Below are positions 1 through 64,000 of a stretch of 64,000 nt of DNA, in pieces. Numbering within the stretch: position 1 is the stretch's first letter; the number at the start of each line of letters is the position of its first letter. The translations under genes and the position numbers were made by a program. The notes beneath the pieces are model-generated. The model did not search any database. It was not told the origin of the DNA and was given only the letters and a program-made list of their open reading frames with translations. Origin of the DNA: Streptomyces sp. NBC_01198 (GTDB lineage: Bacteria > Actinomycetota > Actinomycetes > Streptomycetales > Streptomycetaceae); the NCBI RefSeq assembly GCF_036010485.1, contig NZ_CP108568.1, positions 5,029,001 to 5,093,000 on the forward strand, in the 5' to 3' direction.

Positions 1-138
1 GCCAGAGACGAGGACGGTGGCGGCTCTGGCTGAGCGGCGGCCGGCCGTGAGAAAAGGGAGAGATCGAAGCGTCCGGAAGCAGCGGCCGGAACTGGGGCGG
101 GCGCGGATGTCCGCATGAGGAATCACCACCGGATGGAA

Positions 139-170
139 GGGGCATCGACCGGATATTCGGTCGATGCCCC
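139..170. terminator. Perfect 13-bp stem hairpin
   Basis: Arms at 139-151 and 158-170 are exact reverse complements around a 6-nt loop (GATATT). There is no U-tract, as is usual in Streptomyces. It lies beyond the 3' end of mtnP (minus strand) and could also end transcription of an unseen gene to the left. Bases 1-138 show no convincing gene. Confidence 0.55.
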
Positions 171-207
171 CACCATCGCGCAGATCGAAGGCACCGCGGC
201 CGGCCCC

Positions 208-234
208 TGTGGATAACTCCGCACCTGTGGATAA
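208..234 (-). other. Pair of DnaA-box-like 9-mers
   Basis: TGTGGATAA occurs at 208-216 and 226-234, which is TTATCCACA on the minus strand, twice in the same orientation and 18 bp apart. The flanks are also partly repeated (CCTGTGGATAACT). This 9-mer is the E. coli-type DnaA box. No origin genes (dnaA, dnaN) are in view, so a DnaA titration or regulatory site is only a guess; chance recurrence of a common Streptomyces word is possible. Confidence 0.35.
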
Positions 235-288
235 CTGCGGAATCGTCAGCCTGCTCCAGGTCCAGGTGGACGCCGAGGCGGCCGCCGG

Positions 289-1146
289 TTACGGCAGCGT
301 GATGCCCGGATCCTGTCCGCCCAGCGCCTCCACGCACAGGCACTTGCGCTCGTCGTTGCCGGGCAGCGCTCCGATCACCTCGAAGAGCACGTCCCGCATG
401 CGCCCCACGTTCGCCGCGAAGACCTCCAGGACTTCCTCATGGGCGACGCCCTCGCCGGTGTCCGCACCCGCGTCGAGGTCGGTGACCAGCGTCAGGGACG
501 TGTAGCAGAGGCCGAGCTCCCGAGCCAGGACCGCCTCGGGGTGACCGGTCATACCGACCACCGACCAGCCCTGGGCCGCGTGCCACAACGATTCCGCGCG
601 GGTGGAGAAGCGAGGTCCTTCCACAACGACAAGGGTCCCGCCGGCCACGGCTTCCCACCCGGTCGCCCGAGCTGTGTTCACCGCGACCTTCCGGCCTACC
701 GGGCAGTAAGGGTCGGCGAATGTCACGTGCACGACATTGGGCACCTGGCCGTCCGACCGGGCCTCTCCGTCGAAGTACGACTGCGCTCGCGATTTCGTAC
801 GGTCCACGAGCTGGTCGGGCACGAGCAAGGTGCCGGGACCGTACTCGGCGCGCAGGCCGCCGACCGCGCACGGGCCGAGGACCTGACGGACTCCGACTGA
901 GCGCAGCGCCCACAGGTTCGCCCGGTAGTTGATCTTGTGCGGTGGCAGGTGATGGTCGCGGCCGTGCCGGGGCAGGAACGCCACCCGGCGGCCGGAGACG
1001 GTTCCGAGGAAGAGGGAGTCGCTGGCCGGCCCGTAGGGGGTGTCGACCGTGATCTCGGTCACGTCGTCTAGGAATGAATAGAAGCCCGACCCGCCGATCA
1101 CGCCGATCTCGGCCTGCTCCTGGGTCGCGTCGCTGCTCTGCACCAT
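289..1146 (-). CDS. mtnP: S-methyl-5'-thioadenosine phosphorylase
   Basis: It cleaves 5'-methylthioadenosine with phosphate to adenine and methylthioribose-1-phosphate in cytosolic methionine salvage. The 285-residue protein has the family order: a GGSGFY phosphate loop near residue 18, an RHGRDHHLPPHKINYRANLW segment near 60-80 (the MTAP form of the purine phosphorylase signature), EGPRFSTRAES, and a base-binding stretch MTGHPEAVLARELG. The ATG at 1146 is preceded by AAGGTGAT; an in-frame ATG at 1176 would add ten atypical residues. It lies downstream of the FmdB gene on the same strand, with a hairpin between them. Related nucleoside phosphorylases are less likely because of the MTAP-type motifs. 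Confidence 0.93.
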   Translation of the reverse strand: MVQSSDATQEQAEIGVIGGSGFYSFLDDVTEITVDTPYGPASDSLFLGTVSGRRVAFLPRHGRDHHLPPHKINYRANLWALRSVGVRQVLGPCAVGGLRAEYGPGTLLVPDQLVDRTKSRAQSYFDGEARSDGQVPNVVHVTFADPYCPVGRKVAVNTARATGWEAVAGGTLVVVEGPRFSTRAESLWHAAQGWSVVGMTGHPEAVLARELGLCYTSLTLVTDLDAGADTGEGVAHEEVLEVFAANVGRMRDVLFEVIGALPGNDERKCLCVEALGGQDPGITLP

Positions 1147-1177
1147 GATGATCACCTTAGGCCGGGCGGGGAACACG

Positions 1178-1211
1178 ACGAACCCCCGTCGTCCAAGCGA
1201 CGGAGGTTCGT
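1178..1211 (-). terminator. Hairpin between fmdB-like gene and mtnP
   Basis: Arms of 14 nt (1178-1191 and 1198-1211) pair with one G-U and a 6-nt loop. It starts 37 nt past the stop of the FmdB-family gene on the minus strand and lies just upstream of mtnP, so it probably ends or attenuates fmdB transcription before mtnP. Confidence 0.55.
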
Positions 1212-1248
1212 AGGGTTCAGCGGATGCGGCAGTTCGTTGCCAATGGCC

Positions 1249-1575
1249 TCAGGCGGCCGACGAACTGCTCGACGTGGACGACGAGCCGGACGAGCTCGAC
1301 GAGGAGGACTCGGACGAGCCCGATGCCGAGCTTCCCCCCGACTTGCTGTCCGCGCCCGCACTGCCGGTTTTGGCAGCAGGCGCGGTGCTGGACGAGGAGC
1401 TGCGGCTGTCGGTCCGGTAGAAGCCGGAGCCCTTGAAGACCACGCCCACGGCGGAGAACACCTTGCGCAGTCGTCCGCTGCAGTTGGGGCACACGCTCAG
1501 CGCGTCATCGCTGAACTTCTGCACCACCTCAAGGCCCTCGCCGCACTCGGTGCACTGGTACTGATACGTCGGCAC
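1249..1575 (-). CDS. FmdB family zinc-ribbon protein
   Basis: A 108-residue protein starting with GTG (MPTYQYQC...). The N-terminal third is a zinc ribbon with CTEC (C8, C11) and CPNC (C29, C32), followed by the FmdB hallmark G-V-V-F-K-G-S-G-F-Y. The second half is low-complexity Ser/Ala/Gly and probably disordered. FmdB proteins were named as putative regulators near formamidase genes; their molecular role is unsettled. The start is supported by AGGAGGAG just upstream. A CIRCE-like box sits immediately upstream of the ribosome binding site, which suggests heat-shock (HrcA) control. The family call is firm; the function is not known. Confidence 0.9.
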   Translation of the reverse strand: MPTYQYQCTECGEGLEVVQKFSDDALSVCPNCSGRLRKVFSAVGVVFKGSGFYRTDSRSSSSSTAPAAKTGSAGADSKSGGSSASGSSESSSSSSSGSSSTSSSSSAA

Positions 1576-1584
1576 TAGCTCCTC

Positions 1585-1611
1585 CTGGCACTCTCACTCA
1601 ATGAGTGCTAA
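1585..1611. promoter_or_regulatory. CIRCE-like HrcA operator
   Basis: CTGGCACTC (1585-1593), nine bases, then GAGTGCTAA (1603-1611). The consensus is TTAGCACTC-N9-GAGTGCTAA: the right half is 9/9, the left 7/9, and the spacer is exactly nine. It lies between the candidate promoter and the ribosome binding site of the minus-strand FmdB gene, where an HrcA dimer would block transcription. The left half is probably degraded because it abuts the Shine-Dalgarno. Confidence 0.65.
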
Positions 1612-1620
1612 CGACGCTCA

Positions 1621-1649
1621 ATAGTGCAGCATTTCCGTGCGTCAGTCCA
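1621..1649 (-). promoter_or_regulatory. Candidate promoter of the FmdB-family gene
   Basis: On the minus strand TGGACT (1649-1644) and CACTAT (1626-1621) are separated by 17 bp. Both hexamers are weak matches to the housekeeping consensus, but the spacing and the CIRCE-like box just downstream support the assignment. Confidence 0.4.
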
Positions 1650-2964
1650 CCGTGACCCCCCGACGGTGACCGATCACACCCGACGCCACTACACCCCGCT
1701 GCCCCGGCACCAGGTGGCGGCGCAGCCCCACGAGCATCACGAGCGCGACGACTGTGCCGGTCAGGGGCACGGTGAAGCCGGCATGCGCTCCAGCGCGATC
1801 GGCCAGCAGACCCGCGACGGTGACCGCTGCCGCCTGCCCGAGCGCGACGGCGCCTGTCAGCCAGGTAAAGGCCTCGGTCCGAGCGGAGGACGGCACCAGC
1901 GCGTCTACCAAGGTGTAGCCGGTGATCAGCGCCGGCGCGATGCACAGCCCGACCACCAGGCCGAGTACGCCGAGCACCGGCAGGGCTTGCACGGCCCACA
2001 GTGGCCCGCAGGCGAGTGCCAATGCCGTGTATGCGGCCAGCAGGCGCAGGCGGGGGCTGCGTCGCCATGTGACGGCGCCGTAGACCACGCCCGCCAGCAT
2101 GTTGGCCGCCGCGAAGATGCCGTAGACCACGCCGCTGAGGCCCGGGTGACCGGCTTCCTTGGTGAATGCGGTGATCGACACCTGCATGCCGCCGAAAACG
2201 GCACCGATGCCGAGGAACGCGATGACCAGCGCGCGGACGCCAGGGATGGACAACGCCGACGCGCTGCGCCGAGCGCTGCCTGCGCCCATGCGGTGCGGGA
2301 CGGGGGCGGTCTTCCGTTGCACAGCGAAAAGACTTCCTCCCGCAAGCGTCAGCGCTGCCTCGGCGATGAGCCCGGCCGCCGGGTGCACTCCCGTGCACAG
2401 TGCCGTGGCGAGAACCGGTCCGATGACGAAGGTGAACTCGTCGGTCACCGATTCGAAGGCCGCCGCGGTCTGCATGAGCGGCGACCTGCCGGGAGAGAGG
2501 CCGTCCAGGGTCACGGCCCAGCGCGAACGCACCATCGGTCCGATCTGCGGCACGGTCGCCCCGGTCGGCACCGCCGCCGCGAAGAGCACCCAGACGGGCA
2601 CGTGCGCCAGTCCAAGCGCCACTAGAGCGCTGACGGAGGCGGCATGCAAGGCGATGCCGGGCACCAGGACTGCGCGCTGCCCGAACCGGTCGGCCAGTCG
2701 GCCGCCACGCGGCGAGCAGACCGCCATGGCCACGCCCGTCACCGCCGCAACGGCTCCGGCCGTCCCGAAGGAGCCTGTGGTGTGTTCAACGAGGAGCACG
2801 ATGCTGATCGTGAGCATCGCGAAGGGCTGCCGTGCGGCGAACCCCGGGAGGACGAACGCCCATACTCCCGGCGTGCCCAGCAGTTGCCGGTAACCCGGCG
2901 CTCGGGCAGTGCTGTCCTCCGGGGAAGGCAAGGTGGACGGGGAGGTGGGCACCGTGGATGCCAC
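1642..2964 (-). CDS. MFS family transporter
   Basis: An integral membrane protein of about 440 residues with the hydrophobic periodicity of 12 transmembrane helices and the inter-helix loop GGRLADRFGQR after helix 2, the usual major facilitator signature. A disordered Thr/Ser/Pro N-terminus precedes helix 1. The substrate cannot be read; an efflux role for a small molecule is the common guess for this subfamily. I chose the GTG at 2964 (V-A-S-T-V-P); a GTG or ATG up to 3006 is possible and would add a charged 14-residue stretch. It is transcribed alone, ending close to the FmdB promoter. Confidence 0.85.
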   Translation of the reverse strand: MASTVPTSPSTLPSPEDSTARAPGYRQLLGTPGVWAFVLPGFAARQPFAMLTISIVLLVEHTTGSFGTAGAVAAVTGVAMAVCSPRGGRLADRFGQRAVLVPGIALHAASVSALVALGLAHVPVWVLFAAAVPTGATVPQIGPMVRSRWAVTLDGLSPGRSPLMQTAAAFESVTDEFTFVIGPVLATALCTGVHPAAGLIAEAALTLAGGSLFAVQRKTAPVPHRMGAGSARRSASALSIPGVRALVIAFLGIGAVFGGMQVSITAFTKEAGHPGLSGVVYGIFAAANMLAGVVYGAVTWRRSPRLRLLAAYTALALACGPLWAVQALPVLGVLGLVVGLCIAPALITGYTLVDALVPSSARTEAFTWLTGAVALGQAAAVTVAGLLADRAGAHAGFTVPLTGTVVALVMLVGLRRHLVPGQRGVVASGVIGHRRGVTVD

Positions 2965-3159
2965 AGCCTGGTCTTTCTGCTGTCTGGTAGCGCGGTGGCG
3001 GTGCAAAGCCGTGCCATCACGCCGAGAGCCGTCCGCTCAGCGCGGTGTTCCGCGCCGGCTCTGCGTCAGACAGAGGTTGTGCTCGACAAATACCGCACCA
3101 TGCTACGCGGCTTTGCCGGCGCCTCGTCCTGGTCCGATCGCTCCTTCACCCTGGCGTTT

Positions 3160-4665
3160 TCACACCTGGCGTTGCCCTTCGCGCTGCCCGAGCCAGCCCG
3201 CGAGCTTGCCACCGCGTCCGACGGCCCGCAGACGGTCCTCCGCGGCGTCCCGCACCGGGTCGGTGGCGACGACGAGCAGCTCGTCACCCCGCCGCAGGGT
3301 CGTCGACGGCAGGGGCACGAAGCTGGCGCCGTCTCGCACGACGAGGGTGACCGCGGACCCGGTCGGAAGCCGCAACTCGTTCACCTCGACGCCGTGCATA
3401 CGCGAACCCTCCGGAATGGCCACGGAGAGCAGATGACCGCGCAGCCGCTCGAGAGGCGCCGATTCGATACCCAGATCCGCCGGGCCGCTGCCCGCGCCGA
3501 GATGGAGCCGCCGCGCCAGCCACGGCAGCGTCGGGCCCTGCACCAGGGTGTAGAAAATCACCAGTACGAAGACGATATTGAAGATCCTGCGACTGTCACC
3601 CACCCCGGTGACCATCGGGATGGTGGCCAAAACGATCGGTACCGCCCCGCGCAGCCCCGCCCACGACATCAGCGCCTGTTCGCGCCACGGGATGCGGAAG
3701 GGCAACAGGCTGATCACGACCTCCGCGGGCCGTGCGAGCGCGGTGAGGAACAGGCCGATGATCAGAGCGGGCACGACGTCGTCACCCAACTCGTGCGGCG
3801 TCACCAGCAAGCCGAGCAGCACGAACAGGCCGATCTGGGCGATCCAGCCCAGCCCCTCCGCGAAGCCCCGGGTCGCCGGCCGGTGTGGGAGCTTCGCATT
3901 ACCGAGAATGAGCGAGGCGATGTAGACGGCGAGAAAGCCGGAGCCGTGCGCCATGGCGCCGGCCGCGTAGGCAGCCACCGCGATGGCCATCACGGCAATC
4001 GGGTAGAGGCCGGAAGCCGGGAGGGCGACGTGCTTGAGCCCGTAGGCGCCGACCCAGCCCACGGCGAGCCCGACGGCGGCCCCGATCGTCAGTTCAAGGA
4101 GGATCTCGCCGAGCAGGTAGTACCAGGAGTCGATGGGCCCGGTCGCGGAGAAAGCGACAACCATGATCACGACGGGCGCGTCGTTGAATCCGGACTCGGC
4201 CTCCAGCACCCCGGTCACCCGCTTGGGCAGCGACACATTGCGCAGCACGGAGAACACCGCGGCGGCGTCGGTCGACGACACCACCGCTCCGATGATCAGC
4301 GACTGCCGCCAGTCGAGCCCCACCGCGTAATGTGCCGCGCCAGCGGTGATGAACACGCTCACAAGGACGCCGACCGTCGACAGGACGGCGGCGATGGGCA
4401 TCACCGGTTTGATCTCATGCCACTTCGTACCGAGTCCGCCCTCGGCGAGGATCACCACAAGTGCGGCGTAGCCGAGCACTTGGGTCAGCTCGACGTCGTC
4501 GAAGGTGAAGCCGAACACGCCGTCCTGTCCGATGGCGACGCCGATGCCGAGATAGATGAGCAGGGTCGGCAAGCCGCTCCTGGAGGCCAGGCGGACGGCC
4601 ACGACGGCGACGAGCAGCACTGCCGCGCCGACCAGCAGGATCTCATTCAGGTGGTGGACAGTCAG
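3160..4665 (-). CDS. Potassium/proton antiporter, NhaP2/CvrA type
   Basis: About 501 residues: a CPA1-type Na+/H+ exchanger domain of roughly 12 membrane helices (residues 1-390) followed by a TrkA-C regulatory domain (about 410-490, with LPTGSAVTLVVRDG and RRGDELLVVAT). The domain order matches NhaP2 antiporters that export K+ in exchange for protons; the ion is inferred. Start: the first GTG (4620) would cut off conserved N-terminal residues. In frame 45 bases upstream is CTG reading (M)TVHHLNEILL, preceded by AAAGGA at a good distance, so a CTG start is likely. The gene stands alone with an AT-rich upstream region (4670-4715). Confidence 0.88.
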   Translation of the reverse strand: MTVHHLNEILLVGAAVLLVAVVAVRLASRSGLPTLLIYLGIGVAIGQDGVFGFTFDDVELTQVLGYAALVVILAEGGLGTKWHEIKPVMPIAAVLSTVGVLVSVFITAGAAHYAVGLDWRQSLIIGAVVSSTDAAAVFSVLRNVSLPKRVTGVLEAESGFNDAPVVIMVVAFSATGPIDSWYYLLGEILLELTIGAAVGLAVGWVGAYGLKHVALPASGLYPIAVMAIAVAAYAAGAMAHGSGFLAVYIASLILGNAKLPHRPATRGFAEGLGWIAQIGLFVLLGLLVTPHELGDDVVPALIIGLFLTALARPAEVVISLLPFRIPWREQALMSWAGLRGAVPIVLATIPMVTGVGDSRRIFNIVFVLVIFYTLVQGPTLPWLARRLHLGAGSGPADLGIESAPLERLRGHLLSVAIPEGSRMHGVEVNELRLPTGSAVTLVVRDGASFVPLPSTTLRRGDELLVVATDPVRDAAEDRLRAVGRGGKLAGWLGQREGQRQV

Positions 4666-4845
4666 GGGCCCGATCCTTTCAACTTTGTTGCCTAGTCTAA
4701 TATTTTACCTTCTCTTGACGTTGCATGGTCCACCTTATGGCTGGCCGGACTCCGAGTCCTGGCCCCACAAGGCATGCGCCTATGGTTGCCCTTGCACAAC
4801 GAGCACCTTGATCATCTGGTCCGCCCTGCCCCTCGAAGGACAGCG
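4666..4845. promoter_or_regulatory. Divergent promoter region, antiporter / acylase
   Basis: The 180-bp divergent intergenic region contains an AT-rich core (about 4680-4720) that is unusual for this genome. On the plus strand TTGACG (4715-4720) and TATGGC (4736-4741) are 15 bp apart, a short but possible promoter for the acylase. No clear operator dyad was seen. Confidence 0.3.
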
Positions 4846-7566
4846 ATGCCCGCACGGAAGAAGTCCCGCCGCGTCCGCTACATCGTGATCACGATCGTGC
4901 TGCTGCTCGTGGCGGGCATCGGCTTCGGCTCGTACTGGAGCGTCAGTACGGTGCGTGCCTCGTTCCCACAGACATCCGGCTCGCTCAAGCTCGACGGTCT
5001 GTCCGCGCCGGTCGACGTCAAGCGTGACGCCTACGGCATCCCGCAGATCTACGCGGACACCCCGCAGGACCTCTTCCGCGCCCAGGGCTACGTCCAGGCG
5101 CAGGACCGCTTCTACGAGATGGACGTGCGCCGCCATCTCACGTCGGGGCGGCTGTCGGAGATGTTCGGCAAGGGGCAGGTCGAGACGGACGCCTTCCTGC
5201 GCACCCTGAACTGGCACGGCATCGCGCAGGAGGAGTACAACACCAAGCTCGACGCCACCACCAAGGAGTACCTGAAGGCCTACAGTGACGGCGTCAACGC
5301 ATACCTCAACGACCACAGTGGCGCCGCCCTCTCCGTCGAGTACGCAGCGCTGAAGCTCACCAACCACTACAAGCCTGAGCTGTGGACGCCCGTCGACTCG
5401 GTGGCCTGGCTCAAGGCGATGGCGTGGGATCTGCGCGGCAACATGCAGGACGAAATCGATCGTGCGCTCATGACGAGCCGCCTCAGCCAGGCGCAGATCA
5501 AGCAGCTCTATCCCGCCTACCCCTACGACCGGAATCAGCCGATCGTCGACGCGGGCTCCGTCGACTCGGTCACCGGTGACTACGCCCCGGCGAACTCGTC
5601 CGGTCCGCAGGGGCTGAGCAGCACCGTCGACAGCCAGCTCGCGGGCATCTCGCAGATCATCGACCAGATGCCGGCGATGCTCGGCCCGACCGGTAGCGGC
5701 ATCGGCTCCAACTCGTGGGTGGTGTCCGGCGCCTACACCACCACGGGCAAACCGCTGTTGGCCAACGACCCGCACCTGGCGCCGCAATTGCCCTCGCTGT
5801 GGTACCAGATGGGTCTGCACTGCCGCACGGTGAACAACGCCTGTCCTTACGACGTGGTCGGCTACACCTTCTCCGGTATGCCTGGAGTCGTCATAGGCCA
5901 CAACCAGGACATCGCCTGGGGCATGACCAACCTGGGAGCGGACGTCACCGATCTCTACCTGGAGAAGGTGACCGCGAGCACCTACCTCGTCGATGGCAAG
6001 CAGAAGCCGTTCACGACGCGCAAGGAAGTCATCAAGGTCGCGGGCGGCAAGAACCGCGTGATCACCGTACGGAGCACCAACAACGGTCCGCTCATCTCCG
6101 ACCGTAGCGACGAGATCCGTGACGTGGGGCAGACCGCACCAGTCACGGATGCCCCCGGCGGTGTCAACGCCGGATACGCGGTCGCCCTCAAATGGACGGC
6201 ACTCACTCCTTCGAAGACCATGGATGCCGTCTTCGAACTCGACAGGGCGACCGACTTCGACCACTTCCGTGACGCCGCGGCCGACTTCGCGGTCCCGTCG
6301 CAGAATCTGATCTACGCCGACGTCAAGGGCAACATCGGTTACCAGGCACCCGGGCAGGTGCCGATCCGCGCGACCGACGACGACGGCACCTATCCGGTGC
6401 CCGGCTGGGACTCGCACTACGACTGGGAAAAGAAGAGCATCCCGTTCAAGTCCATGCCGTACGAGTACAACCCCCCTCGCGGGTACATCGTGACGGCGAA
6501 TCAGGCGGTCATCGACCAGAGCAAGTATCCGTTCCTGCTCACCCAGGACTGGGGATACGGCACCCGCAGCCAGCGCATCAACGACCTCATCGCCTCCAAG
6601 ATCAAGGACGGCGGCAAGGTCTCGATGGACGACATGCAGGCGATGCAGGGCGACGACAGCAGCGAGATCGCCAAGCTGCTCGTTCCGTACCTCCTGAAAG
6701 TCGACATTTCTAACGACAAGAACAGTTATGTGCGTAACGCACAGAAACTGCTCGAAGGCTGGGACTACAACCAGGACGCCGACTCCGCCGCCGCTGCGTA
6801 TTTCAACGCAGTGTGGCGCAATGTGCTGAAGCTCGCCTTCGGCAACAAGCTGCCGAAGGAGCTGCGCCCCGAGGGCCAGTGCTTGCGGGTGCCACCCGTC
6901 GGCCAGACAGGGCCGGTCGACAATCTCGACGGCAAGGGTGTCGACACCGTCGAGGAATGCGGCGAGCGCGACCCTGCCGAGGCGCAGCCGGACGGCGGTG
7001 ACCGCTGGTTCGAGGTGATGCGCGACATCCTCCCCGACCAGACCAACGCCTGGTGGACGATGTCCACCACCGCCTTCTTCGGCACGGACACGAACAAGGC
7101 CCACCACAGCACCCGTGACGAATTGCTCGAGCAGGCCATGAAGGACGCCCGCTATGAGCTCACCGCGAATCTGGGCAAGGACATAAACACCTGGAGCTGG
7201 GGTCGGTTGCACAAGCTCGACCTGAAGAACCAGACCCTCGGCACGGACGGCCCGGGCGTGATCAAGTGGCTACTCAACCGAGGTCCGTGGCAGCTCAGCG
7301 GCGGCGAGGCCGCGGTGGACGCGACCGGCTGGAACGCGGCGGGCGGATACGACGTCAACTGGGTGCCCTCCATGCGGATGATCGTCAACCTCCAGGACTT
7401 CGACAAGTCCAGGTGGATCAACCTCACCGGGGCCTCAGGCCACGCATACGACCCGCACTACACCGACCAGACCCAGAAATGGGCCGACAACGAGCTCTTG
7501 CCCTGGTATTTCTCCGATGAGCGCGTGGACCAGGAAGCCAAGGCAAAGATGGCGCTGACCCCGTAA
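4846..7566 (+). CDS. Penicillin acylase family protein (peptidase S45)
   Basis: An Ntn-hydrolase of 906 residues. An N-terminal signal anchor (about residues 12-30) predicts export or membrane tethering outside the cell. The proenzyme would self-cleave before the Ser of G-S-N-S-W-V-V, giving an alpha chain, a spacer and a beta chain whose N-terminal Ser is the nucleophile; the following NDPHL and the GVVIGHNQDIAWGMTN region are typical. Family members hydrolyse beta-lactam side chains, acyl-homoserine lactones or lipopeptide acyl groups; the natural substrate here is unknown. The ATG at 4846 follows GAAGGAC. It converges with the formyl-THF ligase. Confidence 0.92.
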   Translation: MPARKKSRRVRYIVITIVLLLVAGIGFGSYWSVSTVRASFPQTSGSLKLDGLSAPVDVKRDAYGIPQIYADTPQDLFRAQGYVQAQDRFYEMDVRRHLTSGRLSEMFGKGQVETDAFLRTLNWHGIAQEEYNTKLDATTKEYLKAYSDGVNAYLNDHSGAALSVEYAALKLTNHYKPELWTPVDSVAWLKAMAWDLRGNMQDEIDRALMTSRLSQAQIKQLYPAYPYDRNQPIVDAGSVDSVTGDYAPANSSGPQGLSSTVDSQLAGISQIIDQMPAMLGPTGSGIGSNSWVVSGAYTTTGKPLLANDPHLAPQLPSLWYQMGLHCRTVNNACPYDVVGYTFSGMPGVVIGHNQDIAWGMTNLGADVTDLYLEKVTASTYLVDGKQKPFTTRKEVIKVAGGKNRVITVRSTNNGPLISDRSDEIRDVGQTAPVTDAPGGVNAGYAVALKWTALTPSKTMDAVFELDRATDFDHFRDAAADFAVPSQNLIYADVKGNIGYQAPGQVPIRATDDDGTYPVPGWDSHYDWEKKSIPFKSMPYEYNPPRGYIVTANQAVIDQSKYPFLLTQDWGYGTRSQRINDLIASKIKDGGKVSMDDMQAMQGDDSSEIAKLLVPYLLKVDISNDKNSYVRNAQKLLEGWDYNQDADSAAAAYFNAVWRNVLKLAFGNKLPKELRPEGQCLRVPPVGQTGPVDNLDGKGVDTVEECGERDPAEAQPDGGDRWFEVMRDILPDQTNAWWTMSTTAFFGTDTNKAHHSTRDELLEQAMKDARYELTANLGKDINTWSWGRLHKLDLKNQTLGTDGPGVIKWLLNRGPWQLSGGEAAVDATGWNAAGGYDVNWVPSMRMIVNLQDFDKSRWINLTGASGHAYDPHYTDQTQKWADNELLPWYFSDERVDQEAKAKMALTP

Positions 7567-7631
7567 CCCGGCGTACATGGTGCGGGGAATCGCAGATCTG
7601 CCCGGATGCCGGGTCACTGCGACGGCAGACG

Positions 7632-8225
7632 TCACGAGCGAAAGCGATGCAGCCCCTCAGGGGTGATCGCGGCGTCCACGAGGTGGTCGTGCGGTTCCTT
7701 CGGAACCGACGCGATCACCTCGTGCGCGTAGAGAAGTACGACGACCTCGGGGCGCGTGCCGGCTCTCTCGACGCGATCGAGCACGCGGTCGTACGAGCCG
7801 CCGCCGCGGCCCAGGCGCACTCCGTGAGCGTCCGCGGCAAGACCGGGCAGCAATATCAGCCGGGCCTGCGTGACGGCGTCAGGCCCGAGCCGCGGGCCCG
7901 TCGGCTCGAACAGCCCGCGTTCGGTGCGTACCAGGGCGTCGGGGCTGCGGTATTCGGCCCAGTCCAGGTCGTTGTCGGGCAGTAGGACCGGCAGCAGCAC
8001 GCGGCTCCCCGCGTTCTGCATGGCGCCGATGAGAGGGCGTGTGCCGGGTTCCGTGCCCATGGAGACGTACGCGGCAACGGTCGCCGTGTCAGGGCGACCA
8101 GGCAGGGCGCGTACCCTCTCCATCAGCGCGGCTGCCGCGGCCTCACGCTCGTCGGCGGTCAACGCTGCTCTGGTGCGCAGGATTTGTGCCCGGAGCTTCG
8201 CTTTCTGCGTCCGAATCCCGCTCAT
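7632..8225 (-). CDS. 5-formyltetrahydrofolate cyclo-ligase
   Basis: It converts 5-formyl-THF and ATP to 5,10-methenyl-THF, recycling a storage folate. The 197-residue protein carries the family's substrate loop LPVLLPDNDLDW, the ATP-site signature LGRGGGSYDRVLDR near residues 140-155, and HEVIASVPKEPHD near the C-terminus. The ATG at 8225 is chosen; a GTG three codons earlier is possible and the Shine-Dalgarno is weak. It diverges from galU across 81 bp, a neighbourhood conserved in Streptomyces with galU and the gephyrin-like gene. Confidence 0.92.
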   Translation of the reverse strand: MSGIRTQKAKLRAQILRTRAALTADEREAAAAALMERVRALPGRPDTATVAAYVSMGTEPGTRPLIGAMQNAGSRVLLPVLLPDNDLDWAEYRSPDALVRTERGLFEPTGPRLGPDAVTQARLILLPGLAADAHGVRLGRGGGSYDRVLDRVERAGTRPEVVVLLYAHEVIASVPKEPHDHLVDAAITPEGLHRFRS

Positions 8226-8306
8226 ACCATCCACGACCGTTGTATACCAGCTGTGATGGATCGGTACCTCATCTTCCGCGCATAGGCGAACGCTATGGTG
8301 TAGCGC

Positions 8307-9215
8307 ATGACGCAGACACGTACCCGGATCAGCAAGGCTGTGATCCCAGCAGCCGGCCTCGGCACCCGCTTCCTGCCGGCGACGAAGGCCACACCCAAGG
8401 AGATGCTCCCTGTGGTGGACAAACCGGCGATCCAGTACGTGGTCGAGGAAGCCGTCTCGGCGCAGTTGTCCGACGTTCTTATGATCACCGGTCGTAACAA
8501 GCGCCCGCTGGAAGATCACTTCGACCGCAACTACGAGCTGGAGGAGACGCTCACCCGCAAGGGTGACAAGTCCCGGCTCGCGAGGGTGCGCGAGTCGAGC
8601 GACTTGGCCACCATGCACTACGTGCGCCAGGGCGACCCGAAGGGCCTGGGCCATGCGGTGCTGTGTGCGGAACCGCACGTGGGGGACCAGCCGTTCGCCG
8701 TGCTCCTCGGCGACGACCTGATCGACCCCCGCGACCGGCTGCTCGCCCGGATGATCGACGTGCAGGCGCAGTACGGCGGCAGCGTGATCGCACTCATGGA
8801 GGTCGCACCCGAGCAGATCCACCTCTACGGTGCCGCTGCCATAGTGCCCACCACCGACAGTGATGTCGTACGAGTCACCGATCTGATCGAGAAGCCTGAG
8901 CCAGAACAGGCGCCGTCCAATTACGCGATCATCGGCCGATACGTCCTGGACCCGGCGATCTTCGACGCCATCAGGAAGGTCGTTCCCGGCCGGAACGACG
9001 AGATCCAGCTGACCGACGCGCTGCGCGACCTCTGCCACCGGGACGACGCCGGCGGCCCCGTACACGGCGTCGTCTTCACCGGCCGCCGGTACGACACCGG
9101 CGACCGTGGCGACTACCTCCGTGCGATTGTCCGACTGGCATGCGAGCGTGAAGATCTGGGGCCGGACTTCCGGGCCTGGCTGCGTTCGTACGTCACCGAG
9201 GAGATGCAAGAGTGA
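8307..9215 (+). CDS. galU: UTP--glucose-1-phosphate uridylyltransferase
   Basis: It makes UDP-glucose from UTP and glucose-1-phosphate, the precursor for cell-surface glycans and trehalose. The 302-residue nucleotidyltransferase has the GalU N-terminus AVIPAAGLGTRFLPATKATP, the KEMLPVVDKPAIQYVVEEA segment, the metal-binding LLGDDLID near residue 133 and the sugar-binding EKP (residue about 192). The stop overlaps the GTG start of the next gene by 4 bp, so the two are translationally coupled. Confidence 0.95.
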   Translation: MTQTRTRISKAVIPAAGLGTRFLPATKATPKEMLPVVDKPAIQYVVEEAVSAQLSDVLMITGRNKRPLEDHFDRNYELEETLTRKGDKSRLARVRESSDLATMHYVRQGDPKGLGHAVLCAEPHVGDQPFAVLLGDDLIDPRDRLLARMIDVQAQYGGSVIALMEVAPEQIHLYGAAAIVPTTDSDVVRVTDLIEKPEPEQAPSNYAIIGRYVLDPAIFDAIRKVVPGRNDEIQLTDALRDLCHRDDAGGPVHGVVFTGRRYDTGDRGDYLRAIVRLACEREDLGPDFRAWLRSYVTEEMQE

Positions 9216-10543
9216 GTCATGGCGCCGACCGGCTGTGGTCCGTCACCGAACACCTGGACAGCATCCTGGGTCAACTGACCCCGCTGGAGGCGATCGAGCT
9301 GCAACTGCTCGAAGCCCAGGGCTGTGTCCTGGTCGAGGACGTCACCGTGCCGGTGGCGCTGCCCCCCTTCGAGAACAGCTCCATGGACGGCTACGCGGTA
9401 CGTGTCGCGGACACCGAAGCGGCGACGCTTGAACATCCCGCCGTCCTCGAAGTGATCGGCGATGTGGCGGCGGGCAGCGACGCGCTGCCCGCGGTCGGCC
9501 CCGGTCAGGCCGCCAGGATCATGACCGGCGCTCCGCTGCCGCCCGGCGCGGAGGCCGTCGTCCCCGTCGAGTGGACCGACGGCGGCACCGGCGGCGGACC
9601 GGCCAGCACCATGGCCGCGCACAGTGTCGACCCGGCCGGCGCCGGCGGCGAGGTACGCGTGCACCAGGGCGCCAAGGAGGGGCAGTTCGTACGGGCCCGC
9701 GGCAGCGATGTCGCGGCGGGCGAGCTCGCGCTCGCTGCCGGCACGGTCCTCGGCCCCCCGCAGATCGGCCTGCTGGCAGCAATCGGCCGTGGCACCGTCA
9801 CCGTCAGGCCCCGCCCGCGAGTTGTCGTCGTGTCCACCGGCAGCGAATTGGTCCAGCCGGGTGAGGAGCTCCTGCCGGGCCGCATCCACGACTCCAACAG
9901 CTTCGTCCTCACCGCCGCCGCCCGCGATGCCGGAGCCATCGCCTTTCGCGTCGGCGCGGTTGTCGACGAGGTCGAGACGCTGCGTGCCGCCATCGAGGAC
10001 CAGATGGTCCGCGCCGACATCATCGTCACCACGGGCGGTGTGAGCGTCGGCGCCTACGACGTCGTAAAGGAAGCGCTGTCCTCGCTCGGCGGTGCGATCA
10101 ACGACACCGAGGAGAGTTCGGGCGGAGGTTCCGGGCACGTCGAATTCCGCAAGCTCGCAATGCAGCCGGGCAAACCGCAGGGCTTCGGCCGGATCGGCCC
10201 CGACCGGATCCCGCTGCTTGCCCTGCCCGGCAATCCGGTGAGCGCCTACGTCTCGTTCGAACTCTTCGTCCGCCCCGCCATCCGGACGCTGATGGGCGCC
10301 GAATCCGTGCACCGGGACGTCGTACGGGCCGCGTGCGTGACCTCGATCGACGGGTCGCCGGAAGGGCGGCGCCAGTTCCTGCGCGGCCGCTACGACCGGA
10401 CGTCGGGCTCGGTCACCCCCGTAGGCGGCGCCGGATCGCACCTGGTCGCGGCCCTCGCGCACGCCAACGCTCTGATCGTCGTCCCCGAGGCCGTGACCTC
10501 GATGGAGGCCGGCAGCGAGGTGGATGTGGTGGTGCTGGACTAG
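9212..10543 (+). CDS. glp: Gephyrin-like molybdotransferase (Glp/MoeA)
   Basis: A 443-residue MoeA-fold protein with PFENSSMDGYAVR near residue 50, the MoaB/Mog-like core with STGSELVQPGEELL and TTGGVSVGAYDVVK, and a C-terminal domain with LPGNPVSAYVSFELF. MoeA inserts molybdate into adenylated molybdopterin. The galU-linked actinobacterial paralogue is now known in Corynebacterium as Glp, which binds FtsZ and a membrane receptor GlpR, the counterpart of Streptomyces SepX; such a receptor is encoded about 1.8 kb downstream. Whether this copy still makes cofactor cannot be read. The GTG start overlaps the galU stop. Confidence 0.9.
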   Translation: MSHGADRLWSVTEHLDSILGQLTPLEAIELQLLEAQGCVLVEDVTVPVALPPFENSSMDGYAVRVADTEAATLEHPAVLEVIGDVAAGSDALPAVGPGQAARIMTGAPLPPGAEAVVPVEWTDGGTGGGPASTMAAHSVDPAGAGGEVRVHQGAKEGQFVRARGSDVAAGELALAAGTVLGPPQIGLLAAIGRGTVTVRPRPRVVVVSTGSELVQPGEELLPGRIHDSNSFVLTAAARDAGAIAFRVGAVVDEVETLRAAIEDQMVRADIIVTTGGVSVGAYDVVKEALSSLGGAINDTEESSGGGSGHVEFRKLAMQPGKPQGFGRIGPDRIPLLALPGNPVSAYVSFELFVRPAIRTLMGAESVHRDVVRAACVTSIDGSPEGRRQFLRGRYDRTSGSVTPVGGAGSHLVAALAHANALIVVPEAVTSMEAGSEVDVVVLD

Positions 10544-10631
10544 CGCTCCCGCCGGGTGCACGCAGGGTCCCGGGGCGGGGAGTCGCGGCTGCCGGTACGG
10601 TGTCTGCCCTAGAGACCGCACCGGGAGAACG

Positions 10632-11114
10632 ATGAGCAGCGCGCAGCATCACCTACCCCACCTCGACGAGGCAGGCGCGGCCCGTATGGTCGACGTCTCC
10701 GCGAAGGACGTGACCGCACGCACCGCCCGTGCGAGCGGGCGGGTCCTGGTCAGTCCTGAGGTCGTTCAACTGTTGCGTGGCGCAGGCATGCCCAAAGGCG
10801 ACGCAATTGCCACAGCAAGGATCGCCGGCATCATGGGCGCCAAGCGCACACCCGAGCTCGTCCCGCTGTGCCACCCGCTGGCCGTCTCAGGAGTCACCGT
10901 CGACCTTGTCGTCGCGGAGGACGCCGTGGAGATCATCGCCACGGTGAAGACCACCGAGCGCACCGGCGTGGAAATGGAGGCGCTGACCGCTGTCAGCGTG
11001 GCCGCCCTCACCGTTGTCGACATGGTGAAAGCCGTCGACAAGGCGGCGGTCATCACCGACGTGCGGGTCGAGGACAAGACCGGTGGCAAGTCCGGCGACT
11101 GGCACCGGTCATGA
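10632..11114 (+). CDS. moaC: Cyclic pyranopterin monophosphate synthase
   Basis: It catalyses the second step of molybdopterin synthesis, rearranging the MoaA product to cPMP. The 160-residue protein contains the MoaC signatures KRTPELVPLCHPL (near residue 67) and GVEMEALTAVSVAALTVVDM, ending with the conserved D-M-V-K-A-V-D-K. The ATG at 10632 has GGGAGAA upstream; an in-frame GTG at 10524 would add unrelated residues. It is 88 bp from the previous gene and overlaps mog by 4 bp. Confidence 0.95.
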   Translation: MSSAQHHLPHLDEAGAARMVDVSAKDVTARTARASGRVLVSPEVVQLLRGAGMPKGDAIATARIAGIMGAKRTPELVPLCHPLAVSGVTVDLVVAEDAVEIIATVKTTERTGVEMEALTAVSVAALTVVDMVKAVDKAAVITDVRVEDKTGGKSGDWHRS

Positions 11115-11644
11115 CCGGCGGTCACACCGGGATGCGGGCGCTCGCCGTGACCGCGTCCAACCGCGCGGCGGCCGGCGTCTACGAGGATCGCGGCGGGCCG
11201 CTGATCGTCGCCGCTCTTCAGGACCTCGGATTCGCCGTCGACGGGCCACAGGCCGTCCTGGACGGTGAGCCCGTCGGTGAGGCGCTGCGGGCGGCGGCCG
11301 CGGCCGGTTACGACGTGGTGGTCACCACCGGGGGCACCGGGATCTCACCGACCGACCGGACGCCCGAGGTGACCCGGCAAGTGCTGGACTACGAGATCCC
11401 CGGTATCGCGGAGGCGATCCGAGCCGCCGGCCGGGAGAAGGTGCCGACCGCGGCGCTCTCCCGCGGTCTCGCCGGGGTGGCGGGGCGCACCTTGGTCGTG
11501 AACCTCCCCGGGTCGACCGGCGGCGTCAAGGACGGGCTGGCGGTGCTCACCCCTCTGCTGACGCACGCCGTTGATCAGATTCGGGGCGGCGATCATCCGA
11601 CTTCCGCACCTTCGAAACCATCAGTCCCTGGGAGACCGAGCTGA
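11111..11644 (+). CDS. mog: MogA/MoaB family molybdopterin adenylyltransferase
   Basis: It adenylates molybdopterin before metal insertion. About 177 residues, with the family core T-T-G-G-T-G-I-S-P-T-D near residue 77, the TPEVTRQVLDYEIPGIAEAI helix, and LVVNLPGSTGGVKDGL near 140. The start ATG at 11111 overlaps the moaC stop (ATGA); an ATG at 11132 is the alternative. The last 15 residues are unconserved. With Glp and moaC it forms a compact cofactor group. Confidence 0.92.
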   Translation: MTGGHTGMRALAVTASNRAAAGVYEDRGGPLIVAALQDLGFAVDGPQAVLDGEPVGEALRAAAAAGYDVVVTTGGTGISPTDRTPEVTRQVLDYEIPGIAEAIRAAGREKVPTAALSRGLAGVAGRTLVVNLPGSTGGVKDGLAVLTPLLTHAVDQIRGGDHPTSAPSKPSVPGRPS

Positions 11645-12261
11645 ACGGGTCCTGGCCGACGGAACTGGTGGACGGTGACATCACCCTCCGCCCGATCAGG
11701 ATGCGCGACCAACGGGCCTGGCGTGAAGTCAACCGGCGCAACCGCGACTGGTTGCGCCCCTGGGAGGCGACCGTGCCGCCCGCGCCGCCCGGTCATATCG
11801 CGCAGCGGCCCACATATCGACAAATGGTGCGCCATCTGCGCAACGAGGCGAGCGCCGGCCGCATGCTGCCGTTCGTCATCGACTACCAGGGCCGCCTGGC
11901 CGGCCAACTCACCGTCGCTGGCATCACCTGGGGATCGATGTGCTCGGCGCACATCGGCTACTGGGTCGACGAGGCAGTAGCCGGCCGCGGGGTGATGCCG
12001 ACATCCGTCGCGCTCGCCGTCGACCATTGCTTCCGGCGGGTCGGACTGCACCGCGTCGAGGTGTGCATTCGACCCGAGAACGGACCGAGCCGCCGGGTCG
12101 CGGAAAAGCTCGGCTTCCGCGAGGAAGGGCTCCGCCCGCGCTATCTCCATATCGACGGCGGCTGGCGTGACCACCTGGTCTACGCGCTGACCGCCGAGGA
12201 AGTACCCGAGGGGCTGCTCAGCCGCTGGCGTCAGGCGAAGCCCGGTGCATCTCAAAAATAA
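11641..12261 (+). CDS. GNAT acetyltransferase, RimJ/RimL-like
   Basis: A predicted acetyl-CoA-dependent N-acetyltransferase, similar to RimJ, which acetylates the N-terminus of ribosomal protein S5; the substrate here is inferred. It has the GNAT core GYWVDEAVAGRGVMPTSVAL with the acetyl-CoA loop A-G-R-G-V, then the helix HRVEVCIRPENGPSRRVAEK and LGFREEG. Start: GTG at 11668 is the conventional choice, but an in-frame CTG at 11641 is preceded by GGGAGA at 5 nt, overlaps the mog stop (CTGA) and restores N-G-S-W-P-T-E-L-V; I favour the CTG. Confidence 0.85.
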   Translation: MNGSWPTELVDGDITLRPIRMRDQRAWREVNRRNRDWLRPWEATVPPAPPGHIAQRPTYRQMVRHLRNEASAGRMLPFVIDYQGRLAGQLTVAGITWGSMCSAHIGYWVDEAVAGRGVMPTSVALAVDHCFRRVGLHRVEVCIRPENGPSRRVAEKLGFREEGLRPRYLHIDGGWRDHLVYALTAEEVPEGLLSRWRQAKPGASQK

Positions 12262-12378
12262 GACAATTGTTCGAAAATGAAGCCTATCGCAAAAAAATCT
12301 CGGCTTATCAGCCAGATCGTGCGACACACCGGGCCAAATTCCGTATGGCGTGTCTCCGTTCCCCCTACCGTGTAGCGC

Positions 12379-13383
12379 GTGAGCAGTAGTGGCCTCATCT
12401 ACGCAGTCATCGTCGGGGCCTGGGCTGCCTACCTGGTGCCGATGTGGCTCCGTAGGCAGGACGAGCTCAACGAAGCGCGTCCGACGGAACGCTTCAGTAC
12501 CGCCATCCGGCTGCTGTCCGGGCGGGCGGCGATGGAGCGGCGTGTCGCGAAAGCGCGAGCTGAGAACGTCGAGCCCGGTAACGGCGACGTCGAGGACGAC
12601 GACCTCGACCCCGCGGACGTCGTTGACGTCCGCGGCCTTGCTGTGCCCGCGACCGAGGTGCGCCCCGCCGGCGGCCGCGACCGTACGGCAGCCCCCGGTG
12701 CGGCCCGGCCGGACCCCCGCGCCAAGGTGCTGGCCCGGCGACGCCGTACGACCACGATGCTCTTCCTGGTCTTCACCGTCGGCGCCGTCGCCGCAGCAGT
12801 GGGCGGTGTCGCGCTGCTCTGGGCGCCGGTGATCCCGGCCGCTCTGCTGACGGTCTACATCGGGCAGATGCGCCGCCAGGAGCGCCGGCGCTACGAGGTG
12901 CGCCTGGACCAGCGCCATGCCGCGGAAGCCGCCAGGCGCCTGCGTGCGCGACCTGACCGCGCCCGCCAGGACCGTGGGCGTGCCGAGCTGCCTGCCGCGC
13001 CCGCCGAGGACGCCGCGCCGCCCGTACCCGTGGTGCCCGCGCCGTCGCCGCGTACGGCCGACCGCAGGGCGCTGGTCGAGCAGACGGACCACGCCGAGTG
13101 GGTCGACCAGCAGCGCGCCCAGCAGTCGGCCGACGACGGCTGGGACCCCGTACCAGTGCCGCTGCCCACCTATGTCACGGCTCCGGTGGCTCCGCGCACG
13201 AGCGGCGGCGTCGACCTCGGCGCGCCCGACACCTGGAGCTCGGCCCGGTCGGGCACGACGCCTTCCCCCGAGCCCACCGCGCCTCCTGTGGCGCCCACGG
13301 GACATCCCCGTCCGCGTACCACCCGGACCCCGCTCTTCGACCAGTACGCGGACCCGGACCGCCCGCGTGCGGCGAACGAGTAG
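12379..13383 (+). CDS. sepX: SepX/GlpR-type divisome membrane protein
   Basis: A 334-residue protein with one membrane helix at the N-terminus (GLIYAVIVGAWAAYLVPMW), the motif W-L-R-R-Q-D-E, a charged linker, a second hydrophobic hairpin near 125-165, and a Pro-rich, disordered tail. This is the architecture of SepX, a conserved Streptomyces protein needed for hyphal cross-walls and sporulation septa, and of GlpR, the membrane receptor for gephyrin-like Glp in Corynebacterium. The Glp candidate lies 1.8 kb upstream. The GTG start lies just after TACCGT (12366-12371), so a leaderless or very short-leader mRNA is possible. The upstream 12262-12340 stretch is strikingly AT-rich. Confidence 0.82.
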   Translation: MSSSGLIYAVIVGAWAAYLVPMWLRRQDELNEARPTERFSTAIRLLSGRAAMERRVAKARAENVEPGNGDVEDDDLDPADVVDVRGLAVPATEVRPAGGRDRTAAPGAARPDPRAKVLARRRRTTTMLFLVFTVGAVAAAVGGVALLWAPVIPAALLTVYIGQMRRQERRRYEVRLDQRHAAEAARRLRARPDRARQDRGRAELPAAPAEDAAPPVPVVPAPSPRTADRRALVEQTDHAEWVDQQRAQQSADDGWDPVPVPLPTYVTAPVAPRTSGGVDLGAPDTWSSARSGTTPSPEPTAPPVAPTGHPRPRTTRTPLFDQYADPDRPRAANE

Positions 13384-13451
13384 CCCTCCTGCCAGCCGAT
13401 ATCGCGTTCACGACCACCCGTGCCGGGATGCTAGAGTTTCCTTCGTTGCAA

Positions 13452-13525
13452 GGGCCTGTGGCGCAGTCCGGTAGCGCACCTCGTTCGCATCGAGGGGGTC
13501 AGGGGTTCGAATCCCCTCAGGTCCA
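13452..13525 (+). tRNA. tRNA-Ala (anticodon CGC)
   Basis: A cloverleaf can be drawn. The acceptor stem GGGCCTG pairs with CAGGTCC and includes the G3-U70 alanine identity pair. The D-stem is GCGC/GCGC, the anticodon stem CCTCG/CGAGG with loop TTCGCAT (anticodon CGC), and the T-arm AGGGG-TTCGAAT-CCCCT. The discriminator is A and CCA is not encoded. A terminator follows within 12 bp. No duplicated 3' end was seen, so it is not occupied by an element. Confidence 0.95.
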
Positions 13526-13537
13526 CCGCAGCTCAAG

Positions 13538-13569
13538 GCCCCTAGTGGTGAAATCCGCTAGGGGCTTTT
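13538..13569 (+). terminator. Rho-independent terminator after tRNA-Ala
   Basis: GCCCCTAGTGG pairs with CCGCTAGGGGC across a 6-nt loop, with TTTT right after the stem. It begins 12 bp past the tRNA. Confidence 0.88.
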
Positions 13570-13887
13570 GCTTGTCCTATAGCGGTGAGGTTCGGTGACT
13601 ACTTCCGATCGTGCCGTCACAGATGCTTTCTGGGCCTCTGCTGTGTGTCTTCTTCGCCGCCTCGGACAGTGGGTGTGTGGATCTCCTCCGTCATCGGGAT
13701 CTTGTGCCGTGCCGAGCAAGCCGCATGTCTGCCTGGTGTGAGGACCGCTCGCTGCGATCTCCGGCGTGCGATTCGGGCCCGCCAGGCGCCTGTTGGGCCG
13801 GGCGTGTGACGTGCGCCACTCGTTGGTGCGGAAATATTCCGGCAGTCGTAAGAGCTTGAGTTTTCAAGATCTTACGAGGGAGTCGAT
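13570..13887 (+). promoter_or_regulatory. ribA upstream region with a near-perfect dyad
   Basis: This 318-bp stretch has no credible gene. The notable element is a dyad of 14-bp arms at 13846-13859 and 13864-13877 (TCGTAAGAGCTTGA / TCAAGATCTTACGA, one mismatch, 4-nt loop), whose right arm touches the GAGGGAG ribosome binding site of ribA. It looks like a repressor operator or a hairpin occluding translation. I found no FMN riboswitch core. Confidence 0.5.
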
Positions 13888-14544
13888 ATGTCGGCAGACG
13901 CAAGTCCAGTGCCCGCAGCGGTGTCCGTCGTACCGCCCGCCGCTGGTGTCCGCACCAAGGTGCGGGTTCCGCTGCGGTTCCCCGACGGGTGGGCGACCAC
14001 CGTGGATGTCTTCACGTTCACCGGTCTGGTCGACGGCAAGGAACATCTGGCACTCGGCATCGGTGACTACGAGAACGCGGCGGTGCCGCTCGTGCGGCCG
14101 CATTCGGAGTGCCTGACCGGCGATGTCTTCGGCTCCCAGCGTTGCGACTGCGGCCCGCAGTTGCGAGAGGCCCTGGAGCGTATCGGCGAACGCGGCGGCT
14201 ACCTCCTCTATCTGCGCCAGGAGGGCCGCGGCATCGGTCTCTACGCGAAACTCGACGCCTATGCGCTGCAGGACGACGGCATGGACACGTACGAGGCCAA
14301 CCTCGCTCTCGGCCGCGGCGAGGACGAGCGTGACTACGCGGCCGCGGCCCAGATGCTGAACGCGCTCGGGGTGGGTGCGATCCGGCTGCTGAGCAACAAT
14401 CCCGACAAGGCGCGGCAGTTGGCGCGGCTCGGTACGCGGGTGGCCGAGCGGGTGCCGACCGGCGTGCACGTCTCCGATGCCAACGTCCGCTACCTGCGGG
14501 CCAAGGTCGAACACACCGGCCACACTCTCGCGCTGCCGGCCTGA
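13888..14544 (+). CDS. ribA: GTP cyclohydrolase II
   Basis: It opens GTP to 2,5-diamino-6-ribosylamino-4-pyrimidinone phosphate, formate and pyrophosphate, the first step of riboflavin synthesis. In 218 residues it has the zinc site GDVFGSQRCDCGPQL (the C-x(10)-C-x-C region near 78-92), the GTP-binding QEGRGIGLYAKL near 108, and RLLSNNPDKARQL. It lacks the RibB half found in bifunctional RibBA and is not beside other rib genes, so it may be a second, separately regulated copy serving a secondary pathway (deazaflavin or pyrrolopyrimidine precursors use the same chemistry). A dyad at its Shine-Dalgarno suggests dedicated control. Confidence 0.93.
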   Translation: MSADASPVPAAVSVVPPAAGVRTKVRVPLRFPDGWATTVDVFTFTGLVDGKEHLALGIGDYENAAVPLVRPHSECLTGDVFGSQRCDCGPQLREALERIGERGGYLLYLRQEGRGIGLYAKLDAYALQDDGMDTYEANLALGRGEDERDYAAAAQMLNALGVGAIRLLSNNPDKARQLARLGTRVAERVPTGVHVSDANVRYLRAKVEHTGHTLALPA

Positions 14545-14671
14545 GGCGGTCGCCGTCGTCCCGACGTGCTGGGCGGCACCGTACGGGTGACTTTTCGGAA
14601 GCCTGCGCAATGTACGTCGGGGTGTGCCGCCCGGCGGTCTGCGCGGTTGCGCTGCGGGTGAGTGATACGAC

Positions 14672-14746
14672 CCCACGATCGAAACGGTGGCGTTTCGATC
14701 GTGGGTCGTCTACTCTCTAGGTGTACGACATCGTTTCGATGGTGGG
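14672..14746. promoter_or_regulatory. Long palindrome plus a third half-site upstream of tetR
   Basis: Fifteen-bp arms at 14672-14686 (CCCACGATCGAAACG) and 14691-14705 are perfect reverse complements around GTGG. A third copy, CGTTTCGATGGTGGG (14732-14746), matches the right arm at 14 of 15 bases. The array lies 90-160 bp before the TetR start, as expected for autoregulation by cooperative dimers. The palindrome could also terminate ribA transcription. Confidence 0.6.
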
Positions 14747-14834
14747 CTCGGCGCGTCGCATCCGGCGAGGGCGGCCGCTCACAGGACGCGGTCCTACGCT
14801 GTGCCCGCCAAGCAGAGGATTCGGAGGACAGGAC

Positions 14835-15431
14835 ATGACAGCTCAGGCATCCGCCGGGCGTCGTACCCGCCTGACCCCCGAGCGCGAGCGGGAGCTGTAC
14901 GAGGCCGTGGTCGAGCTCCTGCGGGAGGTCGGCTACGAGGCACTGACGATGGACGCCGTCGCCGCCCGTACGCGCTCGAGCAAAGCCACCCTCTACCGTC
15001 AGTGGAAGGGCAAGCCGGAACTCGTCGCGACGGCACTGCGGCACTCCAAGCCGGTCTCGCTCGCGGACATCGACACCGGTTCGATCGTCGGCGACCTGCA
15101 CGAGCTCATCCGGTGCCACGACGAGGACGAGTCCAAGCGCGACCAGGAGCTCATGCGCGGACTCGCGCATGCCGCCTTCCGGAACGAAGACCTTTTCCGT
15201 GCCCTGCGGGAATTGCTGATCGAACCGGAGCTGGACAGTTTCCGCGTCCTGGTGCGGCGCGCCGTGGACCGTGGCGAGCTGGCCGCCGACAACCCGGCGA
15301 GCAACTACATCCCCCACATGCTGTTCGGGTGCGCGATGGCACGCCCCATTCTCGAGGGCATCGACGCCGACCCTGAGTACAGCCACAGATTCATCGACGC
15401 CGTGGTGGTCCCTGCCCTCGGCTTGTCGTAA
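14835..15431 (+). CDS. TetR/AcrR family transcriptional regulator
   Basis: A 198-residue one-component repressor. The N-terminal helix-turn-helix spans about residues 15-62 (ALTMDAVAARTRSSKATLYR then QWKGKPELV), followed by an all-alpha ligand and dimer domain. The ATG at 14835 follows AGGACAGGAC; upstream in-frame starts give unrelated sequence. The ligand is unknown. The palindromic array just upstream implies autoregulation, and the downstream YfhO-type gene or ribA are possible targets. Confidence 0.9.
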   Translation: MTAQASAGRRTRLTPERERELYEAVVELLREVGYEALTMDAVAARTRSSKATLYRQWKGKPELVATALRHSKPVSLADIDTGSIVGDLHELIRCHDEDESKRDQELMRGLAHAAFRNEDLFRALRELLIEPELDSFRVLVRRAVDRGELAADNPASNYIPHMLFGCAMARPILEGIDADPEYSHRFIDAVVVPALGLS

Positions 15432-15683
15432 GTCACCGTGACGGTCCCGTGTATGCGGTCGTCACCGGAGGCGTACACCGCTGGGATGAGCCGGCGATGA
15501 TCTGACTGATCCCTCACCCGATCGGGTGGGCGCCCAGTCGTATGGATCCGTACTTGATGCGCGGACCACCTGCAGGGCGCTCCCTGTTCACCTGCTCGCC
15601 CAATGGTCGCCACCATACCGATGGGCATACCTGCCTACGATCTGGCGACATCACCAGGATCGGGCAGCGGGGGATATCTACAG

Positions 15684-18326
15684 ATGGCCGTACAGCAATC
15701 CCCCCTTGGCGCTACCAACCGGTTGCGGGCGGCGCTGCTCGGCACGTTCTCCGCAGTGCTCGCCTTCTGCGTCGGCGATGCGTTGGCGCACAATTACCCG
15801 TTCGGGAAGCACACCCGCAGCATCAATGACCTCGGTAACCAGTTCGTCCCCTACCACGCGCATCTGTGGGACCTGCTGCACGGGAAAGCCGACGGCGGGC
15901 TGCTGCTGAACTGGCAGTCCGGTTATGGCACCAGCTTCCTGCCGGACCTCGGCACGTACCTCTCCAGCCCGTTCGCCCTGCTGGTCGGGGTCTTCCCGCG
16001 GGACCGCATCGACCTCGCCGTCTACGTCATCACGGTGATGAAAATCGGTGCGGCGGCAGCGGCCATGGCATGTCTGCTGCTGACGCTGCGGCGCGGGCAC
16101 TGGTGGGCCGCCGGGCTGCTCGGCGCGTCATACGCGATGTGCGGCTGGACGGTCGCAGCGGGGTCGTACAACACCATGTGGCTGGACGGTCTGATCGCCT
16201 TCCCGCTCTTCTGCATGGTCGTGGAATGGGCGCGGACGGGGCGGCGGCCCTTCCTGTCCGTCGTCGTGGTCGCGCTCGGCTGGACGGCGAACTTCTACAT
16301 CGCGTACATGGCCACGCTCGGATCGGCCCTGGTGCTGATCGCCCTGCTGCTGATGGAGCCCGGCGCGACCCGGCGGGACTGGCTGACGTCGATCGGCCGT
16401 GCGTCGCGGTCCATGGTGATCGGTATCGGGCTGACCGCCCCGCTGCTGCTGACGATCGTCAAGGGCACGAAGCTGGCGTACCCGGGCTCGGTCCAGGAGT
16501 TCCACCCCGTGGCCTGGTCGGACATCTTCGGTCGTCTGCTGCCCGGTACGTTCACCTTTGCCACGCCGGCGCTGTATCTCGACACGGCCGCACTGTTGCT
16601 CGCCTTCGTGTTGCCCTTCCATCCGAACGTGCCGCGGCGGACGCGGCTGGTGTGGACGGGGCTTGTACTCGCGGTGACGGTGTCGATGCAGTGGAAGCCG
16701 ACGCACTTGGCGTGGCACGCGTTCGCCACTCCCAACGGCAGTGCTTTCCGGCAGACCTTCGTGCTCAGCGGGATGATGATCATCGCGGCCTGGATCGGAC
16801 TCGCGCACGGCCTGCCGAAGCTGCGGCAGATCGCCTGGGGCGTCGGGGTCATGGGCGTCGTGGCGGTGGTGGCAGCGGTCGGGGCCGATGACGGTGTCAT
16901 CAGCCGTGGCACATACCCGCTGCTGGGCGTCGGCCTGGTCCTGGCGGTCGGCGCACTGCTGCTGCTGAGGCGAGCGGAGCTGGTGCGGAGCAGGGTTCTG
17001 GTGGTGGTCGCGGTCGTCGCCCTGATCGGTGTGCAGATCGGACAGTCGGCCTTCACCAACGCCTGGTCGGACCGTAAGCGCATCGAACTCATCGACGACT
17101 ACGCCCCGTGGGGCAGCCGCCAGGACTCCCAGGAAGCCGCGATCGCCTCGGCCGACAGCTGGCCCGACTACCGCACCGACCCGGGTCGCGAGCAGACCGT
17201 CGCCAACGACCCGCTCATGGTCGGCGGGCAGGGAGCCGCGTACTACAGCAGCCTGACGCCTGACATATGGACCTACACGCTGGCCTCGCTCGGTGGCGGC
17301 TGGACCTCGCACGGCCGGTCGCTGCAGAGTCTCGACAGCCCGGTCACCGATGTGATCTTCTCCGTCGGCGCGCGGTCCCACCAGCCGCTGGACCCGCACG
17401 AGCCCGGCAATCCGCAGACGAAGATCCCGTCGACGATCACCCGGCAGCAGGTGCCGCCGCTGGTCACAGTGCACCCCGCCCAGCCCGCAGCGCACTACGG
17501 AGACTCGCCTTACCGCAACCAGGAACTGCTGCTCGGCCACACCGTCTACGACACGCCGGGCCCGATCACCCTGCACGACGGGCACGGCAACCTGATACCG
17601 CCGGACGGCGACCGCTTCCATGTGGCGGGCGGTTACGCCGACCCCAAGGGGAGCACCTACAAGCTCGAAGCGAACTGCCCGGCGGGTGATCAGGTCTACC
17701 TGTACACGCCGAGCGTGTTCAGTCATGTGCAGGTGCCCGGCGGGCCCAACATCCGCTTCACGGGACGCCTGACGTCCCGGCGCGCCGCGGCCGAGCATGT
17801 CGGCGACGTGCCGGCCGGCGGTCATGTGTCGCTGTCGATGCGCGTCCTGGAGACCAGCACGTTCGGCACCGACGCCGTCGGCTGCCTCAACATGGGCAAG
17901 CTGGCAACCGCCGAACGCCAGATCGCTGCGGCCGCCGCGACCTCGGAGCACGTCACGGACGACGGGATCAGCGCGCAACTGCCGCAGGGTTCGCGAGGAT
18001 TCGCCGTGGTCGCGGCGCCGGCCATCACCGGGTGGCAGTGCTCCGCGGGTAACGGCGGCGTCCACGCCGGACGGTCGTATCTGGGGCTGCTGGCCGTGCC
18101 GCTGCCCGCAGACGGCAGCGCCACGTCCATCTCCTGCTCCTTCACCCCGCCCGGGCTGCACCAGGGTGAGGCCGTCGCCGGGGTGTCGCTGCTCGGACTC
18201 GTCGCGCTGGCCGGTTACGGCTGGTGGCGTCGGCGGTCGGGCGGCTCCGCGAGCAACGGCGGTGACCGCGGCAGCGATCTCGGCGCGTCACATGAGCCGA
18301 TGACCGCCGCCCTGGCCGAGGGGTGA
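15684..18326 (+). CDS. YfhO family multipass membrane protein
   Basis: About 880 residues. A short cytoplasmic start, a first helix, the conserved luminal segment (N-D-L-G-N-Q-F-V-P-Y, then N-W-Q-S-G-Y-G-T-S-F), and about 12-13 membrane helices to residue 480, then a large extracytoplasmic domain and one C-terminal helix before a basic tail. This is the GT-C-like YfhO architecture; Bacillus and Listeria members modify teichoic acids with undecaprenyl-phosphate sugars. A role in cell-wall glycan decoration is inferred. The ATG at 15684 has GGGGGAT upstream; an ATG at 15603 is possible. Confidence 0.85.
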   Translation: MAVQQSPLGATNRLRAALLGTFSAVLAFCVGDALAHNYPFGKHTRSINDLGNQFVPYHAHLWDLLHGKADGGLLLNWQSGYGTSFLPDLGTYLSSPFALLVGVFPRDRIDLAVYVITVMKIGAAAAAMACLLLTLRRGHWWAAGLLGASYAMCGWTVAAGSYNTMWLDGLIAFPLFCMVVEWARTGRRPFLSVVVVALGWTANFYIAYMATLGSALVLIALLLMEPGATRRDWLTSIGRASRSMVIGIGLTAPLLLTIVKGTKLAYPGSVQEFHPVAWSDIFGRLLPGTFTFATPALYLDTAALLLAFVLPFHPNVPRRTRLVWTGLVLAVTVSMQWKPTHLAWHAFATPNGSAFRQTFVLSGMMIIAAWIGLAHGLPKLRQIAWGVGVMGVVAVVAAVGADDGVISRGTYPLLGVGLVLAVGALLLLRRAELVRSRVLVVVAVVALIGVQIGQSAFTNAWSDRKRIELIDDYAPWGSRQDSQEAAIASADSWPDYRTDPGREQTVANDPLMVGGQGAAYYSSLTPDIWTYTLASLGGGWTSHGRSLQSLDSPVTDVIFSVGARSHQPLDPHEPGNPQTKIPSTITRQQVPPLVTVHPAQPAAHYGDSPYRNQELLLGHTVYDTPGPITLHDGHGNLIPPDGDRFHVAGGYADPKGSTYKLEANCPAGDQVYLYTPSVFSHVQVPGGPNIRFTGRLTSRRAAAEHVGDVPAGGHVSLSMRVLETSTFGTDAVGCLNMGKLATAERQIAAAAATSEHVTDDGISAQLPQGSRGFAVVAAPAITGWQCSAGNGGVHAGRSYLGLLAVPLPADGSATSISCSFTPPGLHQGEAVAGVSLLGLVALAGYGWWRRRSGGSASNGGDRGSDLGASHEPMTAALAEG

Positions 18327-18330
18327 GTTG

Positions 18331-18353
18331 CGGGGCGTCGGATTGACGCCCCG
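18331..18353. terminator. Bidirectional hairpin between convergent genes
   Basis: CGGGGCGTC (18331-18339) pairs perfectly with GACGCCCCG (18345-18353) over a 5-nt loop. It sits five bases after the YfhO-type stop and before the convergent ogt gene. Confidence 0.6.
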
Positions 18354-18393
18354 CTCCCGGGGACCTGCGACGCTGTGCCGCGCGGAGCTGAGG

Positions 18394-18939
18394 TCAGCTC
18401 AGAACGGGCTGCTGGGCGCCGCGCTCGAAGCTCAGCAGCCAGCGCTTGCGCTCCAGGCCGCCGCCGTAGCCGGTCATGCTGCCGTCGGCGCCGACGACCC
18501 GGTGGCAGGGCACGATGATGCTGATCGGGTTCCTGCCGTTGGCCAGGCCGACCGCCCGGGAGGCGGTGGGTTGGCCGAGGGCTGCGGCGAGTTCGCCGTA
18601 GGAGACGGTCTCGCCGTAGGGGATGTCGCGCAGGCCCGCCCAGACCCGACGCTGGAACGGCGTGCCGGTTGTCGACAAGTCGATGTCGAAGTCGGTGGCC
18701 TCACCGGCGAAGTACGCGGTCAGCTGCTCGGCGGTGCGGGCGAGGACCGGGACGTCGGTGACGGCGACCTGCGGGCCGAAGGTGTCCTGCGACGGGATGT
18801 GCCGGTGTTGCGTCATGTAGAGGCCCGCCAGGCCACCCTCACGGGTGACGAGGGTGAGCGGGCCGATCGGGCTGTCCATGATCGTATGAGCGGCTGCGGT
18901 GAGGGTCGCAGCCGTGGTCGTACGAGCCGCCGTCGTCAT
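18394..18939 (-). CDS. ogt: Methylated-DNA--protein-cysteine methyltransferase
   Basis: A suicide repair protein that moves the methyl group from O6-methylguanine to its own cysteine. About 181 residues, with the acceptor site I-I-V-P-C-H-R-V near residue 148, the preceding TPFQRRVWAGLRDIPYGETV helix-turn-helix, and G-Y-G-G-G-L-E-R-K-R. The ATG at 18939 overlaps the stop of the upstream AlkA-type gene, making a two-gene alkylation-repair operon. The first 20 residues are Thr/Ala-rich and unconserved. Confidence 0.94.
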   Translation of the reverse strand: MTTAARTTTAATLTAAAHTIMDSPIGPLTLVTREGGLAGLYMTQHRHIPSQDTFGPQVAVTDVPVLARTAEQLTAYFAGEATDFDIDLSTTGTPFQRRVWAGLRDIPYGETVSYGELAAALGQPTASRAVGLANGRNPISIIVPCHRVVGADGSMTGYGGGLERKRWLLSFERGAQQPVLS

Positions 18940-20435
18940 CGTGAAGCGCCTTCCGGTTGAGGGTGGTGGGTGGGCAAGACGTTGATCGGATGATCGCCCG
19001 TCGCCCACAGGTATTGCGTCGCGTAGGCACGCCACGGCTGCCAGGCCGCGGCATGGCGGGTCAGTGCCGCCGGTGTGGCGGGCAGGCCGAGGTCGCGGGC
19101 GGCGTGGCGGACGCCCAGGTCGGTCGGCAGGAAGGCGTCGGGGTCGCCGAGCGCGCGCATGGCGATCGTCTCGACCGTCCACGGCCCGAAGCCCGGCAGT
19201 GCCGCCAGCTGCGCCCGCGCGCGCTGCCAGTCGCTGCCGACGTCCAGGTCGAGGTCGCCGCCCTCCAGGGCGCCCAGCAGCGCCGCCAGGGTGTCCCTGC
19301 GGGTCTGCGGCATCGCCAGCTCCGCCGGATCGTGACCGGCCAGCGCGGCGGAGGACGGGAAGAGGTGGGTCAGGCCGCCGGCCGGGTCCTCGACGGGCTC
19401 GCCGTAAGCCGCCACCAGACGCCCGGCGTGCGTGCGGGCGGCAGCCGTGGAGATCTGCTGCCCGAGCACCGCGCGGACGGCGAATTCCGCCCCGTCCGTG
19501 ACCCGGGGCACGCGGCGGCCCGGAGACTTCGCGACCAGCGGCGCGAGCACCGGGTCGGCCGCGAGCGGCGCGTCCACCGCCAGGGGGTCGGCGTCCAGGT
19601 CGAGCAGCCGGCGGCAGCGGCTGATGGCCTGGGCGAGGTCGCGCCAGTCGGTGAGCCACAGCCGGCAGCCGATGTGATCGCTTTCCGGCCGCAGCTCGAC
19701 GATCCCGGCGCCGTGCGGCAGCCGCAGGGTGCGGCGGTAGGCGCCGGCGCGCCACTCCTCGACGCCGGGGACCCCGGTGGCCGCGAGGTGGCCGAACAGG
19801 TTGTCCGGGGTGAGGGGGCGGCGGAAGGGCAGCCGCAGCGCGATGGAGCCCGCGGTGGCCGCGGGGCGGCCCTTGGCGACCCTGGCGCGCAGCTCGCCGG
19901 GCGCGAGGGCGAAGACCTCGCGGACGGTGTCGTTGAAGGTACGGATGCTGGCGAAGCCCGCGGCGAAGGCGATCTCGCCCATCGGCATGGCGGTGGTCTC
20001 GATCAGCAGCCGCGCGGTCTGGGCGCGCTGGGCGCGGGCCAGGGCGAGCGGTCCCGCGCCGAGCTCGGCGAGCAGTTGGCGCTCGACCTGGCGGGCGCTG
20101 TAGCCGAGCCGGGTGGCGAGCCCGGGAACGCCGTCGCGGTCGACCACGCCGTCGGCGATCAGCCGCATGGCGCGGGCGACCAGGTCGGCGCGCTCGTTCC
20201 ACTGCGGTGAGCCGGGGCTCGCGTCGGGCCGGCACCTCTTGCAGGCGCGGAAGCCGGCCTGCTGCGCGGCGGCGGCGCTCGGGTAGAAGGTCATGTTCTC
20301 GACCTTGGGCGGCACCACCGGGCAGCTCGGCCGGCAGTAGATGCGGGTGGTCAGCACCGCCGTGAAGAACCACCCGTCGAATCGGGCGTCCTTCGACTGG
20401 ACGGCACGTACGCAGGCGTCGAAGTCCGTATGCAC
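18936..20435 (-). CDS. alkA: Ada-AlkA fusion: regulator plus 3-methyladenine glycosylase
   Basis: About 499 residues with three parts. Residues 1-80 are an Ada-type methylphosphotriester sensor (FDGWFFTAVLTTRIYCRPSC, then CKRC), whose first cysteine accepts methyl. Residues 85-190 are an AraC-type helix-turn-helix (IAFAAGFASIRTFNDTVREV). The C-terminal half is an AlkA glycosylase with helix-hairpin-helix LPGFGPWTVETIAMR and the catalytic Asp of D-A-F-L-P-T-D. It removes N-alkylated purines and probably activates its own operon after alkylation. I chose the GTG at 20435 (H-T-D-F-D-A-C-V); a longer start at 20486 adds unconserved residues. Confidence 0.92.
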   Translation of the reverse strand: MHTDFDACVRAVQSKDARFDGWFFTAVLTTRIYCRPSCPVVPPKVENMTFYPSAAAAQQAGFRACKRCRPDASPGSPQWNERADLVARAMRLIADGVVDRDGVPGLATRLGYSARQVERQLLAELGAGPLALARAQRAQTARLLIETTAMPMGEIAFAAGFASIRTFNDTVREVFALAPGELRARVAKGRPAATAGSIALRLPFRRPLTPDNLFGHLAATGVPGVEEWRAGAYRRTLRLPHGAGIVELRPESDHIGCRLWLTDWRDLAQAISRCRRLLDLDADPLAVDAPLAADPVLAPLVAKSPGRRVPRVTDGAEFAVRAVLGQQISTAAARTHAGRLVAAYGEPVEDPAGGLTHLFPSSAALAGHDPAELAMPQTRRDTLAALLGALEGGDLDLDVGSDWQRARAQLAALPGFGPWTVETIAMRALGDPDAFLPTDLGVRHAARDLGLPATPAALTRHAAAWQPWRAYATQYLWATGDHPINVLPTHHPQPEGASR

Positions 20436-20511
20436 CCCACCAGCATCGCTCCTCGTCACCGTCCTGGTCTGGCGAGAAAACGACATCGAAGTGGGAGCGC
20501 GGTGCGGGCTG

Positions 20512-20844
20512 TCAGTCGGAGACGCTGCTCTCCGGTACGAACTGCAGATCGGCGTATTCCGGGTGCCTGTCGATCCATCCGGAGATGAACGGGCAGATCG
20601 CCACCACCCGCAGCCCCTGGGCGCGGGCGTCGTCCAGGGCGGTACGTGCCAGCGCCGACCCGATACCGCGGCCCTCGTGGGCGTCGTCGACTTCCGTGTG
20701 CACGAAAGCGATCAAGTCGGGTGTCCGCATGTAGGAGGCCGTACCGGCCAGGTCGTCGCCGATCCTGGCCTCGTAGCGGTGGGCCTGCGGTGCGTCGGCC
20801 ACGCTCACCGTCGCGCCGTCGTCCATTGCGCCGGAATTCGTCAC
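20512..20844 (-). CDS. Short GNAT-fold N-acetyltransferase (YjdJ/Gtn10-like)
   Basis: A 110-residue minimal acetyltransferase fold with the acetyl-CoA loop H-E-G-R-G-I-G-S-A-L-A-R and the downstream C-P-F-I-S-G-W-I-D-R-H-P-E-Y, typical of the small YjdJ-like group. The substrate is unknown. The GTG at 20844 overlaps the stop of the DUF2630 gene (GTGA); an ATG at 20826 is the alternative. Confidence 0.85.
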   Translation of the reverse strand: MTNSGAMDDGATVSVADAPQAHRYEARIGDDLAGTASYMRTPDLIAFVHTEVDDAHEGRGIGSALARTALDDARAQGLRVVAICPFISGWIDRHPEYADLQFVPESSVSD

Positions 20845-21107
20845 GAGCGGTAGCCCTCCACCGTCGATGAGGGGCGGACGCGGGCGGAACCGGGGTCCTC
20901 GCCCGCCTCGGACAGGGCGCGGCGCTGCCGCAGCAGGTCCCAGCACTGGTCGAGTTCGTGTTCCAGTGCGGTCAGGCGTTCGCGTTCGTCCGCGCCTTCG
21001 GGTCCGGCGTCGGCGAGCAGGTCGCGAAGGACCTTCTCGTCGGCGACCATCTTGCTGATGCGGTCGAGTATGGCCTGCTCCGCGCTGGCGTCGTGGGGCT
21101 GTTGCAC
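20841..21107 (-). CDS. DUF2630 family protein
   Basis: An 88-residue acidic, helical protein: A-I-L-D-R-I-S-K-M-V-A-D-E-K, then a heptad-like LTALEHELDQCWDLLRQRRA and a short basic tail. It matches DUF2630, a small actinobacterial family without known function; a coiled-coil dimer is likely. The GTG start at 21107 has GGAGGT nine bases upstream. It is coupled to the acetyltransferase downstream. Confidence 0.88.
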   Translation of the reverse strand: MQQPHDASAEQAILDRISKMVADEKVLRDLLADAGPEGADERERLTALEHELDQCWDLLRQRRALSEAGEDPGSARVRPSSTVEGYRS

Positions 21108-21181
21108 GGGGGACACCTCCCAGGGGTCGCTGTTTTCCACTCTTGCAGGTCGCCGGGCGTGGCGCTCGCGATACGCGGGCG

Positions 21182-22060
21182 TCAGTCGTCCCTGTCCGGG
21201 CGCTGCGGGACCTGGCGTGCGTCGGAGACCTCCGGGTGCGGCGGGCCGGCCCCGGGGCCCGTGGCGGCCGCCTGGCGGCGCAGCCACCCGTCGATCTCGG
21301 TGCGCACCCGGCGCTCCATGGCCAGCGACATCTCGGCGTCGACGATGTCCTTGGCCAGTGGGCGCAGGCGCTGCATGGCGTCGGAGATGCGCTGGGCCTG
21401 CTCGGGGGCCACGTCGTCCAGCGGTCCCAGGACGTGGGTCTTGACGACCTGGGTGAAGACTTCGGCGATGGCGTCGACGTGGCCGCGCACCTCGCGGCCC
21501 GCGGCCAGGACCGCGGCCAGCGGTACGCCCTCGCGTACCAGCGCGGCCGACACGTCGAGCAGGCGGCGGCTGGTGTGCAGTGCGCTTTCACCAGCGACGG
21601 AGATGTAACCGATTTCCAGGGCCGCGGTCAGATTCTCCGGGCTGGCGTCCTCGCCGAAGTAGTCGGCCAGTTCCTGTGGCGTCAGGACGACGGGAGTCTC
21701 GTCCGACCAGGGGGCGGCGAGGGTGTCGCCGACCCCCAGGAGTTCGGCGACGCCGTTCAGCGTGCGGCCGTTCTCCCAGGCGGTGATCAGCTCGGCGATG
21801 CCGCCGAGGGTGTGGCCGCGTTCCAGCAGTGCGGCGATCGTCCGCAGTCTGGCGAGATGGCTGTCGGAATACCAGGCGATACGACCGTCGCGCCGCGGCG
21901 GCGGGAGCAGGCGGCGCTCGCGGTAGAAGCGCAGGGTTCTGACCGGTATACCGGCCGCTTCCGCGAGCTCCTCGACCCGGTATTCGCGTGCGCCGGGCTG
22001 TCCGCCGGAGCGTGCGCCGGCGTAATCCGCTGTGCCTGTGTCGTCCACGCGGTCGTTCAC
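21182..22060 (-). CDS. MerR family transcriptional regulator
   Basis: 292 residues. The MerR winged helix spans about residues 28-95 (VEELAEAAGIPVRTLRFYRE, then R-D-G-R-I-A-W-Y), followed by a long helical C-terminal domain of about 190 residues that would sense a ligand. It is divergent from the monooxygenase operon across 329 bp containing two dyads, so it is a good candidate to control that operon. The inducer is unknown. It lies at the head of a minus-strand group with DUF2630 and the small acetyltransferase. Confidence 0.9.
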   Translation of the reverse strand: MNDRVDDTGTADYAGARSGGQPGAREYRVEELAEAAGIPVRTLRFYRERRLLPPPRRDGRIAWYSDSHLARLRTIAALLERGHTLGGIAELITAWENGRTLNGVAELLGVGDTLAAPWSDETPVVLTPQELADYFGEDASPENLTAALEIGYISVAGESALHTSRRLLDVSAALVREGVPLAAVLAAGREVRGHVDAIAEVFTQVVKTHVLGPLDDVAPEQAQRISDAMQRLRPLAKDIVDAEMSLAMERRVRTEIDGWLRRQAAATGPGAGPPHPEVSDARQVPQRPDRDD

Positions 22061-22389
22061 CCGCCCAGCCTATGTGCTGGCGTAAGTGGCCTCATCCTGG
22101 TGCGGCGCTCCTTGTCCGACATCTGACCGCGTTTCTCGTGCGGGCGGCGCACATCGCCGCTCCGCGCGCCGCCCGTGCCCGGCGCATGGCGAGCGCCTCC
22201 CGCGCATGGCCCGGGCAGCGCGTCGGGCAAGGGGTCGGGAGGCGAATTCGGCCCGCCCCCTACCGCAGGTAACCTGCGGTGCCCTAGAGTCCCAACAATG
22301 CCAGTGATTAATGGCATGGTGGACGGCGGGCGCGGGACCGGTTGCGGTCCCCGGCTGTGGACAGGCCGGCGGAAGGGAAGGGCGGTGCC
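22061..22389. promoter_or_regulatory. Divergent regulatory region with two dyads
   Basis: The 329-bp region between merR and the monooxygenase has a perfect dyad ACCGCAGGT-A-ACCTGCGGT (22262-22280), followed by a TAGAGT -10-like hexamer at 22285-22290, then a second dyad ATGCCA-N8-TGGCAT (22298-22317). The first overlaps where a -35 element would be, the classic place for MerR binding. The remainder shows no gene. Confidence 0.5.
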
Positions 22390-23922
22390 ATGGGCGACGA
22401 CAAGCCCGAACACGTGCGGGTGGCGGTGATCGGCTCCGGATTCGGCGGTCTGGGAGCCGCGGTGAGACTGCGGCGCGAGGGGATCACCGACTTCGTGATC
22501 CTGGAGCGGGCCGACGCCGTCGGCGGCACCTGGCGCGACAACAGCTACCCGGGATGCGCCTGCGACGTGCCCTCGCACCTCTACTCGTTCTCCTTTGCCC
22601 CCAACCCGGACTGGCCGCGCGCCTTCTCCGGGCAGCAGCACATCCGGGCCTACCTGGAGCACGTCACCGACACCTTCGGACTGCGTCCGCATCTGCGTTT
22701 CGGCGCGGAGGTGACCAGGGCGCGCTGGGACGGTGCCGCGCGGCGCTGGGAGGTGACCACCACAGCGGGGAACTGGACCGCCGAGGTCCTGGTATCGGCG
22801 ACCGGCCCGCTGTCGGACCCGAAGACCCCCCACATCCCCGGCATCGAGGACTTCCCCGGGAGGGTCTTCCACTCCTCGCGCTGGGACCACGACTACGACC
22901 TGAAGGGCAAGCGCGTCGCCGTGGTCGGCACCGGGGCGTCGGCGGTCCAGATCGTGCCGTCCATCCAGCCCGAGGTCGGCAGTCTGACGGTCATCCAGCG
23001 CACACCGCCGTGGGTGATGCCGCGCGTCGACCGGCCGGTGAGCGGCGCGGAGCGCTGGCTGCACGACCGGGTGCCGAGCACCGCCAAGGCCAGGCGCGGG
23101 CTGCTCTGGCTGATCAGGGAGTTCCAGGTGGGCGCCTTCGTCAAGCGGCCCGGCCTGATGAAGGCCGCGGAACGCATCGCCCGCAGCCATTTGCGGCGGT
23201 CGGTCAAGGATCCGGCGCTGCGTGCCCGGCTCACCCCGGACTACACCATCGGCTGCAAGCGGATCCTGCTGTCCAACACCTATTACCCGGCGCTCGCGCA
23301 GCCCAATACGGAGGTCGTCACCTCGGCCCTCACCGAGGTGCGCGGGTCGTCGGTGGTCACCGCGGACGGGACCGAGCGGGAGGTCGACGCCATCGTCTTC
23401 GGTACCGGCTTCCATGTCACCGACCTGCCGATCGGCGACCGGGTCGTCGGCGCCGACGGGCGCACGCTGGCCGAGCACTGGAAGGGCGGCATGGCGGCGC
23501 TACGCGGCTGCACGGTCGACGGCTTCCCCAACCTGCTGCTCATCATCGGACCCAACACCGGCCTGGGGAACAGCTCGATGATCCTGATGATCGAATCGTC
23601 GCTCAATTACGTCGCCGACTACCTGCGCACCCTCGCGCGGACCGGCGCCGCGGCACTGGACGCGAAACCCGCGGCAGTGCGCGCGTGGAACGAGGAGATG
23701 CAGCGCCGTGCCGCCCGCACGGTCTGGAACACCGGCGGCTGCAAGAGCTGGTATCTGGACGCGAACGGGCGCAACACCACGGCATGGCCGGGCACCACGG
23801 CGGAGTTCCGCCGTGCGACCAGGCAGCTGAGGATCTCGGAATACGATCTGATCGCTCCCGCCACGGGTGACGCGCCGCCGGTGGGCGACGATCGTACGAT
23901 CCGGGCGGAGGTCGCGTCATGA
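22390..23922 (+). CDS. Flavin monooxygenase, type I Baeyer-Villiger fingerprint
   Basis: A 510-residue FAD/NADPH enzyme. FAD binding G-S-G-F-G-G-L-G (about residue 17) is followed by GGTWRDNSYPGCACDVPSHL, the Baeyer-Villiger fingerprint F-P-G-R-V-F-H-S-S-R-W-D (F-x-G-x3-H-x3-W), and a second Rossmann motif G-T-G-A-S-A-V. It inserts oxygen into ketones or oxidises heteroatoms; the substrate is unknown. The ATG at 22390 sits behind a purine-rich AAGGGAAGGG. It overlaps the next gene by 4 bp. The order monooxygenase-hydrolase-SDR parallels mymA-lipR-sadH of mycobacteria, a lipid-modifying operon. Confidence 0.9.
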   Translation: MGDDKPEHVRVAVIGSGFGGLGAAVRLRREGITDFVILERADAVGGTWRDNSYPGCACDVPSHLYSFSFAPNPDWPRAFSGQQHIRAYLEHVTDTFGLRPHLRFGAEVTRARWDGAARRWEVTTTAGNWTAEVLVSATGPLSDPKTPHIPGIEDFPGRVFHSSRWDHDYDLKGKRVAVVGTGASAVQIVPSIQPEVGSLTVIQRTPPWVMPRVDRPVSGAERWLHDRVPSTAKARRGLLWLIREFQVGAFVKRPGLMKAAERIARSHLRRSVKDPALRARLTPDYTIGCKRILLSNTYYPALAQPNTEVVTSALTEVRGSSVVTADGTEREVDAIVFGTGFHVTDLPIGDRVVGADGRTLAEHWKGGMAALRGCTVDGFPNLLLIIGPNTGLGNSSMILMIESSLNYVADYLRTLARTGAAALDAKPAAVRAWNEEMQRRAARTVWNTGGCKSWYLDANGRNTTAWPGTTAEFRRATRQLRISEYDLIAPATGDAPPVGDDRTIRAEVAS

Positions 23923-24884
23923 CGCTCCCTTACGAGGCGGTGCCCGCCCGGCGGACGCTGCAGGTGGCGTCGGCCGACGGAACCCGTATCCATGTCGAGG
24001 AATTCGGCCGCACCGACGGTCCGACGGTGGTCCTCGCGCACGGCTGGACGTGTTCGATCCTCTTCTGGGCGCCGGTGGTACGGCTGCTCTCATCCGATTT
24101 CCGGGTGATCGCCTACGACCAGCGCGGCCACGGTCGCAGCGCGGCACCGCTCACCCGCAAGGGTTACAGCACCGGCGTACTGGCCGATGATCTGGAAGCC
24201 GTACTGGAAGCGACGCTGCGGGAGGGCGAACGGGCGGTGCTCGCCGGGCACTCCATGGGCGGTATGACGATCATGGCGGCATCCGGGCGGGCAGCCGTAC
24301 GCAGCCGCACGTCCGCCGTGCTGCTGGCCAGCACCGGCAGCGGGCGGCTGCTCGGTATGACCGAGGTCCTGCCGCCGCGGTTCTCGCCGCGCTGGCTGCG
24401 ACGGGTCTTCCACCGGCAGTTGCTGACCTCGCGGCTGCCGCTCGGGCCCGTCACCCCGATGTCCCGCGCCGCCTTCGCCTACGGCGTCCTGGGGACCGCC
24501 CCGACCAGGGAGCAGGCGGCGTTCACCGCGCGGATCGTGCAGGCGTGCAAGGCCAGGCAACGGGCGTCCTGGGGGCGGGTGCTGGCCGTCCTCGACCTGG
24601 ACGCGGAGATCGCCGCGGTGGACGCGCCGACGGCCGTCCTGGTCGGCACCCACGACAAGCTCACCCCGAAGGTGCACTCCCGCGGCATCGCGGCGGCGCT
24701 CCCGCGCTGCGTCGGCCTGACCGAACTGCCAGGCCTCGGCCATATGACGCCGATCGAGGACCCGGCGGCTGTGGCGTCCGTCATCCGGTCGCTCGCCGCC
24801 GACGAAGCCGCGCCGCTTCCCGTAGCCGACAGCGACGGTGGCGCGGGACAAGGCGACCCCCTGGCAGAGGAGAAGAGCGCATGA
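23919..24884 (+). CDS. Alpha/beta hydrolase
   Basis: 321 residues with the oxyanion segment L-A-H-G-W-T near residue 42, nucleophile elbow G-H-S-M-G-G near 111, an acid in L-V-G-T-H-D-K-L and a late His in L-G-H-M-T-P: a full Ser-Asp-His triad. In this operon it could hydrolyse the ester or lactone formed by the monooxygenase. It corresponds in position to lipR of the mymA operon, although its own sequence is a generic hydrolase. ATGA overlaps on both sides show translational coupling. Confidence 0.9.
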   Translation: MTLPYEAVPARRTLQVASADGTRIHVEEFGRTDGPTVVLAHGWTCSILFWAPVVRLLSSDFRVIAYDQRGHGRSAAPLTRKGYSTGVLADDLEAVLEATLREGERAVLAGHSMGGMTIMAASGRAAVRSRTSAVLLASTGSGRLLGMTEVLPPRFSPRWLRRVFHRQLLTSRLPLGPVTPMSRAAFAYGVLGTAPTREQAAFTARIVQACKARQRASWGRVLAVLDLDAEIAAVDAPTAVLVGTHDKLTPKVHSRGIAAALPRCVGLTELPGLGHMTPIEDPAAVASVIRSLAADEAAPLPVADSDGGAGQGDPLAEEKSA

Positions 24885-25783
24885 GCCCGACATCGGTACG
24901 CGGACAGGTCGTGGTGGTGACCGGCGCCGCCCGCGGGGTCGGCGAGTTGCTGGCCCGCAAACTCGCCGCACGCGGCGCCCGGCTGGCGCTGGTCGGGCTG
25001 GAGCCCGACGAACTCAAGAAGGTCACCGCGTCGCTGGGTGACGACGCCGCCTGCTGGACCGCCGACGTCACCGACCGCGCCGCCATGGCGCAGGTCGCCG
25101 CCGACGTGCTCGCGCACTTCGGCCGGATCGACGTCGTGGTGGCCAACGCCGGTGTGGCGACCGGCGGTCCCTTCCTCGACTCCGACCCCGACGCCTTCGA
25201 CCGGGTCATCCAGGTCAACTTGCTGGGCAGCATCGCCACCGCCCGAGCCTTCCTGCCGGCGCTGCTGGAATCCCGCGGCTATCTGCTGCAGATCGCCTCG
25301 CTCGCCGCGCTCACCCCGGCGCCCATGATGGCGGCGTACTGCGCGAGCAAGTCGGGGGTGGAGGCGTTCGCGCACAGCCTGCGCGCGGAAGTCGGCCACC
25401 TGGGCGTCACCGTGGGCGTGGGATATCTCAGCTGGACCGACACCGACATGGTGCGCGGCGCCGACCAGGACGAGGCGCTGCGGGAGTTGCGCGGCCGGCT
25501 GCCGTGGCCGGCCAACCGCACCTATCCGCTGGAGCCGGCCGTGGACCGGATCGCCGCGGGCATCGCGCGGCGTTCGCCGCATGTCTACGCCCAGTGGTGG
25601 CTGCGCGGCATGCAGTCGGTACGGGGCGGGCTGCCGTCGGTCATCGGCGGCGCGCTCGGGCGGCGGGAGATGCGGCGGGCGGCACCGGCGCTGGCCCGGC
25701 AGGGCGGCACGCGCCGGGGCCTGGTCGGGGCGGGCGGGGCCGCGGACGAGGCGGCCCGCGCCGCCGACCATCACGTTCCGTAA
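24881..25783 (+). CDS. Short-chain dehydrogenase/reductase
   Basis: A 300-residue NAD(P)-dependent oxidoreductase: cofactor loop T-G-A-A-R-G-V-G near residue 16, N-A-G-V near 90, catalytic Y-C-A-S-K near 154, and a C-terminal extension of about 60 residues. It probably interconverts an alcohol and a ketone feeding the monooxygenase; its mymA-operon counterpart is sadH. The ATG at 24881 overlaps the hydrolase stop. Confidence 0.9.
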   Translation: MSPTSVRGQVVVVTGAARGVGELLARKLAARGARLALVGLEPDELKKVTASLGDDAACWTADVTDRAAMAQVAADVLAHFGRIDVVVANAGVATGGPFLDSDPDAFDRVIQVNLLGSIATARAFLPALLESRGYLLQIASLAALTPAPMMAAYCASKSGVEAFAHSLRAEVGHLGVTVGVGYLSWTDTDMVRGADQDEALRELRGRLPWPANRTYPLEPAVDRIAAGIARRSPHVYAQWWLRGMQSVRGGLPSVIGGALGRREMRRAAPALARQGGTRRGLVGAGGAADEAARAADHHVP

Positions 25784-25900
25784 CGGCCAAGTGGCTCTGA
25801 CCTGCGGTGATTGGCAGTTGATTGCCCCGGGATGCGCTGGTTGTCACCCCGTGTAAGTCTGGTCGAGGCCGCATCCCCACACACTCCAGGAGGAGTAATC

Positions 25901-26131
25901 ATGGGCGGTATGGACGACATCAGGAACAAGGCGAGCGAGTACGCCGAGAAGGCCAAGGGTGCCCGCCGTCAGGGCTCCGAGCAGGCCGACGAGGGCAGGC
26001 AGCGCGCCGGGCAGGAGACCCCGGAGCGCTCCGGCGGTCGCCTCGACGAGCAGGCCCAGCGTGGCCAGGAGCAGGCTCGTCGGCGTATGGGCGAGGACTC
26101 GACCGACGAGCCCCAGGACGACTGGAGCTGA
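25901..26131 (+). CDS. Small hydrophilic CsbD-like stress protein
   Basis: A 76-residue, very polar, Ala/Glu/Arg/Gln-rich protein (G-G-M-D-D-I-R-N-K-A-S-E-Y at the start) with no hydrophobic core, similar in style to CsbD-like or Rv0909-type small proteins. It is probably disordered or helical under stress; no function is assigned. AGGAGGAG precedes the ATG at 25901. A UUCG-loop terminator follows. Confidence 0.75.
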   Translation: MGGMDDIRNKASEYAEKAKGARRQGSEQADEGRQRAGQETPERSGGRLDEQAQRGQEQARRRMGEDSTDEPQDDWS

Positions 26132-26172
26132 CGTCGCGCCTTGAGATGGTCGCGCTAATACCGTGACACAGG

Positions 26173-26200
26173 GAAGGGGTGTCCTTCGGGGCGCCCCTTC
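26173..26200. terminator. Strong hairpin with UUCG tetraloop
   Basis: A 12-bp stem (two G-U pairs), GAAGGGGTGTCC against GGGCGCCCCTTC, closed by TTCG. It lies between the small stress gene and the convergent endonuclease V gene. Confidence 0.75.
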
Positions 26201-26220
26201 TACTCTGCGGTGGCGGACTC

Positions 26221-26925
26221 CTACCGGAGGATCGCGCGCAGTCGCTCGCGGCTGATGTGGTCGGCCGTGCGGGTCGTCTCCGGAAGGCGATACCGCGGGG
26301 CGAGCCGCAGGGTATGGGCGCAGGCGTGGTCCAGGCCGATCGCGTGGCCCACCGAGACGAACACCGGCTTGACGCCCGGCTGCGTCCGCACCGCCCGGCC
26401 CACGACCTCGCCGTTCTCCGACGTCAACGGGGCCGAGGCGCCGCGCGCTTCGCCGACGTCAGGGTGGCGGAAAACGAACGGCGTCTTCGCCACACCGAAG
26501 CACGGCAGTCCGGTCAGCACTCCCAGATGCACGGCCAGTCCGGCCCGGCGCGGGTGCGCGATGCCGTAGCCGTCGCAGACCAGGAGATCCGGCGTACGGG
26601 TCAGCTTCTCCAGCGCCGCCACCACGGAGGGCAGTTCACGGAACGCCAGCAGTCCCGGCACGTACGGGAAGGTCACCGTCCCCTCCACCACGGCGACCTC
26701 GACGGGTTCCAGCGTCCCGGCGTCCAGGACCACGGCCGCCGCGACGAGGGCGTCGCCTTGCGTGGCGTAGGAGACGTCCACGCCGGCGACCAGCCGTACA
26801 CGGCCCGGCGCGGGCCCAGGTGAGGTGAGATCCGCGAGGCCGCGGATCCGCTCCTGCTCGGCCAGGGCCTCGTCCACCGACCGTGGCCACGACGCCTGCG
26901 CACCACCGCTGCTGTGAGTCTCCAT
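26221..26925 (-). CDS. nfi: Endonuclease V
   Basis: It nicks DNA one base 3' of deoxyinosine and related lesions. The 234-residue protein has the metal-binding Asp in V-A-G-V-D-V-S-Y near residue 48 and the family signature C-D-G-Y-G-I-A-H-P-R-R-A-G-L-A-V-H-L near 117-134, plus P-F-V-F-R-H. The start ATG at 26925 gives a normal length. It lies beside the tricorn-like gene with a 57-bp gap on the same strand. Confidence 0.93.
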   Translation of the reverse strand: METHSSGGAQASWPRSVDEALAEQERIRGLADLTSPGPAPGRVRLVAGVDVSYATQGDALVAAAVVLDAGTLEPVEVAVVEGTVTFPYVPGLLAFRELPSVVAALEKLTRTPDLLVCDGYGIAHPRRAGLAVHLGVLTGLPCFGVAKTPFVFRHPDVGEARGASAPLTSENGEVVGRAVRTQPGVKPVFVSVGHAIGLDHACAHTLRLAPRYRLPETTRTADHISRERLRAILR

Positions 26926-26982
26926 TGCGGGCAGGCTGCCACGTCCGCGGCGCGGGCGGCCAGCCGAGGCGGCGGACGCCCC

Positions 26983-29900
26983 TCAGGGCGACATCGGGTG
27001 CGAGCGCGGGGGGAGCGGTGGCCTGGCCCGGTCCGGGCGGCTGGAGAGGTCGGGAGGGGTCGCCGCGGGGTGCTGGGAGAGCAGCGTCAGCGCGGTGCGT
27101 ACGGCGACGTCGAGCTGCCCGTGCCGGCCCTCCGCCCAGTCCAGCGGCGTACGCAGGCATTCGATGTCGGGCGCCACGCCGTGGTTCTCGACCGACCAGC
27201 CGTAGGCGTCGAACCAGGCGGCGTTCATCGGCACGGTGATGACCGTCCCGTCGCCGAGGCGGTGGCGGCCGGTCATGCCGACCACGCCGCCCCAGGTGCG
27301 CAGGCCCACCACCGGGCCGAGGCCGAGGAGTTTGAACGCCGCGGTGATCATGTCGCCGTCGGAGGAGGTGGCCTCGTCGGCGATGGCGACCACCGGGCCG
27401 CGGGGCGCGTTGCTCGCGTAGGAGACGGGCTGGGCATTGCGGGTGAGGTCCCAGCCCAGGACGGTGCGGGTGAGTTTCTCGATGACGAGCTCACTGATGT
27501 TGCCGCCGGCGTTGCCGCGGACGTCGACCAGCAGCGCGTCGTAGGCGACCTCCTTGCGCAGGTCGCGGTTGAACTGCGCCCAGCCCGAGCCGCCCAGGTC
27601 CGGGATGTGCAGATAACCGCACCGGCCGCCGCTGAGCCGGCGGACGACCTTGCGGCGCCTGGCGACCCAGTGCTGGTAACGCAGCGGCCGGTCGTCGATG
27701 AGCGGGACGACGGCGATGCGGCGGGGCGCGCCACGGCCGCCGGGCGGGCGGAAGGTCAGCTCCACGGTGGTGCCGCCGGCCCCCGCGAGCAGCGGGAAGG
27801 GGCCCGCGTGCGGATCCACCGGCCGGCCGTCGACGTGGGTGAGGAGGGCGCCCTCGCGGATCCCGGTGCCCGCCAGCGGGGAGCGGGCCTTGGAGTCCGA
27901 CGAGTCGCCCGGCAGGATGCGGACCACCGTCCAGGTGCCGTCCTTGTTGTGCTGGAAGTCGGCACCGAGCAGGCCGATGGGGCGCTGATAGTGCGGCGGC
28001 CCCTCGTTGCGGCGGGCGGCGGCGACATAGGCGTGAGAGGTGCCGAGTTCGCCCAGCACCTCGCGGAGCAGGTCGGCGAACTCGTCCGGCGTGGCGACCC
28101 GCTCCACCAGCGGGCGGTACTGGTCGAGGACGGCCGGCCAGTCGACACCGCACATGTCGGGCGCCCAGAAGTAGTCGCGGATCAGGCGGCCCGCCTCCGC
28201 GTACGACTGCCGCCATTCGGCGCCCGGGTCGACCTCGTGCAGGATGCGGCGCATGTCGACATAGACGGTGGTCTCGTCGTCGCCGCGTTCGGTGGCGGGC
28301 AGTACCGCCAGTTCCCCCTGGTCGTACACCGCGAGGCGCTGGCCGTCGCCGCTGACGGCGTACCAGTCCATGTGGTGGACCAGTTCGGTCTTCTTGGACT
28401 TGCCGAGGTTGAAGAACTCCAGGCTGGGGCGGGAGGAGGGGTCGGTGGGGTTGACGAAGGTCTCGCCCAGGGCGCCGGAGATCGGCCAGCGCATCCAGAC
28501 CAGGCCGCCCCGCACCGGTTCGAGCGACGAGTACTTCGAGGCGGGCACCGGGAAGGGCGTCACCCGGCTGGCCAGACCCTCCGCCTCGACGACGACCGGG
28601 CCCTCGCTGCCGGCGCCGCTCTCGCCCGGGTCGAGTCCGCTGCCGCTCGCGCTGCCGACCGGGCCGCCGTCGACGGGCAGGGCGAAGGGCGACGGCGTGG
28701 CCGAGTTGAGCGGGACCAGATACGGGCGGCAGCCCAGCGGGAAGGACAGGTCGCCGGTATGGACGTCGTAGACCGGGTCGAAACCGCGCCAGGACAGGAA
28801 GGCCAGATAGCGGCCGTCACCGGTGAAGACCGGCTGCTCGTCCTCGAAGCGGCCGTTGGTGACGTCGATGATCGTCTGGTCGGACAGACGGGCGATCTTG
28901 ATCGAGCGCAGGGAGCGGCCGACGCCGGGATGGGACCAGGTCAGCCAGGCCGAGTCGGGGGAGAAGGCGATGTCACGGACGGGGCCGTTGGTGGAGCGGA
29001 TCAGCTCGTTCACCGTGCCGGGTGGTTGCTGTTCCTCGGTGTCGACATCGGTGTCGGTGTCGTCGTAGCGGGTCGCGCCGCCTTCTGACATGTCGGCGGC
29101 CACGCCGGAGGTCACCAGCAGCAGGCGGCCGTCGTGCGAGGCCACCGCCAGGGTGCGGCCGTCCGGCGCCGAGACCAGCTCCAGGACGCGGCCGAGGCGG
29201 CCCACGGCCAGCCGGGTGACCGCGTCGGAGGTGTCGCCGGGCGGCGGGCCGGTGTCGGCGCCACCGGTGTCGACGGTGATGACGCCGTCGACGTAGGCCA
29301 CGCGGGTGGAGCCGGTTCTGGCCGTACGATCATCGCCCGCATCCGTACGATCATCGCCCGGCGGAATACGATCATCGCCCCCCGCCGTACGTGACCGCGC
29401 GCCGGCCACCGGAACCGTGTCCGCCGCCGCGTCCGCGGGCGCGCCCGACGGACCCGTGGTGTCCAGGGCGGCATCCATGGCGACGGCCGCGACCGCCGCG
29501 TCGGCCGCCGACTGCGGGCCGCGGCTCAGGGCGCGGGAGGCGCGGCCAGGAAGGTGGGCCAGCTCGATGCCGTCCTCGCCCTCGGCGTCGGTCACGTAGC
29601 CGACCAGCCCGGTGTCACCCAGCATCTCGGGCAGCCGGACGCGCGCGCCCGCGGCGTCGGCGATGGTGCGGGCCGGGCCGTCCCGGTGGGTGAGCCAGTA
29701 CAGGCTGCCGCGGACGCACATGGCGCTGGCGCGGCCGGAGGGGTCGATGGCCAGGCTGTCGACATTGGCGGCGGACGGCACCTGGTAGTGGCGGCGGCCG
29801 CTGCGGGCCCCGCCCAGGCGCATGTCGAGGCGCCGCGGAACCGCGTCCGGCGCGGTCAGGTCCTCGACCAGCCACAGGTCGCCCGCGCACTGGTAGACGA

Positions 29901-30657
29901 CGCGCACGCCGTCGGTGGCGGCGTTGCGGGCGTAGAAGTCGGCGTGGTCGGTGTGGCGGCGCAGGTCGGTGCCGTCGGGAAGGCAGGAGTAGAGGTTGCC
30001 GATGCCCTCGTGGTCGGACAGGAAGGCGACCCGGCCGGCGACGAACATCGGCGCGGCGAGGTGCCCGCCGATGTCCGGCACCAGGCGCTCGCCGTGCAGC
30101 CACAGCCGCCCGGTCGCGCCGCCGCGGTAGCGCTTCCAGGCGTGCGGCTCGTGCGGCGGCGTCCCCGTCAGCAGCAGGGTGCGGCGCTCGCCGTCCGCGT
30201 CCTGGTCGTCGTGCACGGCGATGTCCGACACCGGCCCCCAGGGCAGCGGCCCGCCCGGGCCGCATTCGACGGGCACGCTGTGCGCCCAGGTGAAGTAGGA
30301 GAACGCCTGCCCGTGCGAGGACACCGCGAGCACGCTGCCGTCGGGGGTCCATGAGCACACCCTGGTGTCTGCGCTGCCCCAGTACGTCAGCCGCCGAGAG
30401 GTGCCGCCCTCGGACGGCACCAGATACACCTCGGGGTCCAGGCTCCGCCAGGTCGTGAAGGCGATCGTCGCCCCGTCGGGTGACAGCCGTGGCGGCCCGA
30501 CCCGCGTACGGTCCGCCGTCACCCGCCACGCACGTCCGGGAGCCCCGCCCGGCGGGCCGAGCGGGGCCACCCAGATGTCGTCCTCCGCGGCGAAGCAGAG
30601 CATGTCGCCGTGGAGGTGCGGGAACCTGAGGTACGCGCCGTCGCTCACCCCACCCAT
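26983..30657 (-). CDS. Tricorn-like S41 peptidase
   Basis: A soluble protease of about 1224 residues. The first two thirds are beta-propeller repeats (recurrent L-S-P-D-G, F-S-P-D-S and T-G-D-G-R-Y segments), interrupted by a Gly/Asp/Arg-rich, probably disordered insert near residues 400-460. The C-terminal third has a PDZ domain (L-L-T-H-V-D-G-R-P-V-D) and an S41 domain with the nucleophile in D-E-A-T-S-S-D-G-D. This matches tricorn protease, which works after the proteasome; actinomycetes encode both. Start: ATG 30657 or GTG 30648; neither has a clear Shine-Dalgarno. Confidence 0.9.
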   Translation of the reverse strand: MGGVSDGAYLRFPHLHGDMLCFAAEDDIWVAPLGPPGGAPGRAWRVTADRTRVGPPRLSPDGATIAFTTWRSLDPEVYLVPSEGGTSRRLTYWGSADTRVCSWTPDGSVLAVSSHGQAFSYFTWAHSVPVECGPGGPLPWGPVSDIAVHDDQDADGERRTLLLTGTPPHEPHAWKRYRGGATGRLWLHGERLVPDIGGHLAAPMFVAGRVAFLSDHEGIGNLYSCLPDGTDLRRHTDHADFYARNAATDGVRVVYQCAGDLWLVEDLTAPDAVPRRLDMRLGGARSGRRHYQVPSAANVDSLAIDPSGRASAMCVRGSLYWLTHRDGPARTIADAAGARVRLPEMLGDTGLVGYVTDAEGEDGIELAHLPGRASRALSRGPQSAADAAVAAVAMDAALDTTGPSGAPADAAADTVPVAGARSRTAGGDDRIPPGDDRTDAGDDRTARTGSTRVAYVDGVITVDTGGADTGPPPGDTSDAVTRLAVGRLGRVLELVSAPDGRTLAVASHDGRLLLVTSGVAADMSEGGATRYDDTDTDVDTEEQQPPGTVNELIRSTNGPVRDIAFSPDSAWLTWSHPGVGRSLRSIKIARLSDQTIIDVTNGRFEDEQPVFTGDGRYLAFLSWRGFDPVYDVHTGDLSFPLGCRPYLVPLNSATPSPFALPVDGGPVGSASGSGLDPGESGAGSEGPVVVEAEGLASRVTPFPVPASKYSSLEPVRGGLVWMRWPISGALGETFVNPTDPSSRPSLEFFNLGKSKKTELVHHMDWYAVSGDGQRLAVYDQGELAVLPATERGDDETTVYVDMRRILHEVDPGAEWRQSYAEAGRLIRDYFWAPDMCGVDWPAVLDQYRPLVERVATPDEFADLLREVLGELGTSHAYVAAARRNEGPPHYQRPIGLLGADFQHNKDGTWTVVRILPGDSSDSKARSPLAGTGIREGALLTHVDGRPVDPHAGPFPLLAGAGGTTVELTFRPPGGRGAPRRIAVVPLIDDRPLRYQHWVARRRKVVRRLSGGRCGYLHIPDLGGSGWAQFNRDLRKEVAYDALLVDVRGNAGGNISELVIEKLTRTVLGWDLTRNAQPVSYASNAPRGPVVAIADEATSSDGDMITAAFKLLGLGPVVGLRTWGGVVGMTGRHRLGDGTVITVPMNAAWFDAYGWSVENHGVAPDIECLRTPLDWAEGRHGQLDVAVRTALTLLSQHPAATPPDLSSRPDRARPPLPPRSHPMSP

Positions 30658-30823
30658 GGTTCGGGGCGCCCGCAACGCCAGCAACTTTTCACCCCTGTGC
30701 GCCCCCGGAGTGCCCCCGCACACCCGCCGGCCGCCGGGCGGCGCGGCCGCGACGGCGGCGGGGGCGTACGGTCCCGTCCAGGCCCGGCGGTCATCGTCGG
30801 GCGCCGGTGACCGGGAGGCAGGG

Positions 30824-31327
30824 TTGCAGGACGTGGCAGCGGAGGTCATCACGACGCGGCGGCTGACGCTGCTGCCGTTGGCCGCGCACCATGCCGGGGA
30901 AATGGCCCGGGTGCTGGACGACCCGGCGCTGCACGCCTTCATCGGGGGCGCCCCGCAGAGCGCGGAGGAGCTGCGGGCCCGGTACGAGCGGCTGGTCGCC
31001 GGGTCGGGCGACCCCGGGGTGTCGTGGTGCAACTGGGTGGTGCGGCTGCGTTCCGCGGATTGTCTGACCGGGACGGTGCAGGCGACGGTCGCCGGCGAGC
31101 GGGCGGAGATCGCGTGGGTGGTGGGCACGCCGTGGCAGGGACGGCGGATCGCGACCGAGGCCGCACGCGGGCTGGTCGGCTGGCTCGGCACGCGGGGGGT
31201 GACGGCGGTGGTGGCGCATGTCCACCCCGACCACCTGGCGTCCGCCGCGGTGGCCGCGGCGGCCGGGCTGACCGCCACGGACGAGTGGCACGACGGTGAG
31301 ATGAGATGGCAGCTGATCATCCGATGA
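30824..31327 (+). CDS. GNAT family N-acetyltransferase
   Basis: A 167-residue acetyltransferase with T-T-R-R-L-T-L-L at the start, the RimJ-like G-T-P-W-Q-G-R-R-I-A-T-E-A acetyl-CoA loop, and V-A-H-V-H-P-D-H-L-A-S-A. The substrate is unknown. The TTG at 30824 has GGGAGG five bases upstream; GTG at 30833 is the alternative. It is divergent from the tricorn-like gene. Confidence 0.85.
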   Translation: MQDVAAEVITTRRLTLLPLAAHHAGEMARVLDDPALHAFIGGAPQSAEELRARYERLVAGSGDPGVSWCNWVVRLRSADCLTGTVQATVAGERAEIAWVVGTPWQGRRIATEAARGLVGWLGTRGVTAVVAHVHPDHLASAAVAAAAGLTATDEWHDGEMRWQLIIR

Positions 31328-31471
31328 GCCGGACGTGTCGCGGCACCCGACGATGAAGGGGCGGCCGCGTGCGGTCGTGCCGGGGCGCTGACCTGGCGGG
31401 GTCGGCTCGCGTAACGTGCATTACCACCGAGTAGGTCGGGGTATTGGGCGCGGGGAGCAGGAGGCGGGCGG

Positions 31472-33166
31472 ATGGCACTGGACGCGGACGTCGTCGTGGT
31501 GGGTGCGGGTCTCGCGGGACTGGTGGCCACCGCCGAACTGGCGGATGCCGGGCGGAAGGTGATCCTGGTCGACCAGGAGCCGGAGGCGTCGCTCGGCGGC
31601 CAGGCGTTCTGGTCGTTCGGCGGGCTGTTCTTCGTGGACTCACCCGAGCAGCGCCGGATGCGCATCAAGGACAGTACGGAGCTGGCGCTCCAGGACTGGC
31701 TGGGAACAGCCGGTTTCGACCGGCCCGAGGACCACTGGCCGCGGCAATGGGCGCAGGCCTACGTCGACTTCGCGTCCGGTGAGAAGCGGGCCTGGCTGCG
31801 CGAGCAGGGTCTGCGGCTCTTCCCGGTGGTCGGCTGGGCCGAGCGCGGCGGCTTCCTGGCGACCGGCCCCGGCAATTCGGTGCCGCGGTTCCACATCACC
31901 TGGGGTACGGGTCCCGGGGTCGTCGAGCCGTTCGAGCGCCGGGTGCGGGAGGCCGTCGCCCAGGGGCGCGTCGAACTGCGCTTCCGGCACCGGGTGACCG
32001 GCCTGAGCACCGCCGGCGGCGCCGTCGACGGCGTGACCGGTGAGGTGCTGGCGGCCAGCGACGCGGCACGCGGCACGGCCAGTTCGCGCGAGGTGGCGGG
32101 TGAATTCGCGCTCAGGGCGCAGGCGGTCATCGTCACCAGCGGCGGCATCGGCGGCAACCACGACCTGGTGCGTGCCGCCTGGCCGGACCGGCTCGGGACG
32201 CCCCCGAAGAAGCTGCTCTCCGGCGTCCCGGCGCATGTCGACGGACTGATGCTGGGTGTCGCGGAATCGGCGGGCGCCTCCGGGATCAACGGCGACCGTA
32301 TGTGGCACTACACCGAGGGCATCGAGAACTGGAATCCGATCTGGGCCAGGCACGGGATCCGCATTCTGCCCGGTCCCTCGTCGCTGTGGCTCGACGCGAC
32401 GGGAAAGCGGCTGCCCGTACCCTATTTCCCCGGCTTCGACACGCTCGGCACGCTCGAACACATCATGCGTACCGGCCATGAATACACCTGGTTCGTCCTC
32501 ACGCAGAAGATCATCGAGAAGGAGTTCGCCCTTTCCGGCTCCGAGCAGAATCCGGACCTCACCGGGCGAAGCGTGCGCGAGGTGCTCAAACGCGCGTTGC
32601 CTGGCGCGCCCGGGCCGGTCGAGGCGTTCAAGCGGAACGGAGCCGACTTCGTCGTGGAGCGCGAACTCGGTGCACTGGTGCGGGGCATGAACGCGCTGAC
32701 CGGGGAAGGCCTGGTCGACGAGGACGCGTTGCGTCGCGAAATCGAGGCGAGGGATCGGGAGATAGCGAATACATACACCAAGGATCTGCAGGTCACGGCA
32801 ATTCGCGGGGCGCGGAACTACATCGGGGACAAGCTGATACGTACCGCGTCGCCGCACCGGCTGCTCGACCCGAAGGCCGGGCCGCTGATCGCCGTGCGGC
32901 TGAACATCCTCACGCGGAAGTCGCTGGGCGGGCTGGAGACCGATCTGGACGGGCGGGTGCTGCTGCCGCCGGGCGCCGCGGGCGCGCCGGGGCCCGGCGC
33001 CGGCGGGCGCGGCGAGCCGCTGGGCGGGCTGTACGCGGCGGGGGAGGCCGCGGGCTTCGGCGGCGGCGGGATGCACGGGTATCGGTCACTGGAGGGCACG
33101 TTTCTCGGCGGGTGCATATTCTCCGGGCGCGCGGCGGGGAGGGCCGCGGCGCTGGCCACGGCATAG
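31472..33166 (+). CDS. FAD-binding dehydrogenase (fumarate reductase/KstD fold)
   Basis: A 564-residue flavoprotein. Residues 6-30 form the FAD motif V-V-G-A-G-L-A-G-L-V-A with E-A-S-L-G-G-Q-A; the fold continues with T-S-G-G-I-G-G-N-H near residue 225 and ends with the second FAD segment G-L-Y-A-A-G-E-A-A-G-F-G-G-G-G. It resembles the COG3573 oxidoreductase group related to 3-ketosteroid dehydrogenases and fumarate reductase flavoproteins; the substrate is not evident. The ATG at 31472 follows AGGAGG. Confidence 0.88.
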   Translation: MALDADVVVVGAGLAGLVATAELADAGRKVILVDQEPEASLGGQAFWSFGGLFFVDSPEQRRMRIKDSTELALQDWLGTAGFDRPEDHWPRQWAQAYVDFASGEKRAWLREQGLRLFPVVGWAERGGFLATGPGNSVPRFHITWGTGPGVVEPFERRVREAVAQGRVELRFRHRVTGLSTAGGAVDGVTGEVLAASDAARGTASSREVAGEFALRAQAVIVTSGGIGGNHDLVRAAWPDRLGTPPKKLLSGVPAHVDGLMLGVAESAGASGINGDRMWHYTEGIENWNPIWARHGIRILPGPSSLWLDATGKRLPVPYFPGFDTLGTLEHIMRTGHEYTWFVLTQKIIEKEFALSGSEQNPDLTGRSVREVLKRALPGAPGPVEAFKRNGADFVVERELGALVRGMNALTGEGLVDEDALRREIEARDREIANTYTKDLQVTAIRGARNYIGDKLIRTASPHRLLDPKAGPLIAVRLNILTRKSLGGLETDLDGRVLLPPGAAGAPGPGAGGRGEPLGGLYAAGEAAGFGGGGMHGYRSLEGTFLGGCIFSGRAAGRAAALATA

Positions 33167-33298
33167 TCCTGGGGCATCACCGCACCGCGGACCGGTAGGG
33201 GGAGTGCCTTTCCCGGTAAAGGACGCGGTGACCTGGGGGGATAGCGGGGGCAGCGGCTAACGCGGCCTGGCGCGGGGCGCGTTGTCGTGCTTCAAGCA

Positions 33299-33340
33299 TT
33301 GACAGGAGCCAGAGGGCTCCGCACTATGGGAGCGCTCCCA
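33299..33340 (+). promoter_or_regulatory. Cellulase promoter with CebR operator
   Basis: TTGACA (33299-33304), 17 bp, then CACTAT (33322-33327) form a housekeeping-type promoter. TGGGAGCGCTCCCA (33327-33340) is the exact 14-bp CebR palindrome and begins at the last base of the -10, so CebR would block initiation until cello-oligosaccharides release it. Confidence 0.9.
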
Positions 33341-33440
33341 CGTTAAGAGCGTGTAACCGAACAATGAATCACCGCACCACCTCCCATGGCCTCTCGGAGC
33401 ACCTTCGAAGGCCCATCCCCCCAATGGAGGTCGTTCGCAC

Positions 33441-35297
33441 ATGGCAGTCCCGATAGTCCGACGCAGAACCGCGGCGTTCGCCGCAGGCCTGATGGTCGTC
33501 GCGTCAGGCGGTGTGGCCGCTGCGCTCAGCACCACGTCCGCCTCGGCGGCCACGGCCGGGTGCTCGGTCGCCTACAACGTGAGCCAGTGGGACACCGGCT
33601 TCACCACGCAGGTGACGATCACCAACACCGGCCCGGCGCTGACCAGCTGGAAGCTCGGCTGGAACTTCGCCGGCAACCAGCAGATCACCCAGTCGTGGAA
33701 CGCGACCGTCACCCAGTCGGGCAAGGCCGTCAGCGCGGCCAGCCTGTCCTACAACGGCGCGGTGGCGACCGGCGGGACGGCGACCTTCGGCTTCAACGGG
33801 TCGTACAGCGGCACCAACACCTCGCCGACGGCGTTCACCCTGAACGGTGTCGCATGCGGTGGCAGTGGCAGCACCGGCGGTACTACGACTGGTGGCAGCA
33901 CCACAGGTGGCACCACGACCGGCGGTACCACCACAGGTGGCACCACGACCGGCGGCAGCACCACTGGCGGTAGCACCACCGGCGGCAGCACGACCGGCGG
34001 CAGCACCACCGGCGGCTCGACGGGTGGCACCACCCCGCCGCCCGGCCAGCGGGTCGACAACCCGTATGTGGGCGCCAAGGGCTACGTCAACTCCGAGTGG
34101 TCCGCGCTGGCTGCCGGGGACGGCGGTTCCTCGATCGCCCACCAGTCGACCGCTGTGTGGCTCGACCGGATCGCCGCGATCAACGGTGTGAACGGCGGCA
34201 TGGGCCTCAAGGCCCACCTGGACGCCGCGGTGCAGCAGGCCGCCGGCCAGCCGCTGACCATCGAACTGGTCATCTACGACCTTCCGGGACGCGACTGCTC
34301 CGCCCTCGCCTCCAACGGTGAGCTGGGCCCGACGGACATCGGCCGTTACCAGACCGACTACATCGACCCGATCGCCGCGCTGGAGGGCAACTCGGCGTAC
34401 TCGGGGCTGCGCATCGTCAACATCGTCGAGCCCGACTCGCTGCCCAACCTGACCACCAACGCGGGTGGCACCGACGGTTCCACCGACGCGTGCGCGACGA
34501 TGAAGGCGAACGGCAACTACGAGAAGGGCGTCAGCTACGCGCTCTCGAAGCTGGGCGCGATCGGCAACACCTACAACTACATCGACGCCGGCCACCACGC
34601 CTGGCTCGGCTGGGACACCAACCTCGGCCCGGCCGCGCAGGAGTTCTACAAGGTCGCCACGACGAACGGCGCCAACGTCGGGGACGTCCAGGGCTTCATC
34701 GTCAACACCGCGAACTACGGTGCGACCGTCGAGCCCTACTTCAAGATCACGGACAACGTCAACGGCACCACCGTGCGGCAGTCCAAGTGGGTGGACTGGA
34801 ACTACTACGTGGACGAGCAGTCCTACGCCCAGGGCCTGCGGGACAAGCTGGTCTCGCTCGGCTTCAGTTCCAGCCTCGGCATGCTGATCGACACCTCCCG
34901 CAACGGCTGGGGCGGCACTGCCCGTCCCACCGGACCGGGTGCCACGACCAGCGTGGACACCTACGTGAACGGCGGCCGCATCGACCGTCGCATCCACGCG
35001 GGCAACTGGTGCAACCAGACGGGTGCGGGCATCGGCGCACGGCCGACCGCCGCTCCCGCGACGGGCATCGACGCCTACGTGTGGGTCAAGCCTCCGGGTG
35101 AGTCGGACGGTGCGAGCCAGGTCGTCAGCAACGACGAGGGCAAGGGCTTCGACCGGATGTGCGACCCGACCTACGGTGGCAACGCGCGCAACGGCAACAA
35201 CGCGACGGGCGCACTGTCCAACGCGCCGCTGGCGGGCCACTGGTTCTCGGCCCAGTTCCACCAGCTCATCGCCAACGCCTACCCGCCGCTTTCGTAG
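33441..35297 (+). CDS. Secreted GH6 cellulase with N-terminal CBM2
   Basis: A 618-residue secreted enzyme that hydrolyses beta-1,4-glucan by inversion, probably a cellobiohydrolase. A signal peptide (residues 1-37, cleaving after A-S-A) is followed by a CBM2 cellulose-binding module (about 40-138), a Gly/Thr/Ser linker of repeated T-T-G-G-S units (about 140-195), and a GH6 catalytic domain with signatures V-I-Y-D-L-P-G-R-D-C and N-I-V-E-P-D-S-L-P-N-L. A perfect CebR box overlaps the promoter. The linker DNA is a degenerate tandem repeat (33880-34030), prone to length change. Confidence 0.95.
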   Translation: MAVPIVRRRTAAFAAGLMVVASGGVAAALSTTSASAATAGCSVAYNVSQWDTGFTTQVTITNTGPALTSWKLGWNFAGNQQITQSWNATVTQSGKAVSAASLSYNGAVATGGTATFGFNGSYSGTNTSPTAFTLNGVACGGSGSTGGTTTGGSTTGGTTTGGTTTGGTTTGGSTTGGSTTGGSTTGGSTTGGSTGGTTPPPGQRVDNPYVGAKGYVNSEWSALAAGDGGSSIAHQSTAVWLDRIAAINGVNGGMGLKAHLDAAVQQAAGQPLTIELVIYDLPGRDCSALASNGELGPTDIGRYQTDYIDPIAALEGNSAYSGLRIVNIVEPDSLPNLTTNAGGTDGSTDACATMKANGNYEKGVSYALSKLGAIGNTYNYIDAGHHAWLGWDTNLGPAAQEFYKVATTNGANVGDVQGFIVNTANYGATVEPYFKITDNVNGTTVRQSKWVDWNYYVDEQSYAQGLRDKLVSLGFSSSLGMLIDTSRNGWGGTARPTGPGATTSVDTYVNGGRIDRRIHAGNWCNQTGAGIGARPTAAPATGIDAYVWVKPPGESDGASQVVSNDEGKGFDRMCDPTYGGNARNGNNATGALSNAPLAGHWFSAQFHQLIANAYPPLS

Positions 35298-35388
35298 TAC
35301 GCGAACAGCGGATCCCCCCACCGGGCCCGCACGGGGCCGCACCGGGTCAGCCGACCCGGACCGCGGTCCCGTCGCGGGCCCGCCGCAT

Positions 35389-35422
35389 GCCCGCACCCGG
35401 CCGCGGCAGGCCGGGTGCGGGC
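35389..35422 (+). terminator. Terminator after the GH6 cellulase
   Basis: A perfect 14-bp stem: GCCCGCACCCGGCC (35389-35402) pairs with 35409-35422 over a 6-nt loop, about 90 bp past the cellulase stop. Confidence 0.75.
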
Positions 35423-35528
35423 ACGTTCACGCGGCGGGACCACGGGCCGGTGCCCGGCTGTCACACCCCTCGTGCACCATGGAGGTGGAAGGGTCGAGAC
35501 GGTCGGGACCAAGGAGGGGGGCGGATTC

Positions 35529-36704
35529 ATGGACGTCACCGAGGTGCACGGGTCGGTGGAGCCGGGGTACGAGCCGGTCCGCACCGCCTTCGCGGGCAAT
35601 TTCACCCGGCGCGGGGACCGGGGCGCGGCAGTCGCGGTCTACCGCGAGGGGCGGAAGGTCGTCGACCTGTGGGGCGGCACCGCGGCGCCCGACGGGGGCG
35701 GCCCGTGGCGGGAGGACACCGCGCAGACCGTTCGGTCCGCGACCAAGGGCGTCGCGTCGGCCTGCCTGCTGCTGCTCCACCAGCGCGGGCAGCTGGATCT
35801 CGACGCGCCGGTCGGGGCGTACTGGCCGGAGTTCAAGGCGCACGGCAAGGACCGGGTGACGGTACGGGAGGTGCTCGCGCACCGGGTCGGGGTGCCCGCG
35901 CTCGACGTGCCGCTCACCCCCGAGCAGGCGCTCGACGGGGTCTCGGGGCCGCGCGCGGTGGCCGCGCAGCGGCCGCTCTTCACGCCGGGCGCGGCACACG
36001 GCTATCACGCGCAGACCTTCAGCTGGCTGGCCGGTGAGCTGGTGCAACGCGCTTCCGGGCGGTCGATCGGTCGCTTCGTGGCCGAGGAGATCACCCGGCT
36101 GCTCGGCCTCGACCTGTGGATAGGCCTGCCCGCCGACCGGGTGGGACAGGTCGGCAGGATCGCCGACATCGAGGTGCCCCCACCCGCGGTCTCCGGCGGG
36201 CTGCGCACCCGGGCGAAGCAGTCGGTCCACGACGCCTACGCCGATCCGGACTCGCTCACTCGGCGGGCGTTCGCCGCGATCACCCCGCTGCCCGACGAGA
36301 ACGACCCGGCGTATCGGGCGGGGGAGCTGGCGGCGTCCGGCGGCATCGCCACCGCCCGGTCGCTCGCGCGCTTCTACGCGGCGCTGGTCGGCGAGGTGCA
36401 GGACGGCCCGCGGCTGTTCGCACCCGCGACGCTGACCGCCGCCAGGACGCCGGAGTCGGACGGCCCCGACCAGGTGCTGGTGGTCAACACGCTCTTCGGG
36501 CTCGGCTACATGCTGCACGGCCCGGCCTCGCCGCTGCTGGCCCCCGGATCCTTCGGGCACCCGGGTCGCGGCGGCAGCCTGGCCTTCGCCGATCCGGGTA
36601 CGGGTATCGGGTTCGGCTACGTCACCAACGGGATGCAGCGCAACGTCACCGCGGACCCGCGCGCCCAGGCCCTGGTCAGGGCGCTCAAGGAGTGCATACG
36701 CTGA
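35529..36704 (+). CDS. Serine hydrolase, beta-lactamase/EstB type
   Basis: 391 residues with the class C beta-lactamase fold: nucleophile motif S-A-T-K near residue 74, a Tyr motif at G-Y-H-A-Q, and G-H-P-G-R-G-G near the C-terminus in place of the KTG box. No signal peptide is seen, so it is probably a cytosolic carboxylesterase rather than a beta-lactamase. ATG 35529 is preceded by AAGGAGG. Its stop is four bases from the SDR start, suggesting a two-gene operon. Confidence 0.9.
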   Translation: MDVTEVHGSVEPGYEPVRTAFAGNFTRRGDRGAAVAVYREGRKVVDLWGGTAAPDGGGPWREDTAQTVRSATKGVASACLLLLHQRGQLDLDAPVGAYWPEFKAHGKDRVTVREVLAHRVGVPALDVPLTPEQALDGVSGPRAVAAQRPLFTPGAAHGYHAQTFSWLAGELVQRASGRSIGRFVAEEITRLLGLDLWIGLPADRVGQVGRIADIEVPPPAVSGGLRTRAKQSVHDAYADPDSLTRRAFAAITPLPDENDPAYRAGELAASGGIATARSLARFYAALVGEVQDGPRLFAPATLTAARTPESDGPDQVLVVNTLFGLGYMLHGPASPLLAPGSFGHPGRGGSLAFADPGTGIGFGYVTNGMQRNVTADPRAQALVRALKECIR

Positions 36705-36708
36705 CCGG

Positions 36709-37503
36709 ATGCGAGGACGTTTCGAGGACTTCGGTGTGATCGTCACGGGCGGCGCACGCGGTATCGGCGAGGCGACGGCCCGGCGGTTCGCCGCCGAGGG
36801 TGCCGCAGTGCTGATCGCCGACATCGACGAGCAGGGGGGCGCGCGGACCGCCGCCTCGATCCGTGCGGCGGGCGGCCGGGCCGAGTCGTGCGGGTGCGAC
36901 GTCGCCGACCGCAAGTCGGTGGACGCGGCCGTGGCGCAGGCGGTGGACGCCTTCGGGACGCTCGACGTGCTGGTCAACAACGCCTACCGGTGCGGCGAGC
37001 ACCGGCCCGACTTCACCGACGAGGACGACGACGAGTGGCGGCTCGACCTCGACGTCACCCTGGTCGGCGCGATGCGCTGCACCAGGGCCGCGCTGCCGCA
37101 CCTGGCCGCCGCGCCCGGCCGGCGGGGCGCGGTGGTCAACATCGGCTCGGTCAACGGCATCTCCTACTTCGGCAACCACTCCTACAGCGCGGCCAAAGCG
37201 GGCCTGATGTCGCTGACGCGCACGCTGGCGGTGCACGCCGCTCCCAGCGGTGTGCGGGTCAACCTGGTGGCCCCCGGGACCATCCGGACGCCGGCCTGGG
37301 AGGGCAAGGAGTCCGTGCTGGCCGCAGCCGCGCCGCTCTATCCGCTCGGCCGGATCGGTGAGCCCGCCGACATCGCCGGCGCCGTCACCTTCCTCGCGTC
37401 GCCCGACGCGGCCTGGACCACCGGCGTGACGCTCCCGGTGGACGGCGGCATCCTGCTCAGCAACCCCGGCTTCGCGGACGCGGTCGAGGCGGCCGTCGAG
37501 TAG
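36709..37503 (+). CDS. Short-chain dehydrogenase/reductase
   Basis: A 264-residue classical SDR: T-G-G-A-R-G-I-G near residue 13, N-N-A-Y near 88, catalytic Ser in N-I-G-S-V and Y-S-A-A-K near 158, and the C-terminal P-V-D-G-G. It uses NAD(P)H on an unknown alcohol or ketone. Coupling with the upstream serine hydrolase suggests an ester hydrolysis/oxidation pair. Confidence 0.9.
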   Translation: MRGRFEDFGVIVTGGARGIGEATARRFAAEGAAVLIADIDEQGGARTAASIRAAGGRAESCGCDVADRKSVDAAVAQAVDAFGTLDVLVNNAYRCGEHRPDFTDEDDDEWRLDLDVTLVGAMRCTRAALPHLAAAPGRRGAVVNIGSVNGISYFGNHSYSAAKAGLMSLTRTLAVHAAPSGVRVNLVAPGTIRTPAWEGKESVLAAAAPLYPLGRIGEPADIAGAVTFLASPDAAWTTGVTLPVDGGILLSNPGFADAVEAAVE

Positions 37504-38556
37504 CCCGCCGGCCGTGGGCCGCTGCCCGCCCTGCCGTCTCGCCGACCTCCCCGGCAGGGGCGCGAGCGCGATCACCGGCCCCGAGTCGCGGAGCACAGCG
37601 ACCGGCCGTCCGCCGGTGGCGGGAGGCTCACCCGGCGAACGGCCGATCGGCTCTGCGGACCTCACGGAGACCCAGCCGGCTCTTTTCCTGCGCGCCGGTG
37701 AGGAATCGGCACCGTCCTCGCCCGCCTTTCCCCGTCAACCGGTGAGAGGCGAAATGCATTGTTCGTGAAAGGACGGGCCGCCGAACCCGCACCGCGGAGA
37801 GGGCATCGGACATCGACAGCGTCGATGGCTTCTGCCTGCTCATCCGGGGCGCCGGATGCCTGGTCGAGGCATCGGCGACGCATTCGCCGGCAGTCAGCGG
37901 AGTTGCTGCTTCCGCTTTCCGGTGGCGCACTGGATCTCTATGACCTGGGTCAGAGGTTCTCTCCGGCCAGCTGTCGCGGCAATCGTAGCGACGCACCCGA
38001 GGAGGATCAACGGTTCATCGGCGGCCGATTCCGCTGTGGGTGTAAATTCTTGTGGTCGATCGAGCACGTGGGATATGAAATTTGAGGTTCGTATCAACTT
38101 CCCTGACCGCCCGCCGGACCCCGCGCCGGGTGCCGGAGCGGCCGCGGTGGGGAGGGGCCCGCGGTTCCGGCCGGCCCGCCGCGCAGGCCGTGAACGGCAC
38201 GGGAAAGAGTGCGAATGAGCCCAAAAGCGGCGGGCGGCGGGGAGAAGTCCAGCGGAATCCGCCCGTCGCGCGCCCGGCGCCGTGCGGGAATTGCGCCCCC
38301 GGCGATCGCGCGGACCTGCGAGGAGTCCCCGTACGGGGGCGCGGAGCGCCTGACGAGACGTCACAACTCCTCCACCAGAGTGCTCTTGTCCCTCCGTCGG
38401 ATGGCTAGGATGATCAGGCAATCCCTTCCCACGGCGGGCGCGCGCGTCGGGTTTTGACCACGCCGACCGTTGTGCGCATTCCGGTGCGTCCCGTACGTGC
38501 CGGGATCCGATGGGCTGCCCCGGTCTGATCGGCCTCCCCGAGTTCCTGAGGATCTG
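37504..38556. other. 1.05-kb intergenic region before the conservon
   Basis: No reading frame here has convincing codon usage, a good Shine-Dalgarno and a recognisable product. A weak hairpin (CCCTGCCG 37529-37536 with CGGCAGGG 37552-37559) may end the SDR gene. The middle (37730-38090) is less GC-rich. A candidate promoter, TTGTGG (38050-38055) and TATGAA (38074-38079) with an 18-bp spacer, points right; a TAGGAT hexamer lies at 38406-38411. The region may hold the conservon leader and decayed genes. Confidence 0.4.
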
Positions 38557-39987
38557 ATGACAAGTCACATATCGGGTGTGGTGTTCTGGCCTGTCGCCGT
38601 CGTCGCGCTCGCGGCCCTCGTCCTGTGGGTCCGGCAGGCGGTCGTGTCGGCCCGCCTCCGCAAACAGCTCGCCGCCACCCAGCGCCAGCTGCACGACCGC
38701 GAGGCGGACGTGCGGGCCCGCGAGGCGGAGATCGCGCACCTGGTCGACGTCCGGCTGCCCGCCGTGGAGCTGGGCGGCCGGCGGCCGCAGCAGGGGCTGC
38801 GCGATCCGCGGCTCGCCGGGTCCGCCTTCGCGGACCGGATGGACCAGGTCGTGCACCGCTTCGTCGGCACCGTCGAGAAGGCAAGAGTGCGGGCCGACCA
38901 GTCGGCCAAGGCCACCCTGAAAGCGGCGATGCGCTCGGTCCAGGCGCTGGCGAACGAGCAGCAGCTGTCCATCTCCGACATGCAGGACCGGCACGACAAC
39001 GCCAACGTCCTGCAGGACCTGATGGAGATCGACCACGCCAACTCGCAGTTCGGCCGCCGCGCGCAGGCCATCGCGGTGCTCTGCGGCTCCTGGCCAGGCC
39101 GGCAGCGCGCGGCCTCGCCGCTGATCGACGTGCTGCGCGGCGCCAAGTCCCGTATCCGCGACTACCAGCGGGTCGAGATCGGCACCGGCCCTGACATCGA
39201 CGTGATCAGCCGGGCGGTGGAACCGGTGGTGCTCGCGGTCGCCGAACTGCTCGACAACGCCACCCGGCACTCGCAGCCGAACACCTCGGTCGAGGTCAGC
39301 CTGCGTCCCGCGCACAACGGCACCACGATCGTCATCGACGACGCGGGTGTCGGCATGGACGAGCTGGAGGTCTCGGTCGCCGTCGAGCGGCTGGAGGGCG
39401 GCGAGAACCTGGACATCAACCGGCTCGGCGACCCGCCGCAGTTCGGCTTCGCGGTGATCGGCGTGCTGGCCGCCCGCTACGGCTTCTCGGTGTCCGTGGA
39501 CACCAGGTCGCCCTACGGCGGCGTCCGGGCGGTGCTGTTCCTGCCCAAGGCGCTGCTGACCACCGCGGGTACGGCCGCGGCCCCGGTGGTCGCCCGCGCC
39601 GCCGCGCACTCCCGCGCCGTGGCACCCGGCGAGCTGCCGGTGCGCTCGTCGGCGGCCGCGCGCAACGCGTCGGCCGAGCCGGCTCCCGGCGCCGGCCGGC
39701 ACGCAGCGGCGACCGTACCGGCGCCGGGGTACACCCCCGGCGACGACGTACCGGCGACCCCCATCACCGGCGCCACCGCCGGCGGCCTGCCCAAGCGCCG
39801 CAGGCGCGAGGTCAGCGGCGAGCAGCTCGCGGCCCGGCACGCACGCACCGCGGAACCGGCTGCCGACGAGGACACCGGGCCGGTGCGTACCCCGTACGAG
39901 ACGGCATCCCGAATGGGTGCATTCGCCCGTGGCACACGCTCCGGGCGCGCGGAATCCACCGATGACGAAGGGACGACTCAGGAATGA
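38557..39987 (+). CDS. cvnA: Conservon sensor-kinase-like protein CvnA
   Basis: A 476-residue membrane-anchored protein. One N-terminal helix (about 6-28) leads to a long charged coiled coil (30-130), a helical dimer region, and a GHKL ATPase domain with N-box E-L-L-D-N-A-T-R-H-S near residue 230 and D-D-A-G-V-G-M-D near 265. No canonical phospho-acceptor His box is obvious, as usual for CvnA. The last 130 residues are disordered. CvnA scaffolds CvnB-D at the membrane like a receptor with a G protein. GAGGA lies six bases before the ATG at 38557, and the stop overlaps cvnB. Confidence 0.9.
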   Translation: MTSHISGVVFWPVAVVALAALVLWVRQAVVSARLRKQLAATQRQLHDREADVRAREAEIAHLVDVRLPAVELGGRRPQQGLRDPRLAGSAFADRMDQVVHRFVGTVEKARVRADQSAKATLKAAMRSVQALANEQQLSISDMQDRHDNANVLQDLMEIDHANSQFGRRAQAIAVLCGSWPGRQRAASPLIDVLRGAKSRIRDYQRVEIGTGPDIDVISRAVEPVVLAVAELLDNATRHSQPNTSVEVSLRPAHNGTTIVIDDAGVGMDELEVSVAVERLEGGENLDINRLGDPPQFGFAVIGVLAARYGFSVSVDTRSPYGGVRAVLFLPKALLTTAGTAAAPVVARAAAHSRAVAPGELPVRSSAAARNASAEPAPGAGRHAAATVPAPGYTPGDDVPATPITGATAGGLPKRRRREVSGEQLAARHARTAEPAADEDTGPVRTPYETASRMGAFARGTRSGRAESTDDEGTTQE

Positions 39988-40418
39988 ACGACCATATGGC
40001 CAACGAGCTGGGCTGGATGCTCGACGAGGTCCTGAAGGTCCCGGAGGCGCGGCACGCGATCCTGCTGTCCGCGGACGGGATGCTCAGGGCGCACTCGAAG
40101 GGCATCGGGCGCGACGAGGCGGAACGCCAGGCCGCCGCGCTGTCCGGGCTGCAGTCCATCAGCCGCAGCACCGCGGAGTTCTGCGGCAAGGACGGCTCGC
40201 CCTGGCAGCAGACCCTGGTCGAGTTCGCGGGGGGCTACGTCTTCCTGGTCGCGGCGGGCGCGGGCGCGTATCTGGCGGTCTCCTCCACGCAGAACGTGGA
40301 CATGGAGATGGTCACCTACCGCATGCAGAAGCTGGTCGACCGCCTCGGCAAGGAGCTGACCAGCCCGCCCCGCCAGGACGCGGCGACCACCCGGCCGGGC
40401 ACCACCGTCACGTCATGA
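39984..40418 (+). CDS. cvnB: Roadblock/LC7 protein CvnB
   Basis: 144 residues of the MglB-like roadblock fold (L-G-W-M-L-D-E-V-L-K at the start, A-I-L-L-S-A-D-G-M, then L-V-A-A-G-A-G-A-Y-L-A-V). Roadblock proteins regulate small GTPases, here probably CvnD. It overlaps cvnA and cvnC by 4 bp each. Confidence 0.92.
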   Translation: MNDHMANELGWMLDEVLKVPEARHAILLSADGMLRAHSKGIGRDEAERQAAALSGLQSISRSTAEFCGKDGSPWQQTLVEFAGGYVFLVAAGAGAYLAVSSTQNVDMEMVTYRMQKLVDRLGKELTSPPRQDAATTRPGTTVTS

Positions 40419-40774
40419 CCCCGCCGCGCAGGCGAGAGCAGGGACTCGTGCGGGCCTACGTCGTCACCGACGGGCGGGCCCACCCGACGCGCAACACCCT
40501 GGACATCGTCACGCTGGTGAACGCCGTGACCAGCCGCCCGCTGGCCGGGCTCACGCCGGAGCGGCGCGCGGTGATGGAGCTGTGCCGGGGCGGAGCCCTG
40601 TCCGTCGCCGAGGTCGCGGGATACCTCTCCCTGCCGCTCAGCGTCACCAAAGTGCTGATCAGCGACCTCATCGACAGCGGCCACATCATCGCGCGGGCCG
40701 CCATACCCAAGGCGCAACTCCCCGACGTCCAGCTCCTGCAGGAGGTGCTCAATGGGCTCCGCGCCCGCCTCTGA
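40415..40774 (+). CDS. cvnC: DUF742 protein CvnC
   Basis: 119 residues: R-A-Y-V-V-T-D-G-R-A near the N-terminus and a winged-helix-like segment with LSVAEVAGYLSLPLSVTKVL, the DUF742 core. CvnC is thought to bridge the membrane kinase and the GTPase. The ATG at 40415 overlaps the cvnB stop; the 3' end overlaps cvnD by 23 bp. Confidence 0.92.
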   Translation: MTPPRRREQGLVRAYVVTDGRAHPTRNTLDIVTLVNAVTSRPLAGLTPERRAVMELCRGGALSVAEVAGYLSLPLSVTKVLISDLIDSGHIIARAAIPKAQLPDVQLLQEVLNGLRARL

Positions 40775-41384
40775 CCGCGCCACCGTCCCCCCGGGCGGCG
40801 CGCCCTCGTACGTGGCCGACTCGGTCAGGACCGCGGCCAAGATCCTCGTCGTGGGGCACTTCGCGGTCGGCAAGACCACCTTCGTCGGGACCCTCTCGGA
40901 GATCACGCCGCTGCGGACCGAGGAGCCGTTGTCCCAGGCCGGCGCGCAGGTCGACGACCTGGCCGGGGTGCCCGAGAAGACCGCCACCACCGTCGCCATG
41001 GACTTCGGGCGGCTCACCCTCAGCGACAGCCTGGTGCTCTACCTCTTCGGGGCGCCGGGCCAGAAGCGCTTCACGCGGCTGTGGACGGACATGCTCCAGG
41101 GCGCGCTCGGCGCCCTGGTGCTCGCCGACACCCGGCGGCTCGACCAGTCCTTCGACGTGATGGGGCTGCTCGAGGAGCACGGCATGCCGTACGCGGTCGC
41201 CGTCAACCAGTTCGACGGGGCGCCGCACTTCCCCGAGGAGGAGGTGCGCGAGGCGCTCGACCTGCTACCCGACACCCCGCTGATCGGCTGCGACGCCCGC
41301 GACGCCGCCTCCTCCACCAAGGCGCTGATCGCCCTGGTGGAACACCTGCAGACCCGCCCCGTCCCCGCCGACCAGGAGTCCTGA
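40752..41384 (+). CDS. cvnD: Small GTP-binding protein CvnD
   Basis: A 210-residue Ras-like GTPase: P-loop G-H-F-A-V-G-K-T (35-42), Walker B L-Y-L-F-G-A-P-G-Q near 96-104, and a base-recognition segment A-V-N-Q-F-D-G where N-K-x-D is replaced by N-Q-F-D, as in the MglA-related CvnD family. It acts with CvnB at the membrane complex. It is followed by P450 genes, the usual conservon layout. Confidence 0.92.
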   Translation: MGSAPASDRATVPPGGAPSYVADSVRTAAKILVVGHFAVGKTTFVGTLSEITPLRTEEPLSQAGAQVDDLAGVPEKTATTVAMDFGRLTLSDSLVLYLFGAPGQKRFTRLWTDMLQGALGALVLADTRRLDQSFDVMGLLEEHGMPYAVAVNQFDGAPHFPEEEVREALDLLPDTPLIGCDARDAASSTKALIALVEHLQTRPVPADQES

Positions 41385-41389
41385 ACCGG

Positions 41390-42865
41390 ATGACGTCCCC
41401 GATCGCGCCAGAGCCCGCATCAGCCCCGGACCCCGCGGCCTTCCCCGCACCGCCGCCCGGCTGCCCCGCGCACGCCGGCAGCGGCGCCCTGCGCCTCTAC
41501 GGGCCGGAGCACGCCGCCGACCCGCAGGCGACCTTCGCGGCGCTGCGCAAGCAGGGCAGCGTCGCCCCGGTGGAGATCGCGCCGGGCGTCGACGCCGACC
41601 TCGTGCTGGGCTACCAGAGCGCGCTCGAAGTGCTGCGCAGCCCCGAGCGCTTCTCCAAGGACCCGCGCAACTGGCGGGCGCTTGAGGACGGTTCCGTACC
41701 GGCCGACAGCCCGGTGGTGCCGATGATGGGGTACCGGCCCAACGCCCTGTGGTCCGACGGCGAGGCGCACGCCCGCTACCGCGGGGCGATCACCGACAGC
41801 CTCGGCCAGGTCGACCCCAACGCGCTGCGCGGCTACGTCGAGGACAGCGCCGACATCCTCATCGACCGGATCGGCGCCCGCGGCAACGCCGACCTGCTCG
41901 GCGAGTACGGGGCGCTGCTGCCGCTGCTGGTCTTCAACCGGCTGTTCGGCTGCCCCGCCGACATCGGCGACAAGCTGGTCGTCGGCATGTCCGGCATCTT
42001 CGACGCCGACGCGGACTCGGAGAAGGCCAACCAGCTCCTCACCGAGGGCATGCTCGAACTCGTCGCGCTCAAGCGCCGCCAGCCCGGCGCCGACGTCACG
42101 TCCTGGATGATGGCCCACCCGGCCGGGCTGAGCGACGAGGAGATGCTGCACCAGCTCGTCCTGCTGGTGGGCGCGGGCACCGAGCCCGAGCAGAACCTGA
42201 TCTGCAACGCGCTGCTCCTGCTGCTGTCCGACGACCGCTTCGCCGGCGACCTGGCCGGCGGCAGCATGCCGGTCGACGAGGCCCTCGACGAGGTGCTGTG
42301 GGGCGACCCGCCGCTGGCGAACTACGCGGTGCACTACGCCATCCAGGACACCGAGGTCGACGGCGTCGAGCTGGTCGCGGGACGCCCGATCCTGGTCAGC
42401 TTCACCGCCGCCAACACCGATCCGGCACTCAGCGGGGAGCGCCGCGGCGGCAACCGGGCCCACCTGTCGTGGAGCGCGGGCCCGCACACCTGCCCCGCCA
42501 AGAGCCCGGCCCGGCTGATCGCGGCGGTCGCGGTGGAGAAGCTGCTCGACCGGCTGCCGGATATCGAACTCGACTGCGAGGTGGGACAGTTGGAGTGGCG
42601 GCAGGGTCCCTTCCACCGGGCTCTGGTCGCTCTGCCTGTCGTTTTCCCGCCGATCACCATCTCCGCGCCGGCCGCCGCGGAAGAGACCTCAGGAGCCCCC
42701 GCATGGACTACCCAGCCCGCCCCGCCGACGCCGAGCGCGACGCCGCAGCCCCCCTCGTCATCGACCCGGCAGGTCGGGACATACACGGTGAGGGAGCCCG
42801 CATCCGCGAACGCGGCCCCGCGACGCTGGTGGAGCTTCCTGGTGGGGTCCAGGCGTGGGCGGTAA
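41390..42865 (+). CDS. cvnE: Cytochrome P450, CYP157-like, lacking ExxR
   Basis: A 491-residue P450. The heme Cys sits in S-W-S-A-G-P-H-T-C-P-A-K. The K-helix, where E-x-x-R should be, reads L-D-E-V-L-W-G-D-P-P, so the Arg is Trp; the I-helix has G-A-G-T-E-P instead of A-G-x-E-T-T. Loss of the ExxR Arg in a conservon P450 is the hallmark of CYP157. The last 70 residues are a Pro/Ser/Thr-rich tail ending in basic residues, and its DNA overlaps the next gene by 163 bp; an ancestral frameshift may have removed an earlier stop. The ATG at 41390 lies 5 bp after cvnD. Confidence 0.88.
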   Translation: MTSPIAPEPASAPDPAAFPAPPPGCPAHAGSGALRLYGPEHAADPQATFAALRKQGSVAPVEIAPGVDADLVLGYQSALEVLRSPERFSKDPRNWRALEDGSVPADSPVVPMMGYRPNALWSDGEAHARYRGAITDSLGQVDPNALRGYVEDSADILIDRIGARGNADLLGEYGALLPLLVFNRLFGCPADIGDKLVVGMSGIFDADADSEKANQLLTEGMLELVALKRRQPGADVTSWMMAHPAGLSDEEMLHQLVLLVGAGTEPEQNLICNALLLLLSDDRFAGDLAGGSMPVDEALDEVLWGDPPLANYAVHYAIQDTEVDGVELVAGRPILVSFTAANTDPALSGERRGGNRAHLSWSAGPHTCPAKSPARLIAAVAVEKLLDRLPDIELDCEVGQLEWRQGPFHRALVALPVVFPPITISAPAAAEETSGAPAWTTQPAPPTPSATPQPPSSSTRQVGTYTVREPASANAAPRRWWSFLVGSRRGR

Positions 42866-43959
42866 GCGACCAGGCGCTGCTCAAGGAGCTGCTGACCGAC
42901 CCGCGCGTCTCCAAGGACCCGCGGCAGCACTGGTCGGCCTGGGCCAACGGCGAGATCACGCCTGACTGGCCGCTGTTCACCTGGGTCGCGGTCACCAACA
43001 TGTTCACCGCCTACGGCGGCGACCACCGGCGGCTGCGCAAGCTGGTGTCGGTGGCCTTCACCGCCCGCCGCACCGAGGCGCTGCGCCCCTGGATCGAGCA
43101 GCTGACCGGGGACCTGCTCGACGCCCTGGCCGCGGCGCCGGCCGGCGAGCCGGTGGACCTGCGCGAGGCGTACTGCTACCCGATCCCGATCCAGGTGATC
43201 TGCCAGCTCTTCGGCATCGAGGACGAGGAGACCCGCACGGAGCTGCGCCGGCTGGTCGACAACATCTTCAACACCGCCATCAGCCCCGAGGACGCCGTCG
43301 CCACCTTCACCGGGATCCACCAGGTGCTCTCCGGCCTGGTCGCCCGCAAGCGGGAGAAGCCCGGCGACGACCTCACCAGCGTGCTCATCTCCGCCCGCGA
43401 GGAGGACGGCTCCCGGCTGACCGAGGGCGAGCTCGTGGACACCCTGATCCTGATGATCAGCGCCGGCCACGAGACCACCGTCAACCTGCTCGACAACGCT
43501 GTCCACGCCCTGCTCCGCCACCCCGAGCAGCTGGAGCTGGTCAGGGCCGGCGGAGCGGGCTGGAGCGACGTGATCGAGGAGACGCTGCGGGCCGAGGCGC
43601 CCGTCGCGAGCCTGCCGCTGCGCTACGCGGTGGACGACATCACGGCCGGCGGGGTGCACATCAAGAAGGGCGAGGCGATCCTGGCCTCGTACGCCGCCGC
43701 CGGCCGCCACCCGGCCTACCACGGGGCGACCGCCGACCGGTTCGACATCACCCGGGCCAACAAGGAGCACCTGGCCTTCGGGCACGGCGCACACTTCTGC
43801 CTCGGCGCCCCGCTGGCCCGGCTGGAGGCCGAGATAGCCCTGCCGGCGCTCTTCGCCCGCTTCCCGGGCCTGGCGCTCGCGGTGCCGGACGAGGAGCTGC
43901 CGCCGGTGGAGTCGTTCATCTCGCACGGCCACGCGCGGCTGCCGGTGCTCCTGGGCTGA
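42703..43959 (+). CDS. Cytochrome P450, CYP154-like
   Basis: A canonical 418-residue bacterial P450: I-helix S-A-G-H-E-T-T-V-N, K-helix E-E-T-L-R, heme loop F-G-H-G-A-H-F-C-L-G. Such enzymes take electrons from ferredoxins. A CYP154 beside a CYP157 is the frequent Streptomyces conservon pair; the subfamily assignment is by context and recall. The ATG at 42703 follows AGGAG and lies inside the 3' end of the previous P450 in another frame. Confidence 0.92.
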   Translation: MDYPARPADAERDAAAPLVIDPAGRDIHGEGARIRERGPATLVELPGGVQAWAVSDQALLKELLTDPRVSKDPRQHWSAWANGEITPDWPLFTWVAVTNMFTAYGGDHRRLRKLVSVAFTARRTEALRPWIEQLTGDLLDALAAAPAGEPVDLREAYCYPIPIQVICQLFGIEDEETRTELRRLVDNIFNTAISPEDAVATFTGIHQVLSGLVARKREKPGDDLTSVLISAREEDGSRLTEGELVDTLILMISAGHETTVNLLDNAVHALLRHPEQLELVRAGGAGWSDVIEETLRAEAPVASLPLRYAVDDITAGGVHIKKGEAILASYAAAGRHPAYHGATADRFDITRANKEHLAFGHGAHFCLGAPLARLEAEIALPALFARFPGLALAVPDEELPPVESFISHGHARLPVLLG

Positions 43960-43975
43960 GCCGCGTCCCTCCCCA

Positions 43976-44015
43976 CGGTGCCCCCGTCCGCGGTCCGCCG
44001 CGGGCGGGGGCACCG
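43976..44015. terminator. Bidirectional terminator, P450 / PBP
   Basis: An 18-bp stem with one G-U pair: 43976-43993 with 43998-44015, loop TCCG. It begins 17 bp past the P450 stop and separates it from the convergent PBP gene. Confidence 0.8.
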
Positions 44016-44073
44016 TCGCCTGCCGGAAGCCGCCGGCGCGGGTGGGTCGGCGGCTCCTGACGGGGCGTCGCGG

Positions 44074-45765
44074 CTACGAGGCGCGCAGCACGTCCGCGAC
44101 GATCGGGCCGGCGGACTTGTTGCCGTGGTCGCCCTGGACCACCATCGCCGCCGCTGCCACGTCGCCGCTGTAGGCGGTGAACCAGCCGGTGGGCAGGTCG
44201 TCCTTGTTCTCCTCCGCCGAGCCGGTCTTGGCACCGTAGGGGCTGCTCACGCCGCTCAGCAGGCCCGCCGCGGTGCCCGCGGTCGCGGTCAGGTGCATCA
44301 TCGACATCAGATTCTGCCGGACGGTGGGCGGCAGCGGAGTGGCGCTGAGGGTCTCCCGCTTGTCGATGAGGCCGGTGTCCTGGAGGATCGACGGCTGGTG
44401 GAAGCGGCCGTCCCGGACGGTGGCCGCGACCGACGCCATGTTCAGCGTGTTCATCAGGACCTGGCCCTGGCCGATCATCTCCGACGTCATCTCGTCGCCC
44501 GTGCCGCCGGGGATGCTGCCGTCGGTGGTGCCGGTGCCGACGTACCAGGGGCGGGAGTCGCCGACGAGGCCGAAGTACTTCTTGCCGACCTGGGCCAGCG
44601 AATCCTGGTCCAGATACTTCGAGAGCCGGATGAAGCCGGTGTTGCAGGACCTGGAGAAGTCCCAGGCGAGCGTGGCGTTCAGCTTGTCCGGCGTGACGTT
44701 GTGGTATTTCTTGCCGCCGAGCGCCGCGTAGCCGTCGACGCACTGCGACGTCGACTGGGGCGTCAGCCGCGGGGTGTCCGAGGTGACCGGCGCCAGCATC
44801 AGTGCGGTCGCCGTGACGATCTTGAAGGTGGAGCCGGGCGGCTGCAGGGCCAACGCGTAGTTCGTGCCGCCGGGCGGGTTGGCCGCCATCGCCAGGATCG
44901 TGCCGTCGCGGGTGTCCAGCGCGGTCACCCCCGACTGGCCGTACTTCCGCACCGACTTCTCCGCCGCCGCCTGGATCCCGGCGTCCAGCGTGGTCTCGAG
45001 CTTGGCGTTCTGGCCCGGCTTGACCACGTAGAGCGTCTTGACGACGGCGCCGCCGTCGTCGGTCACGTAGGTCTCGATGCCGGGGGTGCCGCCGAGGTTC
45101 GCGTCCGCGTAGCGCTTGCGCAGGTCGGTGAAGACGTCGGTCAGACCCGGAAACTGCTGGACCGTCATGGTCTTGCCGTGCCGGTCGACCAGATCCACCT
45201 CGGGCGTGCTCGCCAGGCCGGTGACCACCGACTGGCCGTCCTTGAGGTCCGGCTCGATGACGTCGGGCGCCCACTTGACCGCCGGGTCGCCCACCGTGTT
45301 GCGGCTGACCTTCAGCGTCGAGTCGTACGTCCAGACCTTCGGCGCGAGCTTCTCGTACGAGATGGTCGCCTTGACCGCGAACGAGACCGTCAGCGCCGAC
45401 GGGTCCGGCGCGGTGGTCGAGTCGGTCGCGCTGTCCGTCGGGATCGGCGTGGCCGTGATCTTGCTGATGCTCGCCTTCTGCCGGTAGTCGGCCAGCGCCG
45501 CGGAGGCCGTCTGGACGGAGTCCGTCAGCTTGGCGGCCTTCTCGTCGTCACCGGCTGACCAGGCGGCCAGGAAGTCGGCCGCCGTCCTGGTGACGTCCTT
45601 GGCGCTGAGCGGAGTGCCCGCACTGGCGGTGGCGGCGGCCGGCTTGCTGCCCTCGCTGTCGTCCAGGCTCGTGTAGATGTTGTAGCCGCCGTACACGGCG
45701 ACGCCCAGCATCGTGATGAAGACCGCACCGATCACACCGGTCTTGACTTTCCTTGGTACGGGCAC
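44074..45765 (-). CDS. Penicillin-binding transpeptidase
   Basis: A 563-residue class B-type PBP: N-terminal anchor helix (10-30), an NTF2-like MecA_N domain (about 52-170), a PBP dimer region, then the transpeptidase with S312-T-F-K, S373-C-N and K513-T-G. It cross-links peptidoglycan outside the membrane. The GTG start at 45765 has GAGGGG upstream. A hairpin lies 20 bp upstream of the start. pmt is on the same strand, and the AICE now separates the two by 15 kb, so shared transcription, if it existed, has been interrupted. Confidence 0.93.
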   Translation of the reverse strand: MPVPRKVKTGVIGAVFITMLGVAVYGGYNIYTSLDDSEGSKPAAATASAGTPLSAKDVTRTAADFLAAWSAGDDEKAAKLTDSVQTASAALADYRQKASISKITATPIPTDSATDSTTAPDPSALTVSFAVKATISYEKLAPKVWTYDSTLKVSRNTVGDPAVKWAPDVIEPDLKDGQSVVTGLASTPEVDLVDRHGKTMTVQQFPGLTDVFTDLRKRYADANLGGTPGIETYVTDDGGAVVKTLYVVKPGQNAKLETTLDAGIQAAAEKSVRKYGQSGVTALDTRDGTILAMAANPPGGTNYALALQPPGSTFKIVTATALMLAPVTSDTPRLTPQSTSQCVDGYAALGGKKYHNVTPDKLNATLAWDFSRSCNTGFIRLSKYLDQDSLAQVGKKYFGLVGDSRPWYVGTGTTDGSIPGGTGDEMTSEMIGQGQVLMNTLNMASVAATVRDGRFHQPSILQDTGLIDKRETLSATPLPPTVRQNLMSMMHLTATAGTAAGLLSGVSSPYGAKTGSAEENKDDLPTGWFTAYSGDVAAAAMVVQGDHGNKSAGPIVADVLRAS

Positions 45766-45784
45766 CGAGACCCCCCTCTTCCCA

Positions 45785-45820
45785 CCCCCTGAACACGTTC
45801 AAATGAGCGTGTCCAGGGGG
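45785..45820. terminator. Hairpin between pmt remnant and PBP
   Basis: CCCCCTGAACACG (45785-45797) pairs with CGTGTCCAGGGGG (45808-45820) with one mismatch. It lies between the old 3' end of pmt and the PBP start, so it probably was the native pmt terminator or a PBP leader attenuator. Confidence 0.6.
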
Positions 45821-45920
45821 CACTTTACGGGACGGGTGTGACAGGACAGGTCTCGAAAGCAACACGGCTTCGTCCCTGCTGTGTTGCACGGGGAACCCTC
45901 GCCCTCGACGCTCGCCTGGT

Positions 45921-46010
45921 CACACCCAGGAGTCGAACCACATCCTGGCCTGCCAGCCGGTGTAGGGGATCGTCATGCCGGTGTAGATCGGGAAGAAGTA
46001 GATGAAATTC
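45921..46010 (-). repeat. attL: duplicated 3' end of pmt
   Basis: This stretch encodes the last residues of Pmt (I-Y-F-F-P-I-Y-T-G-M-T-I-P-Y and onward to D-S-W-V-stop) without the rest of the gene. Bases 45924-45959 are identical to 60988-61023 (36 bp); rightward to 46010 the copies differ at five positions, mostly silent third-codon changes plus one Ser/Thr change. Within the identical block CCAGGA-N11-TCCTGG (45926-45948) forms inverted core arms, typical of tyrosine recombinases. Confidence 0.9.
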
Positions 46011-46020
46011 CGATTCCTTG

Positions 46021-46077
46021 GGCACGTAGACCCCTGGCCAGGGCAGACGCACTGACCAGGGGGGAGCCTACGTGCCG
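46021..46077 (-). terminator. Integrase terminator hairpin
   Basis: Outer arms GGCACGTAG / CTACGTGCC and inner arms CCCCTGG / CCAGGGG form a two-tier stem spanning the integrase stop codon region, just inside attL. Confidence 0.65.
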
Positions 46078-47333
46078 GGGGCCGTCTGTGGGCCGTCCGG
46101 CTGCTCATCAAGAGCCGGGAACACGTTGTCCACGGCCTTCCGTGTGCGGCCCTCGCTGCTCGGCATGAGGTGCGTGTACACGCGGAGTGTGAAGCCGGGG
46201 TCGCTGTGGCCGAGGTAGGTGCTCAGGGCCTTGATGGTCTCCCCGGCGTCCAGCAGGACCGAAGCGTAGAAGTGCCGCAGGGCGTGCATGCCGTGCTCGC
46301 GTGCGGCCGGGTAGCGCTCGCCAGGCGGAGGCTTCGGGATGAGGCCAGCGGTGGCCAGGGCAGGCTTCCACATGAAGTCATCGAAGTAGCTTGCCCGTAC
46401 GGTATTGCCCGTATTGCCAGTGAACACCAGTTCCTTGGTCACGAGAGGCCCGGTCGGCGTGATCCACGGCAACGTGACCTTGACGGTCGGGAACTCCCGC
46501 ATGTGGGCGCGGAGCGCAGCCGCGACAGTAGCCGGCAGAGGAACGTCGCGGAGCCTGCCCCGTTTGGGCGGGGCAAACACGAGCTTGCCGCGGACACGCT
46601 TGACCTGATTGCGCACGGCCAGCCATTCGCCCGCGAAGTCCACTTCGTCGGCCGGCAAGCCGAAGATCTCGCCCTGACGCAAACCGCAGCCGCCGCCGAT
46701 GTCGACCATAGCTCGGAACCGCTTGGGCAACGCGCCTCGGACCGCGAAAACGTGCTCCGTCCGCCACGGCGTAATGCGCGACGGGGCCCCCTGGGGTGCC
46801 CTGACCGACTTGGCCAGGCACGGGTTACGTGGGATCAGGAGGTCATCCACCGCGGCGCCGAACACTGTGGACACCGTTCCGAAGATGATCCGGCGGTACG
46901 ACTCCGTTGGCGCGGTGTTCTTCAACTCCTCAAGCCAGTCGCGAACGTGCGCAGGCTGGAAGGCAACCAACGGGCGCGACCCGATGAGCGGGTTCACGTG
47001 AAGGCGCAGTTGTCGTTCGATCGCGTCTCGCCCACCGATGCTGCCCGAAGCGCTGGCGGCCCAGCGTTCGGCGTACTGCTGGAAGGTGGTGCGGGCGGCT
47101 TTGGGGTCGACGTAGTGGCCGCCTTCCATGTCGGCCTTGGTCTTGGCGAGCCAGGCTTCGGCGAGGCGCTTCTGTCGATCGGGGAAGCTCTTGGACTTCT
47201 CGGTTCCGTCCGGGCCGATGTAACGGGCGCGGTACCGCATGCCTGTTCCGTGGCGGTCGGTCTTGACTGTGATGGACTTGCCATCGGGGGTGGTGACGGT
47301 CTTGTACCAGCGGTCCTGGATATGCCCTGCCAT
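46068..47333 (-). CDS. int: Tyrosine recombinase integrase
   Basis: 421 residues: an AP2-like arm-binding N-terminus, a SAM-like core-binding domain (80-170), and a catalytic domain with the full set R219 (C-G-L-R-Q-G-E), H350-x-x-R353, H376 (L-G-H-S-D) and Y386 (R-V-Y-T-H). It should integrate and, with the excisionase, excise the element at the pmt site. The ATG at 47333 has AGGAG upstream. It lies next to attL. Confidence 0.95.
   Translation of the reverse strand: MAGHIQDRWYKTVTTPDGKSITVKTDRHGTGMRYRARYIGPDGTEKSKSFPDRQKRLAEAWLAKTKADMEGGHYVDPKAARTTFQQYAERWAASASGSIGGRDAIERQLRLHVNPLIGSRPLVAFQPAHVRDWLEELKNTAPTESYRRIIFGTVSTVFGAAVDDLLIPRNPCLAKSVRAPQGAPSRITPWRTEHVFAVRGALPKRFRAMVDIGGGCGLRQGEIFGLPADEVDFAGEWLAVRNQVKRVRGKLVFAPPKRGRLRDVPLPATVAAALRAHMREFPTVKVTLPWITPTGPLVTKELVFTGNTGNTVRASYFDDFMWKPALATAGLIPKPPPGERYPAAREHGMHALRHFYASVLLDAGETIKALSTYLGHSDPGFTLRVYTHLMPSSEGRTRKAVDNVFPALDEQPDGPQTAPGT
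46078..46100 (+). repeat. Subterminal direct repeat, left copy
   Basis: A 23-bp sequence (starting GGGGCCGTCTGTGG) in the 3' end of the integrase gene recurs identically at 60867-60889, about 100-120 bp inside each element end and in the same orientation. It could be an integrase arm site. Confidence 0.6.
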
Positions 47334-47418
47334 GGGTGGCGACTCCTGGAAGGTATGGCGGCGGCCGGTGGCGAGCAGGTGTGCTCGCCACCGGCCGTGG
47401 TGGTCTGAGCGGGGTGAG

Positions 47419-47610
47419 TCAGGCAGCTTGCGTCTGCTGGTCGATCCAGGTGCGTACGGCGTCGGGGTCGTAGCGCAGGTGTTTACCGACGCGGAATCCG
47501 GGCGGTCCGGTGCGCTTCTTGCGCCAGGCGTAGACGGTTTCGACGCTCGGCAGACGCAATACGTCGGCGAGTTCTTCGGGCGTGAGGAAGTGATCGGGGA
47601 GCGCGGACAC
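47419..47610 (-). CDS. xis: Excisionase-like helix-turn-helix protein
   Basis: A 63-residue MerR/excisionase-type winged helix: T-P-E-E-L-A-D-V-L-R-L-P-S-V-E-T-V-Y-A-W-R-K then F-R-V-G-K-H-L-R-Y, as in AICE Xis proteins. It bends att DNA to favour excision. The GTG start has GGAGGA six bases upstream. It sits 85 bp before int on the same strand. Confidence 0.9.
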   Translation of the reverse strand: MSALPDHFLTPEELADVLRLPSVETVYAWRKKRTGPPGFRVGKHLRYDPDAVRTWIDQQTQAA

Positions 47611-47654
47611 GCGGGTCCTCCGAGATTTGGGGCCGGGGCCCTGTCCTGCCAGGT

Positions 47655-47872
47655 CCGCTACTTCCGCTACCTCCGCTACCGCCCTGGTCAGGGCCTTGAT
47701 CAGGTAGCGGATCGGGGTAGCGGTAGCGGATGGGTCCGCTACCGGCGACGGGTGGCCGGTAGCGGATGTGGGGTGCTGGTAGCGGACAGGTAGCGGATAG
47801 CGGGGTGCGTATCCGCTACCGGGTCCGCGCAGCTCAGGGTGCGTTTTGAAGATCAGGTAGCGGAGGTAGCGG
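47655..47872. repeat. Iteron-like array of GTAGCGG, candidate origin
   Basis: Thirteen exact copies of GTAGCGG or its complement in 218 bp. The complement orientation is at 47655, 47664, 47673, 47736 and 47813; the direct orientation at 47704, 47717, 47723, 47759, 47779, 47790, 47857 and 47866. Many extend to GGTAGCGGA. The last two lie in the 3' end of the DUF3631 gene; the rest fill the gap before xis. Position beside the replication genes suggests a plasmid-type origin or initiator binding array. Confidence 0.75.
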
Positions 47873-49141
47873 ACTTTCCGGGGGTGGGGGGCAGTACCGC
47901 TGCCACGCGTCGTGCAGGTCGGTGGCGTAGTAGCCCTTCATGACGCTGCTGACTCCGGGAGTGATGCTGCTCTTGATGTTGCGGGCGGTGATCGGGGTGT
48001 TGTCCGCGGTCTGGTAGTCGCGCAGCATCTTCGACAGCCGCCGGGCGTCCAGCGGTTTGCCGTACAGGTCCGCCCACGGCGACTCGTCAAGGCTGCACAG
48101 CCTGTCGAGGATCGCGACGGTGGGAAGCCGGTCGATGCCGTTGAATACGTGGTCGCGCAGGTCGGTCAGCAGCCGGATACCGAGTGAGCCTTTGTCATCG
48201 ACCTTCGCGGCCGTGACGAGTTCCACGCACGCGGCCCGTGCCCGGTCCGGCCAGGTTCCCCCCGCAGCGTCGGCGACCGCGAGAAGCGGTTCCCACACGT
48301 CGGCCGGCCGGTCGGTGACCCCGTCCGGCATGGCGGGGAAGACCCCTTCGATGCTGCCGCGGATCTGCTCTGCCCATGCGGCGAGCCGCTTGCCCAGGGC
48401 GTTGCCCTGGCGTTCGTGGATGCGCTGCCGGAAGGGTTCCACCTTCTCGTTGGGGGCGCGGCGCCGCATGCGGATGATGATCGAGCGGGTCAGGATCGTG
48501 TCCGGGAGTGAGCCGAGTCCGGCGACAGCCACCACGGCGTAGGAGGGGAAGGCCTGCACGGTCTGGTTCCCGCCGTCGCCCACACACCGGTACGTCACAC
48601 CGGTCCGGCGGTGGCCTGCGTTGAGGAATCCGCGCAGTTCCTCGTTGTCCCCCGCCTTCGGGCCGAAGACGGTATCGACCTCGTCAAAGAGGATGGTGGG
48701 CCGCCCGTCCGGACCGGACACCGCCCGGAACAGGGCCGCGGCGGACGCGTTCACCGCGACCATCGGCCGCGGCACCAGCGTCTCTACGATCTCCAGCGCC
48801 CTCGACTTCCCCGATCCCGGTTCGGGAGACAGGAACGCCAGGCGCGGTGTGGAGTCGAACGCGTCCAGCAGGTGCGCGTGCGCGTCCCACAACGCCACCG
48901 CGACGTAGCAGGCATCCGAGGGGAAGATGTTGAAGCGCCGGTGGAACGCCTCGACTTCCGCCAGCAGCTCGGCGCCGTCGATGACCTGCGGGCCAGGGCC
49001 AACAGCAGACAGGGCGCCCTGGCGGGCGGCGACCTTCGGCGCCCCACTGCCGGTGGGAGTGCCGGCCGGTTCGGCGGAGCTGGTCTGGTCGGGGGTGGTG
49101 GTGAGGCTTTTCAGCCCGGGGCGGGGTTCGGGGCTGGTCAT
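47834..49141 (-). CDS. DUF3631 ATPase, replication helicase-like
   Basis: 435 residues: a disordered first 60, a P-loop ATPase with Walker A S-P-E-P-G-S-G-K-S and Walker B T-I-L-F-D-E-V-D, and a C-terminal DUF3631 domain (W-A-D-L-Y-G-K-P-L-D-A-R-R-L-S). In AICEs it pairs with a Prim-Pol and probably unwinds DNA at initiation. The ATG at 49141 overlaps the Prim-Pol stop; the 3' end carries two copies of the GTAGCGG repeat. Confidence 0.88.
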   Translation of the reverse strand: MTSPEPRPGLKSLTTTPDQTSSAEPAGTPTGSGAPKVAARQGALSAVGPGPQVIDGAELLAEVEAFHRRFNIFPSDACYVAVALWDAHAHLLDAFDSTPRLAFLSPEPGSGKSRALEIVETLVPRPMVAVNASAAALFRAVSGPDGRPTILFDEVDTVFGPKAGDNEELRGFLNAGHRRTGVTYRCVGDGGNQTVQAFPSYAVVAVAGLGSLPDTILTRSIIIRMRRRAPNEKVEPFRQRIHERQGNALGKRLAAWAEQIRGSIEGVFPAMPDGVTDRPADVWEPLLAVADAAGGTWPDRARAACVELVTAAKVDDKGSLGIRLLTDLRDHVFNGIDRLPTVAILDRLCSLDESPWADLYGKPLDARRLSKMLRDYQTADNTPITARNIKSSITPGVSSVMKGYYATDLHDAWQRYCPPPPESPLPPLPDLQNAP

Positions 49142-50043
49142 GCGCTCTCCCGGGTGCGGGCGGTGCGGATCGACCAGTCCAGTGCGCTGCGGATCGTGGT
49201 GCGGCACTCGGCTGCCGGCAGTCCGGCCGACTCGCCCGCGGCCTGAAAAGCCATCTCTACGGTGGTGCGGTCGAGGTCTTCCCAGGCCACGAACCGGCCG
49301 ACCGCACGGACCGCGCGCAGCAACTCGGCGTTCCGGCCGCCTTCGCCGGTTCCGGCGACCGCGGCTGTCTCGCGTTCGAGCACGGCAGCGGCGAGCCGGT
49401 TCCCGTTACGGGTGGGCATGAGCCGGATTGCGGCCGTAGACGACTTCTGAGGGGCCGTCAGGGCGCTGTGTAGCCAGCCGGGTAGGTCTGCAACGGGTGC
49501 GTCGCTCTCAACGGCGTACAGGCCCGTTCGGGTGATGCTGCCGGGGGCGACGACTTGTCCGCCCCATGCGCGGGTGTCGACCTTGGGTGCGAGGGTGCCC
49601 GCGGTGTTGTGCAGCCGGGCACCAGGCGGGGTGGTGAAGTACAGGTGCTGTCCGCCGCTGGGGGTCCGGACCCGGTAGGTATCGGGGACGGCCTGTCCGG
49701 CGCGCTCGCAGAGCGCCAGGAAGGATGTCGCGCCGTCAGGCGTGCCCTTCTTGTCCTTCGGCTTGAGCGTGTCGAGATCGACCACGACAAGCCCGGCGGG
49801 GCCGGTGGCGGTGCCGACGTTGAACGGTCCGGCCGACCAGCACCGCTCGATGCGGTCGGGGTCGGTGGTGGCGCGCTGCTCGAAGGTGCGGTGCCCGGCG
49901 GTGCAGTCCCCGGTTCGGGGGCAGGTGCGCGCGCCATGTAGGGCGGGGGGCTTGTCGCCGGGGCGAAGCGGGATGACGGGCCAGCCGCGTGCGGCGACCG
50001 CGAGCGCCGCGGACAGCAGCGCGGATCGGGTGGCTTGGGTCAT
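49138..50043 (-). CDS. Bifunctional DNA primase/polymerase (Prim-Pol)
   Basis: 301 residues of the archaeo-eukaryotic primase fold: A-A-R-G-W-P-V-I-P-L at the start, a CxxC-type zinc segment (C-P-R-T-G-D-C), the metal site V-V-D-L-D near residue 90, and T-P-S-G-G-Q-H-L-Y-F near 130. Prim-Pol is one of the AICE replication initiators known besides RepSA and RepAM. ATG 50043 follows AGGAG. Confidence 0.92.
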   Translation of the reverse strand: MTQATRSALLSAALAVAARGWPVIPLRPGDKPPALHGARTCPRTGDCTAGHRTFEQRATTDPDRIERCWSAGPFNVGTATGPAGLVVVDLDTLKPKDKKGTPDGATSFLALCERAGQAVPDTYRVRTPSGGQHLYFTTPPGARLHNTAGTLAPKVDTRAWGGQVVAPGSITRTGLYAVESDAPVADLPGWLHSALTAPQKSSTAAIRLMPTRNGNRLAAAVLERETAAVAGTGEGGRNAELLRAVRAVGRFVAWEDLDRTTVEMAFQAAGESAGLPAAECRTTIRSALDWSIRTARTRESA

Positions 50044-50133
50044 GCTGGGGGTACTCCTGTTCCTTGTTGTGGAGCGGGTGAGCCGGGACGGCCGCGGTTC
50101 TTTGGCGAGATGCGGCGGCCGTCCCGGGCGAAG

Positions 50134-50739
50134 TCAGGTGCGGGCAGCGGTGGCGGCGGCACGAACCACGGCGAGCGCCTGTTCGCGGCCGATGTGGGGC
50201 TGGTCGTTCCATTGCGGGAACGGCAGGTTGATTCCGCGGGAGCGCAACAGCGCGTTGATGTGGTGGCCTGCGGTGGTGGCGGTGTCGTGGGTGCCGTAGC
50301 CGAGCCGGAAAACGGTGTATTGGGCACCGAGGATGCAGCGGCGGCCGGTGGCGGTGCGGATGCGGGTCCCGGTCTGTGCCCATCCCCATTGCTCCAGCAC
50401 CGCGGCGGTGAGGTCGAGATGGTCGGCGACCGGGATACGCAGGCGCGCGACTCCCTCGCCGCGGCGAGCGGGGTGCAGGAACAGCAGCCGGTCGGGCAGG
50501 ATCCGCCACAACCCGCCGGGCAGGATCACGCCGGCCGCAGTCGTCGGGGTGGTCGGGGTGAGGTCGGCGAGCGCTTCGGCCACAAGATCTGCGGTGGGCG
50601 CGGTGACGAGCCGGTGCGCGGTGCGGGCCGGGTCGGTGAGCCACGCTTCGATCTGGTCGACCAGGTCAGCACCGAGCGTGTCAACGTCGGCGAGCCGCGG
50701 CAGCGCGGCGGCGGTGGGCGGGGTGGTGGTGTGGGTCAT
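50134..50739 (-). CDS. Conserved AICE protein, DUF6197-like
   Basis: 201 residues. The centre reads G-W-A-Q-T-G-T-R-I-R-T-A-T-G-R-R-C-I-L-G-A, a pattern I associate with DUF6197, followed by a helical end with F-P-Q-W-N-D-Q-P. No enzyme motif is seen. It belongs to the minus-strand transfer/replication operon. The family label is from memory; the function is unknown. Confidence 0.7.
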   Translation of the reverse strand: MTHTTTPPTAAALPRLADVDTLGADLVDQIEAWLTDPARTAHRLVTAPTADLVAEALADLTPTTPTTAAGVILPGGLWRILPDRLLFLHPARRGEGVARLRIPVADHLDLTAAVLEQWGWAQTGTRIRTATGRRCILGAQYTVFRLGYGTHDTATTAGHHINALLRSRGINLPFPQWNDQPHIGREQALAVVRAAATAART

Positions 50740-50765
50740 GGCGGGGGGTTCTCCGTTCCGTACGG

Positions 50766-50960
50766 TCAGGTGCGCATCTGTGCGAGGGAGTGGGCGAGGC
50801 TGGCCATGACCTGATCGATGGGTCCGGCGGCGCCGGTGGCGGCGGCGTAGAAGCCGAAGAGGAATACGACCAGGGCGGCGCCGAACGAGGTGGACTTGGC
50901 GCGGATCGCGAAGAGGGACGCGACGCCGAAGAGCAGCACGGCGGAGATGGACAGGATCAC
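50766..50960 (-). CDS. Small membrane protein, spread-type
   Basis: A 64-residue protein with two membrane helices (about 2-20 and 27-45) separated by A-K-S-T-S. A GTG at 50960 with GGAGAT upstream is the natural start. Its position between transfer and replication genes suggests a Spd-type role in intramycelial spread. Confidence 0.65.
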   Translation of the reverse strand: MILSISAVLLFGVASLFAIRAKSTSFGAALVVFLFGFYAAATGAAGPIDQVMASLAHSLAQMRT

Positions 50961-50982
50961 GGGCGGGATCTCCGATCGGTGG

Positions 50983-51234
50983 TCAGCGGGTGCCGCGGTC
51001 GTAGGTGTGGTGCCAGAGGTTGTAGAGGTGGCGTCCGCGGCGTATGCGCTTGCCGGTGGTCTTGCAGTGGCGGCAGGGCTTGCCTCGCTTGACGGTGCCG
51101 CGGCGGGTGACCTTGGTCGCGTGGCCCATGCCGCCGCAGCGGCGGCAGTCCGCGAACGGCTGGGCCGCACACAGACTCGCGTAACACAGTGTGACGATGA
51201 GCAGGCAGGCGCTAGCAAGGAGGAGGAGAGTCAC
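50983..51234 (-). CDS. Membrane-anchored small zinc-finger-like protein
   Basis: 83 residues: an N-terminal helix (2-24) and two DnaJ-like cysteine pairs, C-R-R-C-G-G-M-G and C-R-H-C-K-T-T-G, likely binding one zinc. The GTG at 51234 has GGAAGG seven bases upstream. Such small zinc proteins recur in AICE operons; the function is unknown. Confidence 0.7.
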   Translation of the reverse strand: MTLLLLASACLLIVTLCYASLCAAQPFADCRRCGGMGHATKVTRRGTVKRGKPCRHCKTTGKRIRRGRHLYNLWHHTYDRGTR

Positions 51235-51315
51235 GGGATGCCTTCCAGGCGGGGTTTCGGGTGTTTGCGCAGGTCGGCTGCTAGGTGCGAGATCGCAGCT
51301 CAGGCGCTGGGCGGG

Positions 51316-51365
51316 GTGCTAGTAGAGGTGCTAGGTCTAGCACTTGGCGGTGCTAGACCTAGCAC
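51316..51365. promoter_or_regulatory. CTAG-rich palindrome cluster after traB
   Basis: Five copies of GTGCTAG or its complement in 50 bp. The two longest units, GTGCTAGGTCTAGCAC (51328-51343) and its exact reverse complement (51350-51365), face each other over 6 nt. CTAG is very rare in Streptomyces DNA. It starts 9 bp after the translocase stop. Possible roles are a transcription stop, a repressor operator for the following genes, or the cis transfer locus recognised by TraB. Confidence 0.6.
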
Positions 51366-51374
51366 TCTTCCGAG

Positions 51375-53630
51375 TCAGCCCCCGGACTGCTTCTTGTCAC
51401 GCTGTGTGATTGCAGTCGTGAGGTCGGCACGGACGATACCGCGGCGGGTGGTGCCCTTGCCGGCGCCGGTGGTTCCCCACACGTCCTGCGCTGTGATGCC
51501 GTGCGCCTTCAGGTTCGTCGCGACCGTTGCGGCCTTCCAGCCGCCGTAGACCTCGGGCCGCAGCTCGGCGAGGCGGGAAGCAATCTTCTCGTTCCACACC
51601 TTGTCTTCGTCGGCCGGTATGACCCGCAGGACATCGGTGAGCAGGTCGAAGCCGGTCTCGGTGGCGGTGGGTTCCTGGCCGATGGCGTGGCCGGTGACGT
51701 TCCCGTACGCCTCGCGCATCTCCCTGGCCCGCTTGACGACCAGTTCGGCACCGACCGCGTCCACGAACGCGGACGCCACGATGCGGGGGTCGTCTCCCTC
51801 GCCGGCCATCCAGCAGATACCGCGGTCGGTCCGGCTGAACATGGTGGCGCGGTAGCCGGCCTTGTACATGGACGTGCCCAGCACCATGTCGTTCGCAGGC
51901 TGGCCCATGACCTTCAGGCAGAACCGCAGCACCGCGTTGGCGCTGATACCGGTGGGCAGGGACTTCGCATCCGGGCGTTGCGTCCCGAACAGGGCCACGA
52001 TGCCCAGCGCGGGACCGCGTTTGGCCAGGTCGGTGCAGATCTCCTCGATCTCCGCCCCGTACTTGTCGTGCTCGAACGGGACCTGGCACTCATCGAAGCC
52101 CACGACGATCGGGTGCAGTCCGAGCGTCTTGTCGTTGGCCAGCTCCGGGGTGACCTTGGATTCCGGGCAGCGTGATCGCGGCAGGGACTTGATGACCTTC
52201 GCCCGGCGGCGCAGTTCCTCGCGCAGTTCCCGCAAAGCATTCAGCACGTACAGGAGGTCATCGTCTTCGTCCCCGGCGCGGTAGCGGTGGCAGATCGGTT
52301 CCAGGGCGCCGAAGTCACCGGTGCCCTTGAAGTCGAATCCGTAGATCTCCGAACGCGGGTCCAATGCGGCGATCAGCAGGAACAGCCGCATCAGGAACGT
52401 CTTGCCCATCCGCGGGACGCTGCCGACGATGACGGACGCGAACATCAGCGTCACCGATACGTCGCTCATGCGCTGGTCGTTGCCGAACACGACCGGCTTG
52501 AACAGGTCCACTGTGCCGGACTTCAGCAGCGGCCACGCGGGCTTCTTCGTCTCGTTCATGGGCTTATCGCCCACCCAGAGAATCAGCCGGCCGTCGTGCT
52601 CGGTCGGGTCAGCGGACGGCCACACGCAGCCGACCTTCCTGCGCAGGCCCGACGCGAGCGCCGGCCGGGACTCCATGATGTCCTGCGGGGTGACCCCGTA
52701 GGGCAGATCGAGGTCGGCGCGGTAGCCGGGTCCGTCACGGGTGATCTCCGAGGTGAACCGCATCCCGTTCATGTCTCCGCCCTTCTTGAGCGCGGCGGAG
52801 ATCTTGGCGTTCCCGACGCTGTCCAGACCGCGCAGCACGATCGACCCGGTCAGCTTCTCCAGCTCGGTCCGCAGCACCGCAGGCCCGATGACCGGATGGT
52901 CCTTCGGCGCCCCCCAGAACCCCGCGACCAGCACCGCAGCCGAGGCGAACGCCCCCAGCCACAGCGGCGCCATGATGTACAGGGCCAGGGCGAACACCGC
53001 ACCGAACACGATGGACACGGCCGTGACCAGCACTCGCAGCCGCACCCGGTCATCACGCTGCCTCGACAGCTTCAGGTACTCCGCGGTGTTCTCCCTGGCC
53101 ACCTCATACGCGCGCAGCGGCGCCCCTTCGGTGTCCCACACCCAACGGCGGGTATCGCCCACCATCCGCGCGGCACCGCGCGGGGCGTAGGAGGTCAGCC
53201 GCAGGGCGTACCAGGGACTGCGGATCGAGTGGTACGCGGCAGCGTAGAAGGCGTTGCTCGCCGCGCGCTGCGTGGTGGACACGAACCCCGGCTTGGACGT
53301 AAGCCACGTCGGCAGGATCGGCTTGCGCTTGTCCCACCGCACCCCCGGCGAGGGAAGGTTCTTCGGGTCGACAGGACGACCGACCCGCGACCCGCCCGGA
53401 CCCGACGCAGCGTCACCCGTGACGATGATCGTGTCGCCCGACGCGTCGGACGACGCGTCGGGGTTGCTGGTACCCGACGTGTCGGGTACCAGGTCGGACT
53501 CGGTGGGGTTGGTGTCGGCCGACTCGCGGGCGGCGCGCGCCTTGCCCAGGTCGACCACGTCACCGCCGAAGTTGGCGGCGATATCGGCTTCGAGCCGGTG
53601 GAACAGTTCGTTCTCTTCCTCGTGATTCAC
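51375..53630 (-). CDS. tra: FtsK/SpoIIIE-type conjugal DNA translocase (TraB/TraSA)
   Basis: 751 residues. A disordered acidic N-terminus with Asp-Ala-Ser repeats, two membrane helices (about 199-240), an FtsK ATPase domain with Walker A G-S-V-P-R-M-G-K-T (403-411) and Walker B V-V-G-F-D-E (509-514), and a C-terminal winged-helix-like segment (W-K-A-A-T-V-A-T-N-L-K-A-H-G). Streptomyces conjugation needs only this hexameric pump, which moves double-stranded DNA. The GTG start at 53630 has AAGGA upstream. Confidence 0.94.
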   Translation of the reverse strand: MNHEEENELFHRLEADIAANFGGDVVDLGKARAARESADTNPTESDLVPDTSGTSNPDASSDASGDTIIVTGDAASGPGGSRVGRPVDPKNLPSPGVRWDKRKPILPTWLTSKPGFVSTTQRAASNAFYAAAYHSIRSPWYALRLTSYAPRGAARMVGDTRRWVWDTEGAPLRAYEVARENTAEYLKLSRQRDDRVRLRVLVTAVSIVFGAVFALALYIMAPLWLGAFASAAVLVAGFWGAPKDHPVIGPAVLRTELEKLTGSIVLRGLDSVGNAKISAALKKGGDMNGMRFTSEITRDGPGYRADLDLPYGVTPQDIMESRPALASGLRRKVGCVWPSADPTEHDGRLILWVGDKPMNETKKPAWPLLKSGTVDLFKPVVFGNDQRMSDVSVTLMFASVIVGSVPRMGKTFLMRLFLLIAALDPRSEIYGFDFKGTGDFGALEPICHRYRAGDEDDDLLYVLNALRELREELRRRAKVIKSLPRSRCPESKVTPELANDKTLGLHPIVVGFDECQVPFEHDKYGAEIEEICTDLAKRGPALGIVALFGTQRPDAKSLPTGISANAVLRFCLKVMGQPANDMVLGTSMYKAGYRATMFSRTDRGICWMAGEGDDPRIVASAFVDAVGAELVVKRAREMREAYGNVTGHAIGQEPTATETGFDLLTDVLRVIPADEDKVWNEKIASRLAELRPEVYGGWKAATVATNLKAHGITAQDVWGTTGAGKGTTRRGIVRADLTTAITQRDKKQSGG

Positions 53631-53774
53631 TGAATGTCCTTCCCGGACACATGGGGTTGGAGGGGTCCGGATGGCGCTTTGGACGGCCTACCGTCCGGAC
53701 CCCGCTATGTGGTGCGTGCCCCGGGCCGCATTCGATGCGGCGCCCTCACGGCAGATCGCCGGGGCTGGGCTGAG

Positions 53775-54164
53775 CTAGGCGGCGCGCTGTTCGTCGGGGT
53801 AGGCGCAGGGCACGCAACTGCCGAGCGACCCGGGGATGACGTATCCGGCATCCGTGCGGCAGACCGGGCAGGTGCGGCGGGCGAGCATCGCCGCAGCGTG
53901 CGCCGCCCACTTCGCGGGTGTCATCGGCCGGACCGGCTTTGCCAAGTCGATGCGGTAGAGGTAGGCGACTGCGTAGCCGGTCTTGCGACGCCGGGAACTG
54001 CGCATGATCTGAGCAGCGACCGGCTGACCACCGGGACGCAGCCCCTTCGCCCGCAACTGCCGGCGGGTCGCCATGCCGTCCGGGGCGAGCCGCCACGGGA
54101 ACGTAGGCGTTCCCCAGGTGGCGCCGGTCGGGTCGTAGCACCGGCCGAACGTCGGGGACATCAC
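53775..54164 (-). CDS. RRQRL motif-containing zinc-binding protein
   Basis: 129 residues with A-T-R-R-Q-L-R-A-K-G-L-R-P-G-G near residue 32 and two cysteine pairs at the C-terminus (C-P-V-C and C-V-P-C), plus R-C-Y-D-P near the start. It matches the small RRQRL family found in Streptomyces mobile elements; the function is unknown. The GTG at 54164 overlaps the GGDEF gene stop; ATG follows as the second codon. Confidence 0.8.
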   Translation of the reverse strand: MMSPTFGRCYDPTGATWGTPTFPWRLAPDGMATRRQLRAKGLRPGGQPVAAQIMRSSRRRKTGYAVAYLYRIDLAKPVRPMTPAKWAAHAAAMLARRTCPVCRTDAGYVIPGSLGSCVPCAYPDEQRAA

Positions 54165-54796
54165 GCCACCGCCGATCCGGCGGTACCGGGCCGTCCGGAC
54201 CGGCGCCCCGCAAGCGTCGCGAACAGGCTGCCGATCCCTGCCCGGCGGACACCGGCGCGGGCGCGCTTCGCCGCGTACATCGCCTCATCGGCCCGGCGCA
54301 GCAACTCCGGCAGTCCCTCGCCGGGGAAGTCCGCGGTCCGGACCCAGCCGAGCGAGACCGTGGTGTGCACGGCAGGGTCAAGACCGGCCGCAGGCCGGGC
54401 GAGCACACCACCCAGCACGGCAAGCATGTCGCCGACCGTGCCGTGCTGGTCGATGAGCACCGCAGCGAACTCGTCACCACCCAGCCGCCCGGCAACCCCG
54501 TGCGGGCCGGTGTAGTGGGCGAGCCGGTCCGCGGTCGCCTTCAACAGCGCGTCCCCCGCGGCGTGCCCGTGGGTGTCGTTGACCTGCTTGAAGCGGTCCA
54601 CATCGGCGAGCACCACCACCGCGCGCGGGTCGCGCAGCAGAACGGTGGCGCGGCGGGTGAAGCCGTCCCGCGTCCACAGCCCGGTCAGCGGGTCACGGCG
54701 AGCCGTGTTCAACCGGTGCCGGAACCACAGCAGGTGGGCCGACCAGCCCGCGGCCAGCGGTATGCCGGCCACCGCGGCAGCTAACAGGGTGCTCAT
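54161..54796 (-). CDS. GGDEF protein, predicted diguanylate cyclase
   Basis: 211 residues: one N-terminal membrane helix (about 2-24) and a GGDEF domain with D-P-L-T-G-L near 35, metal-binding D65 (V-D-R-F-K-Q-V-N-D) and an intact G-G-D-E-F at 106-110. The inhibitory RxxD site expected just before GGDEF is absent. It should make cyclic di-GMP, which in Streptomyces controls development through BldD. ATGA overlaps with both neighbours place it in the transfer operon. The ATG at 54796 is chosen. Confidence 0.88.
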   Translation of the reverse strand: MSTLLAAAVAGIPLAAGWSAHLLWFRHRLNTARRDPLTGLWTRDGFTRRATVLLRDPRAVVVLADVDRFKQVNDTHGHAAGDALLKATADRLAHYTGPHGVAGRLGGDEFAAVLIDQHGTVGDMLAVLGGVLARPAAGLDPAVHTTVSLGWVRTADFPGEGLPELLRRADEAMYAAKRARAGVRRAGIGSLFATLAGRRSGRPGTAGSAVA

Positions 54797-55752
54797 GCCG
54801 CCACCGCCCGCGGCCCGTTGTGGCCGGTCGTACGGTCGGCGCGCAGGGTGTCGCGGACGGCCCGGGAGTGGGCGGCGCCGCAACTCACGGCCTGCCGGAT
54901 ACGGTCCGCCGTCAGATGCTCGAACGGCCACCCGGCGGTGACCGCACGGGCCTCGGTCAGCACGTCATCCAGCGAACGCCGACCGGACTTCGCCGCAGGC
55001 TTCGCGGACCGCTTGCGCGCGGACGCCTTCGGCCCGACCGGCGGCGCGGCAGGGTCCACGCCACCGGGCACCGGGACCGGCTCAGGGTCGGCGGCGGGGG
55101 CGAGTTCCCCGAGCTTGAGCAGCACGCGGGTACGGCGGTCGGTCTTGGCCCGCCACCGGCGGCCGTGTTCCGACCGCAGGTCCGCGCGGGCGAGCTGCCG
55201 TCCCCGCTCCCGGGCCAGCGCGTCGCTGTAGGAGGTGATCTCCCACAGCGTCATCCGTCGCCACAGCGTGAACGTGGACAGTGGGGCGAGCAGCCAGCGG
55301 GAACGGCGGATCTTCTCCATACGACGGCCGGTCACTGCACCGATCCGTGCCGCGTAGACGTGCGCTGCGACCTCGGAGAGCACCACCCACAGCAGCGGCA
55401 TCGTGCCGTGCGCGACCTTCGCCGACAGCGACGTGCCCGCGGCGATGTTCAGCCAGCACGTCACCCCCGTGAGCAGCCAGGGCACGAACCGCGCCCAGGC
55501 AAGTGGCATGTCCATGCGGATCAACAGCAGATTGATCACGGTGAACACCGGGATGGCCAGGTCGATGGCCAGCGGCAGCATGCCCGGCGTCGTGAAGCCC
55601 CAGCGGGCAGCGGCCGCAGAGACCGTGTCGAACGACATGGCGAGCCCCACGCCGCCCACACCCACACCCAGCACCGTTGCCGCGACCAGCAGCACCCGGT
55701 CAACTCGCGACAGCGGCGGAAGGTCGGTCCGCCCGGTCTCCGGGGCGCTCAT
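54793..55752 (-). CDS. DUF2637 spread-type membrane protein
   Basis: 319 residues: four membrane helices (about 20-40, 60-78, 88-108, 118-138), the DUF2637 core with L-P-L-A-I-D-L-A-I-P, then a basic linker and a C-terminal helical domain that resembles a winged helix. DUF2637 proteins occur in Streptomyces conjugative plasmids near Spd functions. The ATG at 55752 overlaps the upstream gene. Confidence 0.85.
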   Translation of the reverse strand: MSAPETGRTDLPPLSRVDRVLLVAATVLGVGVGGVGLAMSFDTVSAAAARWGFTTPGMLPLAIDLAIPVFTVINLLLIRMDMPLAWARFVPWLLTGVTCWLNIAAGTSLSAKVAHGTMPLLWVVLSEVAAHVYAARIGAVTGRRMEKIRRSRWLLAPLSTFTLWRRMTLWEITSYSDALARERGRQLARADLRSEHGRRWRAKTDRRTRVLLKLGELAPAADPEPVPVPGGVDPAAPPVGPKASARKRSAKPAAKSGRRSLDDVLTEARAVTAGWPFEHLTADRIRQAVSCGAAHSRAVRDTLRADRTTGHNGPRAVAA

Positions 55753-56045
55753 GCCGCAGCCCCCTTCCGGGAACCGCGGCGCCGCCGACCGGTCGGGAGG
55801 GGCAGCACGGAGACGTTGAACAGGTGCGGGGCGTAAGCCTCGATCACCTCGACAGCGACCCGGCTCACCCGGTCGGGCATGGTGGGGTCGTCGGCGAGGA
55901 TGTCGGCCGCCGCGGCGAGCCGGGCGGCGCGCTCTTCCTCGGTCTCGCCATCGACACCCAGCCACAACTCCAGCGGGGTGCCCAGCGCGAGTTCCACGAA
56001 ATCGGTGGCCGTGACAGCCACATGGCCTGCGACGATACTTCTCAT
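55749..56045 (-). CDS. Small conserved AICE protein
   Basis: 98 residues: a structured core (V-E-L-A-L-G-T-P-L-E-L-W-L-G-V-D-G-E-T-E-E-E around 20-40, then helical) and a basic tail. No family recognised. AGGAG lies upstream of the ATG at 56045, and its stop overlaps the DUF2637 start. Confidence 0.65.
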   Translation of the reverse strand: MRSIVAGHVAVTATDFVELALGTPLELWLGVDGETEEERAARLAAAADILADDPTMPDRVSRVAVEVIEAYAPHLFNVSVLPLPTGRRRRGSRKGAAA

Positions 56046-56192
56046 GGGTCGTGCACTCCTTAGACGGTGGGAACGGCCCAACCAGCACCCCCGGAGTAGT
56101 CGCTCCGGGGGTGCGCGCCGTTCATGGTGGGAGTGCCCCGAGCCGGATCCGATCCGGCAGCATCACGCCGGGTCCGGGGCTGGTCGTACGGG

Positions 56193-56549
56193 TCACGCAG
56201 GCGCACTGTCGTCCGTAGCAGCGAAGACGACCGCACGGATCGCACCCTTCACCCGGTCGTTCTGACGCCAGGTGAAGACCGCGTGCAGGTGTGTGGTGCC
56301 GTCGGCATCGGTGCGTTCCTGCCAGCGGTCGGCGTTGAGGTAGTCGGCCCACGCATCGAACGCAGCACGCTGTTCCACCACGCCCACACCCAAGCCGTGC
56401 GCCTCGCCGATCAGAGTCCCGGTCGTGGCGATGGACCAATGCAACGCCGGCAGACCCTCGCTGTAGCCATGGGTCAGCATCGCCACCAAGGCAACGACCG
56501 CCTGACGCTGCCAGCCGTGCCGATCGCGGTCGGAAATCTTGTACGTCAC
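56193..56549 (-). CDS. Hypothetical AICE protein
   Basis: 118 residues, mixed alpha/beta and without membrane helices, Cys clusters or known motifs; the middle reads L-H-W-S-I-A-T-T-G-T-L-I-G-E-A. The GTG at 56549 with GGGAG upstream overlaps the stop of the preceding small gene. It is part of the minus-strand operon. Confidence 0.65.
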   Translation of the reverse strand: MTYKISDRDRHGWQRQAVVALVAMLTHGYSEGLPALHWSIATTGTLIGEAHGLGVGVVEQRAAFDAWADYLNADRWQERTDADGTTHLHAVFTWRQNDRVKGAIRAVVFAATDDSAPA

Positions 56550-56719
56550 CGGCGACCACTCCCGTTGATCGTCTGCTTGTGCAGGTTGGCCTTGGTTACC
56601 GCTTCGCCGCGGGAGGGGCCGGAGCGGCCGTAGGCGCCGCAGGAACAGATAAAGCCGTAGTTGCCAAAGCCGTAGTCCTGGATGGTGGTCTCGTGGGTTT
56701 CGCGCTTGAACAGGCCCAT
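56546..56719 (-). CDS. Small Cys-containing AICE protein
   Basis: 57 residues starting M-G-L-F-K-R-E-T-H-E-T, with F-I-C-S-C-G-A-Y-G in the middle and a polar helical end. It resembles a single zinc knuckle (C-S-C). GGAGGAA precedes the ATG at 56719. No function is known. Confidence 0.65.
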   Translation of the reverse strand: MGLFKRETHETTIQDYGFGNYGFICSCGAYGRSGPSRGEAVTKANLHKQTINGSGRR

Positions 56720-56830
56720 CGGGTGGGTTCCTCCGCTGCCGTGTGGTGCGGGCCGGACTGTCCGGCTCTCCGTCACCGCCCACCCACCGGACGCACCGGC
56801 AGGTGAGCGGATCAGACAACCGTCAGCCGG

Positions 56831-57307
56831 TCACAGCAGAGTGATCAGCAGCGCGGCGACCAGCAACCACAGATGGTGGAAGGACTGGTCAAGCGCGTAC
56901 GCACCGGTCCCCAAATGCGCGGCGGGCTTGCCCTCACCGGTAACCGGATGGGCAGGGTGCGCACCGGTGCCGAGCGAGTAGAACTCGGCCTTCCCGGTCC
57001 GTGTGGCCAGCCACGCCAACGTGGTGCGACGGTCCGCCCACCAATGCGTCACCGCGTCGACTCCCAGCCCGGCAAACAGGCCCCACACCGACAGATGCAG
57101 ACCCAGCAGCACGGCCGCGGGCAGCAGAACGACCAGCTTGGTCGCGGTGAGGGTCGCGACGTGCCGGGCACCGGCCAACCGACCGACCCAGCCGGGGCGA
57201 CCCTTGGCCGCGGACTGAGCGGACGTCTGAACCCAGTGATCCCCCACACTGTGGGCGACATACAGGGCCGCGAACACCGCAGCGAATGTACCGGCAGCGG
57301 CACTCAC
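56831..57307 (-). CDS. DUF3307-like membrane protein
   Basis: 158 residues with four hydrophobic segments and two metal-like motifs H-S-V-G-D-H-W-V-Q-T (near 19) and V-D-A-V-T-H-W-W-A-D-R (near 83), a pattern like DUF3307 proteins. It may act in the envelope during transfer or entry exclusion; this is inference. The GTG at 57307 overlaps the stop of the 30-residue gene upstream. Confidence 0.7.
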   Translation of the reverse strand: MSAAAGTFAAVFAALYVAHSVGDHWVQTSAQSAAKGRPGWVGRLAGARHVATLTATKLVVLLPAAVLLGLHLSVWGLFAGLGVDAVTHWWADRRTTLAWLATRTGKAEFYSLGTGAHPAHPVTGEGKPAAHLGTGAYALDQSFHHLWLLVAALLITLL

Positions 57308-57396
57308 TTGCCGCTCCCGTTCTCGCTGCGCTTGTTAGCCTCAGCGACCTTCCGCGACAGTTCCGCGGACTCTTCCTCTGTCAGACTGATGAACAC
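57304..57396 (-). CDS. 30-residue peptide gene
   Basis: Encodes a 30-residue, helical, charged peptide (F-I-S-L-T-E-E-E-S-A-E-L). GGGAGG lies four bases before the GTG at 57396, and the stop overlaps the next start (GTGA), supporting real translation and coupling. It could also be a leader peptide. It is the first gene of the transfer operon. Confidence 0.5.
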   Translation of the reverse strand: MFISLTEEESAELSRKVAEANKRSENGSGK

Positions 57397-57838
57397 AGGT
57401 CCTCCCAACAGGTCCTGTACGCGGTCCCGGTGTTTGCCCACCGGGGCCGCACTCGTTTGGACCACTCGCCACGAGCGGCCACGGCCCGTGACCTCTGCCT
57501 TGCAAAGGCAGAGGTCAGGGACTGTGGTCACTGGTGTGAGGACTGCACTGGCCGGCCGTTGCTGCGGCGTGCCAGTCCCGAGCCCTCTTCGGGTGCACCA
57601 TCTCTCTACCTGGCGCAAGAGCAGGGCAGCTCACATCAGGTGGCACCCCATGGAAGGGCGTTCCCCAGAGCCGATGTGCGGTACGTACCGAGCCGACGCT
57701 CGGGACCGCTGCCGACGAGCCTCACCCGGTCGTCACGGGGGCGGGAGTCTCACCCGTCGAAGTTCACTGTTCAGTTCTCAAGATCCAGGCACTTCCTTCG
57801 GACCCCTGTCACCGGGTCCTCCGGGCGCTTCACGAGCT
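57397..57838 (-). promoter_or_regulatory. Long leader of the transfer operon
   Basis: No gene is evident in these 440 bp. On the minus strand TTGAGAACTGAACAGTG (within 57762-57783) closely matches the antitermination-like segment of Streptomyces 16S-23S rRNA spacers as I recall it (TTGAGAACTGCACAGTG). Farther down, TGACCTCTGCCTT and its complement (57489-57517) form a perfect 13-bp stem with a 3-nt loop. Together they suggest an RNA leader with a processive-antitermination signal and a hairpin. Confidence 0.5.
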
Positions 57839-57898
57839 AGCGTGCACTAGTCCACACTGTCTTGGCAACCCATCCAGCAGTGTGGACTAGCGCACGCT
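57839..57898. promoter_or_regulatory. Paired GntR operators
   Basis: Two 21-bp arms (57839-57859 and 57878-57898) are reverse complements with one mismatch. Each contains a smaller dyad: GTGCACTAGTCCAC and GTGGACTAGCGCAC. They lie between gntR and the divergent transfer operon, as expected for repression of both by the GntR protein. Confidence 0.7.
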
Positions 57899-57916
57899 GC
57901 CAGATACGCTGGTTGC

Positions 57917-58282
57917 ATGACGATTGCCAAGGACGGTCCGCGCCTGCCGTCAGTGCAGGTCGCGGACGCGTTGCGCAAGGAACTCCAAGAGGGCGCGTAC
58001 GCCCCGGAAGAGAAGCTGCCTTCGATCAAGGCGCTCGCCGATCGCTTCGGCATTGCCGAAGAGACGGTCAAGAAGGGGTTGGCCACGCTCAGGACAGAAG
58101 GGCTGATCTTCTCCGTCCCCAACCGAGGACACTTCGCCGTAGGCTCGGATCGCGAGAGTGACGCCGCAGTGAACAGTCCTGATGATGTGCGCGAGTCCAT
58201 CGACGCCCTCCGATCCGAAGTCCAGAAGCTCAGTGCCCGAGTCGCACAACTGGAGAAGAAGTCCGACCCGGGCGACGCTTGA
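57917..58282 (+). CDS. GntR family repressor (KorSA-like)
   Basis: 121 residues. A GntR winged helix fills residues 8-75 (L-P-S-I-K-A-L-A-D-R-F-G-I-A-E-E-T-V), then a short linker and a C-terminal coiled coil (90-115). It lacks a ligand-binding domain, like KorSA, the pSAM2 repressor of transfer and replication. The paired dyads just upstream are the likely targets. Less GC-rich than the chromosome. Confidence 0.9.
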   Translation: MTIAKDGPRLPSVQVADALRKELQEGAYAPEEKLPSIKALADRFGIAEETVKKGLATLRTEGLIFSVPNRGHFAVGSDRESDAAVNSPDDVRESIDALRSEVQKLSARVAQLEKKSDPGDA

Positions 58283-58320
58283 ACAACAACCACAATGGGT
58301 TGCCAGGAACGGCACGCACA

Positions 58321-58409
58321 GTGACACCGACAGGTCAGGAATGGACAGGGCGGACACCCCCGGTGTCACTGCCGTGTCACCTTGACTGTCACCAGGTCCG
58401 CCGTAGTCA
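58321..58409 (+). promoter_or_regulatory. Promoter and TGTCAC repeats before the XRE gene
   Basis: GGTGTCAC-like sites occur at 58321-58328 (reverse), 58362-58369, 58373-58380 and 58385-58392, the last three about 11-12 bp apart on one face of the helix. TTGACT (58382-58387) and TAGTCA (58404-58409) with a 16-bp spacer form a candidate promoter overlapping the last site. Confidence 0.5.
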
Positions 58410-58436
58410 GATCGGAGCACACCCGGAGGAGGGCGA

Positions 58437-59687
58437 ATGAGCGACGATCGACCGTCTTGGGCACGGCGCATGGTTGCCGAGCGGGAATCACGCGACTGGT
58501 CTCAGGCCGAAGCCGTCCGCGCACTGCGTGCGCACTCACCCAAGGACTTGCCGGACGACGCGAACATGCTCCGACAGTGGAAGCGTTGGGAGACGGGTGC
58601 CGCGATGCCGGGCACGTTCTACCAGCCGATCATCGCGGCCATGTTCGGAACCGTCACTCACGCACTGTTTCCCTTGAAGGGAAAGCGTGATGCAAACGCG
58701 GAAATCGCGGCGGCTAGCGGCATGGAAACACTTGAGATCGTGAGCCGTCTGCAAGCGTCGGACGTTGATAACGCCACAATTGAAGCGCTGCGCATCACGG
58801 CCGACAGGCTGTGCTCCGAGTACGCATTCCTCCCGAGCGAACAGCTCATCGTTGAAGGTCGCGCTTGGCTTCGCCGCGTCGGTCAACTCCAAGGGCAACG
58901 GCTCACCCTCGCGCAGCACCGCGAGGTGCTTACCCTCTCCGGCTGGCTCGCGCTCCTCGTCGGATGCGTCGAATACGACAGCGGCGGTAGGCGCGCGGCC
59001 GAATCGACGCGTCGAGCGGCACTTTCCCTGGCTCACGAAGCGGAAAACGCAGAGATCCAGGGATGGGCTCACGAAATGCGCGCCTGGTTCGCCCTCACGA
59101 CAGGCGACTACCGCGGCGTTATTGCAGCCTCACAGACGGGTGCCGCCATCGCGCCCAACCACGGCGTTGCCGTGCAGCTTGCGGCACAAGAAGCCAAGGC
59201 ATGGGCACGCATCGGAGACCGTCGTCAAACGGAAGTCGCGCTCGACCGCGGTCGGCGGCTTCTCGAAGGGATGCCGCATCCCGACAACCTCGACAATCAC
59301 TTCGTTGTGGACCCCGCAAAGTTCGACTTCTACAGCATGGATTGCTACCGGTTGTTGGGCGAAGACCGTCTGGCCCGCACGCTCGCGGAGGAGGTTCTTC
59401 GTCTCGGCATGGAGTTTGACGACGCGGAGCACTCACCGATGCGCAACGCAGAAGCGCGCATCACCCTCGGAGTAGCCGCAGCCCGTGAAGGCGACCTAGA
59501 ACAGGCACTCGCGTACGGAGAACGCGCGCTCGTCGGCGACCGGCAATCGGTCCCGTCGCTCCTCATGGTGAGTAGGGAACTGGCGGCCGTCGTCAAAGAC
59601 CGCTACCCCACAGATCCGGCAGCTCAGGACTACCTGACGCATTTACACGATCTAGGCAAGGCGCGGCCCGGATTCCTGCCGGCCTAG
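58437..59687 (+). CDS. XRE-type HTH regulator with TPR-like domain
   Basis: 416 residues: an N-terminal helix-turn-helix (about 5-70, with L-R-Q-W-K-R-W-E-T-G) and about 300 residues of tetratricopeptide-like helical repeats (A-L-A-Y-G-E-R-A-L near the end). HTH-plus-TPR proteins of the RRNPP type bind signalling peptides; in an AICE it could activate replication or excision, as Pra does in pSAM2. GGAGGAGG precedes the ATG at 58437. Lower GC than the flanks. Confidence 0.85.
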   Translation: MSDDRPSWARRMVAERESRDWSQAEAVRALRAHSPKDLPDDANMLRQWKRWETGAAMPGTFYQPIIAAMFGTVTHALFPLKGKRDANAEIAAASGMETLEIVSRLQASDVDNATIEALRITADRLCSEYAFLPSEQLIVEGRAWLRRVGQLQGQRLTLAQHREVLTLSGWLALLVGCVEYDSGGRRAAESTRRAALSLAHEAENAEIQGWAHEMRAWFALTTGDYRGVIAASQTGAAIAPNHGVAVQLAAQEAKAWARIGDRRQTEVALDRGRRLLEGMPHPDNLDNHFVVDPAKFDFYSMDCYRLLGEDRLARTLAEEVLRLGMEFDDAEHSPMRNAEARITLGVAAAREGDLEQALAYGERALVGDRQSVPSLLMVSRELAAVVKDRYPTDPAAQDYLTHLHDLGKARPGFLPA

Positions 59688-59828
59688 CAACAAGGATCGG
59701 CCCTCACCGCGGCGGTCCCCGATGTGTCGGGGGCCGCCGTACGCGTTCCCCGCTGCGTGTCTAACTGCGCTACAACAGCCGCGTACAGTGGCGAACAACC
59801 ACGGACGACGGTGGACCGTTCGCGCAGA

Positions 59829-60110
59829 TCAGACGGGGGCGACCACAGGTCGTGAGGTTGCTCGGATTGCTTCAAGCTCTTCGGGGGCTTCGAGGGGCGA
59901 GCCTCCGGGTACGCGATACGAACTCCGCCCACGAACCTCCAGCGCGCCTTCGACGACGAGTCGAGATAGGACTTGGCGGAGTGCCGTTCGGCCAATTCCT
60001 AGTTCTTCGGCGAGGGTGCGTTCCGATGGAATTTTGTCGCCAGGGTTGAATTCGCCGTATTTAAGACGCGCCCGGATGGAATCGTAAGCTTGCCTCGTCT
60101 TCGGTCCCAT
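59829..60110 (-). CDS. Short GntR family regulator
   Basis: 93 residues consisting of a winged helix only (P-S-E-R-T-L-A-E-E-L-G-I-G-R-T-A-L-R near 28) with a short acidic tail. It has no effector domain. The ATG at 60110 has a GAAGAG motif upstream. It shares a lower-GC segment with the next cargo gene, and may regulate it. Confidence 0.85.
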   Translation of the reverse strand: MGPKTRQAYDSIRARLKYGEFNPGDKIPSERTLAEELGIGRTALRQVLSRLVVEGALEVRGRSSYRVPGGSPLEAPEELEAIRATSRPVVAPV

Positions 60111-60170
60111 TGAACTCTTCGTTCCCTTTAATTGCTTCGGTGAGGTATCAGGTTTCCGTGAGGCGATCGG

Positions 60171-60734
60171 CTACCCCCGGGGTGCAGAAGGCCACCGAGC
60201 AAGTGCTGTTCCCCAATCCAGCGATTCTAGCAATTCCCTGTACAGGTCAACAATATCCTGTCGGGTGGCGGCGATCCTATCGGCGAGTTCATCTACGTCG
60301 GATGGAGTGAACTCCCGCTCCTCGAATCCCTTTCTCATGCGACTCCTCATGCAGTAGTACAAGGGTGTACTTTTGTCTGCATTTCCCCACGGGCGAGTAG
60401 CATAATATTCTTCCGTGGGCTCTCCGCCAACCGGGGCGGTCACCCAAGTGCCGTGTATAACTGCATTGCGCAACGCGCGAAGCTGCCCCATGTCTGCAAA
60501 GAGAGACTGGAACTTGGGTCGGTAATTTTCGGTTTTCAGCGTCTCTCTGAGTATCGCCTTAAAGTTTTCGCTCAACCACTCACTGGTCTGCCCTTCAAAT
60601 AGGACCCACGAGGTTCGAGCCCCGTCGATTAGCTCGGATATCATCTCACGCAGCACTTCGTCGAACTGTGCGCTCTCAGCTGCCACCCTACCAATTGCGC
60701 GAAAAAGGTTCGGGTCGTCGACGAAATCAGGCAT
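60171..60734 (-). CDS. HEPN-like cargo protein
   Basis: 187 residues, helical, in a segment with far lower GC than the rest. Residues 84-98 read Q-L-R-A-L-R89-N-A-V-I-H94-G, the R-N-x-x-x-H motif of HEPN RNases, preceded by two long helices (A-A-E-S-A-Q-F-D-E-V-L-R-E-M). Many HEPN proteins act in toxin-antitoxin or anti-phage systems. The call rests on the motif and fold guess. The ATG at 60734 is chosen. It is the last cargo gene before attR. Confidence 0.6.
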   Translation of the reverse strand: MPDFVDDPNLFRAIGRVAAESAQFDEVLREMISELIDGARTSWVLFEGQTSEWLSENFKAILRETLKTENYRPKFQSLFADMGQLRALRNAVIHGTWVTAPVGGEPTEEYYATRPWGNADKSTPLYYCMRSRMRKGFEEREFTPSDVDELADRIAATRQDIVDLYRELLESLDWGTALARWPSAPRG

Positions 60735-60866
60735 GTGCCCCCCTGGGTAGTAGCCGGTACAAGAATATTTGCACATGTGGTGATGGTCGCGAGCACGATT
60801 TCACGTGTTGTGGGGGCTGGTGATCGAACTGACGGCTCCGACCTAAGTCGCCACTCGCGTCGCGCA

Positions 60867-60889
60867 GGGGCCGTCTGTGGGCCGTCCGG
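60867..60889 (+). repeat. Subterminal direct repeat, right copy
   Basis: Identical over 23 bp to 46078-46100. Here it overlaps a perfect hairpin (GTGGGCCGTC, loop CGGT, GACGGCCCAC at 60877-60900). Confidence 0.6.
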
Positions 60890-60927
60890 TGACGGCCCAC
60901 ACCCACTTGTGACAACCGACAACGACC

Positions 60928-60965
60928 GAGGTGCCCCGTGCTGGAGAACCAGCGCGGGGCACCTC
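60928..60965 (-). terminator. pmt terminator supplied by the element
   Basis: GAGGTGCCCCG and CGGGGCACCTC with further inner pairing (GCTGG/CCAGC) form a stem of about 16 bp over AGAA. It starts 18 nt past the pmt stop on the minus strand, inside the element. Confidence 0.7.
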
Positions 60966-60983
60966 GTTGTGCCATTGACCTGG

Positions 60984-62708
60984 CTAGACCCAGGAGTCGA
61001 ACCACATCCTGGCCTGCCAGCCGCTGTAAGGGATGGTCATGCCGGTGTAGATGGGGAAGAAGTAGATGAAGTTCCAGATGATCAGCAGCACCAGGGTGCC
61101 CGCACCGACCGCGCCCCACATCCGGCGGCCCTCGCCGGAACCCGGCGGGCCGAGGAAGGCGCCCACCATCATCGCGACCGCCAGGCAGAGGTAGGGCACG
61201 AAGGCGACGGCGTAGAAGTAGAAGATCGTACGGTCCTGGTAGTGGAACCACGGCAGCAGGCCCGCGCCCACCGCGCACAGGATGGTGCCCGCCCGCCAGT
61301 CGCGGCGGAGCAGCCAGCGGTAGAGCAGGTAGAGCAGGGCGAAGCACGCCGACCACCACAGCAGCGGCGTGCCCAGCGCCAGGATCTCCTTCGAGCAGCC
61401 GCCGGTGCTGTGGCAGCCGTCCTGGCCGAGCTTCGGCGACTCGAAGTAGTACGACACCGGACGGCCGAGGATCAGCCAGCTCCACGGATTGGACTGGTAC
61501 GGGTGGGGCGTGTGCAGCGTCACATTGAACTGGTAGACCTCGTACTCGTAATGCCACAGGCTGCGCAGCGGGGCCGGGATCCAGGACCAGGTGCCGCCGC
61601 GGTTGTCCGCCCAGTGCCGGCCGTAGCCCTTGTCGGACAGGAACCAGCCCGTCCAGGTCGCCAGGTAGGTGAGCAGCGCGACCGGGATCATGGTCAGCAC
61701 CGACCAGCCGAAGTCCTTGCGCAGCACGGCCAGGACGGGCCGGCGGGCGCCCGCCAGGCGGCGCGCGCCGATGTCCCAGGCCAGGGTCAGGATCACGAAG
61801 AAGGCCAGGAAGTACAGGCCGTTCCACTTGCTCGCCGCGGCGAGGCCGAGGAAGACCGCCGCGGCGATCCGCCACGGGCGCCACCCCATGCCGACCCGGT
61901 CGCCGACCCGCCGGTCGGGACCCGCCCAGCCGGACTCGTCCACCGGCAGCGCCCGGGCCAGCCGGGCTCTGGACCAGTCGCGGTCCACCAGCAGGCAGCC
62001 GAAGGCCGCGAGTGCAAAGAACATGATCACCAGGTCGAGCAGCGCGATCCGGCTCATCACGAACTCCAGGCCGTCCACCGCCATCAGCAGCCCGGCCAGG
62101 CAGCCCAGCGCGGTGGAACGGAACAGCCGCCGCCCGATCCGGCACAGCATCAGCACCGCCAGGGTGCCGAGCACGGCCATCATGAAGCGCCAGCCGAAGG
62201 GGTTCATGCCGAACATCCACTCGCCGACCGCGATCACCCACTTGCCGGCCGGCGGGTGCACCACGTAGCCGGGTGCGTCGGACAGCGGGATCGTCTGCGG
62301 ATGGCCCAGCAGGTCCGGGTTGGTGATCTTGGCGTCCGGCCAGGTGCCCTCGTAGCCGAACTGCAGCAGCGACCAGGCGTCCTTGGCGTAGTACGTCTCG
62401 TCGAAGACGACCTCGCGGGGCGTGCCCAGGTGCCAGAAGCGCAGCGCGCCCGCGAAGACCGCCACCAGAACCGGGCCGAGCCAGCCGGAGATCCTGGCCA
62501 GCAGGTAGGAGACCTCCTGGCTCGCGCCCAGCGAGCGCCACATCTTCGTACCCGGCTCGGGGAACGGCGGCACCAGGCGCTCGCGGGTGTCGGTCCGCGG
62601 CCTCTCCGCGTAGCCGAACCTGCGCAGCCGTTGCGCCCAGGGGCTCGGATGCGGCTGTTCCAGAACAGCCTCTGCGGCCCGGTCCTGCGTCGCGGTCTCA
62701 CTCGTCAC
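60984..62708 (-). CDS. pmt: Protein O-mannosyltransferase (GT39)
   Basis: A 574-residue GT-C membrane enzyme that moves mannose from polyprenyl-phosphate-mannose to exported proteins. After a cytoplasmic N-terminus (about 75 residues) come about 11 helices; the first outer loop has the catalytic D-E-T-Y-Y-A-K-D-A-W, and P-P-A-G-K-W follows. In S. coelicolor Pmt is needed for phiC31 infection. The GTG at 62708 is chosen. The last residues are rebuilt from AICE-borne sequence; the displaced original 3' end lies at 45921-46010. Confidence 0.93.
   Translation of the reverse strand: MTSETATQDRAAEAVLEQPHPSPWAQRLRRFGYAERPRTDTRERLVPPFPEPGTKMWRSLGASQEVSYLLARISGWLGPVLVAVFAGALRFWHLGTPREVVFDETYYAKDAWSLLQFGYEGTWPDAKITNPDLLGHPQTIPLSDAPGYVVHPPAGKWVIAVGEWMFGMNPFGWRFMMAVLGTLAVLMLCRIGRRLFRSTALGCLAGLLMAVDGLEFVMSRIALLDLVIMFFALAAFGCLLVDRDWSRARLARALPVDESGWAGPDRRVGDRVGMGWRPWRIAAAVFLGLAAASKWNGLYFLAFFVILTLAWDIGARRLAGARRPVLAVLRKDFGWSVLTMIPVALLTYLATWTGWFLSDKGYGRHWADNRGGTWSWIPAPLRSLWHYEYEVYQFNVTLHTPHPYQSNPWSWLILGRPVSYYFESPKLGQDGCHSTGGCSKEILALGTPLLWWSACFALLYLLYRWLLRRDWRAGTILCAVGAGLLPWFHYQDRTIFYFYAVAFVPYLCLAVAMMVGAFLGPPGSGEGRRMWGAVGAGTLVLLIIWNFIYFFPIYTGMTIPYSGWQARMWFDSWV
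60988..61023 (-). repeat. attR: identical 36-bp block in pmt
   Basis: Identical to 45924-45959, coding for the C-terminal residues of Pmt. It contains the CCAGGA-N11-TCCTGG inverted core. Beyond the block to the right, the native gene differs from the attL copy by scattered substitutions. Confidence 0.9.
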
Positions 62709-62856
62709 CGGCCCATCGTAGGGAACGCCTCTGAAAATGTGATGAGGTCGGCGCCCGGCGCCCCTTTTTGTCCGTAAACCCGGGCGTCTGCTCCCGGCCC
62801 GGCCGGTGCTCGCGGGCGGGGACCGGCGCGGTCGCCGCGGGTGGGAAGCTTGGGCG

Positions 62857-63720
62857 GTGACCACGCAAGCCGCAGGCGTCCTCGTACTGGCCGGAACTCC
62901 CATCGGCGACCCCGCGGACGCCCCGCCGCGGCTCGGCACCGAGCTGACCGGCGCCGACGTCATCGCCGCCGAGGACACCCGGCGGCTGCGGCGGCTCACC
63001 CAGGCGCTGGGCATCGAGCCGACCGGCCGGATCGTGTCGTACTTCGAGGGCAACGAGGCCGGCCGCACGCCCGAACTGGTCGAGGCGCTGGCCGGCGGTG
63101 CCCGGGTGGTGCTGGTCACCGACGCCGGCATGCCGTCGGTCTCCGACCCCGGCTACCGGCTGGTCGCCGCTTGCGTGGAGCGCGGCATCACCGTCACCGC
63201 GGTGCCCGGGCCCTCCGCCGTGCTGACCGCGCTGGCCGTCTCCGGGCTGCCGGTGGACCGCTTCTGCTTCGAGGGCTTCCTGCCCCGCAAGGCCGGCGAG
63301 CGGCTGGCCCGGCTGCGCGAGGTCGCCGCCGACCGCAGGACGCTGGTCTACTTCGAGGCCACGCACCGCATCGACGACACGCTCGCGGCGATGGCCGAGG
63401 TCTTCGGCGGTGAGCGGCGCGCGGCGGTGTGCCGCGAGCTGACCAAGACCTACGAGGAGGTCAGGCGCGGCCCGCTGGCCGAACTGGCCCGCTGGGCGGC
63501 GGAGGACGGTGTACGCGGCGAGATCACCGTCGTCGTCGAGGGCGCGCCGGCGCCCGGCCCCGCCGACCTCGACCCCGCCGAGATCGTCCGCCGGGTCGCG
63601 GCGCGCGAGGCGGCAGGCGAGCGGCGCAAGGAGGCCATCGCGGCGGTCGCCGCGGACGCCGGGCTGCCCAAGCGGGAGGTCTTCGACGCGGTGGTCGCCG
63701 CCAAACACGGCGCCGTGTGA
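62857..63720 (+). CDS. rsmI: 16S rRNA (cytidine1402-2'-O)-methyltransferase
   Basis: It methylates the ribose of C1402 in the decoding centre using S-adenosylmethionine. The 287-residue tetrapyrrole-methylase fold has the G-T-P-I-G-D-P-A-D start, A-A-E-D-T-R-R near 39, V-T-D-A-G-M-P-S-V-S-D-P-G near 88 and P-G-P-S-A-V near 118. The GTG at 62857 fits family starts. It is divergent from pmt, a conserved pairing. Confidence 0.95.
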   Translation: MTTQAAGVLVLAGTPIGDPADAPPRLGTELTGADVIAAEDTRRLRRLTQALGIEPTGRIVSYFEGNEAGRTPELVEALAGGARVVLVTDAGMPSVSDPGYRLVAACVERGITVTAVPGPSAVLTALAVSGLPVDRFCFEGFLPRKAGERLARLREVAADRRTLVYFEATHRIDDTLAAMAEVFGGERRAAVCRELTKTYEEVRRGPLAELARWAAEDGVRGEITVVVEGAPAPGPADLDPAEIVRRVAAREAAGERRKEAIAAVAADAGLPKREVFDAVVAAKHGAV

Positions 63721-63976
63721 GACCTCGTGAGACCCCGGGGGACCCCCTTTCCGGGCCGGCGCACAGGGAGTTCACAGCAGTCCCCGGCGCTATGAGCAGC
63801 GTCACAGGGACTAAACCGAGGGCTCGGCAAAGCAATACCGGCCATCCCCCTCATAGATCCCAAATCTGGCTCAAGAGTCGTCCACGCCTGCTGCGGCCGC
63901 CCGGTGCGGGGCGTTCGCTGGGGCGAGGGAAGTCCCGGTCCGGGCGCCGCGCCCGGAGGGCACGCAGGAGCTGCAC

Positions 63977-64000
63977 ATGAGCGACACCAGGGGAAGCGGG
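63977..64000 (+). CDS. Start of a truncated gene at the window edge
   Basis: An ATG at 63977 follows CAGGAG (eight bases upstream) and opens M-S-D-T-R-G-S-G before the window ends. The 256-bp gap from rsmI shows no other gene. The product cannot be read. Confidence 0.4.

What the first reader, a model, noticed from the sequence alone, without database searches (positions are those of the whole stretch)
45924..61023. Complete AICE integrated in the 3' end of the protein O-mannosyltransferase gene
The final part of pmt exists twice, 15,064 bp apart, with 36 identical bp. Between the copies lie all AICE modules. Most described AICEs use tRNA genes. Here the site is a protein-coding gene whose product is a phage-receptor glycosylation enzyme in S. 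coelicolor. The element restores the pmt reading frame and even supplies a terminator. An insertion specificity tied to pmt may be undescribed.
Basis: partly seen in the sequence, partly recalled or inferred. Interest (0 to 1): 0.8.

Follow-up and report, generated by a model that had tools for sequence, protein, structure and literature searches.

The report
Conjugative element in mannosyltransferase gene end
A 15-kb mobile element of soil bacteria sits at the end of a protein-glycosylation gene, carries its own copy of that gene's last 27 or so codons so the gene keeps its reading frame, and belongs to a group of elements that use this same address in other Streptomyces relatives.

Summary
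Confirmed and extended. The 3' end of pmt is duplicated 15,064 bp apart (97 bp, 92%, longest exact run 36 bp) around an actinomycete integrative and conjugative element (AICE): tyrosine integrase, HTH excisionase-like gene, Prim-Pol/DUF3631, FtsK-like translocase. Site specificity is shared by a clade: 24 of the 80 best integrase relatives lie beside a pmt tail, and in a 92-integrase tree all 26 pmt-site integrases form one clade (100/99). Other relatives lie at glutamine synthetase, nusG or a 15-bp repeat. Only one distant relative of 110 scanned loci had a tRNA on the scanned side. Eleven of 35 genomes of the genus have an uninterrupted pmt-PBP junction; a circular 18.5-kb record carries a pmt-tail attP. 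Crossover probably lies in a 15-17-bp core at the 5' end of the repeat, not in the 36-bp run. The element then supplies the last ~27 codons, stop, hairpin and an arm-type repeat. Unexpectedly, a genome's two tails are 97.6% identical on average against 76.9% between genomes, suggesting that the element-borne coding tail is rewritten to the resident allele. Pmt changes by one residue at most; a phage-resistance role is unsupported. New variant of a known kind.

The parts
60984..62704 (-). pmt, protein O-mannosyltransferase, intact; last ~27 codons read through the pmt-side tail copy (start codon approximate; ORF open from 63131)
   Evidence: Pfam PMT, PMT_4TMC; reading frame
60979..61075 (.). 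copy of the pmt tail, pmt side (attR-type)
45915..46011 (.). copy of the pmt tail, integrase side (attL-type)
61054..61070 (-). proposed crossover core, pmt side; contains the 15 bp without mismatch in 25 pairs
   Evidence: distance from int as in the sister clade
45990..46006 (-). proposed crossover core, integrase side
60927..60966 (-). element-borne hairpin just after the pmt stop (terminator-like)
   Evidence: 70 nt after the stop: MFE -46.4, z -7.2
60868..60885 (-). arm-type repeat ACGGCCCACAGACGGCCC, pmt side (role inferred)
46079..46096 (-). same arm-type repeat inside the 3' end of int
46068..47333 (-). tyrosine integrase
   Evidence: Pfam PF00589; clade of pmt-site integrases
47419..47610 (-). 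excisionase-like HTH_17 protein (role inferred)
   Evidence: Pfam PF12728
47834..49207 (-). DUF3631 protein, probably replication
   Evidence: Pfam PF12307
49138..50043 (-). Prim-Pol primase/polymerase
   Evidence: Pfam PF09250
50134..50739 (-). DUF6197 protein
   Evidence: Pfam PF19698
51375..53630 (-). FtsK-like DNA translocase (TraB-type); weak Pfam match below the curated cut-off
   Evidence: PF01580 E 0.00099, 19.1 bits against 24; 55% identical to an annotated FtsK of circular relative L196
53775..54164 (-). RRQRL motif zinc-binding protein
   Evidence: NCBIfam NF041638
54161..54931 (-). GGDEF (diguanylate cyclase) domain protein; GGDEF motif present in the translation
   Evidence: Pfam PF00990, TIGR00254
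54793..56088 (-). DUF2637 protein; true start probably further in
   Evidence: Pfam PF10935
57917..58282 (+). GntR-family regulator
   Evidence: Pfam PF00392
58437..59687 (+). NsdA-family TPR-like regulator
   Evidence: NCBIfam NF053720
59829..60110 (-). GntR-family regulator
   Evidence: Pfam PF00392
   Evidence: synteny

Best explanation
The element is an AICE of about 15.06 kb whose tyrosine integrase recognises the 3' end of pmt. Shown by sequence: pmt is intact up to a duplicated tail, the element lies between two tails, uninterrupted relatives exist, and in the trees made the integrase clade is found only at pmt. Inferred: the integrase exchanges strands in a 15-17-bp core near the 5' end of the repeat. 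On integration the host's own last ~27 codons end up on the integrase side, next to PBP. Pmt is then completed by an element-borne tail that brings stop codon, terminator-like hairpin and an arm-type integrase-binding repeat. Excision with the HTH protein restores pmt-PBP and a circular attP. The element-borne tail is kept close to the resident pmt allele, probably by recombination between the two tails during excision and reintegration or by gene conversion.
For: Duplication and modules. Of the 80 best relatives, 24 have a pmt tail just after int; of 92 integrases the 26 at pmt form one clade, 100/99. Circular 18,451-bp record L196: its ends overlap by exactly 66 bp, within a pmt tail, and its integrase falls inside the pmt clade. 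Genus, own genome included: 5 of 35 with element and both tails on one contig, 1 split over contigs, 3 remnants with a second tail, 11 uninterrupted. No mismatch at -85..-71 in 25 tail pairs. Position -85 lies 63-69 bases after the int stop in 21 of 24 and 45-46 in 3; the sister clade's conserved sequence starts 63-64 (4 loci) or 91 bases (4 loci) after int. Hairpin after the stop: 20 of 25 pmt-side tails with z below -2, against 4 of 24 integrase-side and 0 of 11 uninterrupted sites. Arm repeat (up to 3 mismatches) near the int end in 24 of 25 and after the pmt stop in 25 of 25. Flanks joined at the core match an uninterrupted relative.
Against: No excision or transfer was observed. The FtsK match is below Pfam's cut-off and NCBIfam gave none. 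Within -70..-28 neither copy is clearly host-like or element-like by correlation or against uninterrupted relatives, so the core position rests on the abrupt 5' limit, the zero-mismatch block and the sister clade; that block is also well conserved between hosts (90%). In L174/L091 int and tail are about 700 bp apart, in L196 about 2 kb. Nine genomes of the genus have PBP 0.8-6 kb away without a detected second tail and five have no PBP in the stretch fetched. Two of the 11 uninterrupted ones (G028, G034) show bases after the stop that, by eye, resemble element ends and may be scars. The 66-bp overlap of L196 may be an assembly effect.
Confidence: 0.9

Rival explanations
1. Same AICE, but the crossover is near the stop codon (for example at the invariant ATGTGG, -24 to -19), so that the integrase-side tail is element DNA and the pmt-side tail host DNA.
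For: The longest exact run in the window (36 bp) lies there; ATGTGG is invariant in 25 pairs; both copies look equally host-like.
Against: It does not explain why similarity starts within a few bases of -87 to -91 in the pairs, nor the shared distance from int with the sister clade's conserved sequence. ATGTGG codes Met-Trp, which have single codons, so invariance is expected.
Confidence: 0.2
2. Tail identity within genomes only reflects recent transfer within a species, with no rewriting of the element's tail.
For: Tail pairs differ at up to 6 sites. In 6 of 18 close-integrase pairs the post-stop DNA is more divergent than the tail.
Against: In 12 of those 18 pairs the pmt-side tail differs more than the post-stop DNA, e.g. 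L020/L017: integrase 4.8%, post-stop 7%, tail 23%, yet no mismatch between each genome's own tails over -70..-28; L019/L020: 8.1%, 16%, 40%, 0 and 0. Ten of the 12 come from one group of five genomes. Integrase and host distances correlate only at 0.19.
Confidence: 0.3
3. The duplication is a chance or recombination-derived repeat and the region a decayed island, not a site-specific element.
For: Remnants do exist at this site (G031, G009, G019).
Against: The integrase and other modules are open, and the layout recurs in 18 of 18 placed relatives and in a circular record.
Confidence: 0.02
4. The element targets pmt because altering Pmt protects the host from phages that need glycosylated receptors.
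For: pmt mutants of S. coelicolor are phage resistant (PMC5882110, passages).
Against: The encoded Pmt is full length and differs from the flank-joined version by one residue; 39 of 49 tail mismatches are at third codon positions (counted).
Confidence: 0.03

Closest known systems
AICEs with tyrosine integrases, pSAM2/SLP1 kind (surveyed in PMC3218068, passages)
   Same: Integrase, replication gene, FtsK-like translocase, att repeats in the 3' end of a conserved gene; excisionase, spread and GntR genes and size as recalled
   Different: Target is a protein-coding gene, and the repeat carries ~27 codons plus stop, followed by a hairpin; that survey found the vast majority at tRNA genes
pSLS integrase subfamily (PMC3218068)
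   Same: Its AICEs are the stated exception to tRNA integration
   Different: The pSLS sequence was not found here, so kinship could not be tested; its target gene is not named in the passages seen
AICE03 of strain RLB3-6 in rlmN (PMC9513070, passages)
   Same: AICE in a protein-coding gene, with an integrase different from that of its family
   Different: Repeat of 11 nt, other gene
Circular record NZ_CP107792.1 of Streptomyces sp. NBC_00562 (L196)
   Same: Integrase in the same clade; GGDEF, DUF2637, FtsK, Prim-Pol and HTH genes; pmt-tail attP
   Different: 18.5 kb, about 2 kb between int and att; deposited as a plasmid

Membership tests
AICE | Chromosomal integration with direct att repeats | tested here: met
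AICE | Integrase and excisionase genes | tested here: met
   PF00589 and HTH_17; excisionase role of the HTH protein inferred
AICE | FtsK/SpoIIIE-type transfer protein | tested here: inconclusive
   Pfam match below cut-off, none in NCBIfam, but 55% identical to an annotated FtsK of L196
AICE | Own replication gene (RepSA, RepAM or Prim-Pol type; types recalled) | tested here: met
   Prim-Pol and DUF3631
AICE | No type IV secretion genes or relaxase | tested here: met
   none among the 19 element ORFs scanned with Pfam; other ORFs not scanned
AICE | Excision to a circle and conjugal transfer | not testable with these tools
   only indirect: circular relative L196
pmt-site integrase clade (defined here) | One clade, its members next to a pmt tail | tested here: met
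   26 of 26 in 92 rows, 100/99; 27 of 27 with L196 in 46 rows
pSLS integrase subfamily | Groups with the pSLS integrase | not tested
   pSLS sequence not found; one guessed accession was another plasmid
pSLS integrase subfamily | Integration outside tRNA genes | tested here: met
   pmt, and for relatives glutamine synthetase and nusG 3' ends; tRNA only beside distant L003 of 110 loci, one side scanned

The most novel reading that the evidence does not exclude
The integrase family picks 3' ends of conserved protein-coding genes, and in the pmt clade the element-borne coding tail acts as an exchangeable gene end that is overwritten with the resident pmt allele (down to about 10 bp before the stop), so that the attachment site follows synonymous drift in each new host and Pmt stays functional. 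This would be a self-updating attachment site.
Probability: 0.45. Interest if true: 0.65.

Novelty: new variant of a known kind. Interest (0 to 1): 0.47.

Why it matters
It adds a well-supported integration address for conjugative elements in Streptomycetaceae, with proposed core, arm repeats and uninterrupted attB, which could serve as a chromosomal integration site for vectors in laboratory strains. Because the target is coding DNA with synonymous variation, it also lets one ask how an attachment site keeps matching its host, which invariant tRNA targets hide.

Tried and rejected
Rejected: the 36-bp run as crossover core. Inconclusive: deciding which copy is host-derived by comparison with uninterrupted congeners or by correlation with host and integrase distances; a gradient of mismatches along the tail (Spearman 0.26, p 0.07; the ratio rises only at -10..-4, three variable sites). 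Checked and not a counter-example: the broken integrase of G019 (L100), not at pmt, belongs with the glutamine synthetase group (96.6% to L025, and the same gene end follows). No viral relative: no viral contigs stretch matched a pattern; phage matches are all below 60% identity, 29% at best in the rows listed. No PADLOC match for 7 element ORFs. GGDEF is not a clade feature: 2 of 29 other pmt-clade stretches (three genomes twice) and 3 of 56 other loci, many cut at 10 kb. A strict pattern for the pmt tail matched 120 of 249 family genomes; two matches within 40 kb on one contig appeared in G000, G001, G002, G004, G022 and, outside the genus, only G123 (19.4 kb apart); the pattern misses divergent tails. 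Rows dropped from the 92-row tree: 17 of 27 loci (repeats of records, distant or broken) and 4 of 6 (distant).
Full report
Observation. The window holds an intact pmt on the minus strand with stop at 60984-60986 and, 15,064 bp away, a second copy of its last part. The alignment is 97 bp at 92% identity, with exact runs of 36, 17 and 17 bp. Both copies read ...MWFDSWV-stop. Between them lie a tyrosine integrase, an HTH_17 protein, DUF3631 and Prim-Pol genes, a weakly matching FtsK-like protein, RRQRL and DUF2637 genes, a GGDEF protein, two GntR regulators and an NsdA-family regulator. The window lies in an unnamed 7.9-Mb genome; several genomes of its genus have contig sizes and positions equal to records named Actinacidiphila, so the genus is probably that one (inference).

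The site specificity belongs to a clade. The genome scan kept the 80 best of 231 integrase relatives. In 24 of these 80 a pmt tail follows the integrase; in the 24 tail pairs measurable, position -85 of the tail lies 63-69 bases after the integrase stop in 21 and 45-46 in 3. A tree of 92 integrases (80 loci, 10 of 27, 2 of 6) puts all 26 pmt-associated ones in one clade with support 100/99. ARAGORN, run on 110 loci (some genomes twice), found a tRNA within 700 bp after the integrase only for L003, a distant relative at 28% identity; the far side of the elements was not scanned. Related integrases end beside the 3' end of a glutamine synthetase gene (L028, L098) or nusG (L069, L058), shown by Pfam for these four examples. 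The group next to the pmt clade has the sequence AACACCCCATCTTGCC 63-64 (4 loci) or 91 bases (4 loci) after int; a second copy of at least 15 bp 8.8-11 kb away was found in three of the six loci tested (L036, L046, L051), the loci being cut at 10 kb.

The site without the element exists. pmt was found in 34 of 35 genomes of the genus, the window's own included. In 11 the PBP gene match starts 94-242 bp after the pmt stop; two of these (G028, G034) show element-like bases after the stop by eye and may be scars. Five (G000, G001, G002, G004, G022) have the element with both tails on one contig, one (G007) has them on two contigs, three (G031, G009, G019) keep a second tail without a whole integrase nearby, nine have PBP 0.8-6 kb away without a detected second tail, and in five no PBP was found in the stretch fetched. 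Joining the window's flanks at the 17-bp core gives a sequence that aligns to the uninterrupted congener L115 over 2,848 columns at 87.9%; L116, L117, L119 and L120 align in two pieces with a gap in the intergenic part.

A circular form is on record. NZ_CP107792.1 (18,451 bp, circular, called a plasmid) has the same kind of gene set and an integrase 64.6% identical. Its two record ends overlap by exactly 66 bp, and that overlap lies in a pmt tail. When its integrase was added to a tree it fell inside the pmt clade, 27 of 27, 100/99. The overlap could be an assembly effect at the att repeat, but the record still joins the element through a pmt-tail attP.

Anatomy of the attachment site, from 25 genomes with both tails (L024 missing, not held). 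Similarity begins within a few bases of position -87 to -91 before the end of the stop codon, and no mismatch occurs from -85 to -71 in any pair. After the stop the copies are unrelated in most pairs, 37% identity on average. The repeat ACGGCCCACAGACGGCCC (up to 3 mismatches) occurs at the end of int in 24 of 25 and 77-108 bp after the pmt stop in 25 of 25, with only a few other matches in the loci. The 70 bases after the pmt stop fold strongly on the pmt side (mean z -3.83, 20 of 25 below -2; 60 shuffles each), unlike the integrase side (mean -0.62, 4 of 24) or uninterrupted sites (mean -0.33, 0 of 11). I infer attP as: arm repeat in int, spacer, core, coding tail, stop, hairpin, arm repeat. 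That these repeats are integrase arm sites is inference from position and pairing.

Unexpected point. Over -85..-5 the two tails of one genome are 97.6% identical on average, tails of different genomes 76.9%; the genome's own partner is the best match in 23 of 25 (20,000 permutations, none as high). Mismatches between -85 and -6 number 49, of which 39 are at third codon positions (counted from the list). In 12 of 18 genome pairs with integrase distance below 0.16 the pmt-side tail (-70..-28) differs more than the post-stop DNA; ten of these come from one group of five genomes, and in 6 of 18 it is the reverse. The clearest are L020 and L017, which differ by 4.8% in integrase and 7% after the stop but 23% in the tail, while each genome's two tails are identical over -70..-28. 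The ratio of within-genome to between-genome mismatch is about 0.1 from -70 to -11 and 0.58 at -10..-4 (three variable sites). The element-borne tail is therefore probably rewritten to the resident allele. The mechanism is open: conversion between the repeats, excision by homologous recombination, or migration of the integrase junction. Against it, correlation tests could not tell the copies apart, the informative pairs are few and not independent, and recent transfer within a species explains part.

Effect on pmt. The integrated gene encodes the same protein as the flank-joined one except one residue, S for T. pmt mutants of S. coelicolor are phage resistant and more antibiotic sensitive (PMC5882110, passages); nothing here suggests such a loss.

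Known work. PMC3218068 (passages) states that the vast majority of tyrosine-integrase AICEs use tRNA 3' ends except the pSLS subfamily. PMC9513070 (passages) counts 36 tRNA, 14 protein-coding and 1 intergenic sites for its integrative elements and names rlmN.

Verdict. An ordinary AICE by gene content, with a pmt site specificity that is shared by a clade and for which I found no description, and a coding attachment site that seems to follow its host.

Noticed in passing
window 54161-54931 (-): GGDEF (diguanylate cyclase) gene inside the AICE, 81% identical over 195 aa to one in circular relative L196. c-di-GMP controls Streptomyces development (PMC6205966, abstract in listing), so the element might influence its host's development.
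   Followed up: partly
window 58437-59687 (+): NsdA-family TPR-like regulator in the element (NCBIfam NF053720).
   Followed up: no
G000:C1:5998357-5999571 (L002): A second integrase, 60% identical, in the same genome; no pmt tail next to it, target not identified.
   Followed up: no
L028, L098, L069, L058: Related integrases end facing intact glutamine synthetase or nusG genes, the gene lying on the integrase side, the reverse of the pmt arrangement.
   Followed up: partly
L016, L174: DNA after the integrase-side tail resembles the element-borne post-stop region, suggesting several elements stacked at pmt.
   Followed up: no
G031, G009, G019 (L170, L171, L189): Remnants with a second pmt tail 1.3-3.8 kb downstream and no whole integrase nearby; pmt-PBP looks like a hot spot in this genus.
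   Followed up: partly
G014, G019, G022, G029: pmt match split in two pieces with a short gap at residue 358 and no stops; probably an insertion in the protein of these lineages.
   Followed up: no

Follow-up and report, generated by a model that had tools for sequence, protein, structure and literature searches.

Iteron origins, and Streptomyces plasmids that pair a rep gene with an iteron, are already known. The minimal replicon of pWTY27 consists of repA, the Prim-Pol gene repB and an adjacent 300-bp iteron; RepA binds this iteron, and its deletion abolishes replication (PMC3583192). RepA of pFP11 is reported as an iteron binder as well, in work cited in PMC3583192. For RepAM (DUF3631, pMEA300-type) AICEs, a published survey names the replication genes and the word 'iteron' is absent from it (PMC3218068). 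No description of iterons in these elements was found in the open-access literature, and a prior one is possible, for example on the pMEA300 minimal replicon in subscription papers.

The DNA studied here (the window, a stretch of 64,000 nucleotides) carries an integrated element whose genes are like those of the surveyed RepAM AICEs (Int, RepAM, Prim-Pol and FtsK-type Tra; PMC3218068). Imperfect att repeats delimit ~15.06 kb, and a long ORF has its 3′ end at this insertion. Between them the RepAM/Prim-Pol AICE gene set is complete (Int, Xis, DUF3631, Prim-Pol and an FtsK/SpoIIIE-type Tra), with Tra matching FtsK_SpoIIIE at an E value of 1e-3, below Pfam's cut-off. The RepAM ATG overlaps the Prim-Pol stop codon (ATGA). 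Pfam assigns DUF3631 no function; work on AICEs labels it a replication initiator. The features are listed in the table.

Table. Features of the element, in window coordinates
Feature	Position	Strand	Basis or remark
att repeat, integrase side	45924..46006	+	exact blocks of 36, 17 and 17 bp, in register with 60988-61070
Tyrosine integrase	46068..47333	-	
Xis-like HTH_17 protein	47419..47610	-	
Iteron array, proposed origin of replication	47655..47872		13 x GTAGCGG
Outer arm, 3 tandem 9-bp iterons	47655..47679	-	repeat positions
Conserved spacer, ~32 bp copy to copy, minus-strand CTGACC 12 bp before outer iterons	47680..47703		relatives' arrays
DUF3631 (RepAM), putative initiator, 435 aa, AAA+ core and C-terminal predicted winged helix	47834..49141	-	domain match and predicted structure
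Opposite outer arm, 2 tandem 9-bp iterons, within DUF3631 gene 3′ end	47855..47874	+	95% complementary to 47653-47672
Prim-Pol (PF09250), 301 aa, upstream of and overlapping RepAM	49138..50043	-	domain match
Candidate clt, 5 GTGCTAG in both orientations, tra 3′ end	51316..51365		repeats distinct from iteron
TraB/FtsK-like DNA translocase	51375..53630	-	FtsK_SpoIIIE at E 1e-3
att repeat, far side, at 3′ end of ORF 60984-63152(-)	60988..61070	+	match to 45924-46006

Counting and shuffling bore out the sequence-only reading, which had claimed 13 exact 7-mers in both orientations within 218 bp. GTAGCGG occurs 8 times on the plus and 5 times on the minus strand, while no 7-mer exceeded 4 copies per 218-bp span, on both strands, when the 4 kb around the array were shuffled 300 times with dinucleotides preserved; shuffles of the array itself gave a mean of 0.2 and a maximum of 3 copies of GTAGCGG. 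A G precedes 12 of the 13 copies, and the extension that had been claimed for many of them, to GGTAGCGGA, is present in 11. Three copies at 9-bp spacing lie at one end and two, oppositely oriented, at the other, with one inverted copy 31–44 bp inward of each outer arm. The array had also been placed between the replication genes and xis. These are its neighbours, but only part of it is intergenic. With the end of the DUF3631 gene at 47834, the last two copies, at 47857 and 47866, fall within the 3′ end of that gene.

Among the known systems, the locus can be likened to pWTY27, in which the Prim-Pol gene repB is co-transcribed with the initiator gene repA, non-coding 7–8 bp repeats on both strands adjoin these genes, and a separate clt lies by tra. 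The pWTY27 repeat is a different one (GTGGGAAC/TTCCCAC), and its RepA was described as a hypothetical protein (PMC3583192). pFP11 has a Prim-Pol gene, a hypothetical protein gene that we take as repA and, 3′ of it, 9 copies of GGGACGC in both orientations; its RepA candidate has no DUF3631 match and no detectable homology to RepAM, which sets the window element apart from pFP11-type replicons, whose Rep is homologous to pFP11 RepA. Classical Rep/DnaA iteron origins (e.g. those of Rep_3 plasmids) share with the window the general pattern of an iteron origin, multiple short repeats adjoining an initiator gene. They differ in that the window array shows no DnaA boxes or AT-rich element, runs in both orientations and is paired with an AAA+ DUF3631 initiator. 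Among the 85 arrays collected, none contains a DnaA box at one mismatch, and no clear AT-rich unwinding element is apparent; the array is therefore not a classical DnaA-dependent iteron origin.

Conservation was assessed in 80 related genome loci gathered by DUF3631 similarity. Immediately beyond the RepAM 3′ end, 77 of them carry a GTAGCGG array of at least 6 copies; of the remaining three, L097 and L123 carry GTGGCGG at the same place and L052 is cut by a contig end. The alignment shows a fixed layout in which two or three tandem copies, 9 bp apart, form each of the oppositely oriented ends, with 32-bp spacers and a variable centre; arrays comprise 6–15 copies with a median span of 206 bp. 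The sequence CTGACC is present in 79 of 85 arrays, in 69 instances exactly 12 bp before an iteron, and is possibly an initiation or host-factor site. The window genome itself (7.9 Mb, one contig), whose relatives in this comparison are Streptomycetaceae, has 4 DUF3631 genes, 3 of them with a GTAGCGG array; the two further elements lie at C1:3475374-3475592 (L009) and C1:4258708-4258922 (L011). Two circular plasmid records, NZ_CP108827.1 (L136, 13.5 kb) and NZ_CP108973.1 (L137, 14.3 kb), show the order int-xis-array-DUF3631-PrimPol-tra and are probably unintegrated (excised) AICEs, though annotated as plasmids.

Beyond this lineage, more divergent DUF3631 genes from across the class carry arrays of other repeats at or just past the gene end (GTGGCGG, GTTGCGG, GGTTCCG, GGGACGG, GGTACGG and others). 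The repeat motif tracks the Rep tree, with 17 changes against 31 in shuffles, and GTGGCGG proteins are scattered on that tree. Several RepAM lineages have no array of at least 4 of the tested 7-mers at the gene end. In one DUF3631 lineage (L192, L205, L206, L209), GGGACCG/GGTCCCC-type arrays lie 5′ of rep, not 3′. The check that had been proposed, a comparison with related Prim-Pol AICEs, thus showed that relatives keep the repeat in this position and that many RepAM lineages outside this one have a motif of their own there. An iteron-type replication origin is the best reading of the array. What did not hold is the remark that such an array is unusual for AICEs: within this RepAM lineage arrays are the rule, and L249, an AICE whose pFP11-like Rep shares 34% identity with the RepA candidate of pFP11, carries one 3′ of rep too.

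Since the 80 loci had been gathered by Rep, the presence of Rep at them is no proof of linkage, and two Rep-independent reverse tests were run. A tandem GTAGCGG pattern was searched in 298 genomes without reference to Rep; all 8 two-armed arrays fetched (L264-L271) adjoin this Rep, and 3 single-orientation tandem matches have no Rep alongside. The second search, by the L136 Tra protein, returned 23 further loci. This Rep is present at three of them (L245, L253, L275), each with a GTAGCGG or GTGGCGG array. Those with another Rep have no GTAGCGG array, and most have a different one (for example TGACGCA, CGTCACC, GTCAGGG or GGACGCT) several kb from tra; at a few of the loci without this Rep no such array was evident. 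The AICEs at L248-L263 and L276 have other Reps, together with arrays that run in both orientations, among them TGACGCA and GTGACGC.

Mantel correlations over 55 full loci agree with a linkage to RepAM and not to Tra or Int: array identity correlates with Rep at 0.35, with Prim-Pol at 0.20, with Tra at 0.10 (p 0.08) and with Int at 0.04 (p = 0.25). Arrays were trimmed of RepAM coding sequence for these values; with 60 bp flanks that include coding sequence, the Rep effect is 0.40. The position of the array next to xis would suit arm-type sites for Xis or the integrase, used in excision. We regard this as extremely unlikely, given that array-bearing elements have several unrelated Int and Xis families, that array identity does not follow Int, and that the att repeat lies beyond int, more than 1.6 kb from the array.

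We consider it equally improbable that the array is clt, the conjugation site recognised by TraB. The clt sites described so far consist of clustered short repeats, and the TraA-protected repeat in the pWTY27 clt, defined by footprinting, is TGACACC (PMC3583192); in a second element of the window genome, moreover, the tra-side CTAGCGG repeats differ from the iteron by a single base. Against this, a clt motif should follow the Tra family and adjoin tra, and the array does neither: it occurs with three unrelated Tra families, is absent where the same Tra has other Reps, and its identity does not correlate with Tra after correction for Rep (r = 0.00). Instead, the 3′ end of tra carries short repeats particular to each Tra family, namely GTGCTAG in the window (CTAGCGG at related Tra loci), CAGGGAG or GGGAGGC in the L136 family and TGACACC in the L137 family, and these are the candidate clt sites. 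The TGACACC repeats, at L137 4750-4950 and also in L046, L065 and L083, are identical to the footprinted pWTY27 repeat. In this way the repeats of the origin and those of transfer can be told apart within one element, which provides candidate clt sites for AICEs.

Covariation between protein and repeat was used to ask which protein reads the array. Residue 390 of RepAM, in the predicted C-terminal winged helix, predicts the base before GTAGCGG (position −1) in 83 of 84 elements, L096 being the one against the rule. Among individual copies, 599 out of 601 in K390 elements have a purine there, and 274 out of 316 in R390 elements a pyrimidine. For 27 distinct proteins unused in finding the rule, 25 fit it as G/T and all 27 as purine/pyrimidine, a wording adopted after the two G/T misfits (both C) were seen. 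Overlap at the DNA level does not explain this signal, as codon 390 lies ~100 bp from the array. The elements are related, which limits the statistics: only 5 independent pairs fall on well-supported branches, all pointing the same way (p ~0.06). Residues 422–434 also covary with the array and were discounted, because the DNA encoding them overlaps or adjoins it. Covariation is also seen for residue 399 in the first set, yet three elements not used there (L145, L211 and L228), with K390 and G399, have G at −1, making residue 390 the better candidate. The RepAM positions that best part GTAGCGG from GTGGCGG elements (388, 400, 380, 401 and 346) are all in the predicted C-terminal domain, a separation drawn from only 6 distinct GTGGCGG proteins and of a kind that ordinary clades can yield.

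Prim-Pol and the DUF3631 protein had both been proposed at the outset as possible binders, and the covariation favours the latter. Prim-Pol lies beside the array nearly always. No position in it, however, separates GTAGCGG from GTGGCGG elements (4 GTGGCGG proteins only), and the position most informative about base −1 reaches 0.36 in Prim-Pol vs 0.92 in DUF3631; that Prim-Pol binds the iterons in place of DUF3631 is thus very unlikely. The strong residue-to-base covariation points to DUF3631 as the probable iteron binder and would assign origin recognition to this domain. In an AlphaFold2 model of RepAM (mean pLDDT 87), an AAA+ core is accompanied by a C-terminal domain (residues ~268–424) whose helices and strands come in a winged-helix-like order; the winged helix is called from this predicted secondary structure. 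Foldseek matched the whole model to MCM, the ASFV PrimPol helicase and D5 with low overall TM-scores, and gave no significant match for the C-terminal domain alone. It seems moderately likely that DUF3631 proteins form a family of DnaA-independent AAA+ initiator-helicases with a code in the wing, in which residue 390 specifies base −1 and residues around 388 and 400 the third base of GTAGCGG, and that changes in these residues created many origin specificities among actinobacterial elements. If so, such changes would render elements in one cell compatible or incompatible by sequence alone. The residue-to-base rule can be tested by one substitution, K390R, which is expected to move the preference from GGTAGCGG to TGTAGCGG. 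L009 and the window element share the −1 base and may for that reason be incompatible when excised; L011 has T at −1.

Taken with its conservation, the linkage of the array to RepAM makes it very probable that the array is the oriV of the RepAM/Prim-Pol AICE, a DnaA-independent origin of the iteron type that is bound by the MCM/D5-like AAA+ protein RepAM and primed by Prim-Pol. We infer that, after excision, RepAM would use its C-terminal winged helix for physical binding to the GTAGCGG iterons and would assemble on both arms, which face in opposite directions. The MCM/D5-like AAA+ motor of RepAM would then melt or unwind the DNA, Prim-Pol, translated from the overlapping ATGA junction, would lay the primer, and replication would start at the array. 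RepAM-type AICEs would thereby gain a defined candidate origin, and small compatible Streptomyces vectors could result.

Iterons often serve as control sites besides being origins. The RepAM-bound array might accordingly be a control site (for copy-number handcuffing, incompatibility, or as a xis-int operator), with replication starting elsewhere, and xis and int do lie just downstream on the same strand. We think this unlikely: the equivalent pWTY27 array is needed for replication (PMC3583192), some RepAM lineages have the array 5′ of rep, and window positions 44001-63999 contain no other cluster of at least 4 identical 8-mers within 200 bp. With the array as origin, an added regulatory role is possible, because the integrase follows it at every locus inspected in the lineage.

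Pattern matches in IMG/VR numbered 12 in total, and arrays were present in 2 of 4 inspected. Two IMG/VR contigs listed as viral (L129 and L135) combine the array with RepAM and Prim-Pol and resemble AICEs rather than viruses. A distant DUF3631 homologue (34.5%) is found in Pseudomonas phage Phipami28 (L139, 31254-32804).
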